Positions 1 through 42,992 of a DNA stretch of 42,992 nt are shown in pieces. Source of the DNA: Phreatobacter sp. (GTDB taxonomy: Bacteria; Pseudomonadota; Alphaproteobacteria; Rhizobiales; Phreatobacteraceae). Position numbers and translations under genes: made by a program. The DNA lies in contig NZ_JAUYFA010000111.1 in the NCBI RefSeq assembly GCF_030691135.1, positions 1-42,992 on the forward strand, in the 5' to 3' direction. Numbering within the stretch: position 1 is the first letter of the stretch; every line of letters begins with the position of its first letter. The notes under the pieces were generated by a model. It saw nothing but the letters and a program-made list of their open reading frames with translations. It was not told where the DNA came from and ran no database searches.

Positions 1-9
1 CGTGGGCCC

Positions 10-900
10 TTGCGGAGACAATCCCGGCATGCCGTGAGGGAGATCTATGGAATCGCCAATGTCCTGTATGCCTCGATAGGAGAGAAGCGTGTTGCGGGCA
101 ACCGGACCGGTGAGCCTGCCATCATTGCCTATGTGTTGAACAAGGGCGACACTACCGGCTCGCGACAGGTGCCAAGGTCGATGACGATCCCAAACGACGA
201 GGGGGCCAAGAGCCTGACGCTTAAGACCGACGTCGTGGAACTAGCATCGGCACCGCGCGCCTTCGGCGTCCGGACCGGCCACATCATTCAAGGCTTCGAC
301 GGCGATATTGGAGTATGTGGGCTGGTCTTCAACCACAATAATAAGAATTATTTCCTTACCAACGCCCACGTGGTCGCTAATGTGGCTTGGAATGCAAACT
401 TCGGCCGGGTCCGCCTTTTCGATCGCGTTAATCAGGCTTTCACGGATGCTGGACTGCCCAGCTACGTCTCTCCTCTGAAGCCGGGCCAGGTTGCAGCGGC
501 CGATGTCGCGGCCATTGCAATTCCGGACGATTTAACCGCGGACGAGATGCACATTCTCGACTTCAAAATGCGCATCGCCCGCTTTGGCCCCATCAGCCAG
601 ACACCGGGCCTGAACTACTGGTACTCAGTGAATGGCCTCCTCCACGAATGCTCATTTCCCGAATTCGTGGAAGTCGAAGCCCTAGCTGATGTCGACGGCA
701 CGCAGGTCAGATACACAAAATTCTGGCAGTTACAGATGACGAGCGGCGCTGCCGCCCCTGGCCAATCCGGGGCATTGCTGTGTCGCACCGCCGGGAACAC
801 GATCGAAGCCTGCGGACTGATCTTTGGCGGCATTGCTCCGACGCATGTCTGGGCATTCCCGATCAGGCCTATGCTAAGCTTGGCACAAGGGGGCCTCTGA
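10..900 (+). CDS. Trypsin-like serine peptidase (chymotrypsin fold), possibly 5'-truncated by the window
   Basis: The 296-residue product has the three parts of a chymotrypsin-fold active site in order: His120 in TNAHVV, a candidate Asp165 in AAADVAAIAI, and Ser253 in PGQSGALLC. The first 90 residues have no motif I recognise. No signal peptide or membrane segment is visible, so a cytoplasmic location is possible. The first start codon in the window is TTG at 10, but the frame is open back to base 1. The real start may therefore lie outside the window. The gene stands alone, is followed by a probable terminator and then by insertion-sequence debris, which places it in accessory DNA. The substrate cannot be predicted. 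I am confident of the fold and much less so of the function. Confidence 0.75.
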   Translation: MRRQSRHAVREIYGIANVLYASIGEKRVAGNRTGEPAIIAYVLNKGDTTGSRQVPRSMTIPNDEGAKSLTLKTDVVELASAPRAFGVRTGHIIQGFDGDIGVCGLVFNHNNKNYFLTNAHVVANVAWNANFGRVRLFDRVNQAFTDAGLPSYVSPLKPGQVAAADVAAIAIPDDLTADEMHILDFKMRIARFGPISQTPGLNYWYSVNGLLHECSFPEFVEVEALADVDGTQVRYTKFWQLQMTSGAAAPGQSGALLCRTAGNTIEACGLIFGGIAPTHVWAFPIRPMLSLAQGGL

Positions 901-937
901 GGGAATCCCACTGGTTTAAAGTATCGGCTTAACCCAA

Positions 938-966
938 GCAGGGTTGCTGCCCTGCCAATGGTTTTT
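938..966 (+). terminator. Probable intrinsic terminator of the protease gene
   Basis: GCAGGG (938-943) and CCCTGC (950-955) form a 6-bp GC stem with a six-base loop. A run of five T (962-966) follows a few bases later. It starts 38 bases after the stop codon at 900. The stem is short, so termination may be partial. Confidence 0.45.
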
Positions 967-1009
967 CCTTTATCCGGAGCTAGCGTCCGGCCCTGACGAG
1001 GACGGACAG

Positions 1010-1184
1010 ATCAAGCGCGCATGGTTCACCGAGGAGCAGATCATTGCGGTGCTCCGGGAGCATGGGGCGGGTGTGAAGACCGCAGACTTGGCGCCCAAGC
1101 ACGGGATCTCGGAAGCAACGCTGTACAACTGGAAGGCCCCCTATGGCGGGATGGATGTCTCCGAGGCGAAGCGGCTCGAGGACG
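1010..1184 (+). pseudogene. IS3-family orfA remnant (N-terminal helix-turn-helix part only)
   Basis: The frame reads KRAWFTEEQIIAVLREH, then GVKTADLAPKHGISEATLYNW and GGMDVSEAKRLE. This is the characteristic start of IS3-family OrfA (transposase_8 HTH). The expected start codon has become ATC at 1010. The match stops abruptly at 1184, where the IS6-family element begins, so the coiled coil of OrfA and all of OrfB are missing. It is therefore a dead fragment, and it shows that the IS6 element landed in, or recombined with, an older IS3 copy. The opposite side of the IS6 copy (after 2004) does not continue the IS3 frame. Confidence 0.8.
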
Positions 1185-2004
1185 TGTGCTGTCAGACAAA
1201 CCAAGCTGGTCTCCGAGTGCCCTGTCCTCGCGCATCGTCAGGCCGCGCAGAGCTGACGCCACTCGGCCAGCCCGGCGGCATGGCGGGCCTTGAAGTTCTC
1301 GCGGGACAATTGGTGTCGGTCCTGATTGAAGTGGTTGTGAACGGAGCCGTGCAAAGCGGCGAGTTTCTGAAGGCTCTGCATGCGTCGAAACCGCAGCATT
1401 GCTCGCTCGCGTTGTCGGAATGGCAGGTGGGAATTCTCGACCTGGTTGTTCAGCCCGCAGTCAACCTGACGCTTGTCATGGGCGCCGATCGCCTTGAGCG
1501 CTGCGCCGTATGAAGCCAGCCGGTCGGTGACGATCGTCTCCACCGGCCCATGGCGCTTCAGGGATTTGCGCAGAAATTTCAACGCTGCGGCCTTATCACG
1601 TTTCCTGGTGACGACGCTTTCAAGGACCTCGCCCTCGTGATCGACGGCGCGCCAGAGATAGTGTTTCACGCCATTGATCTTCACGAGCACCTCGTCGAGG
1701 TGCCATCGCCGATGTCGGAAAGATCGCATGGCCTGAACCCGGCTACGGCGGATCTCCGCGGCGAAGATCACTCCGAAACGGTTCCACCAGAACCGCACCG
1801 TCTCATGGGTGATGTCGATACCACGCTCGTGTAGCAGGTCCTCGACATTGCGCAGCGACAGCGGGTAGCGGACGTACATCATCACCGCCAGGCGGATGAT
1901 CTCTGGAGACGTCTTGAAGTAGCGGAAGATGCGGGGACTAGGCATGAGGGAGAGCAAGCCGCCCTCACGCCATTGGGCAACCCCAATTTCCTCTGACAGA
2001 GCCC
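1185..2004 (-). mobile_element. IS6-family insertion sequence, left copy (intact transposase)
   Basis: The element is about 820 bp, the usual size for the IS6/IS26 family. Its ends carry an imperfect terminal inverted repeat with core CTGTCAGA: the left end reads GTGCTGTCAGACAAACC from 1186, and the right end is GGCTCTGTCAGAGGAAA on the complementary strand from about 2003. One transposase gene fills the interior. Exact ends are uncertain by a base or two because there is no target duplication to anchor them. The left end abuts the truncated IS3 orfA. Confidence 0.75.
1238..1945 (-). CDS. IS6-family DDE transposase
   Basis: The 235-residue product starts MPSPRIFRYFKTSPEI and is full length for the family. 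It has the N-terminal zinc-finger/HTH-like segment followed by the DDE catalytic core: Asp in WHLDEVLVKINGVKHYLWRA, Asp in VTDRLASYG, and Glu in NNQVENSHLPFRQRER. ATG at 1945 is the natural start; a TTG at 1957 would add four residues. The frame is intact, so this copy could act in trans on both IS copies. Its 5' half (1616-1943) is almost identical to the right-hand copy, while its 3' half is clearly more diverged. Confidence 0.9.
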   Translation of the reverse strand: MPSPRIFRYFKTSPEIIRLAVMMYVRYPLSLRNVEDLLHERGIDITHETVRFWWNRFGVIFAAEIRRSRVQAMRSFRHRRWHLDEVLVKINGVKHYLWRAVDHEGEVLESVVTRKRDKAAALKFLRKSLKRHGPVETIVTDRLASYGAALKAIGAHDKRQVDCGLNNQVENSHLPFRQRERAMLRFRRMQSLQKLAALHGSVHNHFNQDRHQLSRENFKARHAAGLAEWRQLCAA

Positions 2005-2101
2005 TTCCAGAGGCGGCTGCGGTAGATCAATGCACGGCGCCTTACGTTCCGTGTATGGAGAGTATGCCTTGGTAGCAATGCGACCCGAGGGGGAACTAGC
2101 A

Positions 2102-4717
2102 ATGCCATTGCAGCCGACCTTGACGGTCCAGGTAGGACCTAATCTCGTTTTCAGTCCGGGCATCTTTGGCAACAGCGAATTCTGGGCCGAATATCACGTC
2201 TCCGGTCTTCAAACCGGTGGCTTCTTAACGGGCTATGTCATTGGCGGTGGTCGCGCCATAACACACCCGTACTACAGCGTTGGCTTGACTATTTCCGACG
2301 GCTTTCCCGGGACGTCTTACACTAGCGTCACGGCCCAAGATCAGGTCATCTCAACCCTGGCCCGCGGTCCTCTGCCCAGCGTCGACTTCATTGCCGGCCC
2401 CGGCGGCGTCGGCTTCGTGCAGACTGGCGTCACCGAACGGCTGCAACTGACGAACTACCCTTTCGGCTGGGTCAACACCAGCGATGCCATCGACATCTGG
2501 GGCGGCCTGCTCAGCGCCAACGGCAGCAGGCGGTCAGGCTCTCTCGCCCTGTCAACCGATAGCTCGTTCGACCAGACCGATGCCCACATCACGGCAAGCT
2601 GGGTAGGCGCCGGCGGCTATCTTGCGACCTGGCAGGACAGCAGCGCGAGCTTCGACGGCGAGCATGACGGCTATGGCAATTCCCTCTCCAACATTGTTGG
2701 CCGTGCCTTCGATGCTGCGGGCAATGCCCTGTGCGGCCCCTTCATCGTTAACAGCCCCGGCTTTCAGTCCGGGCGGCAGAGTGAGCCCGACGTCATGGCG
2801 CTCGACAACGGCAACTATGTCGTTACCTGGGTCGATGAAGCCGGCCGCGATGGCGCGGGCAGCGGCCTGTTCGCCCGAGTGTTCGATCGCAGCGGCAACG
2901 CGGTGACCAGCGAAGTCCAGCTCAACCAGGGCGCGGTCGGCGACCAGAAGCATCCGAGCCTGCAGAGCCTTGGCAATGGCAGCTTTGCCGCAGTCTGGAC
3001 CAGTCAGACCGGCGCCAACAGCGGCTACACGACCTTCGTGCGCGTCTTCAACGCCGATGGTTCACCTGTTGGCGCGGAGGTCCAGGTCGGCGTTCTCCCC
3101 TCCGCCACCGGCGCCGATCCGCATATCACCGGGGTGCAGGGTGGCGGCTTCGTCGTCACCTTCGCCGGAATGGATCAGAACCTGACCGACAGGCCGTATT
3201 TCCGGCTGTTCGATGCCAATGGCCAACCCATGGGTGACCAGCAGCGGATCGGCAGCGACACCGCCGTCGGCTCGGCCGATGTCACCACCCTGGCCGATGG
3301 CCGGCTGGCCATCACCTATGTCGACAATGCCACTTACTCCAATACCGCAACACTGCAGGCCACGATCTACGACCCGCGCACCACCGGCATCAACCTGAGC
3401 GGCACCAGCATGGACGACAGCTATGTCGGCTCCGCCTTCGCCGACACTCTGCGCGGCCTTGGCGGCGTCGACCACCTCGACGGCGGTGGTGGCGACGACC
3501 TTCTGGTGGGCGGCGGCGGCAGCCGCGCCGATCTGGCCAGTGCGATCTCGTCCCAGGGACGTCTCGGCGCCGAATGGCAGGCGGTGGGGGTCGGCAACCT
3601 CTCCGGTGCAGGCCATGATGACCTTGTCTGGACCTCGGCGGGCCGGGTCTCAATCTGGGATCTGACCACAGCTACATTCCGTGACGCCGCCGGTAGCATG
3701 GGCACGGAATGGGGCCTGGCCGGCATAGGCGAGTTCAACGGCGATGGCCGCGACGACCTGTTCTGGACCGACGACAAAGGCAATGCTTCGATCTGGACCA
3801 TGAACGGCGGGCAGGTGGCCGGCTTCCGGGTCAGCGCCGGCCATATGGGCGTGGAATGGCATGTCGGCGGCATCGGCCATCTCGAGGGCCCTGGCACCGA
3901 CCAGGTGGTCTGGGTCGACCGGCAGAACAATGTCGCGATCTGGGACATGGGCGGCGGCGATATCACCGGTCTCAAGGTCAGCGACGGCCATATGGGCACG
4001 GAATGGGGCCTGGCCGGCATCGGCGATCTCAATGGCGACCGCTTCGACGATCTGGTCTGGCAGAGGGCCGACGGCGGCCTGTCAATCTGGTCGATGAACG
4101 GCGCACATGTCGCTGGGCTCGCAGTGATCGCGGGCCATTCCGGCAGCGACTGGCGGCTAGCGACCATTACCGATACCAATGGCGACGGCCATGCCGATCT
4201 CGTCTGGACCTCGGGAGGCAAGGTCGACATCTGGACGATGAATGGCGCAACCGTCACCGGAACGCATCTGCTTGCCGGGTCGATGGGTTCAAACTGGACG
4301 CTGCTCGGCCCAGGCACCGCCGCCACCGGGGCTGCAGCAGACCTCATTTGGACCACGCAGGGCAGCGGTGCCACGGCCAATACCTGGCTTTTGAATGCAA
4401 CCGGCGATGTATTGACCGGCGGCAGCGGCGCCGACACCTTTCAGTTCAACGCTCTGGTGCAAGGGCCAGGCGTGGAGATCACCGATTTTAACGTCGGCGA
4501 GGGCGACCGGCTGGACATCCACAACCTGCTCGCCTCCGTCGGCCTTGCCGGTACCGACCCCTTGGCATCCTGCCTCGTCAGGGCCGTCGGCTCGGCCTCC
4601 GGCACCGCGGTGCAGATCGACACCAGCCTCACCGCCCATCACGGCGACTGGGCCAACATCGCCATCCTGGACAACCTCACCCCAGCCCAGGTGTATGCCT
4701 CGTATTTCATATTCTAG
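2102..4717 (+). CDS. Large type I-secreted repeat protein with RTX-like and FG-GAP/VCBS-like repeats
   Basis: An 871-residue protein if it starts at ATG 2102, which has a GAGGGGG ribosome site about eight bases upstream; ATG 2030 lacks one. There is no Sec signal. The N-terminal half contains beta-rich repeats of the type LDNGNYVVTWVDEAG and FARVFDRSGNAV. A glycine/aspartate segment around 3415-3520 (LRGLGGVDHLDGGGGDDLLVG) resembles calcium-binding RTX nonapeptides. Then come six repeats of about 49 residues, and the C-terminus reads DVLTGGSGADTFQFN followed by ITDFNVGEGDRLDIHNLL. That ending is typical of the type I secretion C-terminal target domain. It is likely exported by an ABC/HlyD/TolC system encoded elsewhere. 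The role may be adhesion or surface binding, but this is not established. It is the only cargo between the two IS6 copies. Confidence 0.8.
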   Translation: MPLQPTLTVQVGPNLVFSPGIFGNSEFWAEYHVSGLQTGGFLTGYVIGGGRAITHPYYSVGLTISDGFPGTSYTSVTAQDQVISTLARGPLPSVDFIAGPGGVGFVQTGVTERLQLTNYPFGWVNTSDAIDIWGGLLSANGSRRSGSLALSTDSSFDQTDAHITASWVGAGGYLATWQDSSASFDGEHDGYGNSLSNIVGRAFDAAGNALCGPFIVNSPGFQSGRQSEPDVMALDNGNYVVTWVDEAGRDGAGSGLFARVFDRSGNAVTSEVQLNQGAVGDQKHPSLQSLGNGSFAAVWTSQTGANSGYTTFVRVFNADGSPVGAEVQVGVLPSATGADPHITGVQGGGFVVTFAGMDQNLTDRPYFRLFDANGQPMGDQQRIGSDTAVGSADVTTLADGRLAITYVDNATYSNTATLQATIYDPRTTGINLSGTSMDDSYVGSAFADTLRGLGGVDHLDGGGGDDLLVGGGGSRADLASAISSQGRLGAEWQAVGVGNLSGAGHDDLVWTSAGRVSIWDLTTATFRDAAGSMGTEWGLAGIGEFNGDGRDDLFWTDDKGNASIWTMNGGQVAGFRVSAGHMGVEWHVGGIGHLEGPGTDQVVWVDRQNNVAIWDMGGGDITGLKVSDGHMGTEWGLAGIGDLNGDRFDDLVWQRADGGLSIWSMNGAHVAGLAVIAGHSGSDWRLATITDTNGDGHADLVWTSGGKVDIWTMNGATVTGTHLLAGSMGSNWTLLGPGTAATGAAADLIWTTQGSGATANTWLLNATGDVLTGGSGADTFQFNALVQGPGVEITDFNVGEGDRLDIHNLLASVGLAGTDPLASCLVRAVGSASGTAVQIDTSLTAHHGDWANIAILDNLTPAQVYASYFIF
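3563..4415 (+). repeat. Six in-frame repeats of ~49 codons inside the secreted protein
   Basis: Units begin at nt 3563, 3698, 3845, 3992, 4139 and 4283, so they are 45, 49, 49, 49 and 48 codons apart. Each follows the pattern MGTEW..(A/G)GIGxxNGDxxDDLVW......(S/D)IWxMNG..VxG...xAGH. The NGDGxxDLVW core resembles FG-GAP/VCBS calcium-binding blades. Units 2 and 4 share MGTEWGLAGIG exactly and are close at the DNA level, which suggests recent internal duplication or conversion. Confidence 0.85.
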
Positions 4718-4828
4718 TACTACTTTGGCAGTTTTCGAGAAGCTGGCTCGGCAATGGGTTTATTGCAGTGAGGGCAACGTGTGGGCGGTGGTCGCATGAC
4801 AAGATCAATGATGGCTTGCCTGATGGCC

Positions 4829-5647
4829 TGTGCTGTCAGACAAACCAAAATAGTCTCAAATGCCCCTACCCTATTGCTGCGTCAGGCAGCGTAAAGCTGG
4901 CGCCACTCGGCAAGAGCAGCGGCACGACGTCCCTTGAATGTAGTCCTGCATGTGAGGTTGCGTTCCTCGTTGAAATGGTTGTGGACGGAGCCGTGGACCG
5001 CGGCGAACTTCTGCAAACTTCGCATCCGTCGGAACCAAAGCATCGCCCGCTCCCGTCGTCGAAACGGCAGATGACTGTTCTCGGCACGGTTGTTCGCATG
5101 ACGGCCAACCTCCCGTTTGCCGGCGGCGCCGAGCACCTTTAGGGCTGCACCATATGAGGCCAATCGGTCCGTCACGATGACCTCTGCCGAACCATGGCGT
5201 CGCAGCGACTTCTTGAGAAATTTCAATGCTGCCTTCTTGTCACGCCTCTTGGTGACGAAGCTTTCAAGGACCTCGCCATCGTGATCGACGGCGCGCCAGA
5301 GATAGTGTTTCACGCCATTGATCTTCACGAGCACCTCGTCGAGGTGCCATCGCCGATGTCGGAAAGATCGCATGGCCTGAACCCGGCTACGGCGGATCTC
5401 CGCGTCGAAGATCACTCCGAAACGGTTCCACCAGAACCGCACTGTCTCATGGGTGATGTCGATCCCGCGTTCGTGTAGCAGGTCCTCGACATTGCGCAGC
5501 GACAGCGGGTAGCGGAACTACATCATCACCGCCAGGCGGATGATCTCTGGAGACGTCTTGAAGTAGCGGAAGATGCGGGGACTGGGCTTGGCGCCACCTA
5601 GCGGTGCCAAGCCGCGCTGGCAAGCCGACTTTCCTCTGACAGTGCCC
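4829..5647 (-). mobile_element. IS6-family insertion sequence, right copy (degenerate)
   Basis: Second IS6-family element, about 819 bp, with the same end sequences: GTGCTGTCAGACAAACC from 4830, and GGCACTGTCAGAGGAAA on the complementary strand from 5646. It lies at a constant offset of 3644 bases from the left copy, with no internal indel until the far right end. It has the same orientation as the left copy. Its transposase is inactivated (see the pseudogene entry). The right flank leads within 140 bases to the tRNA-Gln gene. Confidence 0.75.
4882..5589 (-). pseudogene. IS6-family transposase, inactivated by an amber codon and loss of the start
   Basis: The frame matches the left-copy transposase over its whole length, including the DDE residues (DEVLVKINGVKHYLW, VTDRLASYG, NNRAENSHLPFRRRER). 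At 5518-5520 an in-frame TAG replaces the Tyr codon of the MMYVRY motif, and the next codon is changed from Val to Phe. The expected ATG is AAG (Lys) at 5589. No product with an intact N-terminus can be made. A GTG at 5442 could in principle start a 186-residue C-terminal fragment containing the catalytic domain, but no ribosome site supports it. Confidence 0.85.
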
Positions 5648-5782
5648 GCGCCGAACCCCGCCGGACAGGCGCCACAAACGCCGTGCGAAACGGCGCGCGG
5701 ATCAGGATTGACCGGAAATAGGCCCGACATTCTCGCCAGTTGCAGGGAAGCCTCGAAACCCGAGACGGATTGATAGGGTGGT

Positions 5783-5856
5783 TGGCTGGGGGACCTGGAT
5801 TCGAACCAAGATTCTCGGAGTCAGAGTCCGATGTTCTACCGTTGAACTATCCCCCA
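5783..5856 (-). tRNA. tRNA-Gln (anticodon CTG)
   Basis: The complementary strand folds into a full cloverleaf. The acceptor arm is TGGGGGA (5856-5850) paired with TCCCCCA (5793-5787), followed by G and an encoded CCA (5785-5783). The D arm contains AGTTCAACGGTAGAAC. The anticodon stem-loop is TCGGA-CTCTGAC-TCCGA with anticodon CTG, and the T arm contains GGTTCGAATCC. At 74 bases with CCA it is a normal size. Its 3' end faces the IS-rich accessory block, the usual side for tRNA-targeted integration. No tail repeat of the tRNA 3' end was spotted in the window. Confidence 0.95.
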
Positions 5857-6068
5857 GCAGCGCTCCCAAGGGGGCGCGACGCCGACGCGAGGCGCGGTCA
5901 TAATCGATTGCGCCGGGCTGTTCAAGCCCCGGCCGACTGCCTTTCGCCTGTCCGTGGCAGACGGCTTGCAGCAGGCCCCCGCCCTGATACACTCGGCGCC
6001 AACTGAACAGAACAGCCGGTCGTCCGTCGAGCGCTCCTGCGTTCCGGCCATCGGCGGGAAAGGTCGCC

Positions 6069-7202
6069 ATGACCCACGAGCCGCCACGCGGTTCGCCGGG
6101 AGATTCGGGCGTGCGTCCGGCGGCAGAGGGACATGCGGGCGAGACCCGCAGCCATCAGCCGCACCGGCCGCGCAGGCTCTATGCCGCGCTGGATCTCGGA
6201 ACCAACAATTGCCGCCTCCTGGTGGCCAAGCCCGAGGGCGCGAGTTTTCGCGTCGTCGATGCCTTTTCCCGAATCGTTCGCCTCGGCGAAGGCCTAGCGC
6301 AGACCGGCCGGCTGAGCGAGGCCGCCATGGATCGCGCCGTCGAGGCGCTGAAGGTCTGCCGCATGAAGCTGCGCGACCGCCAGGTGGCCCGCGCCCGGCT
6401 CATCGCCACCGAGGCCTGCCGCCAGGCGGCGAACGGGGCAGACTTCATCGCGCGCGTCAAGGCGGAGACCGGGCTGGCACTGGAGGTGGTCGACCGTGGC
6501 ACCGAGGCGCAACTGGCGGCGCAGGGCTGCGTGCCGCTAGCCGACCCGCGCTCGCGCGGCGTCATCCTCTTCGACATCGGCGGCGGCTCCTCGGAAATCG
6601 TCTGGCTGCTGCCGCGCGGCCCCGGCCGGCAGGGCGGCCCGCCGACGGCCGAGATCCTCGGCTGGACCTCGCTGCCGGTCGGTGTCGTAACGCTCGCCGA
6701 ACGGCACGACGGCAAGCACGTCACCCGCGAGAGCTTCGAGCGCATGGTCGACGAGGTCGCCGCCATGGTGGAGCCCTTCGCCCACCGCAAGGCGATCCAG
6801 GCGCAGATCGAACACCTGCACATGCTCGGCACGTCGGGCACGGTGACGACGCTCGCCGGGGTCCATCTCGGCCTGCCGAAATATGACCGGCGCCGCGTCG
6901 ACGGCGCCTGGCTCGGGGCCGGCGAGGTCGACGTCATCCTCGACCAGTTGCTCGACATGTCCTACGACGACCGCATCGCCCATCCCTGTATCGGGGCCGA
7001 GCGGGCCGACCTCGTTCTCGCCGGCTGCGCCATTCTGGAAGGCATGCGCCGGCACTTCCCCTGCCAGCGGCTGCGCGTCGCCGACAGGGGCCTGCGCGAG
7101 GGCATCCTCGTCAGCCTGATGCGTCAGGACGGCGTGTGGAGGCGGCCCTCCCACCACCGCGAGCAGGACACCAGGCCCGCCGGGTCGGGAGGCACCAGAT
7201 GA
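6069..7202 (+). CDS. ppx: Ppx/GppA family exopolyphosphatase / pppGpp phosphohydrolase
   Basis: The 377-residue protein belongs to the ASKHA-fold Ppx/GppA family, which hydrolyses terminal phosphates of polyphosphate or the 5' phosphate of pppGpp. The first phosphate-binding loop is YAALDLGTNNCRLLVAK (about residues 37-53). The second is ILFDIGGGSSEIVWLL near residue 166, and GTSGTVTTLAG follows around residue 258. The first 34 residues are polar, Arg/Pro-rich and unconserved. The ATG at 6069 follows GGGAAAGG. The stop codon overlaps the rlmE start (ATGA), so the two genes are probably translationally coupled; this ppx-rlmE order is common in alphaproteobacteria. Polyphosphatase cannot be separated from guanosine pentaphosphatase activity by sequence alone. 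Confidence 0.9.
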   Translation: MTHEPPRGSPGDSGVRPAAEGHAGETRSHQPHRPRRLYAALDLGTNNCRLLVAKPEGASFRVVDAFSRIVRLGEGLAQTGRLSEAAMDRAVEALKVCRMKLRDRQVARARLIATEACRQAANGADFIARVKAETGLALEVVDRGTEAQLAAQGCVPLADPRSRGVILFDIGGGSSEIVWLLPRGPGRQGGPPTAEILGWTSLPVGVVTLAERHDGKHVTRESFERMVDEVAAMVEPFAHRKAIQAQIEHLHMLGTSGTVTTLAGVHLGLPKYDRRRVDGAWLGAGEVDVILDQLLDMSYDDRIAHPCIGAERADLVLAGCAILEGMRRHFPCQRLRVADRGLREGILVSLMRQDGVWRRPSHHREQDTRPAGSGGTR

Positions 7203-7939
7203 CGACGAAGACCGGCGGCGGCCGCGAGCTCGCGGTGCGGCTCAAGACCGCCAAGAAGCGCACCACCAGCCAGCAGAAATGGTTGGAGCGCCAGCTCAAC
7301 GACCCCTATGTCGCCCGCGCCAAGCGCGAGGGCTGGCGCTCGCGCGCCGCCTTCAAGCTGATCGAGATCGACGACCGGGCGAAGCTCCTTAGACCCGGCC
7401 AGCGCATCGTCGACCTCGGCGCGGCGCCAGGCGGCTGGCTGCAGGTCGCCGCCAAGCGCATCGGCCTCGAGCAGGGCCGCGGCAAGATCGTCGGCATCGA
7501 CCTCCTCGACGTCGACCCGGTGCCGGGCGTCGCCTTCCTGAAGGGCGACTTCACCACCGACGAGGCGCCGCTGCGGCTGAAGGAGATGCTCGGCGGCGAG
7601 GCCGACGTCGTCCTGTCCGACATGGCGGCCAATGCGACGGGGCACCGCAAGACCGACCAGATCAAGATCATCTATCTCGCCGAACTCGCCATCCACTTCG
7701 CCCGCGAGGTGCTGGCGCCCGGCGGCCATTTCCTCTGCAAGGTGCTGCAGGGCGGCACCGAAGGTGACCTGCTCGGCGACCTGAAGCGCGACTTTGTCAC
7801 GGTGAAGCACATCAAGCCGCAGGCGAGCCGGGCCGATTCCAAGGAGCTCTACGTCCTCGCCATGGGGTTCCGCGGCCGCGGCGCCGAACCGCCCGGCGAA
7901 GCTCAGGACGACGGCGTCCCGGACGGCGACAGGGTCTGA
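7199..7939 (+). CDS. rlmE: 23S rRNA 2'-O-methyltransferase RlmE (FtsJ/RrmJ)
   Basis: The 246-residue enzyme is predicted to methylate the 2'-OH of the A-loop uridine (U2552 in E. coli numbering) in 23S rRNA. The family's K-D-K-E pattern is visible: Lys in SRAAFKLIEID, Asp in LSDMAANATG, Lys in FLCKVLQGG and Glu in KELYVLAMGF. The SAM loop is IVDLGAAPGGWLQVAA. The basic N-terminal tail (KTAKKRTTSQQKWLERQLNDPYV) is typical of the alphaproteobacterial form. ATG at 7199 overlaps the ppx stop codon and has GGGAGG just upstream. The last 37 bases overlap the convergent DUF2783 gene. Confidence 0.93.
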   Translation: MTTKTGGGRELAVRLKTAKKRTTSQQKWLERQLNDPYVARAKREGWRSRAAFKLIEIDDRAKLLRPGQRIVDLGAAPGGWLQVAAKRIGLEQGRGKIVGIDLLDVDPVPGVAFLKGDFTTDEAPLRLKEMLGGEADVVLSDMAANATGHRKTDQIKIIYLAELAIHFAREVLAPGGHFLCKVLQGGTEGDLLGDLKRDFVTVKHIKPQASRADSKELYVLAMGFRGRGAEPPGEAQDDGVPDGDRV

Positions 7940-8148
7940 GCGGGGACGCCGAGGTTTTCCAGCGCCGTCGCGATCGCCGCCTCCATGTCGAGCCCGGCGC
8001 CCGCCCGATGGGCCATGACCATGACGAGTTTCGTCAGGAACAGCGCTTCATGCGCATCCCCGGCCTGGTCGATGGCGGCGGCGAGCTGGTCGTAGACCCG
8101 CTCCAGCGCCTCGAAGGGCAGCGGCGAGGCAGGCGGCGTGGCGGTCAT
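7903..8148 (-). CDS. DUF2783 small protein, partner of the flavoprotein hydroxylase
   Basis: The 81-residue soluble helical protein contains FEALERVYDQLAAAIDQAG and EALFLTKLVMVMAHRAG, which match the DUF2783 family. That family is usually found beside FAD-dependent aromatic hydroxylases. Its start overlaps the hydroxylase stop codon as ATGA (8145-8148), so the two are co-translated. The role is unknown; an accessory or stabilising subunit is a guess from linkage alone. The 3' end overlaps the convergent rlmE by 37 bp. This is unusual, but the frame encodes a recognisable family, so I do not regard it as a shadow. Confidence 0.75.
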   Translation of the reverse strand: MTATPPASPLPFEALERVYDQLAAAIDQAGDAHEALFLTKLVMVMAHRAGAGLDMEAAIATALENLGVPAQTLSPSGTPSS

Positions 8149-9830
8149 GACGATCTCCCCTGACCGGCGTCGAGGGTTGCGAGGATCTCGGCGGGGACCG
8201 CCCGTCGCCAGCGCCCCGCGACGTGGAGGTCCGGCCTGATCAGGTACAGGGTGCCCGGCAGCGCGTCATAGGCGCTGGTGAGGCGACCGCCGGGATCGGC
8301 GAGACTGCGCGCGGAAGCGTGGTCGAGCGTGCCGCCGACGATCAGTGTGCGGAAGCGCGGCTCGCGCGAGGCCATGGCCGCGACCAGCGCGGCAGTCTCG
8401 GGCGGCACGGCGCCGTCGGCGAAGATCAGCGCCGTGAAACCGGCGCCGACAAGATCGGAGAGGAAGCGGTCGCCGAGGCGGATGTTGCTCAGGGCAGCGC
8501 CCGAGACCGGACCGCAGGCGAAGTCAGCGTCGCGACCCGCAAAGGGCGTCAGCGGGCTCTCGCCATAGGTATAGGGCTGCATCTGGCGCGGATTGGCGAA
8601 GGCCTTGGCAAAATCCTCGCTGAGGGCGAGCGACAGAACCGCCTCGCGCACCAGCCGGTGACCTGAGGTCGGCGGCGTCATGAAGCGCGTGCTCTTGGTG
8701 GCATTGGCGAAGACGTCGAGGGTGGCGCCGCGCCTTTCCGGTGAATAGCTGTCGAGGAGCCGCACATCAGCGTGCCCGCTCAGCACATAGGCGAGCTTCC
8801 AGCCGATGTTGTGGGCGTCGGCGAGGCCGTTGTTGAGGCCGCGCACGCCGAAGATCGGCACGATGTGGGCGCTGTCGCCGATGAAGACGACGCGGCCGTG
8901 CCGGTAATCGTCGAGGGCGAGCGTGTTGGCGGTGTAGATCGACCACCATTCGAGCTCCCAGGGTCCGTCATGGCCGATATCGGCGATGATGGCACCGACA
9001 CGGGCGCGGATCGTCGCCTCTCGCACCGCCTCGTCGGGGCTCTCGCCGTCGCGCAGCTGGTAGTCGATACGCCAGATCTCGTCCGGTTGCCTGTGCATGA
9101 GAACGGTGCCGCCGGGATTCGAGGCCGGATCGAAGAAGGCGCGGCGTTCGGTCGGGTGATCGAAGGCCATCTTCACGTCGGCGATGACGTAGCGCCCCTC
9201 GTAATTGTCGCCCTTGAGGCGCAGGCCGAGCTGCCCGCGCATCGCGCTGCGGGCGCCGTCGGCGGCGAGCACCCAGGTGGCGGCGAGCGGATAGGATCCG
9301 TGCGGGCTCGTGACGGTCAGGGTCACGCCATCGGCGCGGTTGTCGGTGGCGGTCACCTCGCTCTGCCAGCGGAAGGCGACGCAGCCACTCGCGATGCAGG
9401 CGTCGTAGAGGAATTGCTCGGTGTACTGCTGCTGCAGATTGTACATCGGCCGGAATTTCTCGTCGTCGGAATCCGGCATGGACAGGCGGTAGATCTCCCG
9501 CCCGCGATAGGAACTGCGGCCCGTCGTCCAGCCCAGGGCCTTGGCGAGGAAGGCGTCGACGGCGCCGACCCGCTCGAAGATGTGGAAGCTCTGCCTGGCG
9601 ATGCAGGTGGCGCGGCTGCCGTCGTTGAACGTCGGCTTGGCGTCGAGAACCAGCGAGTGCACGCCGTAGCGCGCCAGCGTCAGGGCCGCGGTCATGCCGA
9701 TGGGCCCGGCCCCGACGATGACGACGGGATGGACCGGCCGATCACCGGCGCTCTCCGGCACCGGCCCGGCGGCAAAATGCGGATAGGTGAAGTAGAGGGA
9801 GTCCAGCGGACCCCTGCCCTCGGGTCTCAC
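8145..9830 (-). CDS. FAD-dependent aromatic hydroxylase-like monooxygenase (PHBH/MhpA class)
   Basis: The 561-residue product has the class A flavin monooxygenase signatures: N-terminal dinucleotide-binding VVIVGAGPIGMTAALTLARYG, the DG motif LAADGARSAMRGQLGL, and the second FAD motif FIGDSAHIVPIFGVRGLNNG followed by DAHNIGWKLAYVL. Such enzymes hydroxylate phenolic substrates with NAD(P)H and O2; MhpA (3-hydroxyphenylpropionate hydroxylase) is the closest type I recognise. GTG at 9830 is chosen because GGAAGGAAG lies seven bases upstream. TTG at 9878 would add 16 residues but has no ribosome site. It is co-transcribed with DUF2783. No ring-cleavage genes are nearby, so the substrate is open. 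Confidence 0.85.
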   Translation of the reverse strand: MRPEGRGPLDSLYFTYPHFAAGPVPESAGDRPVHPVVIVGAGPIGMTAALTLARYGVHSLVLDAKPTFNDGSRATCIARQSFHIFERVGAVDAFLAKALGWTTGRSSYRGREIYRLSMPDSDDEKFRPMYNLQQQYTEQFLYDACIASGCVAFRWQSEVTATDNRADGVTLTVTSPHGSYPLAATWVLAADGARSAMRGQLGLRLKGDNYEGRYVIADVKMAFDHPTERRAFFDPASNPGGTVLMHRQPDEIWRIDYQLRDGESPDEAVREATIRARVGAIIADIGHDGPWELEWWSIYTANTLALDDYRHGRVVFIGDSAHIVPIFGVRGLNNGLADAHNIGWKLAYVLSGHADVRLLDSYSPERRGATLDVFANATKSTRFMTPPTSGHRLVREAVLSLALSEDFAKAFANPRQMQPYTYGESPLTPFAGRDADFACGPVSGAALSNIRLGDRFLSDLVGAGFTALIFADGAVPPETAALVAAMASREPRFRTLIVGGTLDHASARSLADPGGRLTSAYDALPGTLYLIRPDLHVAGRWRRAVPAEILATLDAGQGRSS

Positions 9831-9955
9831 GGCAGCGCTTCCTTCCCGCCGCGTTCGGCCGCGACCTTGTGTCGTCAAGGGGAGCGGGCCGCGCCCCGGG
9901 TGTCAAGCACCAGGCCGACTTGAACCTGAGCGGCCGATGCCTCAGGCTCGCGGCC

Positions 9956-10642
9956 ATGGAACAACGCGCCAACCCTGCCGGCCCGGCCGCGGCCTGGCTC
10001 GACCGGATCGGCACATTTGCCGGCCTCGACGCCGATGCGCGCCAGCAGATCGCCCGGCGGGCGCGGATCCTCCACATGCCGAAGGACGGGCACCCCTTCG
10101 CGCCGGGGGCGCCCTGCGAGGCCTATCTCATCGTGCTCGAGGGCTGTGTGCGCGTGCAGATCGTCGCCGAATCCGGCCGCGAGATCGTGCTCTACCGGGT
10201 CTCGGCCGGCGAGAGCTGCGTCCTCACCACGTCCTGCCTCCTCAAGCACGAGCCCTATTCGGCCGAGGCGCTGTGCGAAAGCGCCGTCACCGCCGTCGCG
10301 ATCCCGGCGCCGCTGTTCCACGACCTCCTCGGCACCTCGCCGGCCTTCCGCAATGCGGTGCTCGAAAGCTATGCGACGCGGGTGGCCGACCTCATCATGA
10401 CTTTCGAGGAGCTCGCCTTCCGCCGTCTCGACCGCCGGCTCGCCGAAACGCTGGTCGAGCGCGCTGTGGCGGGTGCCGTCACGGCGACGCATCATGACCT
10501 CGCCGTCGAGCTCGGATCGGCGCGCGAGGTGGTCAGCCGGGCGCTGAAGGCGCTGGAGCAGGACGGCATGGTGACGCTCGGTCGGGGCGTGATCCGCATC
10601 ACCGCGCCGGAAAAACTCGCAAGGCTCGCGCGCTCCGTGTGA
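9956..10642 (+). CDS. Crp/Fnr family transcriptional regulator
   Basis: The 228-residue regulator has an N-terminal cyclic-nucleotide-binding-type beta barrel (about residues 15-120; CEAYLIVLEGCVRVQIVAES, GREIVLYRVSAGESC). A dimer helix follows, then a C-terminal winged HTH with the recognition region HHDLAVELGSAREVVSRALK and wing MVTLGRGVIRI. Cysteines occur in the sensory domain (GESCVLTTSCLL), but the N-terminal four-cysteine Fnr iron-sulfur pattern is absent, so oxygen sensing by a 4Fe-4S cluster is unlikely. ATG at 9956 is preferred; a start at 9869 would add an unconserved Arg-rich tail. It is followed by a DUF2892 gene, a frequent partner of this Crp group, probably its target. It is divergent from the flavin monooxygenase. 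Confidence 0.88.
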   Translation: MEQRANPAGPAAAWLDRIGTFAGLDADARQQIARRARILHMPKDGHPFAPGAPCEAYLIVLEGCVRVQIVAESGREIVLYRVSAGESCVLTTSCLLKHEPYSAEALCESAVTAVAIPAPLFHDLLGTSPAFRNAVLESYATRVADLIMTFEELAFRRLDRRLAETLVERAVAGAVTATHHDLAVELGSAREVVSRALKALEQDGMVTLGRGVIRITAPEKLARLARSV

Positions 10643-10651
10643 CCAGGTCAC
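10639..10651. promoter_or_regulatory. Perfect palindrome GTGACC-A-GGTCAC, candidate operator
   Basis: A 13-bp perfect inverted repeat overlaps the stop codon of the Crp/Fnr gene and lies 78 bases before the DUF2892 start. Two-fold symmetry is what a dimeric Crp-type regulator would bind. It is not a textbook Crp (TGTGA-N6-TCACA) or Fnr (TTGAT-N4-ATCAA) box, so the assignment is tentative. Confidence 0.35.
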
Positions 10652-10690
10652 CGACAAGGGCGGACGAAGAGCGTCCTATGCCCTCATCGG

Positions 10691-10710
10691 CACCGGCCCT
10701 TCCGCCGGTG
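10691..10710 (+). other. GC hairpin just upstream of the DUF2892 ribosome site
   Basis: CACCGGC (10691-10697) and GCCGGTG (10704-10710) can pair around a six-base loop. The hairpin ends five bases before GGAGG (10716-10720). It could be a weak terminator between the regulator and DUF2892, an mRNA-stabilising 5' structure, or an operator. The sequence does not decide. Confidence 0.35.
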
Positions 10711-10728
10711 GCCCTGGAGGACACCCCC

Positions 10729-10944
10729 ATGTTCAGCACCAATATCGGCGGTATCGACCGCGTCCTGCGCATCGTTGCCGGCCTCGCCCTCGTGCTCTTT
10801 GCCGTCACCGGGATTCCGGCAACCGGCTATAACTGGCTCGGCTGGATCGGCATCGTGCCGCTCACCACCGCGGCACTCGGCTGGTGCCCGGCCTATACGC
10901 TGCTCGGCATGAACACCTGCCCCGTATCGACCCGCCAGGGCTGA
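10729..10944 (+). CDS. DUF2892 (YgaP-type) small inner-membrane protein
   Basis: The 71-residue protein begins MFSTNIGGIDRVLRIVAGLA, the standard DUF2892 opening. It has two hydrophobic segments (about residues 13-30 and 38-58), then GWCPAYTLLGMNTCP, which carries the conserved Cys-Pro and the final Cys. The family includes the C-terminal membrane part of the YgaP rhodanese; stand-alone copies are of unknown function. ATG at 10729 has GGAGG eight bases upstream; starts further up are not conserved. It directly follows the Crp/Fnr gene. Its stop codon (10942-10944) abuts the stop codon of the convergent deacetylase at 10945 with no gap. Confidence 0.85.
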   Translation: MFSTNIGGIDRVLRIVAGLALVLFAVTGIPATGYNWLGWIGIVPLTTAALGWCPAYTLLGMNTCPVSTRQG

Positions 10945-11970
10945 TCAGGCGACGGCCTCGAAGCCGCCAAGCACGGCCGTGAGGTTCGGGCCGAGCTGGT
11001 CGGAGAGGTAGCCGCCTTCCTGCACGAAGAGCGTCGGCATGCCCATCCGCGCGATGGCCTCGCCGGCGCGGCAGAACCCTTCCGCCGTCACCTTGGCGCC
11101 GCCGAAAGGATCGTCGGCGGAGGCGTCGAGGCCGAGGGCGATCACCAGCATGCCCGGCGTGAAGGCGGCGATCGTCTTCGCCGAAGCCTCGACCGCCGCG
11201 ACATAGGCATCGTCCCCCGAACCGACCGGGATCGGCAGGTTGAGATTGGCCCCCTCGCCGGCTCCGGTGCCGCGCTCATGCCCATAGCCCCAGAAGAAGG
11301 GGTAGAAGCGCGACGGGTCGGCATGAACCGAGACGGTCAGCACGTCGCCGCGGTCGTAGAAGATGTCCTGCGTGCCGTTGCCATGGTGGATGTCGATGTC
11401 GAGGATCGCCACGCGGTCGTGGACCGCGCGCAGATACTGCGCGGCGATGGCGGTGTTGTTGAGGAAGCAGTGGCCGCCGGCGGCGTCGCGGTAGGCGTGA
11501 TGGCCGGGCGGGCGGCAGAGCGCATAGGCGGCGCGCTCGCCCTCGATGACGAGTTCGGCGGCGGTCACCGCGACGTCGGTCGCCGAGGACGCGGCGAGCC
11601 AGGTATCGGGGCCGATGCCACAGGCCATGTCCTGCATGTACCAGCCTGCGCGACCGGTGATGGACTGGGGCATGGTACCGCCGCGGCGGACGGGGTGGAC
11701 ATTGCCCAGCACCTCGTCGGAGGCGTCGGCCAGCGTCTTCCACTCGGCGGCGGCCTCCTCCATGAAGCGCAGATAGTCGACGGAATGGACGCCGAGCCGC
11801 GGCCCCTGGCCGAAGGTCTCGCTCGGCAAGAGTTCGTGATTTCCCGCCGTCAGGCCCGCCATCAGCCGTTCGGCGCGCTCCGGGCGTTCCTCTCCTTGGG
11901 CAAACTTGCCGCGCAGGATGAAGCGCTTGGGGTCATGGCCTTTGTGGAGGTCGGTGAAGACGGCTTTCAT
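10945..11970 (-). CDS. Acetylpolyamine amidohydrolase (class II-like histone-deacetylase fold)
   Basis: The 341-residue zinc enzyme is the length of the Mycoplana APAH prototype, with the same residue order: tandem His157-His158 (PPGHHA), zinc ligands Asp193 and His195 in LDIDIHHGNG, Asp282 in GLDASADD, and catalytic Tyr321 in EGGYL. The family removes acetyl groups from acetylputrescine, acetylcadaverine or similar amines in the cytoplasm. The long loop before the active site (FFWGYGHERGTGAGEG) is also as in APAH. ATG at 11970 begins MKAVFTDLHKGHDPKRF. It is divergent from two ArgE/DapE-type deacylases and may work with them on N-acylated compounds. Acetoin-utilisation AcuC-type function is the less likely alternative. 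Confidence 0.88.
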   Translation of the reverse strand: MKAVFTDLHKGHDPKRFILRGKFAQGEERPERAERLMAGLTAGNHELLPSETFGQGPRLGVHSVDYLRFMEEAAAEWKTLADASDEVLGNVHPVRRGGTMPQSITGRAGWYMQDMACGIGPDTWLAASSATDVAVTAAELVIEGERAAYALCRPPGHHAYRDAAGGHCFLNNTAIAAQYLRAVHDRVAILDIDIHHGNGTQDIFYDRGDVLTVSVHADPSRFYPFFWGYGHERGTGAGEGANLNLPIPVGSGDDAYVAAVEASAKTIAAFTPGMLVIALGLDASADDPFGGAKVTAEGFCRAGEAIARMGMPTLFVQEGGYLSDQLGPNLTAVLGGFEAVA

Positions 11971-12360
11971 GACGGGATTCGACCGGGCTGGAGAGGTTTG
12001 TGCCATGTTCCCCGGATGACGGGCCGAGGCAAGGGCGGCGCGTGGCGGGGTGGCTTGCGCGGTGGACTGGCACTTGTCCCGACGCAGGCCCCACCCGCAC
12101 CCTCCCCGTTGCGCGGGGAGGGGGACTATAGCCGACAGCCCGTGACGGTGAGGGTCGCGCCAGGCTCGACCGCCAGGGGCATGACATGACGCCGAAGTCC
12201 CCCTCCCAGCGCAGCGGGGAGGGTGCGGGTGGGGCATTTTTCTCGAATCGCCGATCCGCCCCGCCTCGCGATACGCCATCCGGCGCGCATCACCGCTGCG
12301 CAGGCGATGGTTGCTCGGTTGCCGCGCGCGGCTAGGCTCGCCCTCCCCGCCGGAGCCACC
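11971..12360. other. 390-bp divergent intergenic region between the deacetylase and the deacylase pair
   Basis: No coding sequence is supported here. The central part holds the BIME-like inverted repeat (12089-12234). The flanking 118 bases on the left and 126 bases on the right must contain the divergent promoters, but no convincing -35/-10 pair stood out. A GGAG-type ribosome site for the deacylase is weak (CCGGAGCCACC before ATG 12361). Confidence 0.6.
12089..12234. repeat. BIME-like element: two 39-bp arms in inverted orientation
   Basis: The left arm (12089-12127) and the reverse complement of the right arm (12196-12234) match at about 36 of 39 positions and are separated by 68 bases. 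Each arm is itself a hairpin; the left one is CCCTCCCCG-TTGCG-CGGGGAGGG. Both share the CCCCACCCGCACCCTCCCCG start. This palindrome-of-palindromes layout is that of REP/BIME-type intergenic repeats, which are dispersed in many alphaproteobacterial genomes. The pair could form either two small stem-loops or one large cruciform. Confidence 0.75.
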
Positions 12361-13650
12361 ATGCCTCTCGATCCCGCCCTCGCCGAGAAGATCGTCGCCG
12401 CCGTCGATGCAGGATTCGACCGACAGATGGCGCTGACGGCCGATCTCGTCCGCTTTGCCTCGACGCGCGGCCGCGAGCACGCCTGCCAGGACTTCGTGCT
12501 CGCCGAGATGAAGGCGCGCGGCTGGGCCACCGAGCGCTTCGCCATGGAACCGGCGGCGCTCGCCCGCCATCCCGGCGGATCGCCGGTGACGGCCGACCAT
12601 TCCGACGCGCCGATCGTTGTCGGCATCCACCGCCCGCAGGTCGAGACCGGCCGCACACTGATCCTGCAGAGCCATGTCGACGTCGTGCCGCCGGGACCGC
12701 GGGACCTGTGGTCGCGCGACCCCTTCGAGCCGCACAGCGAGGGCGACTGGTTCTATGGTCGCGGCGGCGCCGACATGAAGGCGGGGCATGCCGCCATGTT
12801 CGCCGTCTTCGACGCGCTCGCCAGCATCGGGCTTCAGCCGGCATCGACCGTCACGGTCCAGTCCGTTGTGGAGGAGGAATCGACGGGGAACGGCGCCCTG
12901 CAGTGCCACCTGCGCGGCTACAAGGCCGATGCCGTGCTGATTCCCGAACCGGAGGACGAGAAGATCATCCGCGCCAATACCGGCGTCGTCTGGTTCCGGG
13001 TCGCGGTGGCCGGCCTTCCCGTCCATGTCAGCCAGGCAGGGACCGGGCAGAACGCCATCGAGGCGACACAGGGCGTCATCCGGGCGCTGCGCGACCTCGA
13101 GGCCCGCTGGAACGCGAAGAAGGCCGAATTCCGCCATTTCGAGGACGTTGACCACCCGATCAACCTGAACATCGGCATGATCGAGGGTGGCGACTGGGCC
13201 TCGTCAGTGCCGGCCTGGTGCGCCATCGACTGCCGGATCGCCATCTATCCGGGCGAGCGCGCCGAGACGATGATGTGCGCCGTCGAGGAGGCGGTCATCG
13301 GCGCGGCGCGGGCCGACCGGTTCCTCGCCAACAATCCGCCGCGCGTCACCTTCACCGGCTTCACCACCGAGGGCTATGCGCTGGAGCCGGGGTCGGAGGC
13401 TGAAGCCGTTCTCACCCGCGCCCACGAGACGGCGACCGGCGCGCCGCTGCAGGACCTCGTCACGCCCGGCTATCTCGATACCCGCGTCTATGCGCTCTAC
13501 GACAAGATTCCGGCGCTCTGCTACGGCCCGATCTCGGAGAACATCCACGGCTTCGACGAGCGCTTCTCCATCGGCAGCATGCGCCGCGTCACCCGCACCA
13601 TGGCGCTCTTCGTCGCCGAATGGTGCGGCACCGAGCCGATCCCGTCCTGA
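12361..13650 (+). CDS. M20 family ArgE/DapE-type deacylase, copy 1
   Basis: The 429-residue di-zinc metallohydrolase has the metal and catalytic motifs in family order: His105-x-Asp107 in QSHVDVVPPGP, Asp138 in GRGGADMKAG, and the Glu pair in SVVEEESTGNG near residue 171. A late His lies in ENIHGFDERF. The central insertion forms the dimerisation lid. It likely removes an acyl group from an amino acid or dipeptide-like substrate in the cytoplasm; the exact substrate is unknown, and ArgE or DapE should not be assumed. ATG at 12361 begins MPLDPALAEKIV, matching the start of its paralogue 37 bases downstream. It is divergent from the acetylpolyamine amidohydrolase. Confidence 0.88.
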   Translation: MPLDPALAEKIVAAVDAGFDRQMALTADLVRFASTRGREHACQDFVLAEMKARGWATERFAMEPAALARHPGGSPVTADHSDAPIVVGIHRPQVETGRTLILQSHVDVVPPGPRDLWSRDPFEPHSEGDWFYGRGGADMKAGHAAMFAVFDALASIGLQPASTVTVQSVVEEESTGNGALQCHLRGYKADAVLIPEPEDEKIIRANTGVVWFRVAVAGLPVHVSQAGTGQNAIEATQGVIRALRDLEARWNAKKAEFRHFEDVDHPINLNIGMIEGGDWASSVPAWCAIDCRIAIYPGERAETMMCAVEEAVIGAARADRFLANNPPRVTFTGFTTEGYALEPGSEAEAVLTRAHETATGAPLQDLVTPGYLDTRVYALYDKIPALCYGPISENIHGFDERFSIGSMRRVTRTMALFVAEWCGTEPIPS

Positions 13651-13687
13651 CCCTCACCTTCACCGACCTCTGCCCGGAGCATTGCCC

Positions 13688-14971
13688 ATGGCCCTCGATC
13701 CTGCCCTCGCCGACCGCATCGTCAAGGCCGTCGACGACGGGTTCGATGCCCAGCTCGACTATCTGAAGACGCTGGTCCGCTACCCCTCCCAGCGCGGCGA
13801 CGAACATGCGGTGCAGGACTTCGTGTTCCAGGAACTGCGCAAGCGCGGCTTCGCCATGGAGCGCTTCGCCATGGACGAGGAGGCGATCAAGCGCCATCCT
13901 GGTGGTTCGCCCTTTTCCGACACCCATTCGACCGCGCCGATCGTCGTCGGCATCCACCGCCCGAAGGCGGAGACCGGCCGCAGCCTGATCATGCAGGGCC
14001 ATATCGACATCGTGCCGCCGGGGCCGCTGGAGATGTGGACATCGCCGCCCTATGAGCCGCGCATCGACGGCGACTGGTTCTATGGCCGCGGCGCCGGCGA
14101 CATGAAGGCCGGCCATGGCGCCATGGTCGCCGTCTTCGACGCCCTGAAGCGCACAGGCCTGCAACCGGCGGCCACCGTCTATGTGCAGTCGGTCGTGGAG
14201 GAGGAATCCACCGGTAACGGCGCACTGCAGTGCCACCTGCGCGGCTACAAGGCGGAAGCGGCGCTGATCCCCGAGCCGAGCCAGGGCAAGATCACCCGCG
14301 GCAATGTCGGCGTCGTCTGGTTCCAGTTCACCGTGCAGGGCCATCCGGTCCATGTGCGCGAGGCGGGCGCCGGCCAGAACGCCATCGAGGCGGCCTTCGG
14401 CATCATCGGCAAGTTGCGCGAACTCGAGGCCTTCTGGAACACCAAGACGCCGAACCACCCGCTGTTCAAGGACGAGCCGCACCCGATCAATCTCAATATC
14501 GGCAAGATCAAGGGCGGCGACTGGGCCTCCTCCGTACCGGCCTGGTGCACGGTCGACTGCCGCATCTCGATCTTTCCCGGCGAGACGCCTCAGGAGATGA
14601 TGCGCGCCATCGAGGACACGATCGCCAAAGCGGCGCGCGCGGACCGCTTTCTCGCCAACAACCCGCCGAAAATTGCCTGGAACGGCTTCACCACCGAGGG
14701 CTATATCCTCGCACCCGGTTCCGAGGCCGAGGCTGTGCTGGCACGCGCGCACCAGCGCGCCTGGGGTGAGCCGCTCAAGGAGAGCGTCACGCCCGCCTAT
14801 CTCGACGGGCGCGTCTATGCGCTCTTCGACAAGATCCCGACGCTCAACTACGGCCCCTCGGCCGAGCGCGTCCACGGCTTCGACGAGCGCTTCTCCATCG
14901 AATCCCTGCGCAAGGCGACGAAATCGATGGCGCTGTTCGTCGCCGAATGGTGCGGCACCGAGCCGGTGTAA
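13688..14971 (+). CDS. M20 family ArgE/DapE-type deacylase, copy 2
   Basis: The 427-residue tandem paralogue of the preceding gene is very similar along its whole length by eye (for example FATERF/FAMERF, VVEEESTGNGALQCHLRGYKA and GFDERFSI are shared). The zinc motifs are intact: QGHIDIVPPGP, GRGAGDMKAGHG, SVVEEESTGNG and ERVHGFDERF. ATG at 13688 has CGGAG nine bases upstream. The 37-bp gap shows the pair is one transcription unit. Keeping two full-length, intact copies suggests split substrate ranges rather than decay. The family is known for deacylation; which acyl-amino acids are used is not visible. Confidence 0.88.
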   Translation: MALDPALADRIVKAVDDGFDAQLDYLKTLVRYPSQRGDEHAVQDFVFQELRKRGFAMERFAMDEEAIKRHPGGSPFSDTHSTAPIVVGIHRPKAETGRSLIMQGHIDIVPPGPLEMWTSPPYEPRIDGDWFYGRGAGDMKAGHGAMVAVFDALKRTGLQPAATVYVQSVVEEESTGNGALQCHLRGYKAEAALIPEPSQGKITRGNVGVVWFQFTVQGHPVHVREAGAGQNAIEAAFGIIGKLRELEAFWNTKTPNHPLFKDEPHPINLNIGKIKGGDWASSVPAWCTVDCRISIFPGETPQEMMRAIEDTIAKAARADRFLANNPPKIAWNGFTTEGYILAPGSEAEAVLARAHQRAWGEPLKESVTPAYLDGRVYALFDKIPTLNYGPSAERVHGFDERFSIESLRKATKSMALFVAEWCGTEPV

Positions 14972-15129
14972 GGCTTCATCGGGTGGGTCGAAGCCGGGAA
15001 CTCGACGCCTGCCCCGGTCCGCCGCCATCCCGGCATGCCACTCCGCCCGTCCATGCGGTGAAGCCGCCTTGACCTGAGCCACCGCCATTGCCGACAGTCT
15101 CTGCCCCTGCCCTGCCTGGAGTGCCGTAC

Positions 15130-16431
15130 ATGCCCACCTCCGTCCGCGACGCACTCGAAGCCTCGCTCGCCCGTATCGACGATCCCTCCTCCGACGGCCG
15201 CGTCACCTTCACCAAGGTCTATGCGGAGCGGGCGCGGGCCGAGGCAGACGCCGCCGATGCGCGCGCAAGGGCAGGCGTGAGGCTGTCGCCCCTCGACGGC
15301 TGGGTCATCTCGATCAAAGACCTGTTCGACGTCGCCGGCGAGGTGACGACCGCCGGTTCCACTATCCTGCGGTCGCAGCCGGCGGCGACCGCCGATGCGC
15401 CGACGGTCGCGCGCCTGCGCCAGGCCGGCGTTGTCATCGTCGGCAAGACCAACATGAGCGAGTTCGCCTTTTCCGGCATCGGCATCAACCCGCATTTCGG
15501 CACCCCGGGCAATGCCGCCGACAAGAGCCGGGTGCCCGGCGGTTCGTCGTCCGGTGCCGGCGTCTCGGCCGCCGAGGGCACGGTCCGCATGGGCCTCGGC
15601 TCGGATACCGGCGGGTCGATCCGCATTCCCGCGGCGCTCAACGGCTGCGTCGGGTTCAAACCGACCTATGGCCGGATCCCCCTGGACGGCGCTTTTCCCC
15701 TCTCCTATGCACTCGACACGATCGGACCGCTGGCAAAGTCCGTGGCGGATTGCGCCGCCACCGACGCGGTCCTCGCCGGCGAGCAGCCCTGGACCCTGAC
15801 GCCCGCCCCGCTGGCCGGGCTCAGGCTCGCCATTCCGCGCGGTCGACTGTTCGGCCAGATGGAGCCGGAGGTCGGACAGGCCTTCGAGGCCTCCGCCGCC
15901 CGCCTCACCAAGGCCGGCGCCCGCATCTCCGACATCTCGATCGAGGACCTGCTGCAGGAGCTCGCCGACGCCATGGCGAAAGCCCCCTTCGTCGCCATGG
16001 AGGCGGCGGCCGTGCATGCGGAATGGATGGAGGAAAGAGCGCGGGACTTCGACCCGCGCGTGCTGGCGCGGGTACGCATCGGTGCCAAGGCCGCCGCCCC
16101 GGACTATATCCGTCTCGTCAACAAGCGGGCCGAACTGGTCGCCCGGATGCGCGACCGCCTCGCCGACATCGACGCCCTCATCCTGCCGACGACGCCGATC
16201 CGGGCGCCGAAGATCTCGGACCTCACCGCCTCGGACGATCAGTTCTGGACCGCCAACGGGCTCGTGCTGCGCAACACCACCGTCGGCAATGTCTTCACGT
16301 TCACCGGAATCTCGATCCCCTGCCCTCAGGTGAAGGGCCTTCCCGTCGGCTTCATGCTGACGGCGCTGGCCGGGCAGGACCGCAGGCTGCTTCGCATGGC
16401 CGCTGCGGTGGAGAAGGCCTTCGCCGGCTGA
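15130..16431 (+). CDS. Amidase signature family hydrolase
   Basis: The 433-residue enzyme carries the full Ser-cisSer-Lys triad: Lys63 in SIKDLFDVAG, cis-Ser139 in PGGSSSGAG and nucleophile Ser163 in GSDTGGSIRIPAA. The 24-residue spacing between the two serines is that of the family. It hydrolyses an amide bond; GatA, aryl amidase and allophanate-type enzymes share this core. The absence of a gatB/gatC neighbour and the short C-terminus argue against the tRNA amidotransferase subunit. ATG at 15130 has GGAG nine bases upstream. It follows the M20 pair by 158 bases and may belong to the same unit. A strong bidirectional terminator follows. Confidence 0.88.
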   Translation: MPTSVRDALEASLARIDDPSSDGRVTFTKVYAERARAEADAADARARAGVRLSPLDGWVISIKDLFDVAGEVTTAGSTILRSQPAATADAPTVARLRQAGVVIVGKTNMSEFAFSGIGINPHFGTPGNAADKSRVPGGSSSGAGVSAAEGTVRMGLGSDTGGSIRIPAALNGCVGFKPTYGRIPLDGAFPLSYALDTIGPLAKSVADCAATDAVLAGEQPWTLTPAPLAGLRLAIPRGRLFGQMEPEVGQAFEASAARLTKAGARISDISIEDLLQELADAMAKAPFVAMEAAAVHAEWMEERARDFDPRVLARVRIGAKAAAPDYIRLVNKRAELVARMRDRLADIDALILPTTPIRAPKISDLTASDDQFWTANGLVLRNTTVGNVFTFTGISIPCPQVKGLPVGFMLTALAGQDRRLLRMAAAVEKAFAG

Positions 16432-16446
16432 TGGTCCCTGAAACGA

Positions 16447-16473
16447 CGATGGCCGGGCATTGCCCGGCCATCG
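16447..16473. terminator. Bidirectional terminator between amidase and chemoreceptor genes
   Basis: CGATGGCCGGGC (16447-16458) and GCCCGGCCATCG (16462-16473) form a perfect 12-bp stem with the three-base loop ATT. It sits between two convergent genes, 15 bases after the amidase stop codon and 29 bases before the chemoreceptor stop codon. There is no long T run on either side. Its symmetry suits both transcripts. Confidence 0.7.
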
Positions 16474-16501
16474 CGACAACGTTCGGGAGACGGGCCGAGA
16501 A

Positions 16502-18205
16502 TCAGGCCGCCTTGACCTCCTTGAGGAAGGTGCCGACCGCCTGGCGGAGGCCGGCAATGTCGCCCTCCAGACCCTTGGCGACATCGTTGAGCGAACCGAC
16601 TGCCGAGCCGGTCGCCTTCAGGCGCTCGGAAACCCCGGCGATGGAGCGGCCCGCGGCCTGCGCGACGGAGGCGGTGCCCTCGACGCTGGCGCCGATCTCC
16701 TGGGTCGCCTGAGCCTGCTGGTCGATGGCGGTGGAGATCGCCTCGCTCGCCCGGCGCATCCGAACGACCGTCTCGGTGATGCCCCCCATGGAGGCGACGC
16801 TGCGGCCGGTGGCCTGCTGGATGGAGGCGACCTGGGCGGCGATGTCCTCGGTGGCACGGGCGGTCTGGGAGGCGAGTTGCTTGACCTCCGAGGCGACCAC
16901 GGCGAAGCCGCGGCCTGCCTCGCCGGCGCGGGCGGCCTCGATCGTGGCGTTGAGGGCGAGCAGGTTGGTCTGTTCGGCGATGGCGCGGATCAGCTCGACG
17001 ACGGCGCCGATCTTCTCACCCATGGCGGCGAGACCGGAGACGTCGCTGGAGGCCGATTCGACCGCCTTCGACGCCTCGGAGGAGACGTTCATGGCCTCTT
17101 CTGTCTGACGGCGGATCTCGACGATGGCGGCGTTCAGTTCCTCCGTCGCACCGGCGATGCCGGTGACACGGTGAAGGGTCTCCTCGGTCGCCTGCACCGT
17201 CTCGCGGACACCGGCGTCGGCGGCTTCGCCCGCCGCAAAGACCGTGCCGGTGGCGCCGGTGACGGAGACGGCACGCGAAGCGACACGGTCCATGACCGAG
17301 CCGATGGCCTGGTCGAAGTGGCTGACGGCCTTTTCCATCGAATCGCGACGTGCGAGCTCGGCGGCACTGCGCTGGTCTTCGGCGCTCCGCATCTGCGCAC
17401 GCTCGGCGAGGCTCTGGGCGAGACCACCCACGGCGCGGGCAATGAGGCCGATCTCGTCCTGACGGGCGGCATGGCGCGACATGTCGACGGTACGATCCTC
17501 CGCGAGACCGTTGATCGCGGCCGCGGCCTCGCGCACCGGCTTGAGGAAGTGGGTCAGCAGGAAGAACACGCCGACGGCGGCGACGATGGCCAGCAGGGCC
17601 ATGGCGATGATCACACCCTCCCGCATGCTGGCGGCAGAGGCGTCGGCATTGGCCTTGCTGATGCCGGCGCCGAGCGCACCGAGGATGCGGTTGTCGGGCG
17701 TGACGATCGGAACGTAGCGGGCGATGCGCGGGATGTTGCCCACGATGATGTGGTCGGTCAGCACCTCGCCGCGGCCGATGGCCTGCGCGATCGGCGACGA
17801 CGCCGGGATGCGCGAGCCCATGACGCGGTTGCCCTGCTGGTCCCGCACCGACGAGGAGTAGCGGATGAGGTCGCCCGTCGCCGGGTCGCGGCGGAACATG
17901 GACGAGCCGTCGGCGGCGTGATCGACGATCCGGTGATCGCCTTCGGCCGGAAGGGCGCTGGCGCGAATGCGCACGGCCGGACCGGTCGCGGTGGCACGCT
18001 CCATCTTGCCGTCAGGCAGCCCGAGTTCGGCGGCGCGGCTCATCTGGAGGCTGCGGTCGGTGACCTGGCCTTCGACGATCTCCGCCATGCGGGCGTCAAT
18101 CTGCGAGACCGCATAGAAGCCGGACCCGAGGGCGACAACCGAGATGACCACAGCTGCGAGGGCGGCTACCCGCGCGGCAAGGGGAAGGCGAGAAACAAAG
18201 CGCAT
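16502..18205 (-). CDS. Methyl-accepting chemotaxis protein
   Basis: This 567-residue transmembrane chemoreceptor has its first membrane helix at residues 8-32 and a periplasmic sensor of about 160 residues resembling a single Cache domain ([38 protein letters not shown]). The second helix is at 197-220, HAMP at about 218-270, and the signalling coiled coil contains the CheA/CheW-binding tip [20 protein letters not shown] then [15 protein letters not shown] (411-445). There is no C-terminal pentapeptide for CheR. The ligand is unknown. It lies downstream of the catabolic operon on the same strand, 135 bases after the aminopeptidase gene, so sensing a related nutrient is possible but unproven. 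ATG at 18205 begins [12 protein letters not shown]. Confidence 0.93.
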
Positions 18206-18340
18206 AAACTGGCCCCGAAAGGATGAATTTCACTCAAGTCATCGGGTATTGCCGTTAACAAAACGGTACGATGCGACCATTTTTTCGACAAAAGCATAGC
18301 TTCCGGATGCGACGGGGTGTCGCCATCGGCAGCAACCGGT
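18206..18340 (-). promoter_or_regulatory. Upstream region of the chemoreceptor gene
   Basis: The 135 bases are AT-rich compared with their surroundings and lie between the end of the catabolic operon and the chemoreceptor start. They contain CCGTT-TTGTT-AACGG (complementary strand, about 18252-18266) and a T-rich patch CCATTTTTTCG at 18279. I see neither a clear sigma-70 nor a flagellar sigma-28 promoter. The palindrome could be an operator or part of the operon terminator. Confidence 0.35.
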
Positions 18341-20260
18341 TCAAAGCGGCGCCGTCATCCGCTTCAGCCAGGGACGGTCGGCGCCAGTGACGCGCCCCTC
18401 CAGCAGGTTCCAGGTCCGCTTGTGATAAGCGTCCAGCCATTGCCGCTCCGCCGTGGTGAGCAGGTTCGTCACGATGGCGCGGCGGTCGAAGGGGCAGAAG
18501 GTGATCGTCTCGAATTCCAGGAAGCCGGGCTTGGCGCTCTCGGTGACCACGATCAGATTTTCCAGACGGATGCCATGGGAGCCGGTCTCGTAGAAGCCGG
18601 GCTCGTTGGACAGGATCATGCCGGGCTCGAGTGGGACCTGCGACAGGGGCGAGATGCGCGCCGGCCCCTCATGCACGCCGAGATAGACGCCAACCCCGTG
18701 GCCGGTGCCATGGTCGAAGTCGAGGCCAGCCTGCCAGAGCGCGCGGCGGGCGAAACCGTCGATGGCGATGCCGCCCGTGCCCTTGGGAAAGCGGGCGGTG
18801 GCGACCGCGATATGACCCTTGAGGACCAGGGTGTAGTGCTCCCTGAGACGCTTCGGCACACCGCCCACGGCGATAGTGCGGGTGATGTCGGTGGTGCCGT
18901 CCAGATATTGAGCGCCGGAATCGACGAGGAGGAACGTGCCCTTTTCGACCTTCCGTTCGGTTGCCGGCGAGGACCGGTAATGGACGATGGCGCCGTTCGA
19001 GCCGGCACCGGCGATAGTGGTGAAGCTGGCACCGCGATGGAGTGCATCGGCGCCGCGGATCTCCTCCAGCTTCGCCATGACGGCGAGTTCGCCCTGGCCG
19101 ACCGCCTCACGGTCGACCCAGTGGAGGAAGCGTGCCATGGCGGCGCCGTCGCGGGCATGCGCCTTGCGGGTACCCGCGAGTTCCACCCGGTTCTTGCGCG
19201 CCTTGGGCAGGACCGATGGATCCTCGCCATGGATCAGGGTGGCGCCCGCCGCCGTCAGCCGGTCGGCGATCCAGGCGGTCGCGGTCTCCGGTTCGATGGT
19301 CACGGCCTTTCCGGACCATTCCTGCAGTCCCTCGGCGAAAGCCTCCAGGGGGCGCACGGTCACGCCGTTGCCGAGATGGGCGGTAAGGCCGGGCGTGAAC
19401 TTGGCCTGGTCGACGAACCAGGTGGCGTGGCCGTCAGCGGCTAGGATGAGGAAGCTCTGGACCAGTGGCGTCGCCGGGGTGTCGCCGCCGCGCACGTTGA
19501 GCAGCCAGGCGATGGAGTCGAGCTGGTTCAGCACGGCCGCTCTGGCGCCGCGCGCGGCAATCTCCTGACCGATGCGGGAACGCTTGTCGCCACTCGCCTC
19601 GCCGGCAAATTTCAACGGCTGGGCAAGGATGGCGGAGAATGGGTCACCGGGCTGACCGGTCCAGATCGCGTCGATCGGATTGCTGTCGAGCGCCACGAGC
19701 GCGGCACCCGCCTTGCCGAGCGCCTCGCGCCAGCGCTCGGCCTCCTTCACCGGCGTGATGCGCGGATCGAAACCGACGCGGTCACCCGCCTTGACCTTGC
19801 CGGCCAGCCAGTCGATGGCGGGCGGCTTCTTGAAGTGGCGGCATTCAATGACAGAGGCATCCGTCTCGGCCGGTGCCTGGAGCGTGTAGCGGCCGTCGAC
19901 GAAGAGTGCGGCCTCCTTCTGCAGGATAATGGCGAATCCGGCCGATCCGGAAAAGCCGGTGAGCCATTGCAGCCGCTCGGCGCGGGCCACGAGATATTCG
20001 CCCTGATGCTCGTCGGCACGCGGCACGAGGAAGGCCGCGAGCTTTTCCTTCTTCAGGATCTTCTGCAGCGCCGGGATGCGGGCGGCATCGCGGGTGAAGG
20101 CGGGCACCGGCACAGCAGCGAGTGCGGCGGCGATCACCTGCCTGTCTGCGGCGGTCGCATCGGGACAGGCGGCCGCCATCCAGCCGTCGGTATTCTTGCC
20201 CGGCGGGGTGGCGCGGACGCGGGCGAGGAGGGGCTTCAGGGCCTCGAGGTCGACGGGCAT
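18341..20260 (-). CDS. Aminopeptidase P family Xaa-Pro peptidase (M24B, long form)
   Basis: The 639-residue metallopeptidase has the long-form layout of creatinase-N domains followed by a pita-bread catalytic domain. Metal-site motifs are present: Asp residues in LVDSGAQYLDGTTDITRT, His in GTGHGVGVYLGVHEGP, and Glu residues in NEPGFYETGSHGIRLENL. It removes an N-terminal residue before proline. The first 60 or so residues are an extra segment before the usual start of the family (RIPALQKILKKEKLAAFLVP). ATG at 20260 is the plausible start. It is the last gene of the leftward operon, seven bases after the flavoprotein gene. In that company it may release amino acids from substrate-derived peptides, but a general housekeeping role is equally possible. 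Confidence 0.88.
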   Translation of the reverse strand: MPVDLEALKPLLARVRATPPGKNTDGWMAAACPDATAADRQVIAAALAAVPVPAFTRDAARIPALQKILKKEKLAAFLVPRADEHQGEYLVARAERLQWLTGFSGSAGFAIILQKEAALFVDGRYTLQAPAETDASVIECRHFKKPPAIDWLAGKVKAGDRVGFDPRITPVKEAERWREALGKAGAALVALDSNPIDAIWTGQPGDPFSAILAQPLKFAGEASGDKRSRIGQEIAARGARAAVLNQLDSIAWLLNVRGGDTPATPLVQSFLILAADGHATWFVDQAKFTPGLTAHLGNGVTVRPLEAFAEGLQEWSGKAVTIEPETATAWIADRLTAAGATLIHGEDPSVLPKARKNRVELAGTRKAHARDGAAMARFLHWVDREAVGQGELAVMAKLEEIRGADALHRGASFTTIAGAGSNGAIVHYRSSPATERKVEKGTFLLVDSGAQYLDGTTDITRTIAVGGVPKRLREHYTLVLKGHIAVATARFPKGTGGIAIDGFARRALWQAGLDFDHGTGHGVGVYLGVHEGPARISPLSQVPLEPGMILSNEPGFYETGSHGIRLENLIVVTESAKPGFLEFETITFCPFDRRAIVTNLLTTAERQWLDAYHKRTWNLLEGRVTGADRPWLKRMTAPL

Positions 20261-20267
20261 GGGGCTC

Positions 20268-21671
20268 TCAGGGTTCGGCGCTGACGAGGCGGGCCGCGTC
20301 GGCACCGGCGATGCGTCCCAGCACCACGGCGGTCAGTAGCCCGTTGCCGGAAAGATAGCCGGCGGCGTCCGGTCCCGACACCCCCACCGCTGCGCCTCCT
20401 GCCGCGAAAAGATTGGGGAGCGGGCGCCCGTCGGACCGCAGCACCCGCGCGGCGCCATCCACGGCGAGGCCGCCCTGGGTGTGGAAAAGCGCGCCGGTGA
20501 CCTTAACCGCCAGGTAGGGCGGCGCGAGATCGGGCAGGCCCGACCAGTCGCGGCCGAAGCCGTCGGTCGCTCGACGCCGCTTGAGATCGGCGATGGATTC
20601 GAGAGTCGCGCGAATCACTTGGCGCGGAATGCTGATCCGCGTTGCCAGTTCATCCATCGATTCCACTTGAAGAACGGCACCCGCCGCCTCGGCCCTGCGG
20701 AAGTCCTCGAACTGCCGGGCGATGCCGGCGATGCGCGCGTCGAAAAGGTCCCAGGCGATGCCACCGGGCTGGCCGAGCACGGCGAGCGCCGCCTCCGAAT
20801 AGCCGGAGGCTTCGTTCCAGAACCGCTCGCCTAACGCGTTGACCTGGCACCCGCCCTCCATGATCACCGCCCAGGAGACGAGGATGCCGTGGGGGTGGGC
20901 GACGGACCCATGGCCCTGATGACCGCTCATGTGGCGCAGCGCGGCGCCCAACTCCTGCCCCCAGATCACCGCGTCGCCCTGGTTGCCGGGATGGCCGAAA
21001 TAGAGCGCGTCCTTCAGCGCCGGGATGTGCTCGGCAACGAGGGTCTTGTTGCCGCCGTAACCGTTGCAGGCGAGGACGAGGGCGTCGCAGCCGATGCGTT
21101 CCTCCGACCCGTCGGGGCGCGCCACCACCAGGCCCCTGACACGCCCGTCCGGCGCGGCGACGAGGGCCGTGACATGGGCGGCGCCGACGATGTCGATGCC
21201 GGCGGCTTCCGCCGCGGCGCGCAGGCGGTCGACGAGTTCGGCTCCCGACCGCGAAGCGAGACCGTGCATGCGCCGGGCGGAATGGCCGGGATAGGAGAAG
21301 TCGGCGATCACCGTGAAGGCGAGGCCGTGGCGTTCGGTCAGCCAGTCGATGGCCGGGCCGGCGCCCTGCGTCACGGTGGCGAGCACCTCCGGGTCGGCCG
21401 CGCCATGGGCCTTGGCCTGGATGTCGCGAGCGAAAGACGCCGCGCTGTCGGCGATGCCGGCCGCCCGCTGCGCCGCGGTGCCGGCGGCGGGGATGAGGCC
21501 CGCCGAAAGGGCGGTGGAGCCTTGCGGGAGCGCGTCGCGCTCGAAGACCACCGCGTCGACGCCGGCCTCCTTCGCCGCCAGCGCCGCGCAGAGCCCGGCC
21601 GCCCCGCCGCCGACGATGGCGACCGGCACGGTCAGGGCGAAGGGGAGATCGTCGGTCAGGATGCGGGACAT
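20268..21671 (-). CDS. FAD-dependent dehydrogenase/reductase of the fumarate reductase-succinate dehydrogenase flavoprotein class
   Basis: The 467-residue protein has an N-terminal Rossmann motif (VAIVGGGAAGLCAALAAKEAG), STALSAGLIPAAG, a capping domain, and the C-terminal FAD element PNLFAAGGAAVGVSG followed by YLSGNGLL. This is the architecture of fumarate/urocanate reductases, 3-ketosteroid dehydrogenases and tricarballylate dehydrogenase (TcuA). All of these add or remove hydrogens across a C-C bond next to a carbonyl or carboxylate. No signal peptide or heme-binding part is present, so it is cytoplasmic and needs an unknown electron partner. ATG at 21671 has TGAGGA five bases before it. 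It lies between the cysteine hydrolase (seven-base gap) and the aminopeptidase. The substrate is inferred only from context. Confidence 0.8.
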   Translation of the reverse strand: MSRILTDDLPFALTVPVAIVGGGAAGLCAALAAKEAGVDAVVFERDALPQGSTALSAGLIPAAGTAAQRAAGIADSAASFARDIQAKAHGAADPEVLATVTQGAGPAIDWLTERHGLAFTVIADFSYPGHSARRMHGLASRSGAELVDRLRAAAEAAGIDIVGAAHVTALVAAPDGRVRGLVVARPDGSEERIGCDALVLACNGYGGNKTLVAEHIPALKDALYFGHPGNQGDAVIWGQELGAALRHMSGHQGHGSVAHPHGILVSWAVIMEGGCQVNALGERFWNEASGYSEAALAVLGQPGGIAWDLFDARIAGIARQFEDFRRAEAAGAVLQVESMDELATRISIPRQVIRATLESIADLKRRRATDGFGRDWSGLPDLAPPYLAVKVTGALFHTQGGLAVDGAARVLRSDGRPLPNLFAAGGAAVGVSGPDAAGYLSGNGLLTAVVLGRIAGADAARLVSAEP

Positions 21672-21678
21672 GGGGTCC

Positions 21679-22275
21679 TCACCCGCCAATCTCCGCAATC
21701 AGCTCGGCCACGGTGGCGATCCGCGCCACCGGCTTCAACCCGGCGATCGCCTCGTCATGGACCTTCGGCGAGAAAGCGGCGCAGCCATCGGCGATGACGG
21801 TCACGTGGAAGTCGCGGACATGGGCGTCGCGCACCGTCGAGGCGACGCCGCCATTGGTGACGATGCCGCAGGCGAGAAGCGTCTCGATGCCAGCCTTCTT
21901 CAGCACCCATTCGAGCCGCGACATGTAGAAGGCGGAATAGGCGACCTTCTCCACCTTGATGTCGACGGGCTGCAGCGCATCCACCGTGTCGTGGCCCCAG
22001 GAGCCGGGCACGAAGTCGCCCTTCGCGAGGAAGGGACGGAGCTGCTTCAGGTGGTCGGAGATGAAGGGCTCGCCGCCCTTGCCAGGCACCAGGGTAAAAT
22101 GGGTCGAGACGATCCAGCCGCCCCTGGCCCGGATCAGATCCGCCAGCGGCTTCAGGCGCTCGGGGAGCGCGGCGATCTCGGGTGCGGACTGCCGCGCCCG
22201 GCCATAGGCGCCGTCGGGGTGGAGGAAGTCGTTCTGCAGGTCGCAGACGAGCAGCGCGGTACGGGCGAGATCCAT
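21679..22275 (-). CDS. Isochorismatase-fold cysteine hydrolase (amidohydrolase type)
   Basis: The 198-residue protein has the cysteine hydrolase triad: Asp in LLVCDLQNDF, Lys in KVEKVAYSAFY and Cys in LLACGIVTNGGVASTVRDA, with the cis-peptide GIVTN. The family includes nicotinamidase, N-carbamoylsarcosine amidase and maleamate amidohydrolase, all of which release ammonia from small amides. It overlaps the hyuA stop by one base (TGATG), so it is tightly coupled to HyuA/HyuB. That pairing is seen in creatinine degradation, where N-methylhydantoinase feeds N-carbamoylsarcosine amidase. ATG at 22284 would add three residues; 22275 is preferred from family alignment. I am confident of the fold, but the substrate is unknown. 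Confidence 0.85.
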   Translation of the reverse strand: MDLARTALLVCDLQNDFLHPDGAYGRARQSAPEIAALPERLKPLADLIRARGGWIVSTHFTLVPGKGGEPFISDHLKQLRPFLAKGDFVPGSWGHDTVDALQPVDIKVEKVAYSAFYMSRLEWVLKKAGIETLLACGIVTNGGVASTVRDAHVRDFHVTVIADGCAAFSPKVHDEAIAGLKPVARIATVAELIAEIGG

Positions 22276-24320
22276 CAGGCGCATTCCAGCACGAGGTTGC
22301 CGAAGCGGTCGACGCGCGCCCGCTGGCCGGGCGGCACGAGAATCGTGGCGTCGGGCTGTTCGAGTACGGCCGGGCCCTCCACCACGGCCTCGACCGGCAG
22401 GTCGAGGCGGGAGAAGACCGCCGTCTCGCGCCAGCCGCCGAACCAGACGGACCGGCTGCCGGTGCGCGCCTTGGCCCAAGAGGCGGAGGCCTCCGGCGCC
22501 AGCGCTGCGAGGTCGATGGCCGGACGGCGGCCGATGGCGGTGGTCCTGAGGTTGACGATGCGGATTCCGAGGCCCGGCAGCAGGCGGGAAAAGGCCCGCG
22601 AATAGGCTGCCTCGAAGGCCTTGCCGACGATGGCCGCGGTGATGCCGGTGCGGCCCTCGGTCAGTGTCACCGGCAGCGGCACGGCGACAGTATGGGTCTG
22701 ACCGAGATAGTGCATGTCGAGCTCATAGGTGACGTCGATCCGCTCGACGGTGAGGCCGGCGCCGGCGACAACGGCATGGGCGGCGGCCCCCTCCTCCGCC
22801 ATGCGGCGGTCGAGGGCTCCCGCGTCGAGGCTGCCAAGGACGAGGTTCAGTGTCTGCACCTGGTCGTGGCGGATATCGGCCATGACGCAGCCCATGGCCG
22901 AGGTGACACCGGGAAATCGCGGCACCAGCGCCGCTTTTAGGCCGATATCGGCGATCAGCGCGCCGGCATGCAGCGCGCCGCCGCCGCCGAAGGGCACGAA
23001 GGCGAAAGTCCCGGGATCGTGGCCGCGCTCCACCGAGACAAGGCGGATGGCGCCGGCCATACGCGCATCGGCGATGCGCACGACCGCCTCGGCCGCCGCT
23101 TCCGGCGTGAGGCCGAGCGGTTCGCCGACATGGCGGGCGAGCGCCCGCCGCGCCGCCTCGACGTCGAGCCGCTGGAGCTTGCCGCCGATGGGACGATCGG
23201 CATTGATGCGGCCAAGGACGATGTTCGCGTCGGTGAGCGTCGGGCGGTCGTTGCCCTGGCCATAGGCGACGGGACCCGGGCGCGAGCCCGCGCTTTCGGG
23301 CCCGACCTCGAGAAAGCCGCCGCGGTCGACGCGGGCGATGGAGCCGCCCCCGGCGCCGATCGTGGTGATCTCGATCATCGGCGAGCGGATGACGAGGCCG
23401 AAATCGATGGTGGTCTGGGCGGCCAGCGCGGCCTCGCCGCCGGCGATCAACGACACGTCGAACGATGTGCCGCCGAGATCGCCGGTGATGATGTCGGGAT
23501 AGCCGGCAGCGGTGGCGATGGCCGCCGCGGCGATGACGCCGGCAGCAGGGCCGGAGAGAGCGGTGCGCACCGGCAGGCGTCGGGCGGTCGCCGTCGACAT
23601 GACGCCACCGTTGGACTGGACGATGTGGAAGGCGCCGGCAAAGGCCTCGCCCGCCAGCGCCGCTTCCAGCTTGGCGAGATAAGAGCCGACCACGGGCTGC
23701 AGATAGGCGTTGAGGGCGGTGGTCGAGGCGCGCTCGAACTCGCGGATCTCCGGCAGGATCTCGGAAGAGACCGAGACATGTTCGTTCGCCCAGACGGCGC
23801 GGGCGGCCGCGGCCGCGGCCCTCTCGTTGGCGGGATTGGCATAGGCGTTGACGAAGACGACGGCGAGCGCCGTCGCGCCCGCGGCGACCAGGGCCCGCGC
23901 CGCGGCGGCGACCTCCGCCGGGTCCACCGCCTGGCGCACGGTGCCGTCGGCCAGGGTCCGCTCGGCCACCTCGACGCGCAGGTCCCGGTCGGCGATGGGG
24001 GTGAAATCGCCCCACAGGCCCCAGGTGTTGCGGCGGTCGCGGCGGCGCATTTCGAGAACGTCGCGGAAGCCGGCCGTGGTGATAACGCCGATGCGCGCGC
24101 CCTTGCGCTCCAGCAGGGCGTTGGTGCCCACCGTCGTGCCATGGACGATGGATCCGAGGTCGGACAATGCGCCGAAGGTCTTCAGCCCCTCCAGAAACCC
24201 GACCGCCTCGTCGCCGCGGTTGGACGGGACCTTGGCGGTGCGGAACGTGCCGGTCGCCTCGTCCAGGAAGAACAGATCGGTGAAGGTGCCACCGACATCG
24301 ACGCCGACGAGGGTGGTCAT
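22275..24320 (-). CDS. hyuA: Hydantoinase A / 5-oxoprolinase alpha-type subunit
   Basis: The 681-residue protein is an ASKHA-fold ATPase subunit. The N-terminus TTLVGVDVGGTFTDLFFLDE is the phosphate-binding loop, and NALLERKGARIGVITTAGF and GDLGGTSFDVSLIAGG are hallmark stretches of the hydantoinase/oxoprolinase family. With HyuB it forms an ATP-dependent enzyme that opens cyclic amides or imides such as 5-oxoproline or N-methylhydantoin. Related acetone-carboxylase and acetophenone-carboxylase subunits share the fold but have additional partners, which are not seen here. ATG at 24320 overlaps the hyuB stop codon (ATGA). The length is within the normal range. Confidence 0.9.
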   Translation of the reverse strand: MTTLVGVDVGGTFTDLFFLDEATGTFRTAKVPSNRGDEAVGFLEGLKTFGALSDLGSIVHGTTVGTNALLERKGARIGVITTAGFRDVLEMRRRDRRNTWGLWGDFTPIADRDLRVEVAERTLADGTVRQAVDPAEVAAAARALVAAGATALAVVFVNAYANPANERAAAAAARAVWANEHVSVSSEILPEIREFERASTTALNAYLQPVVGSYLAKLEAALAGEAFAGAFHIVQSNGGVMSTATARRLPVRTALSGPAAGVIAAAAIATAAGYPDIITGDLGGTSFDVSLIAGGEAALAAQTTIDFGLVIRSPMIEITTIGAGGGSIARVDRGGFLEVGPESAGSRPGPVAYGQGNDRPTLTDANIVLGRINADRPIGGKLQRLDVEAARRALARHVGEPLGLTPEAAAEAVVRIADARMAGAIRLVSVERGHDPGTFAFVPFGGGGALHAGALIADIGLKAALVPRFPGVTSAMGCVMADIRHDQVQTLNLVLGSLDAGALDRRMAEEGAAAHAVVAGAGLTVERIDVTYELDMHYLGQTHTVAVPLPVTLTEGRTGITAAIVGKAFEAAYSRAFSRLLPGLGIRIVNLRTTAIGRRPAIDLAALAPEASASWAKARTGSRSVWFGGWRETAVFSRLDLPVEAVVEGPAVLEQPDATILVPPGQRARVDRFGNLVLECA

Positions 24321-25969
24321 GCCTTCGCTCCGGTCACATAGCCGAGCCGATGATCGCGCGCGGTCGCCGCCGGATCGCGCCCGGCGGGATCGCCGAAGCC
24401 GCCGCCGCCCGGCGTCTCCAGCCTGACACGGCCGCCCTGGCCGAGCTTCACCCCGGTGACCTTGGAGGCCATCGGCGGGGTCCCGGTGACGCCGCCATCG
24501 GTCCACGTGAACCGGTTGAGAGCCCCCTCCCCGCCGCCATTGACGCCGAAGGGCGCAAAGCGGCCGCGTTCGCCGAGCAGGAAGACGTCGGCCCCGCGCG
24601 GGTCCAGCACCTCGATCTCGTAGATGGCACCGAGGCCGCCGCGATGGGCGCCCAAGCCAGCAGAATCGGGCCGCAGCGCCCATTGCGTGAACAGGATGGG
24701 ATAGGCGGCCTCGAGGATCTCCACCGGCGGCATGGTGGCGGTCGAGATCGGGTTGTTGGCGTGGTTGAGCCCGTCGCTTTCGGGATTGCCGCCGAGACCG
24801 CCGCCGAAGAAGTTGAACATCACCCAGCGGCTGCCGTCGGCGCGGTGGCCAGCCATGGACAGGGCGTTGATCGTGCCGAAGGGGCCGGCGGTGGCGCGAT
24901 CGGGCACGGCCTTCGCGAGGGCGCCGAAGACGACGCCGATGAGGCGGAGGATCGTCTCCGTATAGCCGGCCATCGGCTTGGGCGCCCCGGCGCCCAGCAG
25001 GGTCGTGCCCGGCACCACGAAGGTGATGGGCTTGAGGCAGCCCGCATTGGCCGGCACATCCGTGAAGACGTGCTTGAGGGCGACATAGCAGGCCGCGATC
25101 GTCGTCGGCACGGAGATGTTGATCGGGCCGGCGCAGGGCGGCGAGGAGCGCGAGAAGTCGAGCACCATGGTCTCGCCGGCGATGGTGAGGTCAAGCGCTA
25201 CCGTCAGCCGCGCGTCGACGATGCCGTCATTGTCGAGATAGTCCTCAAAGGCATAGGTGCCGTCCGGCAGCGCGGCGATCGCCTCGCGCATCAGCGCCTC
25301 GGCGCGGGCGGAAAAGGCGACGAAGGCCTGGTCGATGGTGGCGGCGCCATACTGGTCGAGGAGGGCGTTGAGCCTGATCTCGCCGAGGTCCAGCGCGTTG
25401 AGCTGACCGTTGAGGTCGCCCCAGTTCGAATTCGGCAGGCGGGAATTGGCGGCGAGGATGTCGAGTATGTCCTGCCGGGTTTCGCCAGCCGAAACGAGCT
25501 TCACCACAGGAATCAGCACGCCTTCCTGGAAACTCTCGGTCGCCACCGGATTGTAGCCGCCGGGCACGTTGCCGCCGATGTCCAGCCAGTGACCGGCCGA
25601 GGCGAGCCAACAGAACAGCGCCCCGTCACGGAAGACCGGACGTACAAGCCGGAAATCGTTGAGATGGGTGCCGCCGGCATAGGGGTCGTTGAAGATGAAG
25701 GTGTCGCCCGGGGAAAGCCCGCCCTGCGCCTTCACCTTGTCGATCACCGCCTTCACCGCAAAGGCCATGGCGCCGACGAAGATCGGCAGGCCCTTGGTGC
25801 CCTGGACCAGCGTGTCGCCGGTCTCGCGGTGGTAGAGGCCATGGCAGGCGTCGCGCGCCTCGGCGATGATCGGGTTGAAGGCGGAGCGGTAGAGCGTCGC
25901 GTCCATCTCGTCGGCGATCTGCTCCAGCCGCCCCTTGAGGACCGCGAGCGTGACGGGATCGAGCGTCAT
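24317..25969 (-). CDS. hyuB: Hydantoinase B / 5-oxoprolinase beta-type subunit
   Basis: The 550-residue partner of HyuA opens with DPVTLAVLKGRLEQIADEMD, the standard HyuB start, followed by RDACHGLYHRETGDTLVQG, DTFIFNDPYAGGTHLNDF and a glycine-rich C-terminus (LETPGGGGFGDP). These motifs mark the catalytic subunit of ATP-dependent oxoprolinase/hydantoinase enzymes. It overlaps the lyase gene upstream by ATGA (25966-25969) and hyuA downstream by ATGA, so the three genes are translated as a block. Stereo- and substrate specificity cannot be read from the sequence. Confidence 0.9.
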   Translation of the reverse strand: MTLDPVTLAVLKGRLEQIADEMDATLYRSAFNPIIAEARDACHGLYHRETGDTLVQGTKGLPIFVGAMAFAVKAVIDKVKAQGGLSPGDTFIFNDPYAGGTHLNDFRLVRPVFRDGALFCWLASAGHWLDIGGNVPGGYNPVATESFQEGVLIPVVKLVSAGETRQDILDILAANSRLPNSNWGDLNGQLNALDLGEIRLNALLDQYGAATIDQAFVAFSARAEALMREAIAALPDGTYAFEDYLDNDGIVDARLTVALDLTIAGETMVLDFSRSSPPCAGPINISVPTTIAACYVALKHVFTDVPANAGCLKPITFVVPGTTLLGAGAPKPMAGYTETILRLIGVVFGALAKAVPDRATAGPFGTINALSMAGHRADGSRWVMFNFFGGGLGGNPESDGLNHANNPISTATMPPVEILEAAYPILFTQWALRPDSAGLGAHRGGLGAIYEIEVLDPRGADVFLLGERGRFAPFGVNGGGEGALNRFTWTDGGVTGTPPMASKVTGVKLGQGGRVRLETPGGGGFGDPAGRDPAATARDHRLGYVTGAKA

Positions 25970-26850
25970 GCCCCGCCCCCGGCCGGGTCATAGCGCTTGC
26001 CCGCCTCCAGCAGCGCGGTGGTGCCGACCATGTCGGCGAGTTCGTCGAAGGAATACATCTCGTCGCGCACCGCATCGGAGGTGCCGTCGGCCCTGAGCGT
26101 GTCATAGAACCGGCGGGCAGTCTTCGCCATGGCCCGGACCACGCCGGCCGAAAAGACCACCAGGCTGTAGCCCATGGCCTCGAGGTCGCTCACCGGCGTC
26201 ATCGGCGTGCGGCCGCCCTCGACCATATTGGCCATCAGGGGCCGGATATGACCGAGCCGCGTCGGGACAGCAGAGAGCTCCTCGCGGGTGCGCGGCGCCT
26301 CGACGAAAATGATGTCGGCTCCGGCCTCGGCATAGCGCTCGGCCCGTTCGAAGGCCCGCTCGAAGCCCTCAATGGCGCCGGCATCGGTGCGGCCGATGAC
26401 GAGCATGCCATTGGCACGGGCGTCCACCGCCGCCTTGATCTTGCCAACCATGTCTTCCGTCGGCATCACGTCCTTGCCGCGAAGATGGCCGCAGCGCTTG
26501 GGGAAGGTCTGGTCCTCGATCTGGATGGCCGATGCCCCGGCCCGTTCGAAGACGCGGACGGTGCGCTGGACCGAGATGGCATTGCCGAAGCCGGTGTCGC
26601 CGTCGACGATCAGCGGCACGTTCACCTTGTCGGCGATGCGGGCAATGACGTTGCTCACCTCGGTCATGGTGGTGAGGCCGATATCCGGCATGCCGAGCTG
26701 CGTGTAGGCGATGCCGGCTCCGGTCAGGTAGAGCGCCTCGAAGCCGGCATCGACGGCGATCTGGGCGGTGAGCGGATCGACGACACCGGGCGCGACCAGC
26801 ACGGGGCGCCGGTCGAGCCGGGCGCGCAGGATCTGGGCAGGGCTGGTCAT
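25966..26850 (-). CDS. Isocitrate lyase / PEP mutase family enzyme (probable 2-methylisocitrate or alkylmalate-type lyase)
   Basis: The 294-residue TIM barrel has the family signatures VDGDTGFGN (Asp83, Asp85, Mg site) and EDQTFPKRCGHLRGKDV. The KRCGH loop (118-122) carries the catalytic Cys120 of the lyase branch; PEP mutases and phosphonopyruvate hydrolases lack this KxCGH loop. Lyases of this branch cleave 2-hydroxy di- or tricarboxylates: methylisocitrate to pyruvate and succinate, or dimethylmalate to pyruvate and propionate. ATG at 26850 has CGGAGAC nearby. It sits between livF (61-bp gap) and hyuB (overlap), which makes it part of the catabolic operon rather than of a methylcitrate cycle, since no prpC or prpD is present. 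Confidence 0.85.
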   Translation of the reverse strand: MTSPAQILRARLDRRPVLVAPGVVDPLTAQIAVDAGFEALYLTGAGIAYTQLGMPDIGLTTMTEVSNVIARIADKVNVPLIVDGDTGFGNAISVQRTVRVFERAGASAIQIEDQTFPKRCGHLRGKDVMPTEDMVGKIKAAVDARANGMLVIGRTDAGAIEGFERAFERAERYAEAGADIIFVEAPRTREELSAVPTRLGHIRPLMANMVEGGRTPMTPVSDLEAMGYSLVVFSAGVVRAMAKTARRFYDTLRADGTSDAVRDEMYSFDELADMVGTTALLEAGKRYDPAGGGA

Positions 26851-26911
26851 CGGCAGTCTCCGGCAAGGCGCTTGGTCATGAAAGACATGGAAGGAAAGTT
26901 CCGGACCATCG

Positions 26912-27625
26912 TTACAGGCCCAGATAGGCGCGGCGCAGGTCGTCGCTGGCGGCGAGGTCAGTCGCCGTTCCGGACAGTGCGAAGATGCCGTTTTCCAGAA
27001 TGAAGGCGCGGGAGGCAACCTCCAGCGACTGGACGACGTTCTGCTCGACAAGCAGGACAGCGAGCCCCTCGGCATGGATCTGCCGCACCAGGGTGAACAT
27101 CTCCTCCACCAGCAGCGGCGAGAGGCCGAGCGAGGGCTCGTCGAGGATGAGGAGCTTCGGCTCGGCCATCATGCCGCGGCCGATGGCGAGCATCTGCTGC
27201 TCGCCGCCGGACAGCGTCCCGGCCAGCTGGCCGATGCGCTCGCGAAGGCGGGGGAAGGTGGAGAAGACCCGGTCGAGATTACCGGCGCGCGCCGCCTTGC
27301 CGCGCCGGTAGGAGCCGAGCACGAGGTTCTCGCGCACGGTCATGTTGGGGAAGATCTTACGGCCTTCAGGAACGTGGATCAGACCGCGCGCGACGATCTC
27401 GCCCGGGGTCGCCCGGGTGATGTCCTCGCCGAGGAAGCGGACTGTGCCGGACGTGGCGCGCAGGATCCCCGAGAGGACCATGTTCAGCGTCGTCTTGCCG
27501 ACGCCGTTCGAGCCCAAGACGGCGACGATCTCGCCGGGTGCGACGCTCATCGACAGGCCGCGCAGGATTTCCGTCGCGCCATAGCCGGCGACGATATCCT
27601 CGACCGCCAGGATCGGCTCAGCCAT
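26912..27625 (-). CDS. livF: Branched-chain amino acid-type ABC transporter ATPase LivF
   Basis: The 237-residue cytoplasmic ATPase has Walker A GSNGVGKTT, signature LSGGEQQMLAIGR, Walker B LLILDEPSLGLSP and the LivF-type ending LAVLLVEQNVVQSLEVASRA. It energises import together with LivG. The start (27625) lies inside the last eight bases of livG. The substrate of the system is set by the binding protein and is not necessarily leucine or valine; Liv-type systems often carry amides, urea and aromatic acids. It is followed after 61 bp by the lyase gene. Confidence 0.93.
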   Translation of the reverse strand: MAEPILAVEDIVAGYGATEILRGLSMSVAPGEIVAVLGSNGVGKTTLNMVLSGILRATSGTVRFLGEDITRATPGEIVARGLIHVPEGRKIFPNMTVRENLVLGSYRRGKAARAGNLDRVFSTFPRLRERIGQLAGTLSGGEQQMLAIGRGMMAEPKLLILDEPSLGLSPLLVEEMFTLVRQIHAEGLAVLLVEQNVVQSLEVASRAFILENGIFALSGTATDLAASDDLRRAYLGL

Positions 27626-28358
27626 GGGACGCCCCCTTCTGCAGGCGGCCGGCCGCGCCGTGGCCGAGATAGGCCTCGACGACGGCGGGATTGCCGACCA
27701 CCTCGGCCGGCGTGCCGGCGCCGATGAGGCGGCCGTTGGCGAGGACATGGACATGTTCGCACAGGCTCATCACCGCCTGCATGACATGCTCGATCATCAG
27801 GATCGTCACCCCGGATTCACGGATCGACCGGATCACCGGGACGATGTCGCGGATTTCGGAAGGGTTGAGCCCGGCCAGCACCTCGTCGAGCAGAAGGAGG
27901 CGAGGCCCGGTCGCCAGCGCCCGGGCGAGTTCGAGCCGCTTGCGGCCGGCGACCGTCAGCGAGGAGGCCGGGCGCCCGAGATCGGTGAGGCCGACCCTGT
28001 CCGCCACCGCCTCGGCATGGGCCATGGCCTCGGCCCGGTGGGGACAGCGCAGATAGGCGCCGACCGCGATGTTCTCCAGCACCGACAGGCCGGCAAAAGG
28101 CTGGACGATCTGGAAGGTGCGGGCGATGCCGAGGACCGCGAGGCTTTCCGGCGTGCGGCCGGTGATGTCTGCGCCGGCGAAGAGCACGCGTCCGGCGCTC
28201 GGTGTCTGGAATCCGGAGATCAGCGTGAAGAGCGTGGTCTTGCCGGCGCCGTTCGGGCCGATGAGCCCGGTGATCGAGCCCTCGGGCACGGTGAGGCTGA
28301 CGTCGCTGACGGCGACGAGCCCGCCGAACCGCTTGGTGAGGCCCTGAACTTCCAGCAT
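27618..28358 (-). CDS. livG: Branched-chain amino acid-type ABC transporter ATPase LivG
   Basis: The 246-residue ATPase begins MLEVQGLTKRFGGLVAVSDV. It has Walker A GPNGAGKTTLF, the LivG-typical GIARTFQIVQPF, Walker B LLLLDEVLAGLNP and the ending TILMIEHVMQAVMSLCEHV. The signature motif is degenerate: SLTVAGRKRLELARAL in place of the LSGGQ pattern (most LivG proteins read LPYGQQRRLEIARAL). ATG at 28358 shares one base with the livM stop codon (TGATG). It pairs with LivF as the heterodimeric motor. Confidence 0.92.
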   Translation of the reverse strand: MLEVQGLTKRFGGLVAVSDVSLTVPEGSITGLIGPNGAGKTTLFTLISGFQTPSAGRVLFAGADITGRTPESLAVLGIARTFQIVQPFAGLSVLENIAVGAYLRCPHRAEAMAHAEAVADRVGLTDLGRPASSLTVAGRKRLELARALATGPRLLLLDEVLAGLNPSEIRDIVPVIRSIRESGVTILMIEHVMQAVMSLCEHVHVLANGRLIGAGTPAEVVGNPAVVEAYLGHGAAGRLQKGASHG

Positions 28359-29359
28359 CAGCGCCCTCCCCTGGTCCGCAGGAGGCCGATCAGGCCGCGC
28401 GGCGCGAAGGCGATGACGACGACCAGCAGCAGCCCGTAGACAACGAGGTCGACGCCCGGAACGGCGGAGCCGAAGGCCGCATGGATGACGGTCTTCGCCG
28501 CCTCGCCGAGTCCGATCAGCGCAACGGCGCCGATGAGCGGGCCGAAAACCGTGCCGATGCCGCCGACGATGGGCGCCAGCAGCGCCTCCACCGAGATCCA
28601 GGCGCCATAGGCGATGTTGGCGTCCACATAGAGGAACTTCTGGGTATAGAGCGCACCGGCCACGGCCGTGACGGCGGCCGAGAGCGTGATGGCCTTCAGC
28701 TTGACGGTCAGCGTGTCGACGCCGAGAGCGCGGGCGGCGTCCTCGTTTTCCCTGACAGCCACGAGCCAGGCGCCGAAGCGCGAGCGCTCTAGCAAGCGGT
28801 TGAGAATGAGCACGACAGCAACGAAGGCCAGTGCGAGGTAGAAGAATGCGGCGGGAGCGTCGAACTGCATCTGGCCGAAGCCGATGCGAAGCGGAACGAG
28901 CGTGCCGGCGGCGCCGCCGGTGATCGGGGTGGCATTGGCGAGGATGCGGAAGACCTCGGCGAAGGCGAGCGTGACCAGGGCGAAATAGGAACCGCGCAGG
29001 CGGGCGCGGAAGGCGAGCAGGCCGATCAACGCCCCGACCAGACCGCCGAGCGCCATGGCGAGCGGCAAGGCCACCCAGGCATTGACGCCGTAGCGGGTCT
29101 GCAGGACGGCCTGGGCATAGGCGCCGGTGCCGAAGAAGGCGGCGTGCCCGAAGGAGAACTGGCCGCCATAGCCGCCGGCGATGTTCCAGCCCTGTGCCGC
29201 CAGGGTGATGATCAGGATGAAGATCATCAGGTTGTAGAAGGTATTGGGTCCGGCGAAGAGGCCCGCCCCGACGAGGAGCGGCACGGCGAGCGGCAGCGCC
29301 GCAAGGGCGGCTATGGCGATGAGGATCGGGCGATAGGCTGCGAAGGTCCCGGAACTCAT
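28358..29359 (-). CDS. livM: Branched-chain amino acid-type ABC transporter permease LivM
   Basis: The 333-residue polytopic membrane protein has hydrophobic segments throughout, including AYRPILIAIAALAALPLAVP at the N-terminus. It has the family motif AGGYGGQFSFGHAAFFGTGAY and the cytoplasmic coupling region SRFGAWLVAVRENEDAARAL, which contacts the ATPases. It ends APRGLIGLLRTR, typical of LivM. It overlaps livH by four bases (ATGA) at its start and livG by one base at its end. Confidence 0.93.
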   Translation of the reverse strand: MSSGTFAAYRPILIAIAALAALPLAVPLLVGAGLFAGPNTFYNLMIFILIITLAAQGWNIAGGYGGQFSFGHAAFFGTGAYAQAVLQTRYGVNAWVALPLAMALGGLVGALIGLLAFRARLRGSYFALVTLAFAEVFRILANATPITGGAAGTLVPLRIGFGQMQFDAPAAFFYLALAFVAVVLILNRLLERSRFGAWLVAVRENEDAARALGVDTLTVKLKAITLSAAVTAVAGALYTQKFLYVDANIAYGAWISVEALLAPIVGGIGTVFGPLIGAVALIGLGEAAKTVIHAAFGSAVPGVDLVVYGLLLVVVIAFAPRGLIGLLRTRGGR

Positions 29360-30237
29360 GCCTTCGCCCCGAACAGGCCGGTCGGGCGGAACAGCAGGAC
29401 CAGGATGAAGATGAGGAAGATGCCGATCTGGCCGAGGCTTTCGCCGAGATAGAGACCTGACAGGCTCTCGACGACGCCGATGACGAGGCCGCCGACCAGC
29501 GCCCCGGCGATCGATCCCATGCCGCCGAGCACGACGACGGTGAAGGCAACGAGGACAAAGGCGTTGCCGACGCGCGGATTGACGTAGAAGGACGGCATGA
29601 GCAGGCAGGCGGCCACCGCCAGCGTCGCCGCACCGAGGCCGAAGGTGACGGCATAGATGTGGTTGACGTCGATGCCGACGAGGGAGGCGCCGAGCTTTTC
29701 CTTCGCCACCGCGCGGATCGCCTTGCCGGTGTCGGTGAGCGCGAGGATCGCCCAGAGCGCGGCCGCGACGATCAGCGCGACGCCGAAGCCGATGACGCGC
29801 GGCAGCGACAGGAGCGCGAAGCCGGTATCCACCACCGAGAAGGAATAGTCGAGGGTCAGCGTCCGCGTGTCGGAGCGGAAGATGGCGAGGAGCAGGTTCT
29901 CCAGCACGATCGACAGGCCGAGCGTCACCAGGAGGATGGCACCGTCGTCGTTGCGGCTCGCCGGCGAGATGACGAAGCGCTGCAGGCCGTAGCCGAAGGC
30001 GAAGAACAGCGGCGTCAGCGGCAGGATGGCGAGGTAGGGATCGATCCCGAAGCCGATATGGGCCACCAGGACGGCAAACATCGCCAGCGTCAGCATGGCG
30101 CCATGCGCGAAATTGATGATGTGGAGCACGCCGTAGACGAGCGTCAGGCCGAACGCGACGAGGGCGTAGACGGCGCCGGTGAGGAGACCGTTGAGCACGG
30201 CCTCAAGCACGATCTGCGGCGGATAAGATCTGAACAC
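29356..30237 (-). CDS. livH: Branched-chain amino acid-type ABC transporter permease LivH
   Basis: The 293-residue permease has several membrane helices and the LivH motif GAVYALVAFGLTLVYGVLHI then NFAHGAMLTLAMF near the N-terminus. The coupling region TDTGKAIRAVAKEKLGASLV is present, and so is the end segment LLFRPTGLFG. The start is GTG at 30237 with GAGG about eleven bases away, a rather weak site. That would fit lower expression than the binding protein upstream. A stable hairpin separates it from the binding-protein gene. It partners LivM. Confidence 0.93.
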   Translation of the reverse strand: MFRSYPPQIVLEAVLNGLLTGAVYALVAFGLTLVYGVLHIINFAHGAMLTLAMFAVLVAHIGFGIDPYLAILPLTPLFFAFGYGLQRFVISPASRNDDGAILLVTLGLSIVLENLLLAIFRSDTRTLTLDYSFSVVDTGFALLSLPRVIGFGVALIVAAALWAILALTDTGKAIRAVAKEKLGASLVGIDVNHIYAVTFGLGAATLAVAACLLMPSFYVNPRVGNAFVLVAFTVVVLGGMGSIAGALVGGLVIGVVESLSGLYLGESLGQIGIFLIFILVLLFRPTGLFGAKA

Positions 30238-30266
30238 GGGAGACGAAACCTCACCGGCATGACGGA

Positions 30267-30294
30267 CTCCGCGGCCGGCGATACGGCCGCGGAG
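30267..30294 (-). terminator. Intercistronic hairpin between the binding-protein gene and livH
   Basis: CTCCGCGGCCG (30267-30277) and CGGCCGCGGAG (30284-30294) give a perfect 11-bp stem with a six-base loop, 24 bases after the binding-protein stop codon. No T run follows on the transcribed side. Such hairpins usually protect the upstream mRNA or terminate part of the transcripts, raising binding protein over permease. Confidence 0.6.
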
Positions 30295-30318
30295 CGGAAG
30301 GGGTGCAGGCTGCGACGG

Positions 30319-31536
30319 TCAGCCCGTGACGGGGAAGACGGCCTTGGCGTCGGCAAAGGTGTCTGGGAAGATCACCTTGATGTCGCCGTTCTGGACCTGG
30401 GTGTTGACCGGGGCGGCGGCGGTGTTCTGGCCGTTCTCGAACTTCGTCGGACCGTAGGGCATGATGTGGTCCGCGAAGGTGGAGGTGGCCATGGCTTCGA
30501 TGATCTTGATGCGATCGCGCGAACCCGAACGCTCGATGGCATCGGCGACCAGACGCACCGATGAATAGTTCAGCGGCACGTTGTAGAGCCAGAAGCGGCC
30601 CGTCGCCTCGACCTGCCGGCGCAGTTCGGCCGTCTTCGGCTTGCGCGGATCGGCCCAGTGGTTGCAATCCATGACGTTGTTGGCAGCGTCGGGGAACTCC
30701 CGGACGAAGCGGAAGTTCGAGGCCGCACCGTTGAGCACCGCATAGATGCCCTTGGGGCGGATGCGCTGCTGCTGCATCGTCCGGGCGAGCAGCACGAATT
30801 CGCTGTAGTAGCTCGACGGGATGACGATATCCGGGTTGAGCGCCCGGATGCGCAGCGCGACATTGGACATGTCGCGGGCCGGCGTCGGATGCGGGATGGT
30901 CTCGAGGATCTGGAAGCCGAGCGCCGAGAGGCGGTCGTTCATCAGCTTGGCGAGGCCCGAGCCGAACAGGCCGTCCTCGTGGACCAGCACCACCGTCCGT
31001 GCCGGCTTGCCGGCGGCATCGTTGAGCTTCACCAGGTTGTCGATGGCGGCGCGGGTCACGGCGCCGAAGCCGGGGCCGAAGCGGAAGGTGTTCTTCAGGC
31101 CGCGCGAGACGATCTGGTCGGAGACGCCGACATCGACCGCATAGGCGATGTCATAACGGGATGCGGCCTGCGAGGCGGCGAGGCAGATCGGCGAGGCGAA
31201 GCCGCCGACGATGGCGGAAACGCCCTCGGCATGCATCTTCTCGACCTCCTGCGAGCCCGCCTCAGGGCTGGAGCGGGCATCGCCGAAGACCATCTCGATC
31301 ATGGCGCCGCCGAGCGACTTGATGCCGCCGGACTTGTTGATGTCGTCGATGGCGAGCTGGGCGCCGAGGCGGCCATACTCGCCGTCCTGGGCGAGCGCAC
31401 CGGTCACCGGCTGGAGGATGCCGAGCTTCACGGGGGCGGCCTGCGCCCGCACGAGGCCCGGTGCCGAGAGGATTGCGGCGCCAGCGGCGCCGGACTTCAG
31501 GAGGCTGCGTCGCGTCGTTTCATTCCAGGCGGTCAT
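30319..31536 (-). CDS. Periplasmic substrate-binding protein of the Liv-type ABC transporter (Tat-exported)
   Basis: The 405-residue protein has a twin-arginine signal, TRRSLLKSG followed by a short hydrophobic AAGAAILSAPGLVRAQA with a likely cut after AQA. The mature part begins APVKLGILQPVTGALAQDGE, the periplasmic-binding-protein type 1 fold used by amino acid/amide transporters, and keeps LVHEDGLFGSGLAKLMNDRL and IRALNPDIVIPSSYYSEFVLL. It captures the nutrient in the periplasm for LivHMGF. ATG at 31536 has GGAGA about ten bases away. It is the first gene of the operon, with a 100-base leader after the GntR-type gene. The ligand is unknown; the enzymes downstream point to an amide, imide or acidic compound. 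Confidence 0.92.
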   Translation of the reverse strand: MTAWNETTRRSLLKSGAAGAAILSAPGLVRAQAAPVKLGILQPVTGALAQDGEYGRLGAQLAIDDINKSGGIKSLGGAMIEMVFGDARSSPEAGSQEVEKMHAEGVSAIVGGFASPICLAASQAASRYDIAYAVDVGVSDQIVSRGLKNTFRFGPGFGAVTRAAIDNLVKLNDAAGKPARTVVLVHEDGLFGSGLAKLMNDRLSALGFQILETIPHPTPARDMSNVALRIRALNPDIVIPSSYYSEFVLLARTMQQQRIRPKGIYAVLNGAASNFRFVREFPDAANNVMDCNHWADPRKPKTAELRRQVEATGRFWLYNVPLNYSSVRLVADAIERSGSRDRIKIIEAMATSTFADHIMPYGPTKFENGQNTAAAPVNTQVQNGDIKVIFPDTFADAKAVFPVTG

Positions 31537-31572
31537 GGTCGCTGTTCTCCGTCTGTTACACTCTGAAAGACG

Positions 31573-31588
31573 ACCGGCTTGGGCCGGT
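31573..31588. promoter_or_regulatory. Small palindrome ACCGGC-TTGG-GCCGGT in the leader of the transport operon
   Basis: A perfect 6-bp inverted repeat around TTGG lies 37 bases upstream of the binding-protein start. It may be an operator or a leader stem-loop. It does not resemble the candidate GntR operator at 32572. Confidence 0.3.
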
Positions 31589-31607
31589 TCTTGTCGTTCT
31601 GCCGAAG

Positions 31608-31629
31608 CCGCCAGCCGTGAGGCTGGCGG
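31608..31629 (-). terminator. Hairpin after the GntR-type regulator gene
   Basis: CCGCCAGCC (31608-31616) and GGCTGGCGG (31621-31629) form a perfect 9-bp stem with loop GTGA, eight bases beyond the regulator stop codon. T-rich sequence is lacking, so termination may be partial, allowing some read-through into the transport operon. Confidence 0.55.
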
Positions 31630-31636
31630 GATCCTG

Positions 31637-32443
31637 TCAGTCGTTGGCGCCGGCGCCGTTGATGCCGACGCCCATGCGCAGCCGTTCCACCGGGGACCAC
31701 AGCCTGTCGCCGCCGGAATCGATGCGGACCAGATCCATCTGGAAGGAGTAGCGGTCGGGCCGGTAGAAGGCCGTCAGATGCTCGATGCCGCGACGCTTCA
31801 CGTCGAAGACGACGCGGTGCAACGAAAGCAGCGGCGCGCCGATGTCGACGCCGAGCGCCTCGGCGATGTCCGGACCGGCGAGAGCGGCGGAAATCGTCTG
31901 AGTGGCGCGATCGACCTTGACGCCGGAGCGCTCGATGAGGGTCAGCAGCGGCTGCACGCCGAGCTCCGCCTCGGTGAAGGTCGTGCCGATCCGCAGCGGC
32001 ACGTAGGTGACGAGATAGGAGAAGGGCTCGCCGTCGATGATGCGCACGCGGACCGAGCGTTGTACCCGCTCGCCATTGTCGAGCTTCAGCGCCTCGGCGA
32101 CTTCCGGTGTGGCTTCGACATAGCCGAACTGCAGAAGCCGTACATCGGTGGACCGGCCCATTTCGACCAGATGGGCCAGCGCGTTCGAGAGGTCTGCGAC
32201 GATCGGCCGCTTGATCATCCGCGCCGTGATGAAGGTTCCGGCGCCCGGCCGGCGCGATATCAGCCCTTCACGCTCGAGCTCCGCCAGCGCCCGGCGAATT
32301 GTCACGCGCGAGACGTCGTGGAGATCCGCGAGGTCCGGTTCGGACGGCAGGCGGGTGCCCGGCGTCAGTTCCCCTGACGATATTCGGTCACGCAATGTCA
32401 GGTAGACCCGCCGCGTCTTGGATGTTTCGATGGCTTCAGCCAT
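31637..32443 (-). CDS. GntR family regulator, HutC subfamily (UTRA ligand domain)
   Basis: The 268-residue regulator has an N-terminal winged HTH with the GntR signature: YLTLRDRISSGELTPGTRLP, then DLADLHDVSRVTIRRALAEL and GLISRRPGAGTFI. The C-terminal UTRA domain (about 95-245) carries QRSVRVRIIDGEPFSYLVTY and EHLTAFYRPDRYSFQMDL. UTRA domains bind small effectors such as urocanate or sugar phosphates. ATG at 32443 has GAGGGAG eight bases upstream; a start at 32524 would add an unconserved tail. It lies between the transport/catabolic operon and the divergent hydratase pair, so it is the obvious candidate to control both in response to a pathway metabolite. Confidence 0.9.
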   Translation of the reverse strand: MAEAIETSKTRRVYLTLRDRISSGELTPGTRLPSEPDLADLHDVSRVTIRRALAELEREGLISRRPGAGTFITARMIKRPIVADLSNALAHLVEMGRSTDVRLLQFGYVEATPEVAEALKLDNGERVQRSVRVRIIDGEPFSYLVTYVPLRIGTTFTEAELGVQPLLTLIERSGVKVDRATQTISAALAGPDIAEALGVDIGAPLLSLHRVVFDVKRRGIEHLTAFYRPDRYSFQMDLVRIDSGGDRLWSPVERLRMGVGINGAGAND

Positions 32444-32571
32444 GAGCTCGCTCCCTCGCAGGCCGGTTGTCACACCGGGGCGCATTGGCGCAGACCCCTT
32501 TTTCGGCAGTGCGACGGTTTGCATTTGTCTGCCGGCCTGTTCGATGGATAGAGATAGAGAGTTTTCAAGAT

Positions 32572-32591
32572 TTGTCTATCCTATGATACAA
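32572..32591. promoter_or_regulatory. Candidate GntR/HutC operator TTGTCTATCCTATGATACAA
   Basis: An imperfect 20-bp inverted repeat with TTGT/ACAA ends lies in the AT-rich centre of the 182-bp region between the regulator and the divergent hydratase. HutC-type operators typically carry TTGTATATACAA-like symmetric cores. It would overlap a possible -10 TACAAT (32587-32592), about 33 bases before the hydratase GTG, consistent with repression. Only the position and the symmetry support this. Confidence 0.45.
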
Positions 32592-32625
32592 TGTTGTCAC
32601 GTCAAGCGTCGTCGTGGAGCGAAGA

Positions 32626-34023
32626 GTGCAATTGCCCGCCACCCTGTTCGACAGGCTCTGGGATCGTCACGTGGTGGCACGCCGGGCCGACGGCCTGTCG
32701 CTGTTGTGGATCGACCGCCATTTCGTCCATGAAGGCTCGCATCACGCCTTCGGACAGATCGCGGCACGGGGTGCGCCGGTGGCGCGGCCGGACCTCACCT
32801 TCGGTGTGGCCGATCACTATGTCCCGACGCGCGGCCGCGGCGGCCCCGTGCCGGACGCCTCCATCGCGCGGATGGTCGCGCAACTCGGCGCCAATACCGC
32901 CGCCCATCACATCACGCTGTTCGGGCTCGACGACAGGCGGCAGGGCATCGTCCATGTGACGGGAACCGAGCAGGGCCTGACCCTGCCGGGCCTGACCGTC
33001 GTCTGCGGCGACAGCCACACCTCCACCCACGGGGCCTTCGGCGCCTATGCCTTCGGGATCGGCGCCTCCGAGGTCGCCCATGTGCTGGCGACACAGACGC
33101 TGTGGCAGAAGAAGCCGAAGCGGATGCGGATCAGCGTCGAGGGCGAGACCGCGCCCGGCATCACCGCCAAGGACATCATGCTCACCGTCATTGCCGCCAT
33201 CGGCGCCGACGGGGCAGCCGGCCATGCCATCGAATATGCCGGCTCGGCCATCCGTGCGCTGTCGATGGAGGGCAGGATGACCCTCTGCAACATGTCCATC
33301 GAGGCCGGCGGGCGCTGCGGGATGGTGGCGCCCGACGCCACCACCATCGCCTATCTCAAGGGCCGGCCCTTCGCACCCGAAGGGGCGCTGTGGGACATGG
33401 CGGTGGCGGACTGGGCCGGGCTCGTCAGCGACGCCGACGCCGACTTCGACCGCGAGGTGAGCCTCGCCGCGGCACAGATCGCACCGACCGTCACCTGGGG
33501 CATCAGCCCGGAACAGGCCCTGCCGATCGACGCCCACGTGCCAGATCCCGACCGCATCGCCGACCCGATCAAGGCGGCAGCGGCGCGCGACGCCATCGAC
33601 TACATGGCCCTGACGCCTGGACAGGCGCTGCAATCGATCGCCATCGACCGGGTCTTCATCGGCTCCTGCACCAATGCGCGCATCGAGGATCTGCGCGCCG
33701 CGGCGCAGGTCCTCGCGGGCCGCAAGGCGGTGGTGCCGGGGCTCGTCTCGCCGGGCTCCTCGCTGGTCAAGCGGCAGGCCGAGGACGAGGGCCTCGCCCG
33801 CATCTTCACGGAGGCCGGGCTGGAATGGGTGGATTCGGGCTGTTCCATGTGTGTCGGCATGAATGGCGACATCGTCCAGCCGGGGGAGCGCTGCGCCTCG
33901 ACCACCAACCGCAATTTCAAGGGCCGCCAGGGGCCGGGCGCGCGCACCCACCTGATGTCGCCGGCCATGGCAGCAGCAGCCGCGGTCACCGGTACGCTCA
34001 CCGACGTCAGGCGGTTCGCATGA
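32626..34023 (+). CDS. Aconitase-family hydratase large subunit (LeuC-like)
   Basis: The 465-residue protein has the length and iron-sulfur ligands of isopropylmalate isomerase large subunits: Cys348 in GSCTNARI, and Cys406 and Cys409 in SGCSMCVG. It also has [21 protein letters not shown] and the substrate-loop region [13 protein letters not shown] at 32626 is chosen because GGAG lies six bases before it and the product then starts [16 protein letters not shown] like LeuC; GTG at 32614 is the alternative. The pair is divergent from a GntR regulator and away from other leucine genes. A catabolic hydratase acting on a maleate, citraconate or dimethylmaleate-type substrate is therefore a fair alternative to leucine synthesis. 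Confidence 0.88.
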
Positions 34024-34601
34024 GGCCCTTCACAAGCGATACCGCCGCGATGCTGAAGCTGCCGGTGGCCAATATCGACACCGACCAACTGATTCCCGCG
34101 CGCTTCATGAAGGAGCCGCGCCAGCCGGAGGGCTATGGCCGCTTCCTCCTGCACGACCTCGCCGCCAAGGGCACGGCCCCCGCCCCTCGCGCCGGCCAGA
34201 CCGTCCTCGTCGCGCGGCGCAATTTCGGCTGCGGTTCGTCGCGCGAGGCCGCGGTCTATGCGCTGGCGGATTTCGGCTTCCGCGCCGTCATCGCCCCGAC
34301 CTTCGGTGACATCTTCGCGTCCAACTGCGTCAAGAACGGCGTCGTGCCGGCGACGGTGAGCGAGGAGGACGCGGAGAGGCTGCTCGATACGGCCAACCTG
34401 CCGGTCACCGTCGACCTCGCGGCGCTGACCATCGCCTGCGGCAATGTCGTGGTGCCCTTCACCATCGATCCGGTCTGGCGCACCCAGCTCCTCAACGGCT
34501 GGGACGACATCGACCTGACGCTCGCCGAAGGCGATGCCATCGCCGCCTTCACGGCACGCGATGGCGGCGCAAGGCCCTGGGCTGTGCCGCGGCGCGTTTG
34601 A
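34020..34601 (+). CDS. Aconitase-family hydratase small subunit (LeuD-like)
   Basis: The 193-residue swivel-domain subunit contains [32 protein letters not shown] and [16 protein letters not shown], all classical LeuD motifs. It completes the active site of the large subunit. ATG at 34020 overlaps the large-subunit stop codon (ATGA), so the subunits are made together. It is slightly shorter than E. coli LeuD (201). Function follows that of the large subunit: isopropylmalate isomerase, or a maleate-type hydratase in the neighbouring catabolic pathway. Confidence 0.88.
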
Positions 34602-34606
34602 GATTG

Positions 34607-34624
34607 CGTACGTTTTAGCGTACA
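34607..34624. promoter_or_regulatory. YefM-YoeB-type operator: two GTAC-centred hexamers 12 bp apart
   Basis: CGTACG (34607-34612) and CGTACA (34619-34624) are centred exactly 12 bp apart, nine bases before the antitoxin start. E. coli yefM-yoeB uses two TGTACA-cored palindromes with the same centre-to-centre spacing, bound by YefM with YoeB as corepressor. The cores differ by one or two bases from TGTACA. Confidence 0.55.
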
Positions 34625-34632
34625 CTCATGCC

Positions 34633-34887
34633 ATGCGCGTCAAGACCTCGACCGAACTCCGCAAGACACTCGCCGCCACGCTTGACCAGGTGACGGCGGA
34701 CCATGCGCCGGTGCTGATCACCCGTGAGGGCGGAAAGCCTCCCGCGGTGCTGATCTCGCTGGAGGATTACACATCGATGGAGGAGACGACCTATCTCCTG
34801 AGGAGTCCGCGCAACCGCGAGGACCTGCTGGCTTCGATCGCCGAACTGGATGCGGGCCTCGGGGTCGTCAGGAAACTGGAGGAATGA
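34633..34887 (+). CDS. yefM: YefM/Phd family antitoxin
   Basis: The 84-residue protein begins MRVKTSTELRKTLAATLDQV, the YefM DNA-binding N-domain, with VLITREGGKPPAVLISLEDY in the middle. Its acidic helical tail (MEETTYLLRSPRNREDLLAS) neutralises the toxin. It represses its own promoter through the paired GTAC sites just upstream. ATG at 34633 gives the family length. Its stop codon overlaps the toxin start (ATGA), typical of coupled toxin-antitoxin expression. It follows leuD by 31 bases, but its own operator suggests a separate unit. Confidence 0.92.
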   Translation: MRVKTSTELRKTLAATLDQVTADHAPVLITREGGKPPAVLISLEDYTSMEETTYLLRSPRNREDLLASIAELDAGLGVVRKLEE

Positions 34888-35138
34888 TCATCGCTTTCTC
34901 CCCGCGCGGTTGGGCTCACTACCGCTACTGGCAGGAGACGGATCGGAAGTTCCTGAAGAAGCTCAACAGCCTCATCGACGAGTGCACCCGGACGCCCTTC
35001 AGCGGCATCGGCAAGCCGGAGCCGCTGAAGAACGAGTTGCAGGGCTGGTGGTCGCGGCGGATCGACCAGGAACACCGCCTCGTCTACCGCGTGCGCGGCG
35101 AGGTGCTCGAGATCGCCCAGTGCCGCTACCACCACTGA
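34884..35138 (+). CDS. yoeB: YoeB family ribosome-dependent mRNA interferase toxin
   Basis: The 84-residue protein has exactly the length of E. coli YoeB, with the catalytic residues at the same positions: Glu46 (KPEPLK), Arg65 (EHRLVYRV) and His83. Position 84, Tyr in E. coli, is His here (CRYHH). GWWSRRIDQEHRLVYRV is the family core. It cleaves mRNA in the ribosomal A site when its antitoxin is degraded. The toxin appears intact. It ends four bases before the convergent glutathione transferase gene. Confidence 0.93.
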   Translation: MIIAFSPRGWAHYRYWQETDRKFLKKLNSLIDECTRTPFSGIGKPEPLKNELQGWWSRRIDQEHRLVYRVRGEVLEIAQCRYHH

Positions 35139-35142
35139 GCGG

Positions 35143-35760
35143 TCACTCCCCCGCCAGCGCCGCCTTGACGGCCGGGCGCTCGCCCATGCGCTTCAGGTGG
35201 TCGGCGACGCGCGGGAACTGCGCCACGTCGACGCCGTCGCCCTCGAGCCAGCGCGTCACCGTGAAGAGATAGGCGTCGGCCACCGAATAGGCCTCGCCCA
35301 TGACCCAGGGGCCGCGAAGGAACTCGTTCTCGATCAGGGTAAAGCTCGCCGCCATGGTCTCCGGCACCTTGCGGCGCATGTCGAGGAAGGAGCTCTCCTC
35401 CGTCGCCCAGCGCGCGCCCCGGTGCTTGTGGGCGTGGTTCACGTGGACGGTGGAGGCGAGATAGGCGTTGAAGGCCTGCATCTGCGCGAAGGCGAAGGGA
35501 TCGCCGAGCGGCGCGATGTTCCTGTCAGGATGGCTCTGGGCGACGAAGGCGAGAATCGCGACATTCTCCGTCAGCACGCCGCGGTCTGTAACCAGGGCCG
35601 GGACGCGACCCTTGGGATTGACGGCGAGAAAGGCCGGCCTGGTCTGCTCGCCCGAGGCGAAGTCGACACGGACGGGCTCATAGGGGGCGTTCGCCTCCTC
35701 AAGCGCGATGCGCGAGGCCAGCGCGCAGGTCTTCGGGCCGTAGAAGAACTTCATCGTCAT
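35143..35760 (-). CDS. Beta-class glutathione S-transferase
   Basis: The 205-residue protein has an N-terminal thioredoxin-like domain (MKFFYGPKTCALASRIAL) and a C-terminal helical domain (SVADAYLFTVTRWLEGDGVD). Counting from ATG 35754, Tyr5 and Cys10 match the active-site pair of bacterial beta-class enzymes; VPALVTDRGVLTENVAIL supplies the glutathione-binding loop. It conjugates or reduces electrophilic compounds in the cytoplasm. Either ATG (35760 or 35754) is possible; 35760 is taken because GGTGAG lies close upstream. It is only four bases downstream of tyrS and is probably co-transcribed with it. Confidence 0.9.
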   Translation of the reverse strand: MTMKFFYGPKTCALASRIALEEANAPYEPVRVDFASGEQTRPAFLAVNPKGRVPALVTDRGVLTENVAILAFVAQSHPDRNIAPLGDPFAFAQMQAFNAYLASTVHVNHAHKHRGARWATEESSFLDMRRKVPETMAASFTLIENEFLRGPWVMGEAYSVADAYLFTVTRWLEGDGVDVAQFPRVADHLKRMGERPAVKAALAGE

Positions 35761-35764
35761 GGTC

Positions 35765-37018
35765 TCACCCTGCCTTCACCAGCACATGTTTCTTGCGGCC
35801 GAAGGACAGCTTGGCGACACCGTCCTTCAGGGCTGCCCCGGTCACCATCGCCTGGGCGTCGGTCACCGTCTCGTCGTTGAGCTTGAGTCCGCCGCCCTGG
35901 ACCTGACGACGGGCCTCGCCATTGGAGGCGACGAGGCCGGCGCGAACGAACAGGCTGAGGATGCCGATGCCCGCGGCGAGCTCCGTGACAGGCACGGTCA
36001 CCACCGGCAGGTCGTCGCCAAGCGCGCCCTGCTCAAAGGTCTTCATCGCCGTCTCGGCGGCGGCCTCGGCCACCTCGCGGCCGCGCACCAGGGCGGTCGC
36101 TTCCGTCGCCAGCACCTTCTTCGCCTCGTTGATCTCCGCGCCCTGAAGCGCGGCGAGGCGGTCGATCTCCGCCATTGGCAGCAGCGTGAACAGCTTGAGG
36201 AAACGGGCGACGTCGCTGTCCTCGGTGTTCCGCCAGAACTGCCAGTAATCGTAGTTGGACAGCATGTCGGCGTTGAGCCAGACGGCGCCCGCCGCCGTCT
36301 TGCCCATCTTGGCGCCGGACGTCGTGGTCAGCAGCGGGCAGGTCAGGGCATAGAGCTGATGGGTCCCCATGCGGCGGCCGAGATCGACGCCGGTGACGAT
36401 GTTGCCCCACTGGTCGGAGCCGCCCATCTGCAGGTTGGTGCCGTAGCGGCGTGCCAGTTCGACGAAATCATAGGACTGGAGGATCATGTAGTTGAACTCG
36501 ATGAACGAGAGCTCCTGCTCACGCTCCAGCCGCATCCGTACCGAATCCATGGTCATCATGCGGTTGATCGAGAAGTGCCGGCCGATGTCGCGCAGCATCT
36601 CGATGTAGTTGAGCCTGGTCAGCCACTCGGCGTTGTCGGGCATGATCGCATCGGTCTTGCCGTCGCCGAAGGTGAGCAGCTTGGCGAAGACGCCCTTCAG
36701 CGCGTCCTTGTTGGCGTTGATGTCCTCGATGGAGAGGATCTTGCGCGTCTCGTCGCGGCCCGAGGGGTCGCCGACGCGGGTCGTGCCGCCGCCCATGAGC
36801 GTGATCGGCTTGCCGGCACCGGTGGCCTGCATCCAGTGCAGCATCATGATCGACAGGAGATGCCCGACATGGAGCGAGGGCGCCGTGCAGTCATAGCCCA
36901 CGTAGGCGACGACATCCCCCTTGGCCGCCAGGGCGTCGAGACCCTGCATGTCGGAACACTGGTGGATGAACCCGCGCTCGGTGAGAATGCGCAGGAAGTC
37001 GGAGCTGGGGGCGGTCAT
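35765..37018 (-). CDS. tyrS: Tyrosyl-tRNA synthetase
   Basis: The 417-residue class I synthetase charges tRNA-Tyr. The HIGH motif is HVGH (50-53), the KMSKS loop is KMGKT (237-241), and [12 protein letters not shown] binds tyrosine and ATP. A C-terminal S4 RNA-binding domain (about 350-410) ends in [18 protein letters not shown] at 37018 has GGAAAG upstream. It is divergent from anmK across a 98-base region that must hold both promoters; I saw no T-box or other riboswitch there. Confidence 0.96.
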
Positions 37019-37116
37019 GATCTTTCCAACGAGAGCTGAGGCCGGGACTTAACCCCGGAGGAGGCGCGGTGTAGCAGAAGCGGGCACCCATTTCACCCTT
37101 CGAATCGGCGGGACTC

Positions 37117-38208
37117 ATGCGCGCCATCGGCCTGATGTCGGGAACCTCCATGGACGGCGTCGATGTGGCGCTGGTCGAGACCGACGGCGAGACCATCGGC
37201 GGCTTCGGCCCGACCGGCTATCGCGCCTATAGCGAAGACGAGCGGGCGCTGCTGCGCGCCGCGCTGAAGGAGGGGGCGCAGCTCACCGACCGGACGCAGC
37301 GCACGCCCCTCCTCGCCCGCGCCGAGGCCCTCGTCACCCGCGCCCATGCCGAGGCGGTCGAGCTGTTCCTCGAACGGAACGGCCTCGCCCGCGGCGATAT
37401 CGGCGTCGTCGGCTTCCACGGACAGACGGTGCTGCACCGCCCGGCGATCGGACTGACCGTGCAGATCGGCGACGGCGAGGCGCTGCGCCAGCGGCTGGGC
37501 ATTCCCGTCGTCTATGATCTTCGCCAGGCCGATGTCGCGGCCGGCGGCCAGGGCGCGCCACTCGTGCCGGTCTTCCACCGGGCGCTGGCGGCGCAGGCCG
37601 CCCTCCCCCGCCCGCTCGCCGTCGTCAACATCGGCGGCGTCGCCAATGTCACTTTGATCGGCGAGGACGAGGCGCTGCTCGCCTTCGACACCGGGCCGGG
37701 CAATGCGCTGGTCGACGACTGGATGGGCGAGCGCACCGGCGCGCGCATGGATGCCGGCGGCACCGCCGCGGCGCGCGGCCGGCCGGACGAGGCCCTTGTC
37801 GCCTGGCTCATGGTCCATCCCTTCTTCGCCAAGCCGCCGCCGAAGTCGCTCGACCGCAACGCCTTCGCCTTCTCCATCGTCGGCAATGTCGCGACGGAGG
37901 ACGGGGCCGCGACGCTGACGGCCTTTACCGCCCGCTCCATCGCCCGCGCCGCCGATTTCATGCGCAAGCCGCCGGTGCTGTGGATCGTCTGCGGGGGCGG
38001 GGCCAGGAACCCGGAACTGCTGCGCCTCCTCGCCCATGTCACCGGCGCCGAAGTGCGCACCGGCGAGGATATCGGCTGGTCGTCGGATTTCCTCGAGGCC
38101 CAGGCCTTCGCCTATCTGGCGGTCCGGAGCCTGAAGGGCCTGCCGCTGACCTATCCCTCAACGACGGGAGTGAAGGCGCCGGTCACTGGCGGGATCGTCC
38201 TCGCCTAG
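37117..38208 (+). CDS. anmK: Anhydro-N-acetylmuramic acid kinase
   Basis: The 363-residue ASKHA-fold kinase phosphorylates 1,6-anhydroMurNAc during peptidoglycan recycling, giving MurNAc-6-phosphate. Motifs are AIGLMSGTSMDGVDVALVET at the N-terminus, VGFHGQTVLHRP, VVNIGGVANVTLI and AFDTGPGNALVDDWM, plus the C-terminal WIVCGGGARNPELL. The length is that of the family. Divergent from tyrS, an arrangement common in Hyphomicrobiales. The rhodanese gene follows 44 bases later. Confidence 0.95.
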   Translation: MRAIGLMSGTSMDGVDVALVETDGETIGGFGPTGYRAYSEDERALLRAALKEGAQLTDRTQRTPLLARAEALVTRAHAEAVELFLERNGLARGDIGVVGFHGQTVLHRPAIGLTVQIGDGEALRQRLGIPVVYDLRQADVAAGGQGAPLVPVFHRALAAQAALPRPLAVVNIGGVANVTLIGEDEALLAFDTGPGNALVDDWMGERTGARMDAGGTAAARGRPDEALVAWLMVHPFFAKPPPKSLDRNAFAFSIVGNVATEDGAATLTAFTARSIARAADFMRKPPVLWIVCGGGARNPELLRLLAHVTGAEVRTGEDIGWSSDFLEAQAFAYLAVRSLKGLPLTYPSTTGVKAPVTGGIVLA

Positions 38209-38252
38209 GCCATACTGTCAGCACCCCCGACTCAACCGAGCCGAGACCTCCT

Positions 38253-38570
38253 ATGCCTGTCCATGACCTCTCCACCGACGACGTCGCCCGCGGGCTCTCC
38301 GACGGCTCGATCCTGCTGATTGACGTGCGCGAGCCGCATGAATTTCAGATGGCGCATATTCCGGGGTCGCTGAACCTGCCGCTCTCCAGCTTCGATCCGC
38401 GCGCCATACCTGAGCCGGATGGCAAGCGCGTCGTGTTCATGTGCGCCGCCGGCATGCGGTCGCTGCAGGCGTCGGAGATCGCGCAGAGTTCCGGCAAGCC
38501 CTACGACGCGCATCTGGAAGGCGGCATCAAGGGCTGGGTGATGGACGGGCAGGACATCGCGCGCAGCTGA
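38253..38570 (+). CDS. Single-domain rhodanese-like sulfurtransferase
   Basis: The 105-residue single rhodanese domain has LLIDVREPHEFQMAHIPGSL and the active-site loop CAAGMR with Cys64 as the persulfide carrier (CxxGxR). It ends EGGIKGWVMDG, the standard rhodanese close. It likely moves sulfane sulfur in the cytoplasm; acceptor and pathway are unknown. ATG at 38253 is the conserved start. It is convergent with the AsmA-like gene, 32 bases apart; a weak CGGGCG/CGCCCG stem lies in that gap. Confidence 0.9.
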   Translation: MPVHDLSTDDVARGLSDGSILLIDVREPHEFQMAHIPGSLNLPLSSFDPRAIPEPDGKRVVFMCAAGMRSLQASEIAQSSGKPYDAHLEGGIKGWVMDGQDIARS

Positions 38571-38602
38571 TCGGGCGCCCTGTCTCGTGGACGCCCGGCC
38601 GG

Positions 38603-41600
38603 TCAGCGCTGGGCGGCGTCGCCCTGCATCGGAGGCGGTGTGCCCGAGGCGGCGCCACGGAACTCGAACATCTTGCGCAGGAAGCCCGGCGTCACCGCCG
38701 ACAGGGGATTGATGGTCAGGCGCGGTGCGCTGACCGCTCCGGCGATCTGGTAAGTGATACCGAAGACACCTTCGTCGGGCGCACCGCCGAGGAAGAAGCC
38801 GAGGACCGGGATGCGCGCGAAGATGTTGTTCAGCGCATAGGCCGGCACATAGGTGCCGCGAAGCAGCAGACGATCCCGACCCGGATCGAACTCGCCCTCC
38901 ACCGTCGCGCCGATCGCCACACCCCAGAGCAGGCCGTCGGAGACCGACACCTTGCCGGCGGCGCGGGCGAAATTGGCGCGCAGCCTGGAGAAGGCGAAGG
39001 CGTCGTTCGGCTGCTGTTGCTGGCGCGAGGCGTTGGGCGCAGTGCCGGCGGCCGCGACCATGCCGGAAATCGCCTGATCGCCGCGGATGCGGAAATCGGT
39101 GATCTCGACGCTGCCCTCGCGGATGTTCCCGTTCGGCTGCGGCGGGGTCATGATCAAGGCCAGCGTGCCGCCCTGGAGCGCGCGGTAGATGTCGAGGAAG
39201 CGCAGGAGGGAGCCGGCATCGCCGGAACTGACCGCCAGCCGCTGCGCATTGCCCTGGCCGCGCTGCTCGATGGCGAAGGGCGCATCGCGGCCGACACGAC
39301 CCGACGCGGTCAGCGAGCGGATCGTCTGGCCCTGGCGGACCATGCGCATTTCAAACTGCCGGATCACCTCGCCGTTGCCGCCGACCACGGCATTGGCCTT
39401 GAAGTCGATGTCGAGTTCGGTGGCCGGCGTGCCGCTCGAGGCCAATGCTCCCGGACGCACCGGCTCGGACAGGGACTTGATCAGGTGACGGGCATCGATC
39501 ATCTCGCCACGACCCGTGACGCGGTGGCCGGCCCCGGTGCGCTCGACGCGAATGTTCATCCGGTCGCCGTCGGAGAGGTTATAGGCCGGGAACACCCCGC
39601 CGACGAGGCCGCCCTTGTCGTCGAAGGTGGCCGAGCCGCGAACAAGAACGCCGCGGCTTTCCACGACGAGGTCCTCGAGCTTCCAGCCGTCGTCGCCCTC
39701 TACGGCGACGAAGCGGGCCTTGGCCGCCTGTCCCCGCGGTTTGCTCCATCCGGGAAGAAGATCGGAGAGGGTCGCCGGCCCGAGATCGACCTCGACATTG
39801 TAGCGGCCGGACTCCTCGCCCACCGTCACCACCCTGACGGGGGTGGGGCCGACGATGCGCGAGCCGATATTGAGGCCGAGCCGGGAGCGTCCGCGATCGT
39901 CCAGCGTCGCCGTCAGCCGGATCTCGGGCTTCGCGTCGGGGCGGGGCTTGCGGTACTCAAAATTGGCCTGGGCACCGCCCAGCACGCCCTGCCCACGCAT
40001 GGTGAGGCTGCGCGGCGTCGTCAGCACCTTGAAGACGGCGCGCTCGACGCGCATCTCGCCGAAAGCATTGTCGGCGGAAAAGCCGGTGAAATCGGCATCG
40101 ACGACATAGTCGATCAGATTGGCCTGGAAGGTCTCGGTCAGCGGCACGTTGACAGTGACCTGAGCCGTCACGGCGCCCTCGACCTTGCCGGTGGGGAGCG
40201 TCGGACCCGTTGCGGCCCCCTTGAAGGCCTGCTCGCCGAGAAGCGCGAAGGCGGCGGACGCCGCGCCCTGAAGGCGGAACTTCGTCACGGATTGCGGCGG
40301 CTGGATCCGGTGGTCAAGGATTTCGAACGTGCCCTGGGTGAGTGTCAGCTTCTGGCCCGTCGCCGGCTCGATGCTGCCGCGCTGAACGGTGAGGCTGGCC
40401 ATCTGGCCGTCGACGTCGAGATCGAGATCGGCCTCCTTCAGCGGCGACATGCCCGGCATGACCCGCAGGGACGTGCCGCGGAGTTTCGAGCGCACTGACA
40501 GCGCGTCCTTCTCCAGCACCCATTGCTTGGTGGCGAGCAGGCCGGCCGGGATCGCCATGCGAATGTTCGTGTCCTCGGTGGTCCCGCCGTGCATGTTGTC
40601 GGCGACCCAGTCGCGCGCATGGGGGTTGGAGGCGCGCGGCCAGAGCGACAGAGCGGTCGCCAGCGGCATCCGCCCGGCAGAGATGTCGAGATCGATGGCG
40701 GGCGACCCGTCGGAAAAGGTCAGTTTGCCGGCAATCTTCGCCAGCGGCTCGGCGCCCTGGTCGACGGTCAGGCCGTCGAGGGCCAGCGTGCGGGTCGCGG
40801 GGTCGAAGACGAACCGGGCGCCGCTGACGTTGATCGGCACCGGCGGCTCGTGCGGATTGAGCACCGAGGTCACGGCCTGCAGGGCCCGCAACTCGACCAC
40901 GAAGGGCTCGCCGCTGCGCGCCGGGGGAGTCACCACGCCGTTGAGCGAGGCCCTGTTGTCGCCGGCCACAACCTCGACCCGGTCGACGACGAGCCCGGGC
41001 GCCCGGGTGTCCCAATGGACGTCGGCGGCAACGCTGTCGATGGCGATGCGCATGGCTTCGTCGTTGACGTCCCCGACCTTGCCAGCGCCCATGGTGACGC
41101 GGCCGTTGAAGGCGACGGGGTCGCCGTCCTCGCCGACCGTGGCCCTGAGGGTGCCGGATATCGGCGTATCGGCGAAGACGACCTGTGGCCCCTGGAGGGC
41201 TAGCGAAAGGTCGCGCGGAGCCATGTCACGCATCGACAGGTCGATGACCCGGCGACCCGTGGCATCGCGCGGTGTGACGATGGCGGTCGAGGTCCAGCGG
41301 GCGCCGGAGCCAGACGCGTCCAGCTCGACGGACAATCCGCCAGTGGCCGGCACGGTGAGATCGAGATCGATGCCGGCGAAGACGAAGCGCCTGCCGGAGC
41401 GCACATCGTCGACGATCACCGTGCCGTTGCGCAGGCCGAAGCCGGCGAGGCGATGGCCGTCGAGCCCGGACTTCTCGATCAGGTCGAGCCAGATGCCGAG
41501 GCGTCGGAACGGCGACATTTCCGGCTCGGGCAGGGTCGAGGTGAGCTCGGCGGGCGGGGACGCTCCGGCGGCGGACGGTTCGGTGACGCGGCCTTCTTCG

Positions 41601-42193
41601 GGAATCTGGGTGCGGAACCGCCCGGCGGCGAGGGCGATCTGGCCGTCCTCGCCGACCTTCAGGGCCACCGAGGCGCCGACGAGATCGATCCGGCGAATCG
41701 AGGGGCGGCCGAGAAGCGGCAGCGAATCGAGCCCGAGCGCGACACGCGGCATGGAGGCGACGCGCCGGCCGTCGCCGTCGTGGACGACCACATCACGGGC
41801 CTCGATCTCGACGTTGCCGCTGCCGTCACGCACGATCACCGCGGCGCCGATGGTCACGGTGCGGCCGTCGCCGAGCTGGTCGGAGAGTGAACGCGCGATC
41901 CACGGGGTCACCATGTCGAGACCCATTCCGCCGCGCTGGATCTGCCAGGCGAGGAAGAGCAAGGGACAGACGATCAGCAGGAAGAGGCCGGCGATCGCCC
42001 CCGTGCAGACCCGGCGGCGGGTCGACCAGCAGGACGGCGCACCACCAAAAATGCGGCTCAGGAAGGCCGGCACGCGGCGGTTAGCCCACCAGCCGGCAAA
42101 GGCCCGCGCCGAGCCCCGCCCCCACCCGCGCGCGCGGGTGGCGGTCAAGGTCGTGTCGCACGGAGCCCGGCCCTGGTCGGGGCGCCAATCCAT
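38603..42193 (-). CDS. AsmA/YhdP-like envelope protein (DUF3971 and AsmA-like C-terminal domains)
   Basis: This 1196-residue protein has one membrane helix near the N-terminus (about 63-83, GAIAGLFLLIVCPLLFLAWQ) followed by a very long beta-rich periplasmic part. Stretches such as IDLVGASVALKVGEDGQIAL, LSRLRANFARAAGKVSVSDG, FDPGRDRLLLRGTYVPAYAL and VFGITYQIAGAVSAPRLTIN match the YhdP/DUF3971 type of AsmA-like protein. Known relatives (YhdP, TamB, YdbH) bridge inner and outer membranes and carry phospholipids outwards. The first 60 residues are Arg/Trp-rich and may sit in the cytoplasm. ATG at 42193 has GGAGAGG just upstream. It is divergent from bcp across 239 bases. Confidence 0.88.
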   Translation of the reverse strand: MDWRPDQGRAPCDTTLTATRARGWGRGSARAFAGWWANRRVPAFLSRIFGGAPSCWSTRRRVCTGAIAGLFLLIVCPLLFLAWQIQRGGMGLDMVTPWIARSLSDQLGDGRTVTIGAAVIVRDGSGNVEIEARDVVVHDGDGRRVASMPRVALGLDSLPLLGRPSIRRIDLVGASVALKVGEDGQIALAAGRFRTQIPEEGRVTEPSAAGASPPAELTSTLPEPEMSPFRRLGIWLDLIEKSGLDGHRLAGFGLRNGTVIVDDVRSGRRFVFAGIDLDLTVPATGGLSVELDASGSGARWTSTAIVTPRDATGRRVIDLSMRDMAPRDLSLALQGPQVVFADTPISGTLRATVGEDGDPVAFNGRVTMGAGKVGDVNDEAMRIAIDSVAADVHWDTRAPGLVVDRVEVVAGDNRASLNGVVTPPARSGEPFVVELRALQAVTSVLNPHEPPVPINVSGARFVFDPATRTLALDGLTVDQGAEPLAKIAGKLTFSDGSPAIDLDISAGRMPLATALSLWPRASNPHARDWVADNMHGGTTEDTNIRMAIPAGLLATKQWVLEKDALSVRSKLRGTSLRVMPGMSPLKEADLDLDVDGQMASLTVQRGSIEPATGQKLTLTQGTFEILDHRIQPPQSVTKFRLQGAASAAFALLGEQAFKGAATGPTLPTGKVEGAVTAQVTVNVPLTETFQANLIDYVVDADFTGFSADNAFGEMRVERAVFKVLTTPRSLTMRGQGVLGGAQANFEYRKPRPDAKPEIRLTATLDDRGRSRLGLNIGSRIVGPTPVRVVTVGEESGRYNVEVDLGPATLSDLLPGWSKPRGQAAKARFVAVEGDDGWKLEDLVVESRGVLVRGSATFDDKGGLVGGVFPAYNLSDGDRMNIRVERTGAGHRVTGRGEMIDARHLIKSLSEPVRPGALASSGTPATELDIDFKANAVVGGNGEVIRQFEMRMVRQGQTIRSLTASGRVGRDAPFAIEQRGQGNAQRLAVSSGDAGSLLRFLDIYRALQGGTLALIMTPPQPNGNIREGSVEITDFRIRGDQAISGMVAAAGTAPNASRQQQQPNDAFAFSRLRANFARAAGKVSVSDGLLWGVAIGATVEGEFDPGRDRLLLRGTYVPAYALNNIFARIPVLGFFLGGAPDEGVFGITYQIAGAVSAPRLTINPLSAVTPGFLRKMFEFRGAASGTPPPMQGDAAQR

Positions 42194-42432
42194 TCCCTCT
42201 CCATCTCTCTTCCAGGCCTCGTTGGCCCGGGACCTGCACGCGACACGGCGCGTTCCGGCACTGTGGTCCGATCCGGCTTAACCGAATGTTAGGCACGGTT
42301 CCATGGGGGCGGCGCTGCCATCCACGCCCCATTCACGCATTTTCAAGGCGGGGGCGAGCGAAAATCCATTGATCTTTAGCAAGCGTATGATCGAACGTTC
42401 CTATTGGGCAAAACCGACGAAAGGATGGCGTG

Positions 42433-42897
42433 ATGGGGCTGAATGTGGGGGACAAGGCGCCGGATTTCTCGGTGGCGGGGGACCGCGGCGCCGTCGTCGA
42501 TCTCGCCGCCCTGAAGGGCCGCAAGGTGGTGGTGTATTTCTATCCGAAGGCCGATACGCCCGGTTGCACGCAGGAGGCGAAGGATTTCACCGACCTGAAG
42601 GCGGCGTTCGAGGCTGCTGGCACGACCGTCATCGGGATGTCCCGCGACCCCGCCAAGGCCCTCGACAAGTTCCAGGCCAAGCACGGCCTCGGCGTCGCGC
42701 TCGGTTCCGACGAGGACGGCCGGGTGGTAGAAGCCTATGGCGTCTGGGTCGAGAAGAGCATGTATGGCAAATCCTACATGGGCATCGAGCGCGCCACCTT
42801 CCTGATCGATGCGGAGGGCAAGATCGCCCGCATCTGGCCGAAGGTGAAGGTCAAGGACCACGCGGCCGAGGTGCTGGCGGCGGCGCAGGCACTCTGA
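42433..42897 (+). CDS. bcp: Bcp/PrxQ-type peroxiredoxin, 1-Cys form
   Basis: The 154-residue thiol peroxidase has the peroxidatic Cys45 in TPGCTQEAKDF. The position where E. coli Bcp has its resolving Cys50 is Lys, and there is no other cysteine in the protein. It must therefore work as a 1-Cys enzyme with an external thiol. ATG at 42433 is taken, with AAAGGA eight bases upstream; GTG at 42430 is the alternative. The 239-base region before it (42194-42432) holds the divergent promoters and shows no other feature. The protein detoxifies peroxides in the cytoplasm. Confidence 0.92.
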   Translation: MGLNVGDKAPDFSVAGDRGAVVDLAALKGRKVVVYFYPKADTPGCTQEAKDFTDLKAAFEAAGTTVIGMSRDPAKALDKFQAKHGLGVALGSDEDGRVVEAYGVWVEKSMYGKSYMGIERATFLIDAEGKIARIWPKVKVKDHAAEVLAAAQAL

Positions 42898-42917
42898 GGC
42901 CGCCCGGCGGCGGCCTC
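42896..42917 (+). terminator. Hairpin at the bcp stop codon
   Basis: GAGGCCGCC (42896-42904) and GGCGGCCTC (42909-42917) form a perfect 9-bp stem with loop CGGC, overlapping the bcp stop codon. No T run follows, so it is a putative terminator only. The last 75 bases of the window contain AT-rich GTTAACCTTAATG near 42958, which may be the start of the next promoter. Confidence 0.5.
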
Positions 42918-42992
42918 GCCTGCCCCTGGGTCATCTTCGCGTCCCTGCGCACGGTTCGTTAACCTTAATGCGCGGTAATGCAGCGTCTCGTT

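Follow-up and report, generated by a model that had tools for sequence, protein, structure and literature searches.

Which compound is taken up and broken down by a locus that places a Liv-type ABC importer next to an ATP-dependent cyclic amide hydrolase (HyuAB), an isochorismatase-fold protein (ISO), a flavoprotein, an ICL/PEPM-family lyase and a divergently transcribed LeuCD-like hydratase? The locus lies in a window of 42,992 nucleotides from Phreatobacter sp. (contig NZ_JAUYFA010000111.1), and an earlier note had suggested that its genes serve a cyclic imide, lactam or hydantoin. On balance, we lean towards a cyclic imide with alkyl substitution, which would be taken up and degraded to an alkylmalate that is finally split into pyruvate and a short acid.

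Organization of the locus

All genes named in the earlier note are present (Table 1), as a minus-strand run with LeuCD divergent from it on the plus strand, and transporter, HyuAB, ISO, ICL/PEPM lyase, flavoprotein, GntR and LeuCD were confirmed as a single locus. Several gene junctions overlap by a few bases, to an extent that varies with the choice of start codon, while gaps of 61 and 81 bases separate the lyase from LivF and LivH from the periplasmic SBP, respectively. The closest solved structure to the SBP by sequence is 8wch (137 bits).

Table 1. Features of the locus, with positions in the window
Feature	Position	Strand	Basis
SBP, periplasmic, Peripla_BP_6, Liv-type ABC importer	30319..31536	-	Pfam PF13458, 155 bits
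LivH-type permease	29356..30237	-	PF02653; synteny
LivM-type permease	28358..29359	-	PF02653; synteny
LivG-type ATPase	27618..28361	-	PF00005 + PF12399
LivF-type ATPase	26912..27625	-	PF00005
ICL/PEPM-family C-C lyase, predicted 2-alkyl/2,3-dialkylmalate lyase	25966..26850	-	PF13714, KRCGH
HyuB, ATP-dependent cyclic amide hydrolase subunit	24317..25969	-	PF02538, 564 bits
HyuA, ATP-dependent cyclic amide hydrolase subunit	22275..24320	-	PF01968, PF05378, PF19278
ISO, isochorismatase-fold hydrolase, Cys-less, predicted half-amide hydrolase	21679 to 22275 or 22284	-	PF00857
FAD_binding_2 flavoprotein, predicted dehydrogenase of cyclic substrate	20268..21698	-	PF00890
M24 aminopeptidase P	18341..20305	-	PF00557/PF16189/PF16188/PF01321
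UTRA-domain GntR regulator	31637..32524	-	PF00392, PF07702
Predicted GntR operator TTGTATCATAGGATAGACAA, divergent GntR/LeuC promoter	32572..32591	.	pattern match
LeuC-like large subunit, predicted alkylmaleate hydratase	32614..34023	+	TIGR00170
LeuD-like small subunit	34020..34601	+	PRK01641, 186.8 bits

Conservation of the gene set

The expectation that hyuAB, ISO, FAD, ICL/PEPM and LeuCD genes travel together was borne out well beyond chance: HyuA or HyuB occurs in 36 of 40 neighbourhoods centred on the lyase, and in 35 of these 36 loci there is also a LeuC, which belongs either to the window type (22) or to a second clade, LeuC2 (13). The same combination of genes is found across many families, so the locus is not a chance assembly. 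Full-text literature searches found no description of such an operon, in agreement with the earlier note. The lyase is present in 63 of 80 named loci centred on ISO, which were kept at an ISO identity of at least 65% from 510 stretches with some relative each at tblastn E ≤ 1e-3, the latter figure not being a count of orthologs. It is absent nearby in the remaining 17, five of which have full flanks (L104, L118, L133, L156 and L164). Among the loci whose ORFs were scanned, L104, L133 and L156 have the large subunit of a molybdenum hydroxylase directly after ISO, and the HyuAB-ISO core may thus serve more than one substrate.

Predicted ring opening by HyuAB and its replacements

HyuA and HyuB match their domains at or near full length (PF01968, 1-290 of 291; PF02538, 1-519 of 519; PF05378 is also matched), and the nearest solved relative of both is the N-methylhydantoinase 7hk5, consistent with a predicted ring-opening cyclic amide hydrolase. 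Their best NCBIfam matches are caprolactamase models, and this identity was rejected at 479.5 and 282.4 bits for NF050156 and NF050157 against cut-offs of 1000 each.

In other bacteria and in haloarchaea, the same type of flavoprotein is found with LeuCD and a Cys-type isochorismatase-fold protein but with partly different enzymes for the other steps. Clusters lacking a close HyuAB carry either a dihydropyrimidinase-type amidohydrolase (L214, L216, L219) or PuuE-like genes (L212, L213, L220, L221, L222), the latter presumably ring openers, as judged from the model name; in L212, a HyuA homolog of 37% lies some 7 kb away from the flavoprotein gene. These replacing genes score with D-hydantoinase and, below its cut-off, with the allantoinase PuuE. 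An HMG-CoA-lyase-like gene and a CoA-transferase occur instead of, or beside, the ICL/PEPM lyase in L212, L214, L216, L219, L220 and L222. In an excerpt of a published study (PMC4437985), imidase is treated as a relative of hydantoinase and dihydropyrimidinase among ring-opening enzymes, and a maleimide-hydrolysing imidase is cited. The ring-opening step proposed for HyuAB thus seems, as judged from gene content, to be carried out in other clusters by unrelated cyclic amidohydrolases, and this replacement of components is the key evidence. In Tistrella the parts are split over two plasmids, pTM2 with HyuAB-ISO-LeuCD and pTM1 with GntR-SBP-Liv-PrpD-ICL-flavoprotein, and the two gene sets complement each other.

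An isochorismatase fold without its cysteine

The fold of ISO is well supported (PF00857, 133.6 bits; Foldseek E 8e-15, probability 1.00; AlphaFold pLDDT 91.7), and its Foldseek neighbours include biuret and triuret hydrolases, RutB, YecD and maleamate amidohydrolase. However, the nucleophilic cysteine of the TxxC motif is glycine in all 123 aligned ISO proteins, the window's included, and TNGG is found in all 122 homologs (two paralogs of 29-30% were dropped). The usual cysteine mechanism is therefore impossible for ISO, which was rejected as a cysteine amidohydrolase of the isochorismatase superfamily; its presence and fold are as given in the earlier note, and the missing cysteine corrects the proposal made there. 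The canonical cysteine is present in six of six isochorismatase-fold proteins from clusters with other ring openers. ISO is still predicted to be a half-amide hydrolase, although its amidase relatives use the cysteine that it misses, and the Cys-to-Gly change tied to HyuAB offers a clean test of an isochorismatase fold working without its nucleophile.

The flavoprotein

In fumarate reductases and TcuA, the arginine of TTRDK is catalytic and that of NRLGGN binds the substrate. Both are tyrosine in all 85 aligned flavoproteins (the window's and 84 homologs of at least 45% identity; one of 38% was dropped), and these tyrosines may be comparable to residues of 3-ketosteroid dehydrogenase (KstD). 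The TcuA identity was rejected at 157.7 bits against a cut-off of 369. With both defining arginines replaced, a succinate-type dehydrogenase, the TcuA-like role suggested before, is not supported for the flavoprotein, which probably acts on the ring of the substrate. A 43%-identical flavoprotein of Sphingobium adjoins HyuAB-family genes and a semialdehyde dehydrogenase, without LeuCD.

The LeuCD-like predicted hydratase and the divergent promoter

The window's LeuC scores 648.4-648.8 bits on TIGR00170, above the leuC cut-off of 560.25. Its genome holds another LeuC of 796.6 bits, and a search of 41 genomes, among them the window's own, found a copy of 774-817 bits in every one; the window's LeuCD is thus not the best isopropylmalate isomerase of its genome. 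The LeuC proteins of window-type operons share 67-93% identity versus 54-59% with 30 high-scoring copies, and form a separate, weakly supported group in the tree; paralogs of 610 and 637 bits also occur outside operon loci (G004, G021). The second-clade proteins LeuC2/D2 exceed the thresholds set for PRK00402 and for the LeuD/DmdB family. LeuCD is supported as a functional member of the locus, being a paralog of the leucine enzyme whose place is taken by LeuC2 in 13 of the 36 core loci.

The pattern YTGTATN8AKACAR matches the genome only at the predicted operator (Table 1); since its reversed control matches three times, this count alone means little. Within the window, 0.05 matches are expected by shuffling, and 17 of 41 loci have a related palindrome (at most one mismatch) upstream of GntR, against an expectation of 0.05.

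The lyase

The K, C and H of the KRCGH loop, with its catalytic cysteine, and the segment VEGGxTP are present in all 109 aligned lyases (the window's and 108 homologs of at least 49% identity; three non-operon matches of 45-48% were dropped), whereas five aligned solved PrpBs have TEFGxTP. The methylisocitrate lyase PrpB was accordingly rejected, the TEFGxTP segment being absent and the TIGR02317 score 289.5 bits against a cut-off of 354.4. For an ortholog from Azospirillum, the last 107 residues are most similar to petal death protein (1zlp) and dimethylmalate lyase (3fa3). Over the full length, however, methylisocitrate lyases rank first (211.5 bits), followed by petal death protein (188.2) and dimethylmalate lyase (164.6). 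The earlier assignment to this family thus stands, with KRCGH, the score below the PrpB cut-off and the dimethylmalate-lyase-like segment in its favour and the full-length ranking against a dimethylmalate specificity. In the specificity region, the window's genus has FSAG for FPGG, unlike 96 of the 109 homologs. We predict a 2-alkyl/2,3-dialkylmalate lyase.

Proposed pathway and alternatives

Gene content, conservation, LeuCD paralogy, component exchange, residue changes and the shared palindrome are observed; from these we infer each chemical step, the sequence in which the steps occur, how the locus is regulated and what it acts on, including an imide rather than a hydantoin or lactam as the substrate class. 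By gene family, candidates for opening the ring, hydrolysing the half-amide and hydrating the diacid of an imide route lie in one locus. SBP-LivHMGF would import an alkyl- or dialkyl-succinimide or -maleimide, the flavoprotein would, where needed, dehydrogenate a saturated ring beside the carbonyl, and HyuAB would use ATP to open the ring, yielding a half-amide. ISO would then release ammonia, giving a cis-unsaturated C4 diacid of the citraconate or dialkylmaleate type, which LeuCD may hydrate to a 2-alkyl or 2,3-dialkyl malate for cleavage by the lyase to pyruvate (or a 2-oxoacid) and a short acid. GntR may control both transcripts from one divergent promoter. Several observations weigh against this scheme: the missing cysteine of ISO, the full-length ranking and FSAG segment of the lyase, the ISO loci without a lyase nearby, the lack of the flavoprotein in Paraburkholderia and of MmgE/PrpD in the window's genome, the LeuC paralogs outside operon loci, the Sphingobium flavoprotein without LeuCD, and the HyuA homolog of L212. 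A broader reading, which we regard as doubtful, is an undescribed modular pathway for alkylated maleimides and succinimides in proteobacteria and haloarchaea, in which opener, hydratase and lyase are each swapped for unrelated or distant enzymes, the Cys-less ISO of the HyuAB form uses the neighbouring carboxylate of the substrate, and breakdown products of chlorophyll, haem and bilins are the obvious natural source. Tetrapyrrole-derived maleimides are a guess at the substrate.

The affinities of the ring openers also suit a hydantoin or cyclic-ureide pathway, in which HyuAB would open a 5-substituted hydantoin, ISO remove the carbamoyl group, and LeuCD and the lyase process the carbon skeleton later. 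N-methylhydantoinase as nearest solved relative, the PuuE and D-hydantoinase scores, the biuret, triuret and ureidoacrylate hydrolases among the fold neighbours of ISO, and Asp/Glu/hydantoin-racemase-family genes in 6 of 89 loci are consistent with it. Nevertheless, we consider it unlikely: hydration by LeuCD and cleavage by the lyase need a nitrogen-free diacid, and a hydantoin route via an amino acid needs an aminotransferase or ammonia lyase, so that having noticed neither, nor another amino acid deaminating enzyme, among the recurring ORF clusters (10 scanned) and annotated plasmid loci counts for the imide route. A lactam operon (2-pyrrolidone, oxoproline or similar) with LeuCD and the lyase as unrelated housekeeping neighbours would fit the caprolactamase models, themselves matched below cut-off, but is quite improbable, given that LeuCD, itself a paralog, gives way to another clade in some loci, that it and GntR have the predicted operator region in common, and that it occurs with the flavoprotein even in clusters where a close HyuAB is lacking.

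The molybdenum hydroxylase beside ISO in three loci raises a pyridine-type route, whereby that enzyme would make a cyclic imide tautomer (citrazinate or a methylated analogue) and HyuAB an aconitate-type amide ahead of hydratase and lyase, as in the route from isonicotinate via citrazinate to cis-aconitamide, for which full-text search found no paper. Neither the window nor the annotated plasmid loci with HyuAB showed such a hydroxylase, however, and cis-aconitate is already handled by ordinary aconitase, which leaves little probability for this route. Finally, HyuAB shares a superfamily with acetone and acetophenone carboxylases (HyuA scores 303.6 bits on the acetophenone carboxylase gamma model), and the diacid might be built rather than broken; this is very improbable, as we noticed no additional subunit of a carboxylase next to HyuAB, and hydrolase families replace HyuAB in similar clusters.

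If the imide route is correct, it would link cyclic-imide chemistry to central metabolism, give a function to genes that many genomes list as 'hydantoinase', 'cysteine hydrolase', 'LeuCD' or 'oxaloacetate decarboxylase/ICL', imply that a leucine-gene name is wrong for these 'leuC/leuD', and suggest a way in which maleimides derived from tetrapyrroles might be recycled.

Relation to known systems

Nicotinate fermentation in Eubacterium barkeri ends with dimethylmaleate hydratase DmdAB followed by 2,3-dimethylmalate lyase. The present locus resembles it in pairing a LeuCD-family hydratase with an ICL/PEPM lyase, in the LeuD/DmdB-family scores of LeuC2/D2 and in the lyase segment, but the diacid would in our case arise when HyuAB opens a cyclic imide, and no B12 mutase or enamidase was noticed nearby. 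Blastobacter metabolizes cyclic imides by a metal-dependent imidase and a half-amidase, likewise opening the ring to a half-amide before deamidation, whereas our locus has ATP-dependent HyuAB, a Cys-less ISO and a dedicated transporter, hydratase and lyase. The N-methylhydantoin/creatinine pathway also follows a HyuAB-type enzyme (N-methylhydantoinase) with an isochorismatase-fold hydrolase (N-carbamoylsarcosine amidohydrolase), but its sarcosine oxidation is here replaced by LeuCD and the lyase, and the cysteine nucleophile is missing. With the methylcitrate cycle (PrpD, AcnD/AcnB, PrpB) the locus shares an aconitase-family hydratase, a KRCGH lyase closest over its full length to methylisocitrate lyases among solved structures and, in many relatives, MmgE/PrpD; it differs in VEGG for TEFG, the sub-cut-off PrpB score and the added HyuAB and ISO. 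Mention of the dimethylmaleate hydratase of nicotinate fermentation is found in an excerpt of PMC8651744. CapAB of caprolactam degradation, as described in an excerpt of PMC8453981, is likewise a two-subunit ATP-dependent cyclic amide hydrolase, but HyuAB falls below the CapA and CapB cut-offs and has LeuCD, the lyase and ISO alongside.

Variable neighbours

An SBP of at least 45% identity is found in 26 of the 36 core loci, and the Paraburkholderia set lacks the flavoprotein. The MmgE/PrpD gene lies between LivF and the lyase in six of nine same-genus neighbourhoods; it is missing from the window's locus, whose genome holds only a 30% paralog. Aminopeptidase P, which the earlier note had included in the run, falls outside the conserved set, being linked in 8 of 40 neighbourhoods, all of the window's genus, and is probably a genus-only neighbour outside the pathway.

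Conservation of the locus

The minus strand of the window encodes a GntR regulator, a periplasmic binding protein (SBP), LivHMGF, an ICL/PEPM-family lyase (ICL), HyuB, HyuA, an isochorismatase-fold protein (ISO), an FAD_binding_2 flavoprotein and aminopeptidase P, and LeuC and LeuD are read from the plus strand, beginning ∼90 bases away from the GntR gene; the earlier note's account of the gene content is thus accurate. The genome measures 4.2 Mb.

Features of the window and of fetched loci of other genomes (L numbers)
Feature	Sequence	Positions	Strand	Remark
ORF with C-terminal histone-deacetylase domain	window	10945-13155	-	736 residues
Methyl-accepting chemotaxis protein, Cache domain	window	16502-18205	-	adjoins aminopeptidase P
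Flavoprotein	window	20268-21698	-	FAD_binding_2
ISO	window	21679-22284	-	Cys-less
ICL	window	25966-26850	-	KRCGH
SBP	window	30319-31536	-
Predicted GntR operator	window	32572-32591		20-base near-palindrome TTGTATCATAGGATAGACAA, between GntR and LeuC
LeuC and LeuD	window	32614-34601	+
YefM/Phd antitoxin-family ORF	window	34534-34887	+	directly after LeuD
ICL/PEPM protein (Natrinema)	L219	16612-17502	-	KQCGH in place of KRCGH
Molybdenum hydroxylase large subunit	L104	10578-12998		directly 3' of ISO, ICL missing
Molybdenum hydroxylase large subunit	L133	10643-12946		directly 3' of ISO, ICL missing
Molybdenum hydroxylase large subunit	L156	10610-12946		directly 3' of ISO, ICL missing

The locus is one conserved unit. 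We compared 40 ICL-centred neighbourhoods, being 40 of the best 44 matches after the window's own (four were skipped) from a 249-genome sample of the order with matches in 114 genomes. HyuA or HyuB, at ≥55% identity, is encoded in 36 of the 40, both in 33, and ISO in 33. Among the 36 core loci, i.e. those with HyuA or HyuB, the flavoprotein is found in 27, SBP in 26 and MmgE/PrpD in 11; LeuC is of the window type in 22 and of a different type (LeuC2, ∼36% identical to the window's and mostly encoded between the LivF and ICL genes) in 13, with neither only in L058. The synteny of hyuAB, isochorismatase-fold, FAD, ICL/PEPM and LeuCD genes, which had been put forward as a check, is therefore conserved (LeuC in 35/36). 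The four non-core neighbourhoods are L075, with an ICL of 51% identity and HyuB as a 67-residue fragment only, and L077-L079, in which ICL homologs of 45–48% identity are found and HyuAB and ISO are absent; L044, L070 and L071 are short contigs.

A second set comprised 80 named ISO-centred loci (the best 80 of 510 stretches), many of which end early and some of which repeat genomes of the first set (e.g. L086/L040). These encode HyuA or HyuB in 76, ICL in 63, LivF in 62, the flavoprotein in 51, LeuC of either type in 41, SBP in 40 and MmgE/PrpD in 34 cases, and the closest named relative of ISO among them belongs to a Phreatobacter MAG (96% identity). Named carriers include Azospirillum (A. 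brasilense among its species), Methylobacterium, Microvirga, Rhizobium, Roseomonas and Hoeflea, and the locus is plasmid-borne in Azospirillum, Sulfitobacter, Neorhizobium, Roseomonas, Tistrella, Paraburkholderia and Variovorax. Paraburkholderia has the leanest set seen, GntR-SBP-LivHMGF-LeuC2-LeuD2-HyuB-HyuA-ISO-ICL, and in Tistrella the pathway parts are split over two plasmids, pTM2 with HyuAB-ISO-LeuCD, an acyl-CoA dehydrogenase and a CoA-transferase, and pTM1 with GntR-SBP-LivHMGF-PrpD-ICL and the flavoprotein. In a sample drawn across the phylum, 8 of 398 genomes had ISO at E ≤ 1e-60, which is too sparse for further conclusions. Five further Hydantoinase_A loci of the window's genome (contigs C114, C18, C109, C16 and C68 of G000) are 30–44% identical to the window's HyuA, and neither ISO nor ICL lies beside them within the short flanks fetched.

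RraA-like genes are found near the molybdenum hydroxylase in L104 and L133, and one follows ISO in L164; L080 encodes an old-yellow-enzyme-type protein. The molybdenum hydroxylases (L104, L133 and L156) and the latter protein hint at further feeder steps.

Active sites of the hydrolase, flavoprotein and lyase

ISO retains the invariant Asp and Lys, which we take to be the catalytic residues in the isochorismatase family. The position of the nucleophilic Cys is occupied by Gly in 123/123 aligned sequences, a count that, like those of 109 lyases and 85 flavoproteins below, includes repeated genomes because the two locus sets overlap; two ISO, three ICL and one flavoprotein sequence had been dropped for low identity. 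The isochorismatase-fold assignment made earlier holds for the fold, but the usual Cys nucleophile is lacking. Of 129 loci, 121 have the strict Gly motif; in L160 the motif differs by one residue but retains the Gly, and the other seven are short contigs or not core. A printed alignment reveals the same Cys to Gly substitution in E. coli YecD. The predicted model of ISO (pLDDT 91.7) has 3kl2 and the triuret and biuret hydrolases as nearest structures, with RutB, YecD and maleamate amidohydrolase further down.

In the flavoprotein, the fumarate reductase motifs TTRDK and NRLGGN are replaced by SGYSE and GYLSGN, respectively, with Tyr at both former Arg places in 85/85 aligned sequences and in five more distant flavoproteins aligned. 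A succinate-type dehydrogenase, as the earlier note had it, is rejected on these grounds; judged from its motifs, the protein is not expected to bind dicarboxylates the way fumarate reductase does. Since the Tyr pair, presumably reminiscent of ketosteroid dehydrogenases, replaces the two Arg, the flavoprotein is assigned to the neutral ring, on which it would act ahead of ring opening.

The lyase keeps KRCGH and has VEGGxTP where five aligned PrpB structures have TEFG. Over its full length it scores best with methylisocitrate lyases among solved structures (211.5 bits), followed by petal death protein (188.2 bits) and dimethylmalate lyase (164.6 bits). The order is reversed for the last 107 residues of an Azospirillum ortholog (petal death protein 54.8, dimethylmalate lyase 47.0 and the best methylisocitrate lyase 45.2 bits), near which the window's genus has FSAG versus FPGG in 96/109 homologs. 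A methylisocitrate lyase in the strict sense is rejected, given VEGGxTP in place of TEFG and the ranking of petal death protein first for this segment. The structural relatives of SBP permit no inference on its ligand.

LeuCD and the predicted operator

The window's genome encodes another LeuC that scores 796.6 bits versus 648.4 for the window's, and a copy of 774–817 bits is found in all 41 genomes searched, this one included. Six further LeuC places score 590–657 bits. Four of them, those of G000, G019 and G013 and one of the two of G021, belong to operon loci; as those of G004 and the other of G021 fall outside any fetched operon, paralogs scoring like the window's are not confined to the operon. 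Window-type operon LeuCs are 67–93% identical to the window's and 30 genuine leucine LeuCs 54–59%. In a tree of a 52-row subsample, which carries a warning of long branches between the genuine and LeuC2 groups, the genuine and LeuC2 groups are each single (99/99 and 100/100) and the window-type operon group is single with weak support (66/43). An ordinary leucine LeuCD is rejected from the higher-scoring second copy, the identity gap and the tree grouping, and the proposed membership of LeuCD in the unit is borne out by this paralogy and its recurrence in core loci.

The predicted GntR operator is the one genome match of YTGTATN8AKACAR; with three matches of the reversed control pattern, it is the operator's location that gives it weight. 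In 17/41 loci, 10 in the window's genus and seven elsewhere, the region upstream of GntR contains a sequence that departs from YTGTATN8ATACAR at no more than one position (0.05 expected from base shuffles), a count that is descriptive because the consensus was drawn from the loci then counted.

Component exchange and the proposed pathway

A plasmid search with the flavoprotein gave 47 records, from which 11 new loci were examined; nine contain LeuC (L215 and L218 do not) and eight are clusters without close HyuAB. In Haloferax, Halorubrum and Natrinema (L214, L216 and L219), the flavoprotein is accompanied by an isochorismatase-fold protein, a dihydropyrimidinase-type amidohydrolase, LeuCD, a CoA-transferase and an HMG-CoA-lyase-like protein. 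The amidohydrolases of L214 and L216 score 250.6 and 262.2 bits with PRK13404, below the cut-off, and that of L219 is 74% identical to L214's; L214 and L216 additionally have Liv genes and two MmgE/PrpD, and L219 an ICL/PEPM protein and one MmgE/PrpD. In Acidiphilium, a Burkholderia plantarii plasmid and Sphingobium V4 (L212, L213 and L222), two PuuE-like genes of the polysaccharide-deacetylase family occur with an isochorismatase-fold protein, LeuCD and the flavoprotein; the lyase side is an HMG-CoA-lyase-like protein and a CoA-transferase in L212 and L222, and ICL/PEPM in L213, where genes for an acyl-CoA dehydrogenase and a CoA-transferase are found as well. Novosphingobium THN1 (L220) is similar to L222, and Neorhizobium SOG26 (L221) has a PuuE-like gene, Liv, ICL, LeuCD and the flavoprotein; in neither L220 nor L221 did we detect an isochorismatase-fold gene. 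The canonical-Cys isochorismatase-fold proteins are those of L212, L213, L214, L216, L219 and L222.

Around one flavoprotein type there thus meet an isochorismatase-fold hydrolase, ring openers from three unrelated families, LeuCD of several kinds and C-C lyases of two kinds. This exchange, the strongest clue to the pathway, is best explained by one shared chemical logic, in which ring opening would be followed by deamidation, hydration and C-C cleavage. HMG-CoA-lyase-like enzymes cleave tertiary 3-hydroxyacyl-CoAs, which would call for a carbinol carbon that bears an alkyl group, and hence for pyruvate or a homologue as product.

On balance we lean, by a little, towards imide catabolism ending in pyruvate and a short acid. 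Against this scheme we count that the lyase over its full length is not closest to alkylmalate lyases; that the loss of Cys is tied to HyuAB only, with canonical Cys (STSGC) in 6/6 isochorismatase-fold proteins of non-HyuAB clusters and Gly in 122 HyuAB-type ISO homologs; that ICL is missing in 17 of the 80 ISO loci, five of them with full flanks; that the flavoprotein is optional among operon loci; and that MmgE/PrpD is present in 6/9 same-genus neighbourhoods, yet absent from the window's genome, where an operon-type copy elsewhere was rejected (30% paralog at best). A further point is L218 (Sphingobium sp. TomTYG65 plasmid), where a flavoprotein homolog of 43% identity occurs without LeuCD beside two 5-oxoprolinase (HyuAB-family) genes and a succinate-semialdehyde dehydrogenase, perhaps a lactam pathway with the same flavoprotein type. 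Hydantoins are less likely substrates than imides, since an amino group would remain and no step seen disposes of it. Among imides, tetrapyrrole-derived maleimides are attractive candidates, because they are the common natural dialkylmaleimides and because in dialkylmaleamates the adjacent carboxylate assists loss of the amide, which could explain the Cys-less hydrolase.

The single enzymes are all of known families; their combination in one locus and the Cys-less form seem not to have been described before. Among the matches listed from open-licence PMC full texts, none described an operon of this kind, and neither did those listed for citrazinate, haematinic acid/maleimide breakdown (the first 10 of 134) and lactam/hydantoinase literature (the first 20 of 30).

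Flanking genes

Aminopeptidase P was rejected as a pathway member on comparison of neighbourhood gene content. Homologs of the adjoining chemotaxis protein (66–96% identity) lie beside aminopeptidase P in 8/9 same-genus neighbourhoods, the ninth being a short contig, and there may be a link between this chemoreceptor and the operon. The antitoxin-family ORF scores 83.6 bits with PRK11409 (below the cut-off) and 38.7 bits with phd_fam (above the cut-off). Pfam gives no match for the long N-terminal part of the ORF with the histone-deacetylase domain, whose first start codon is possibly too early.
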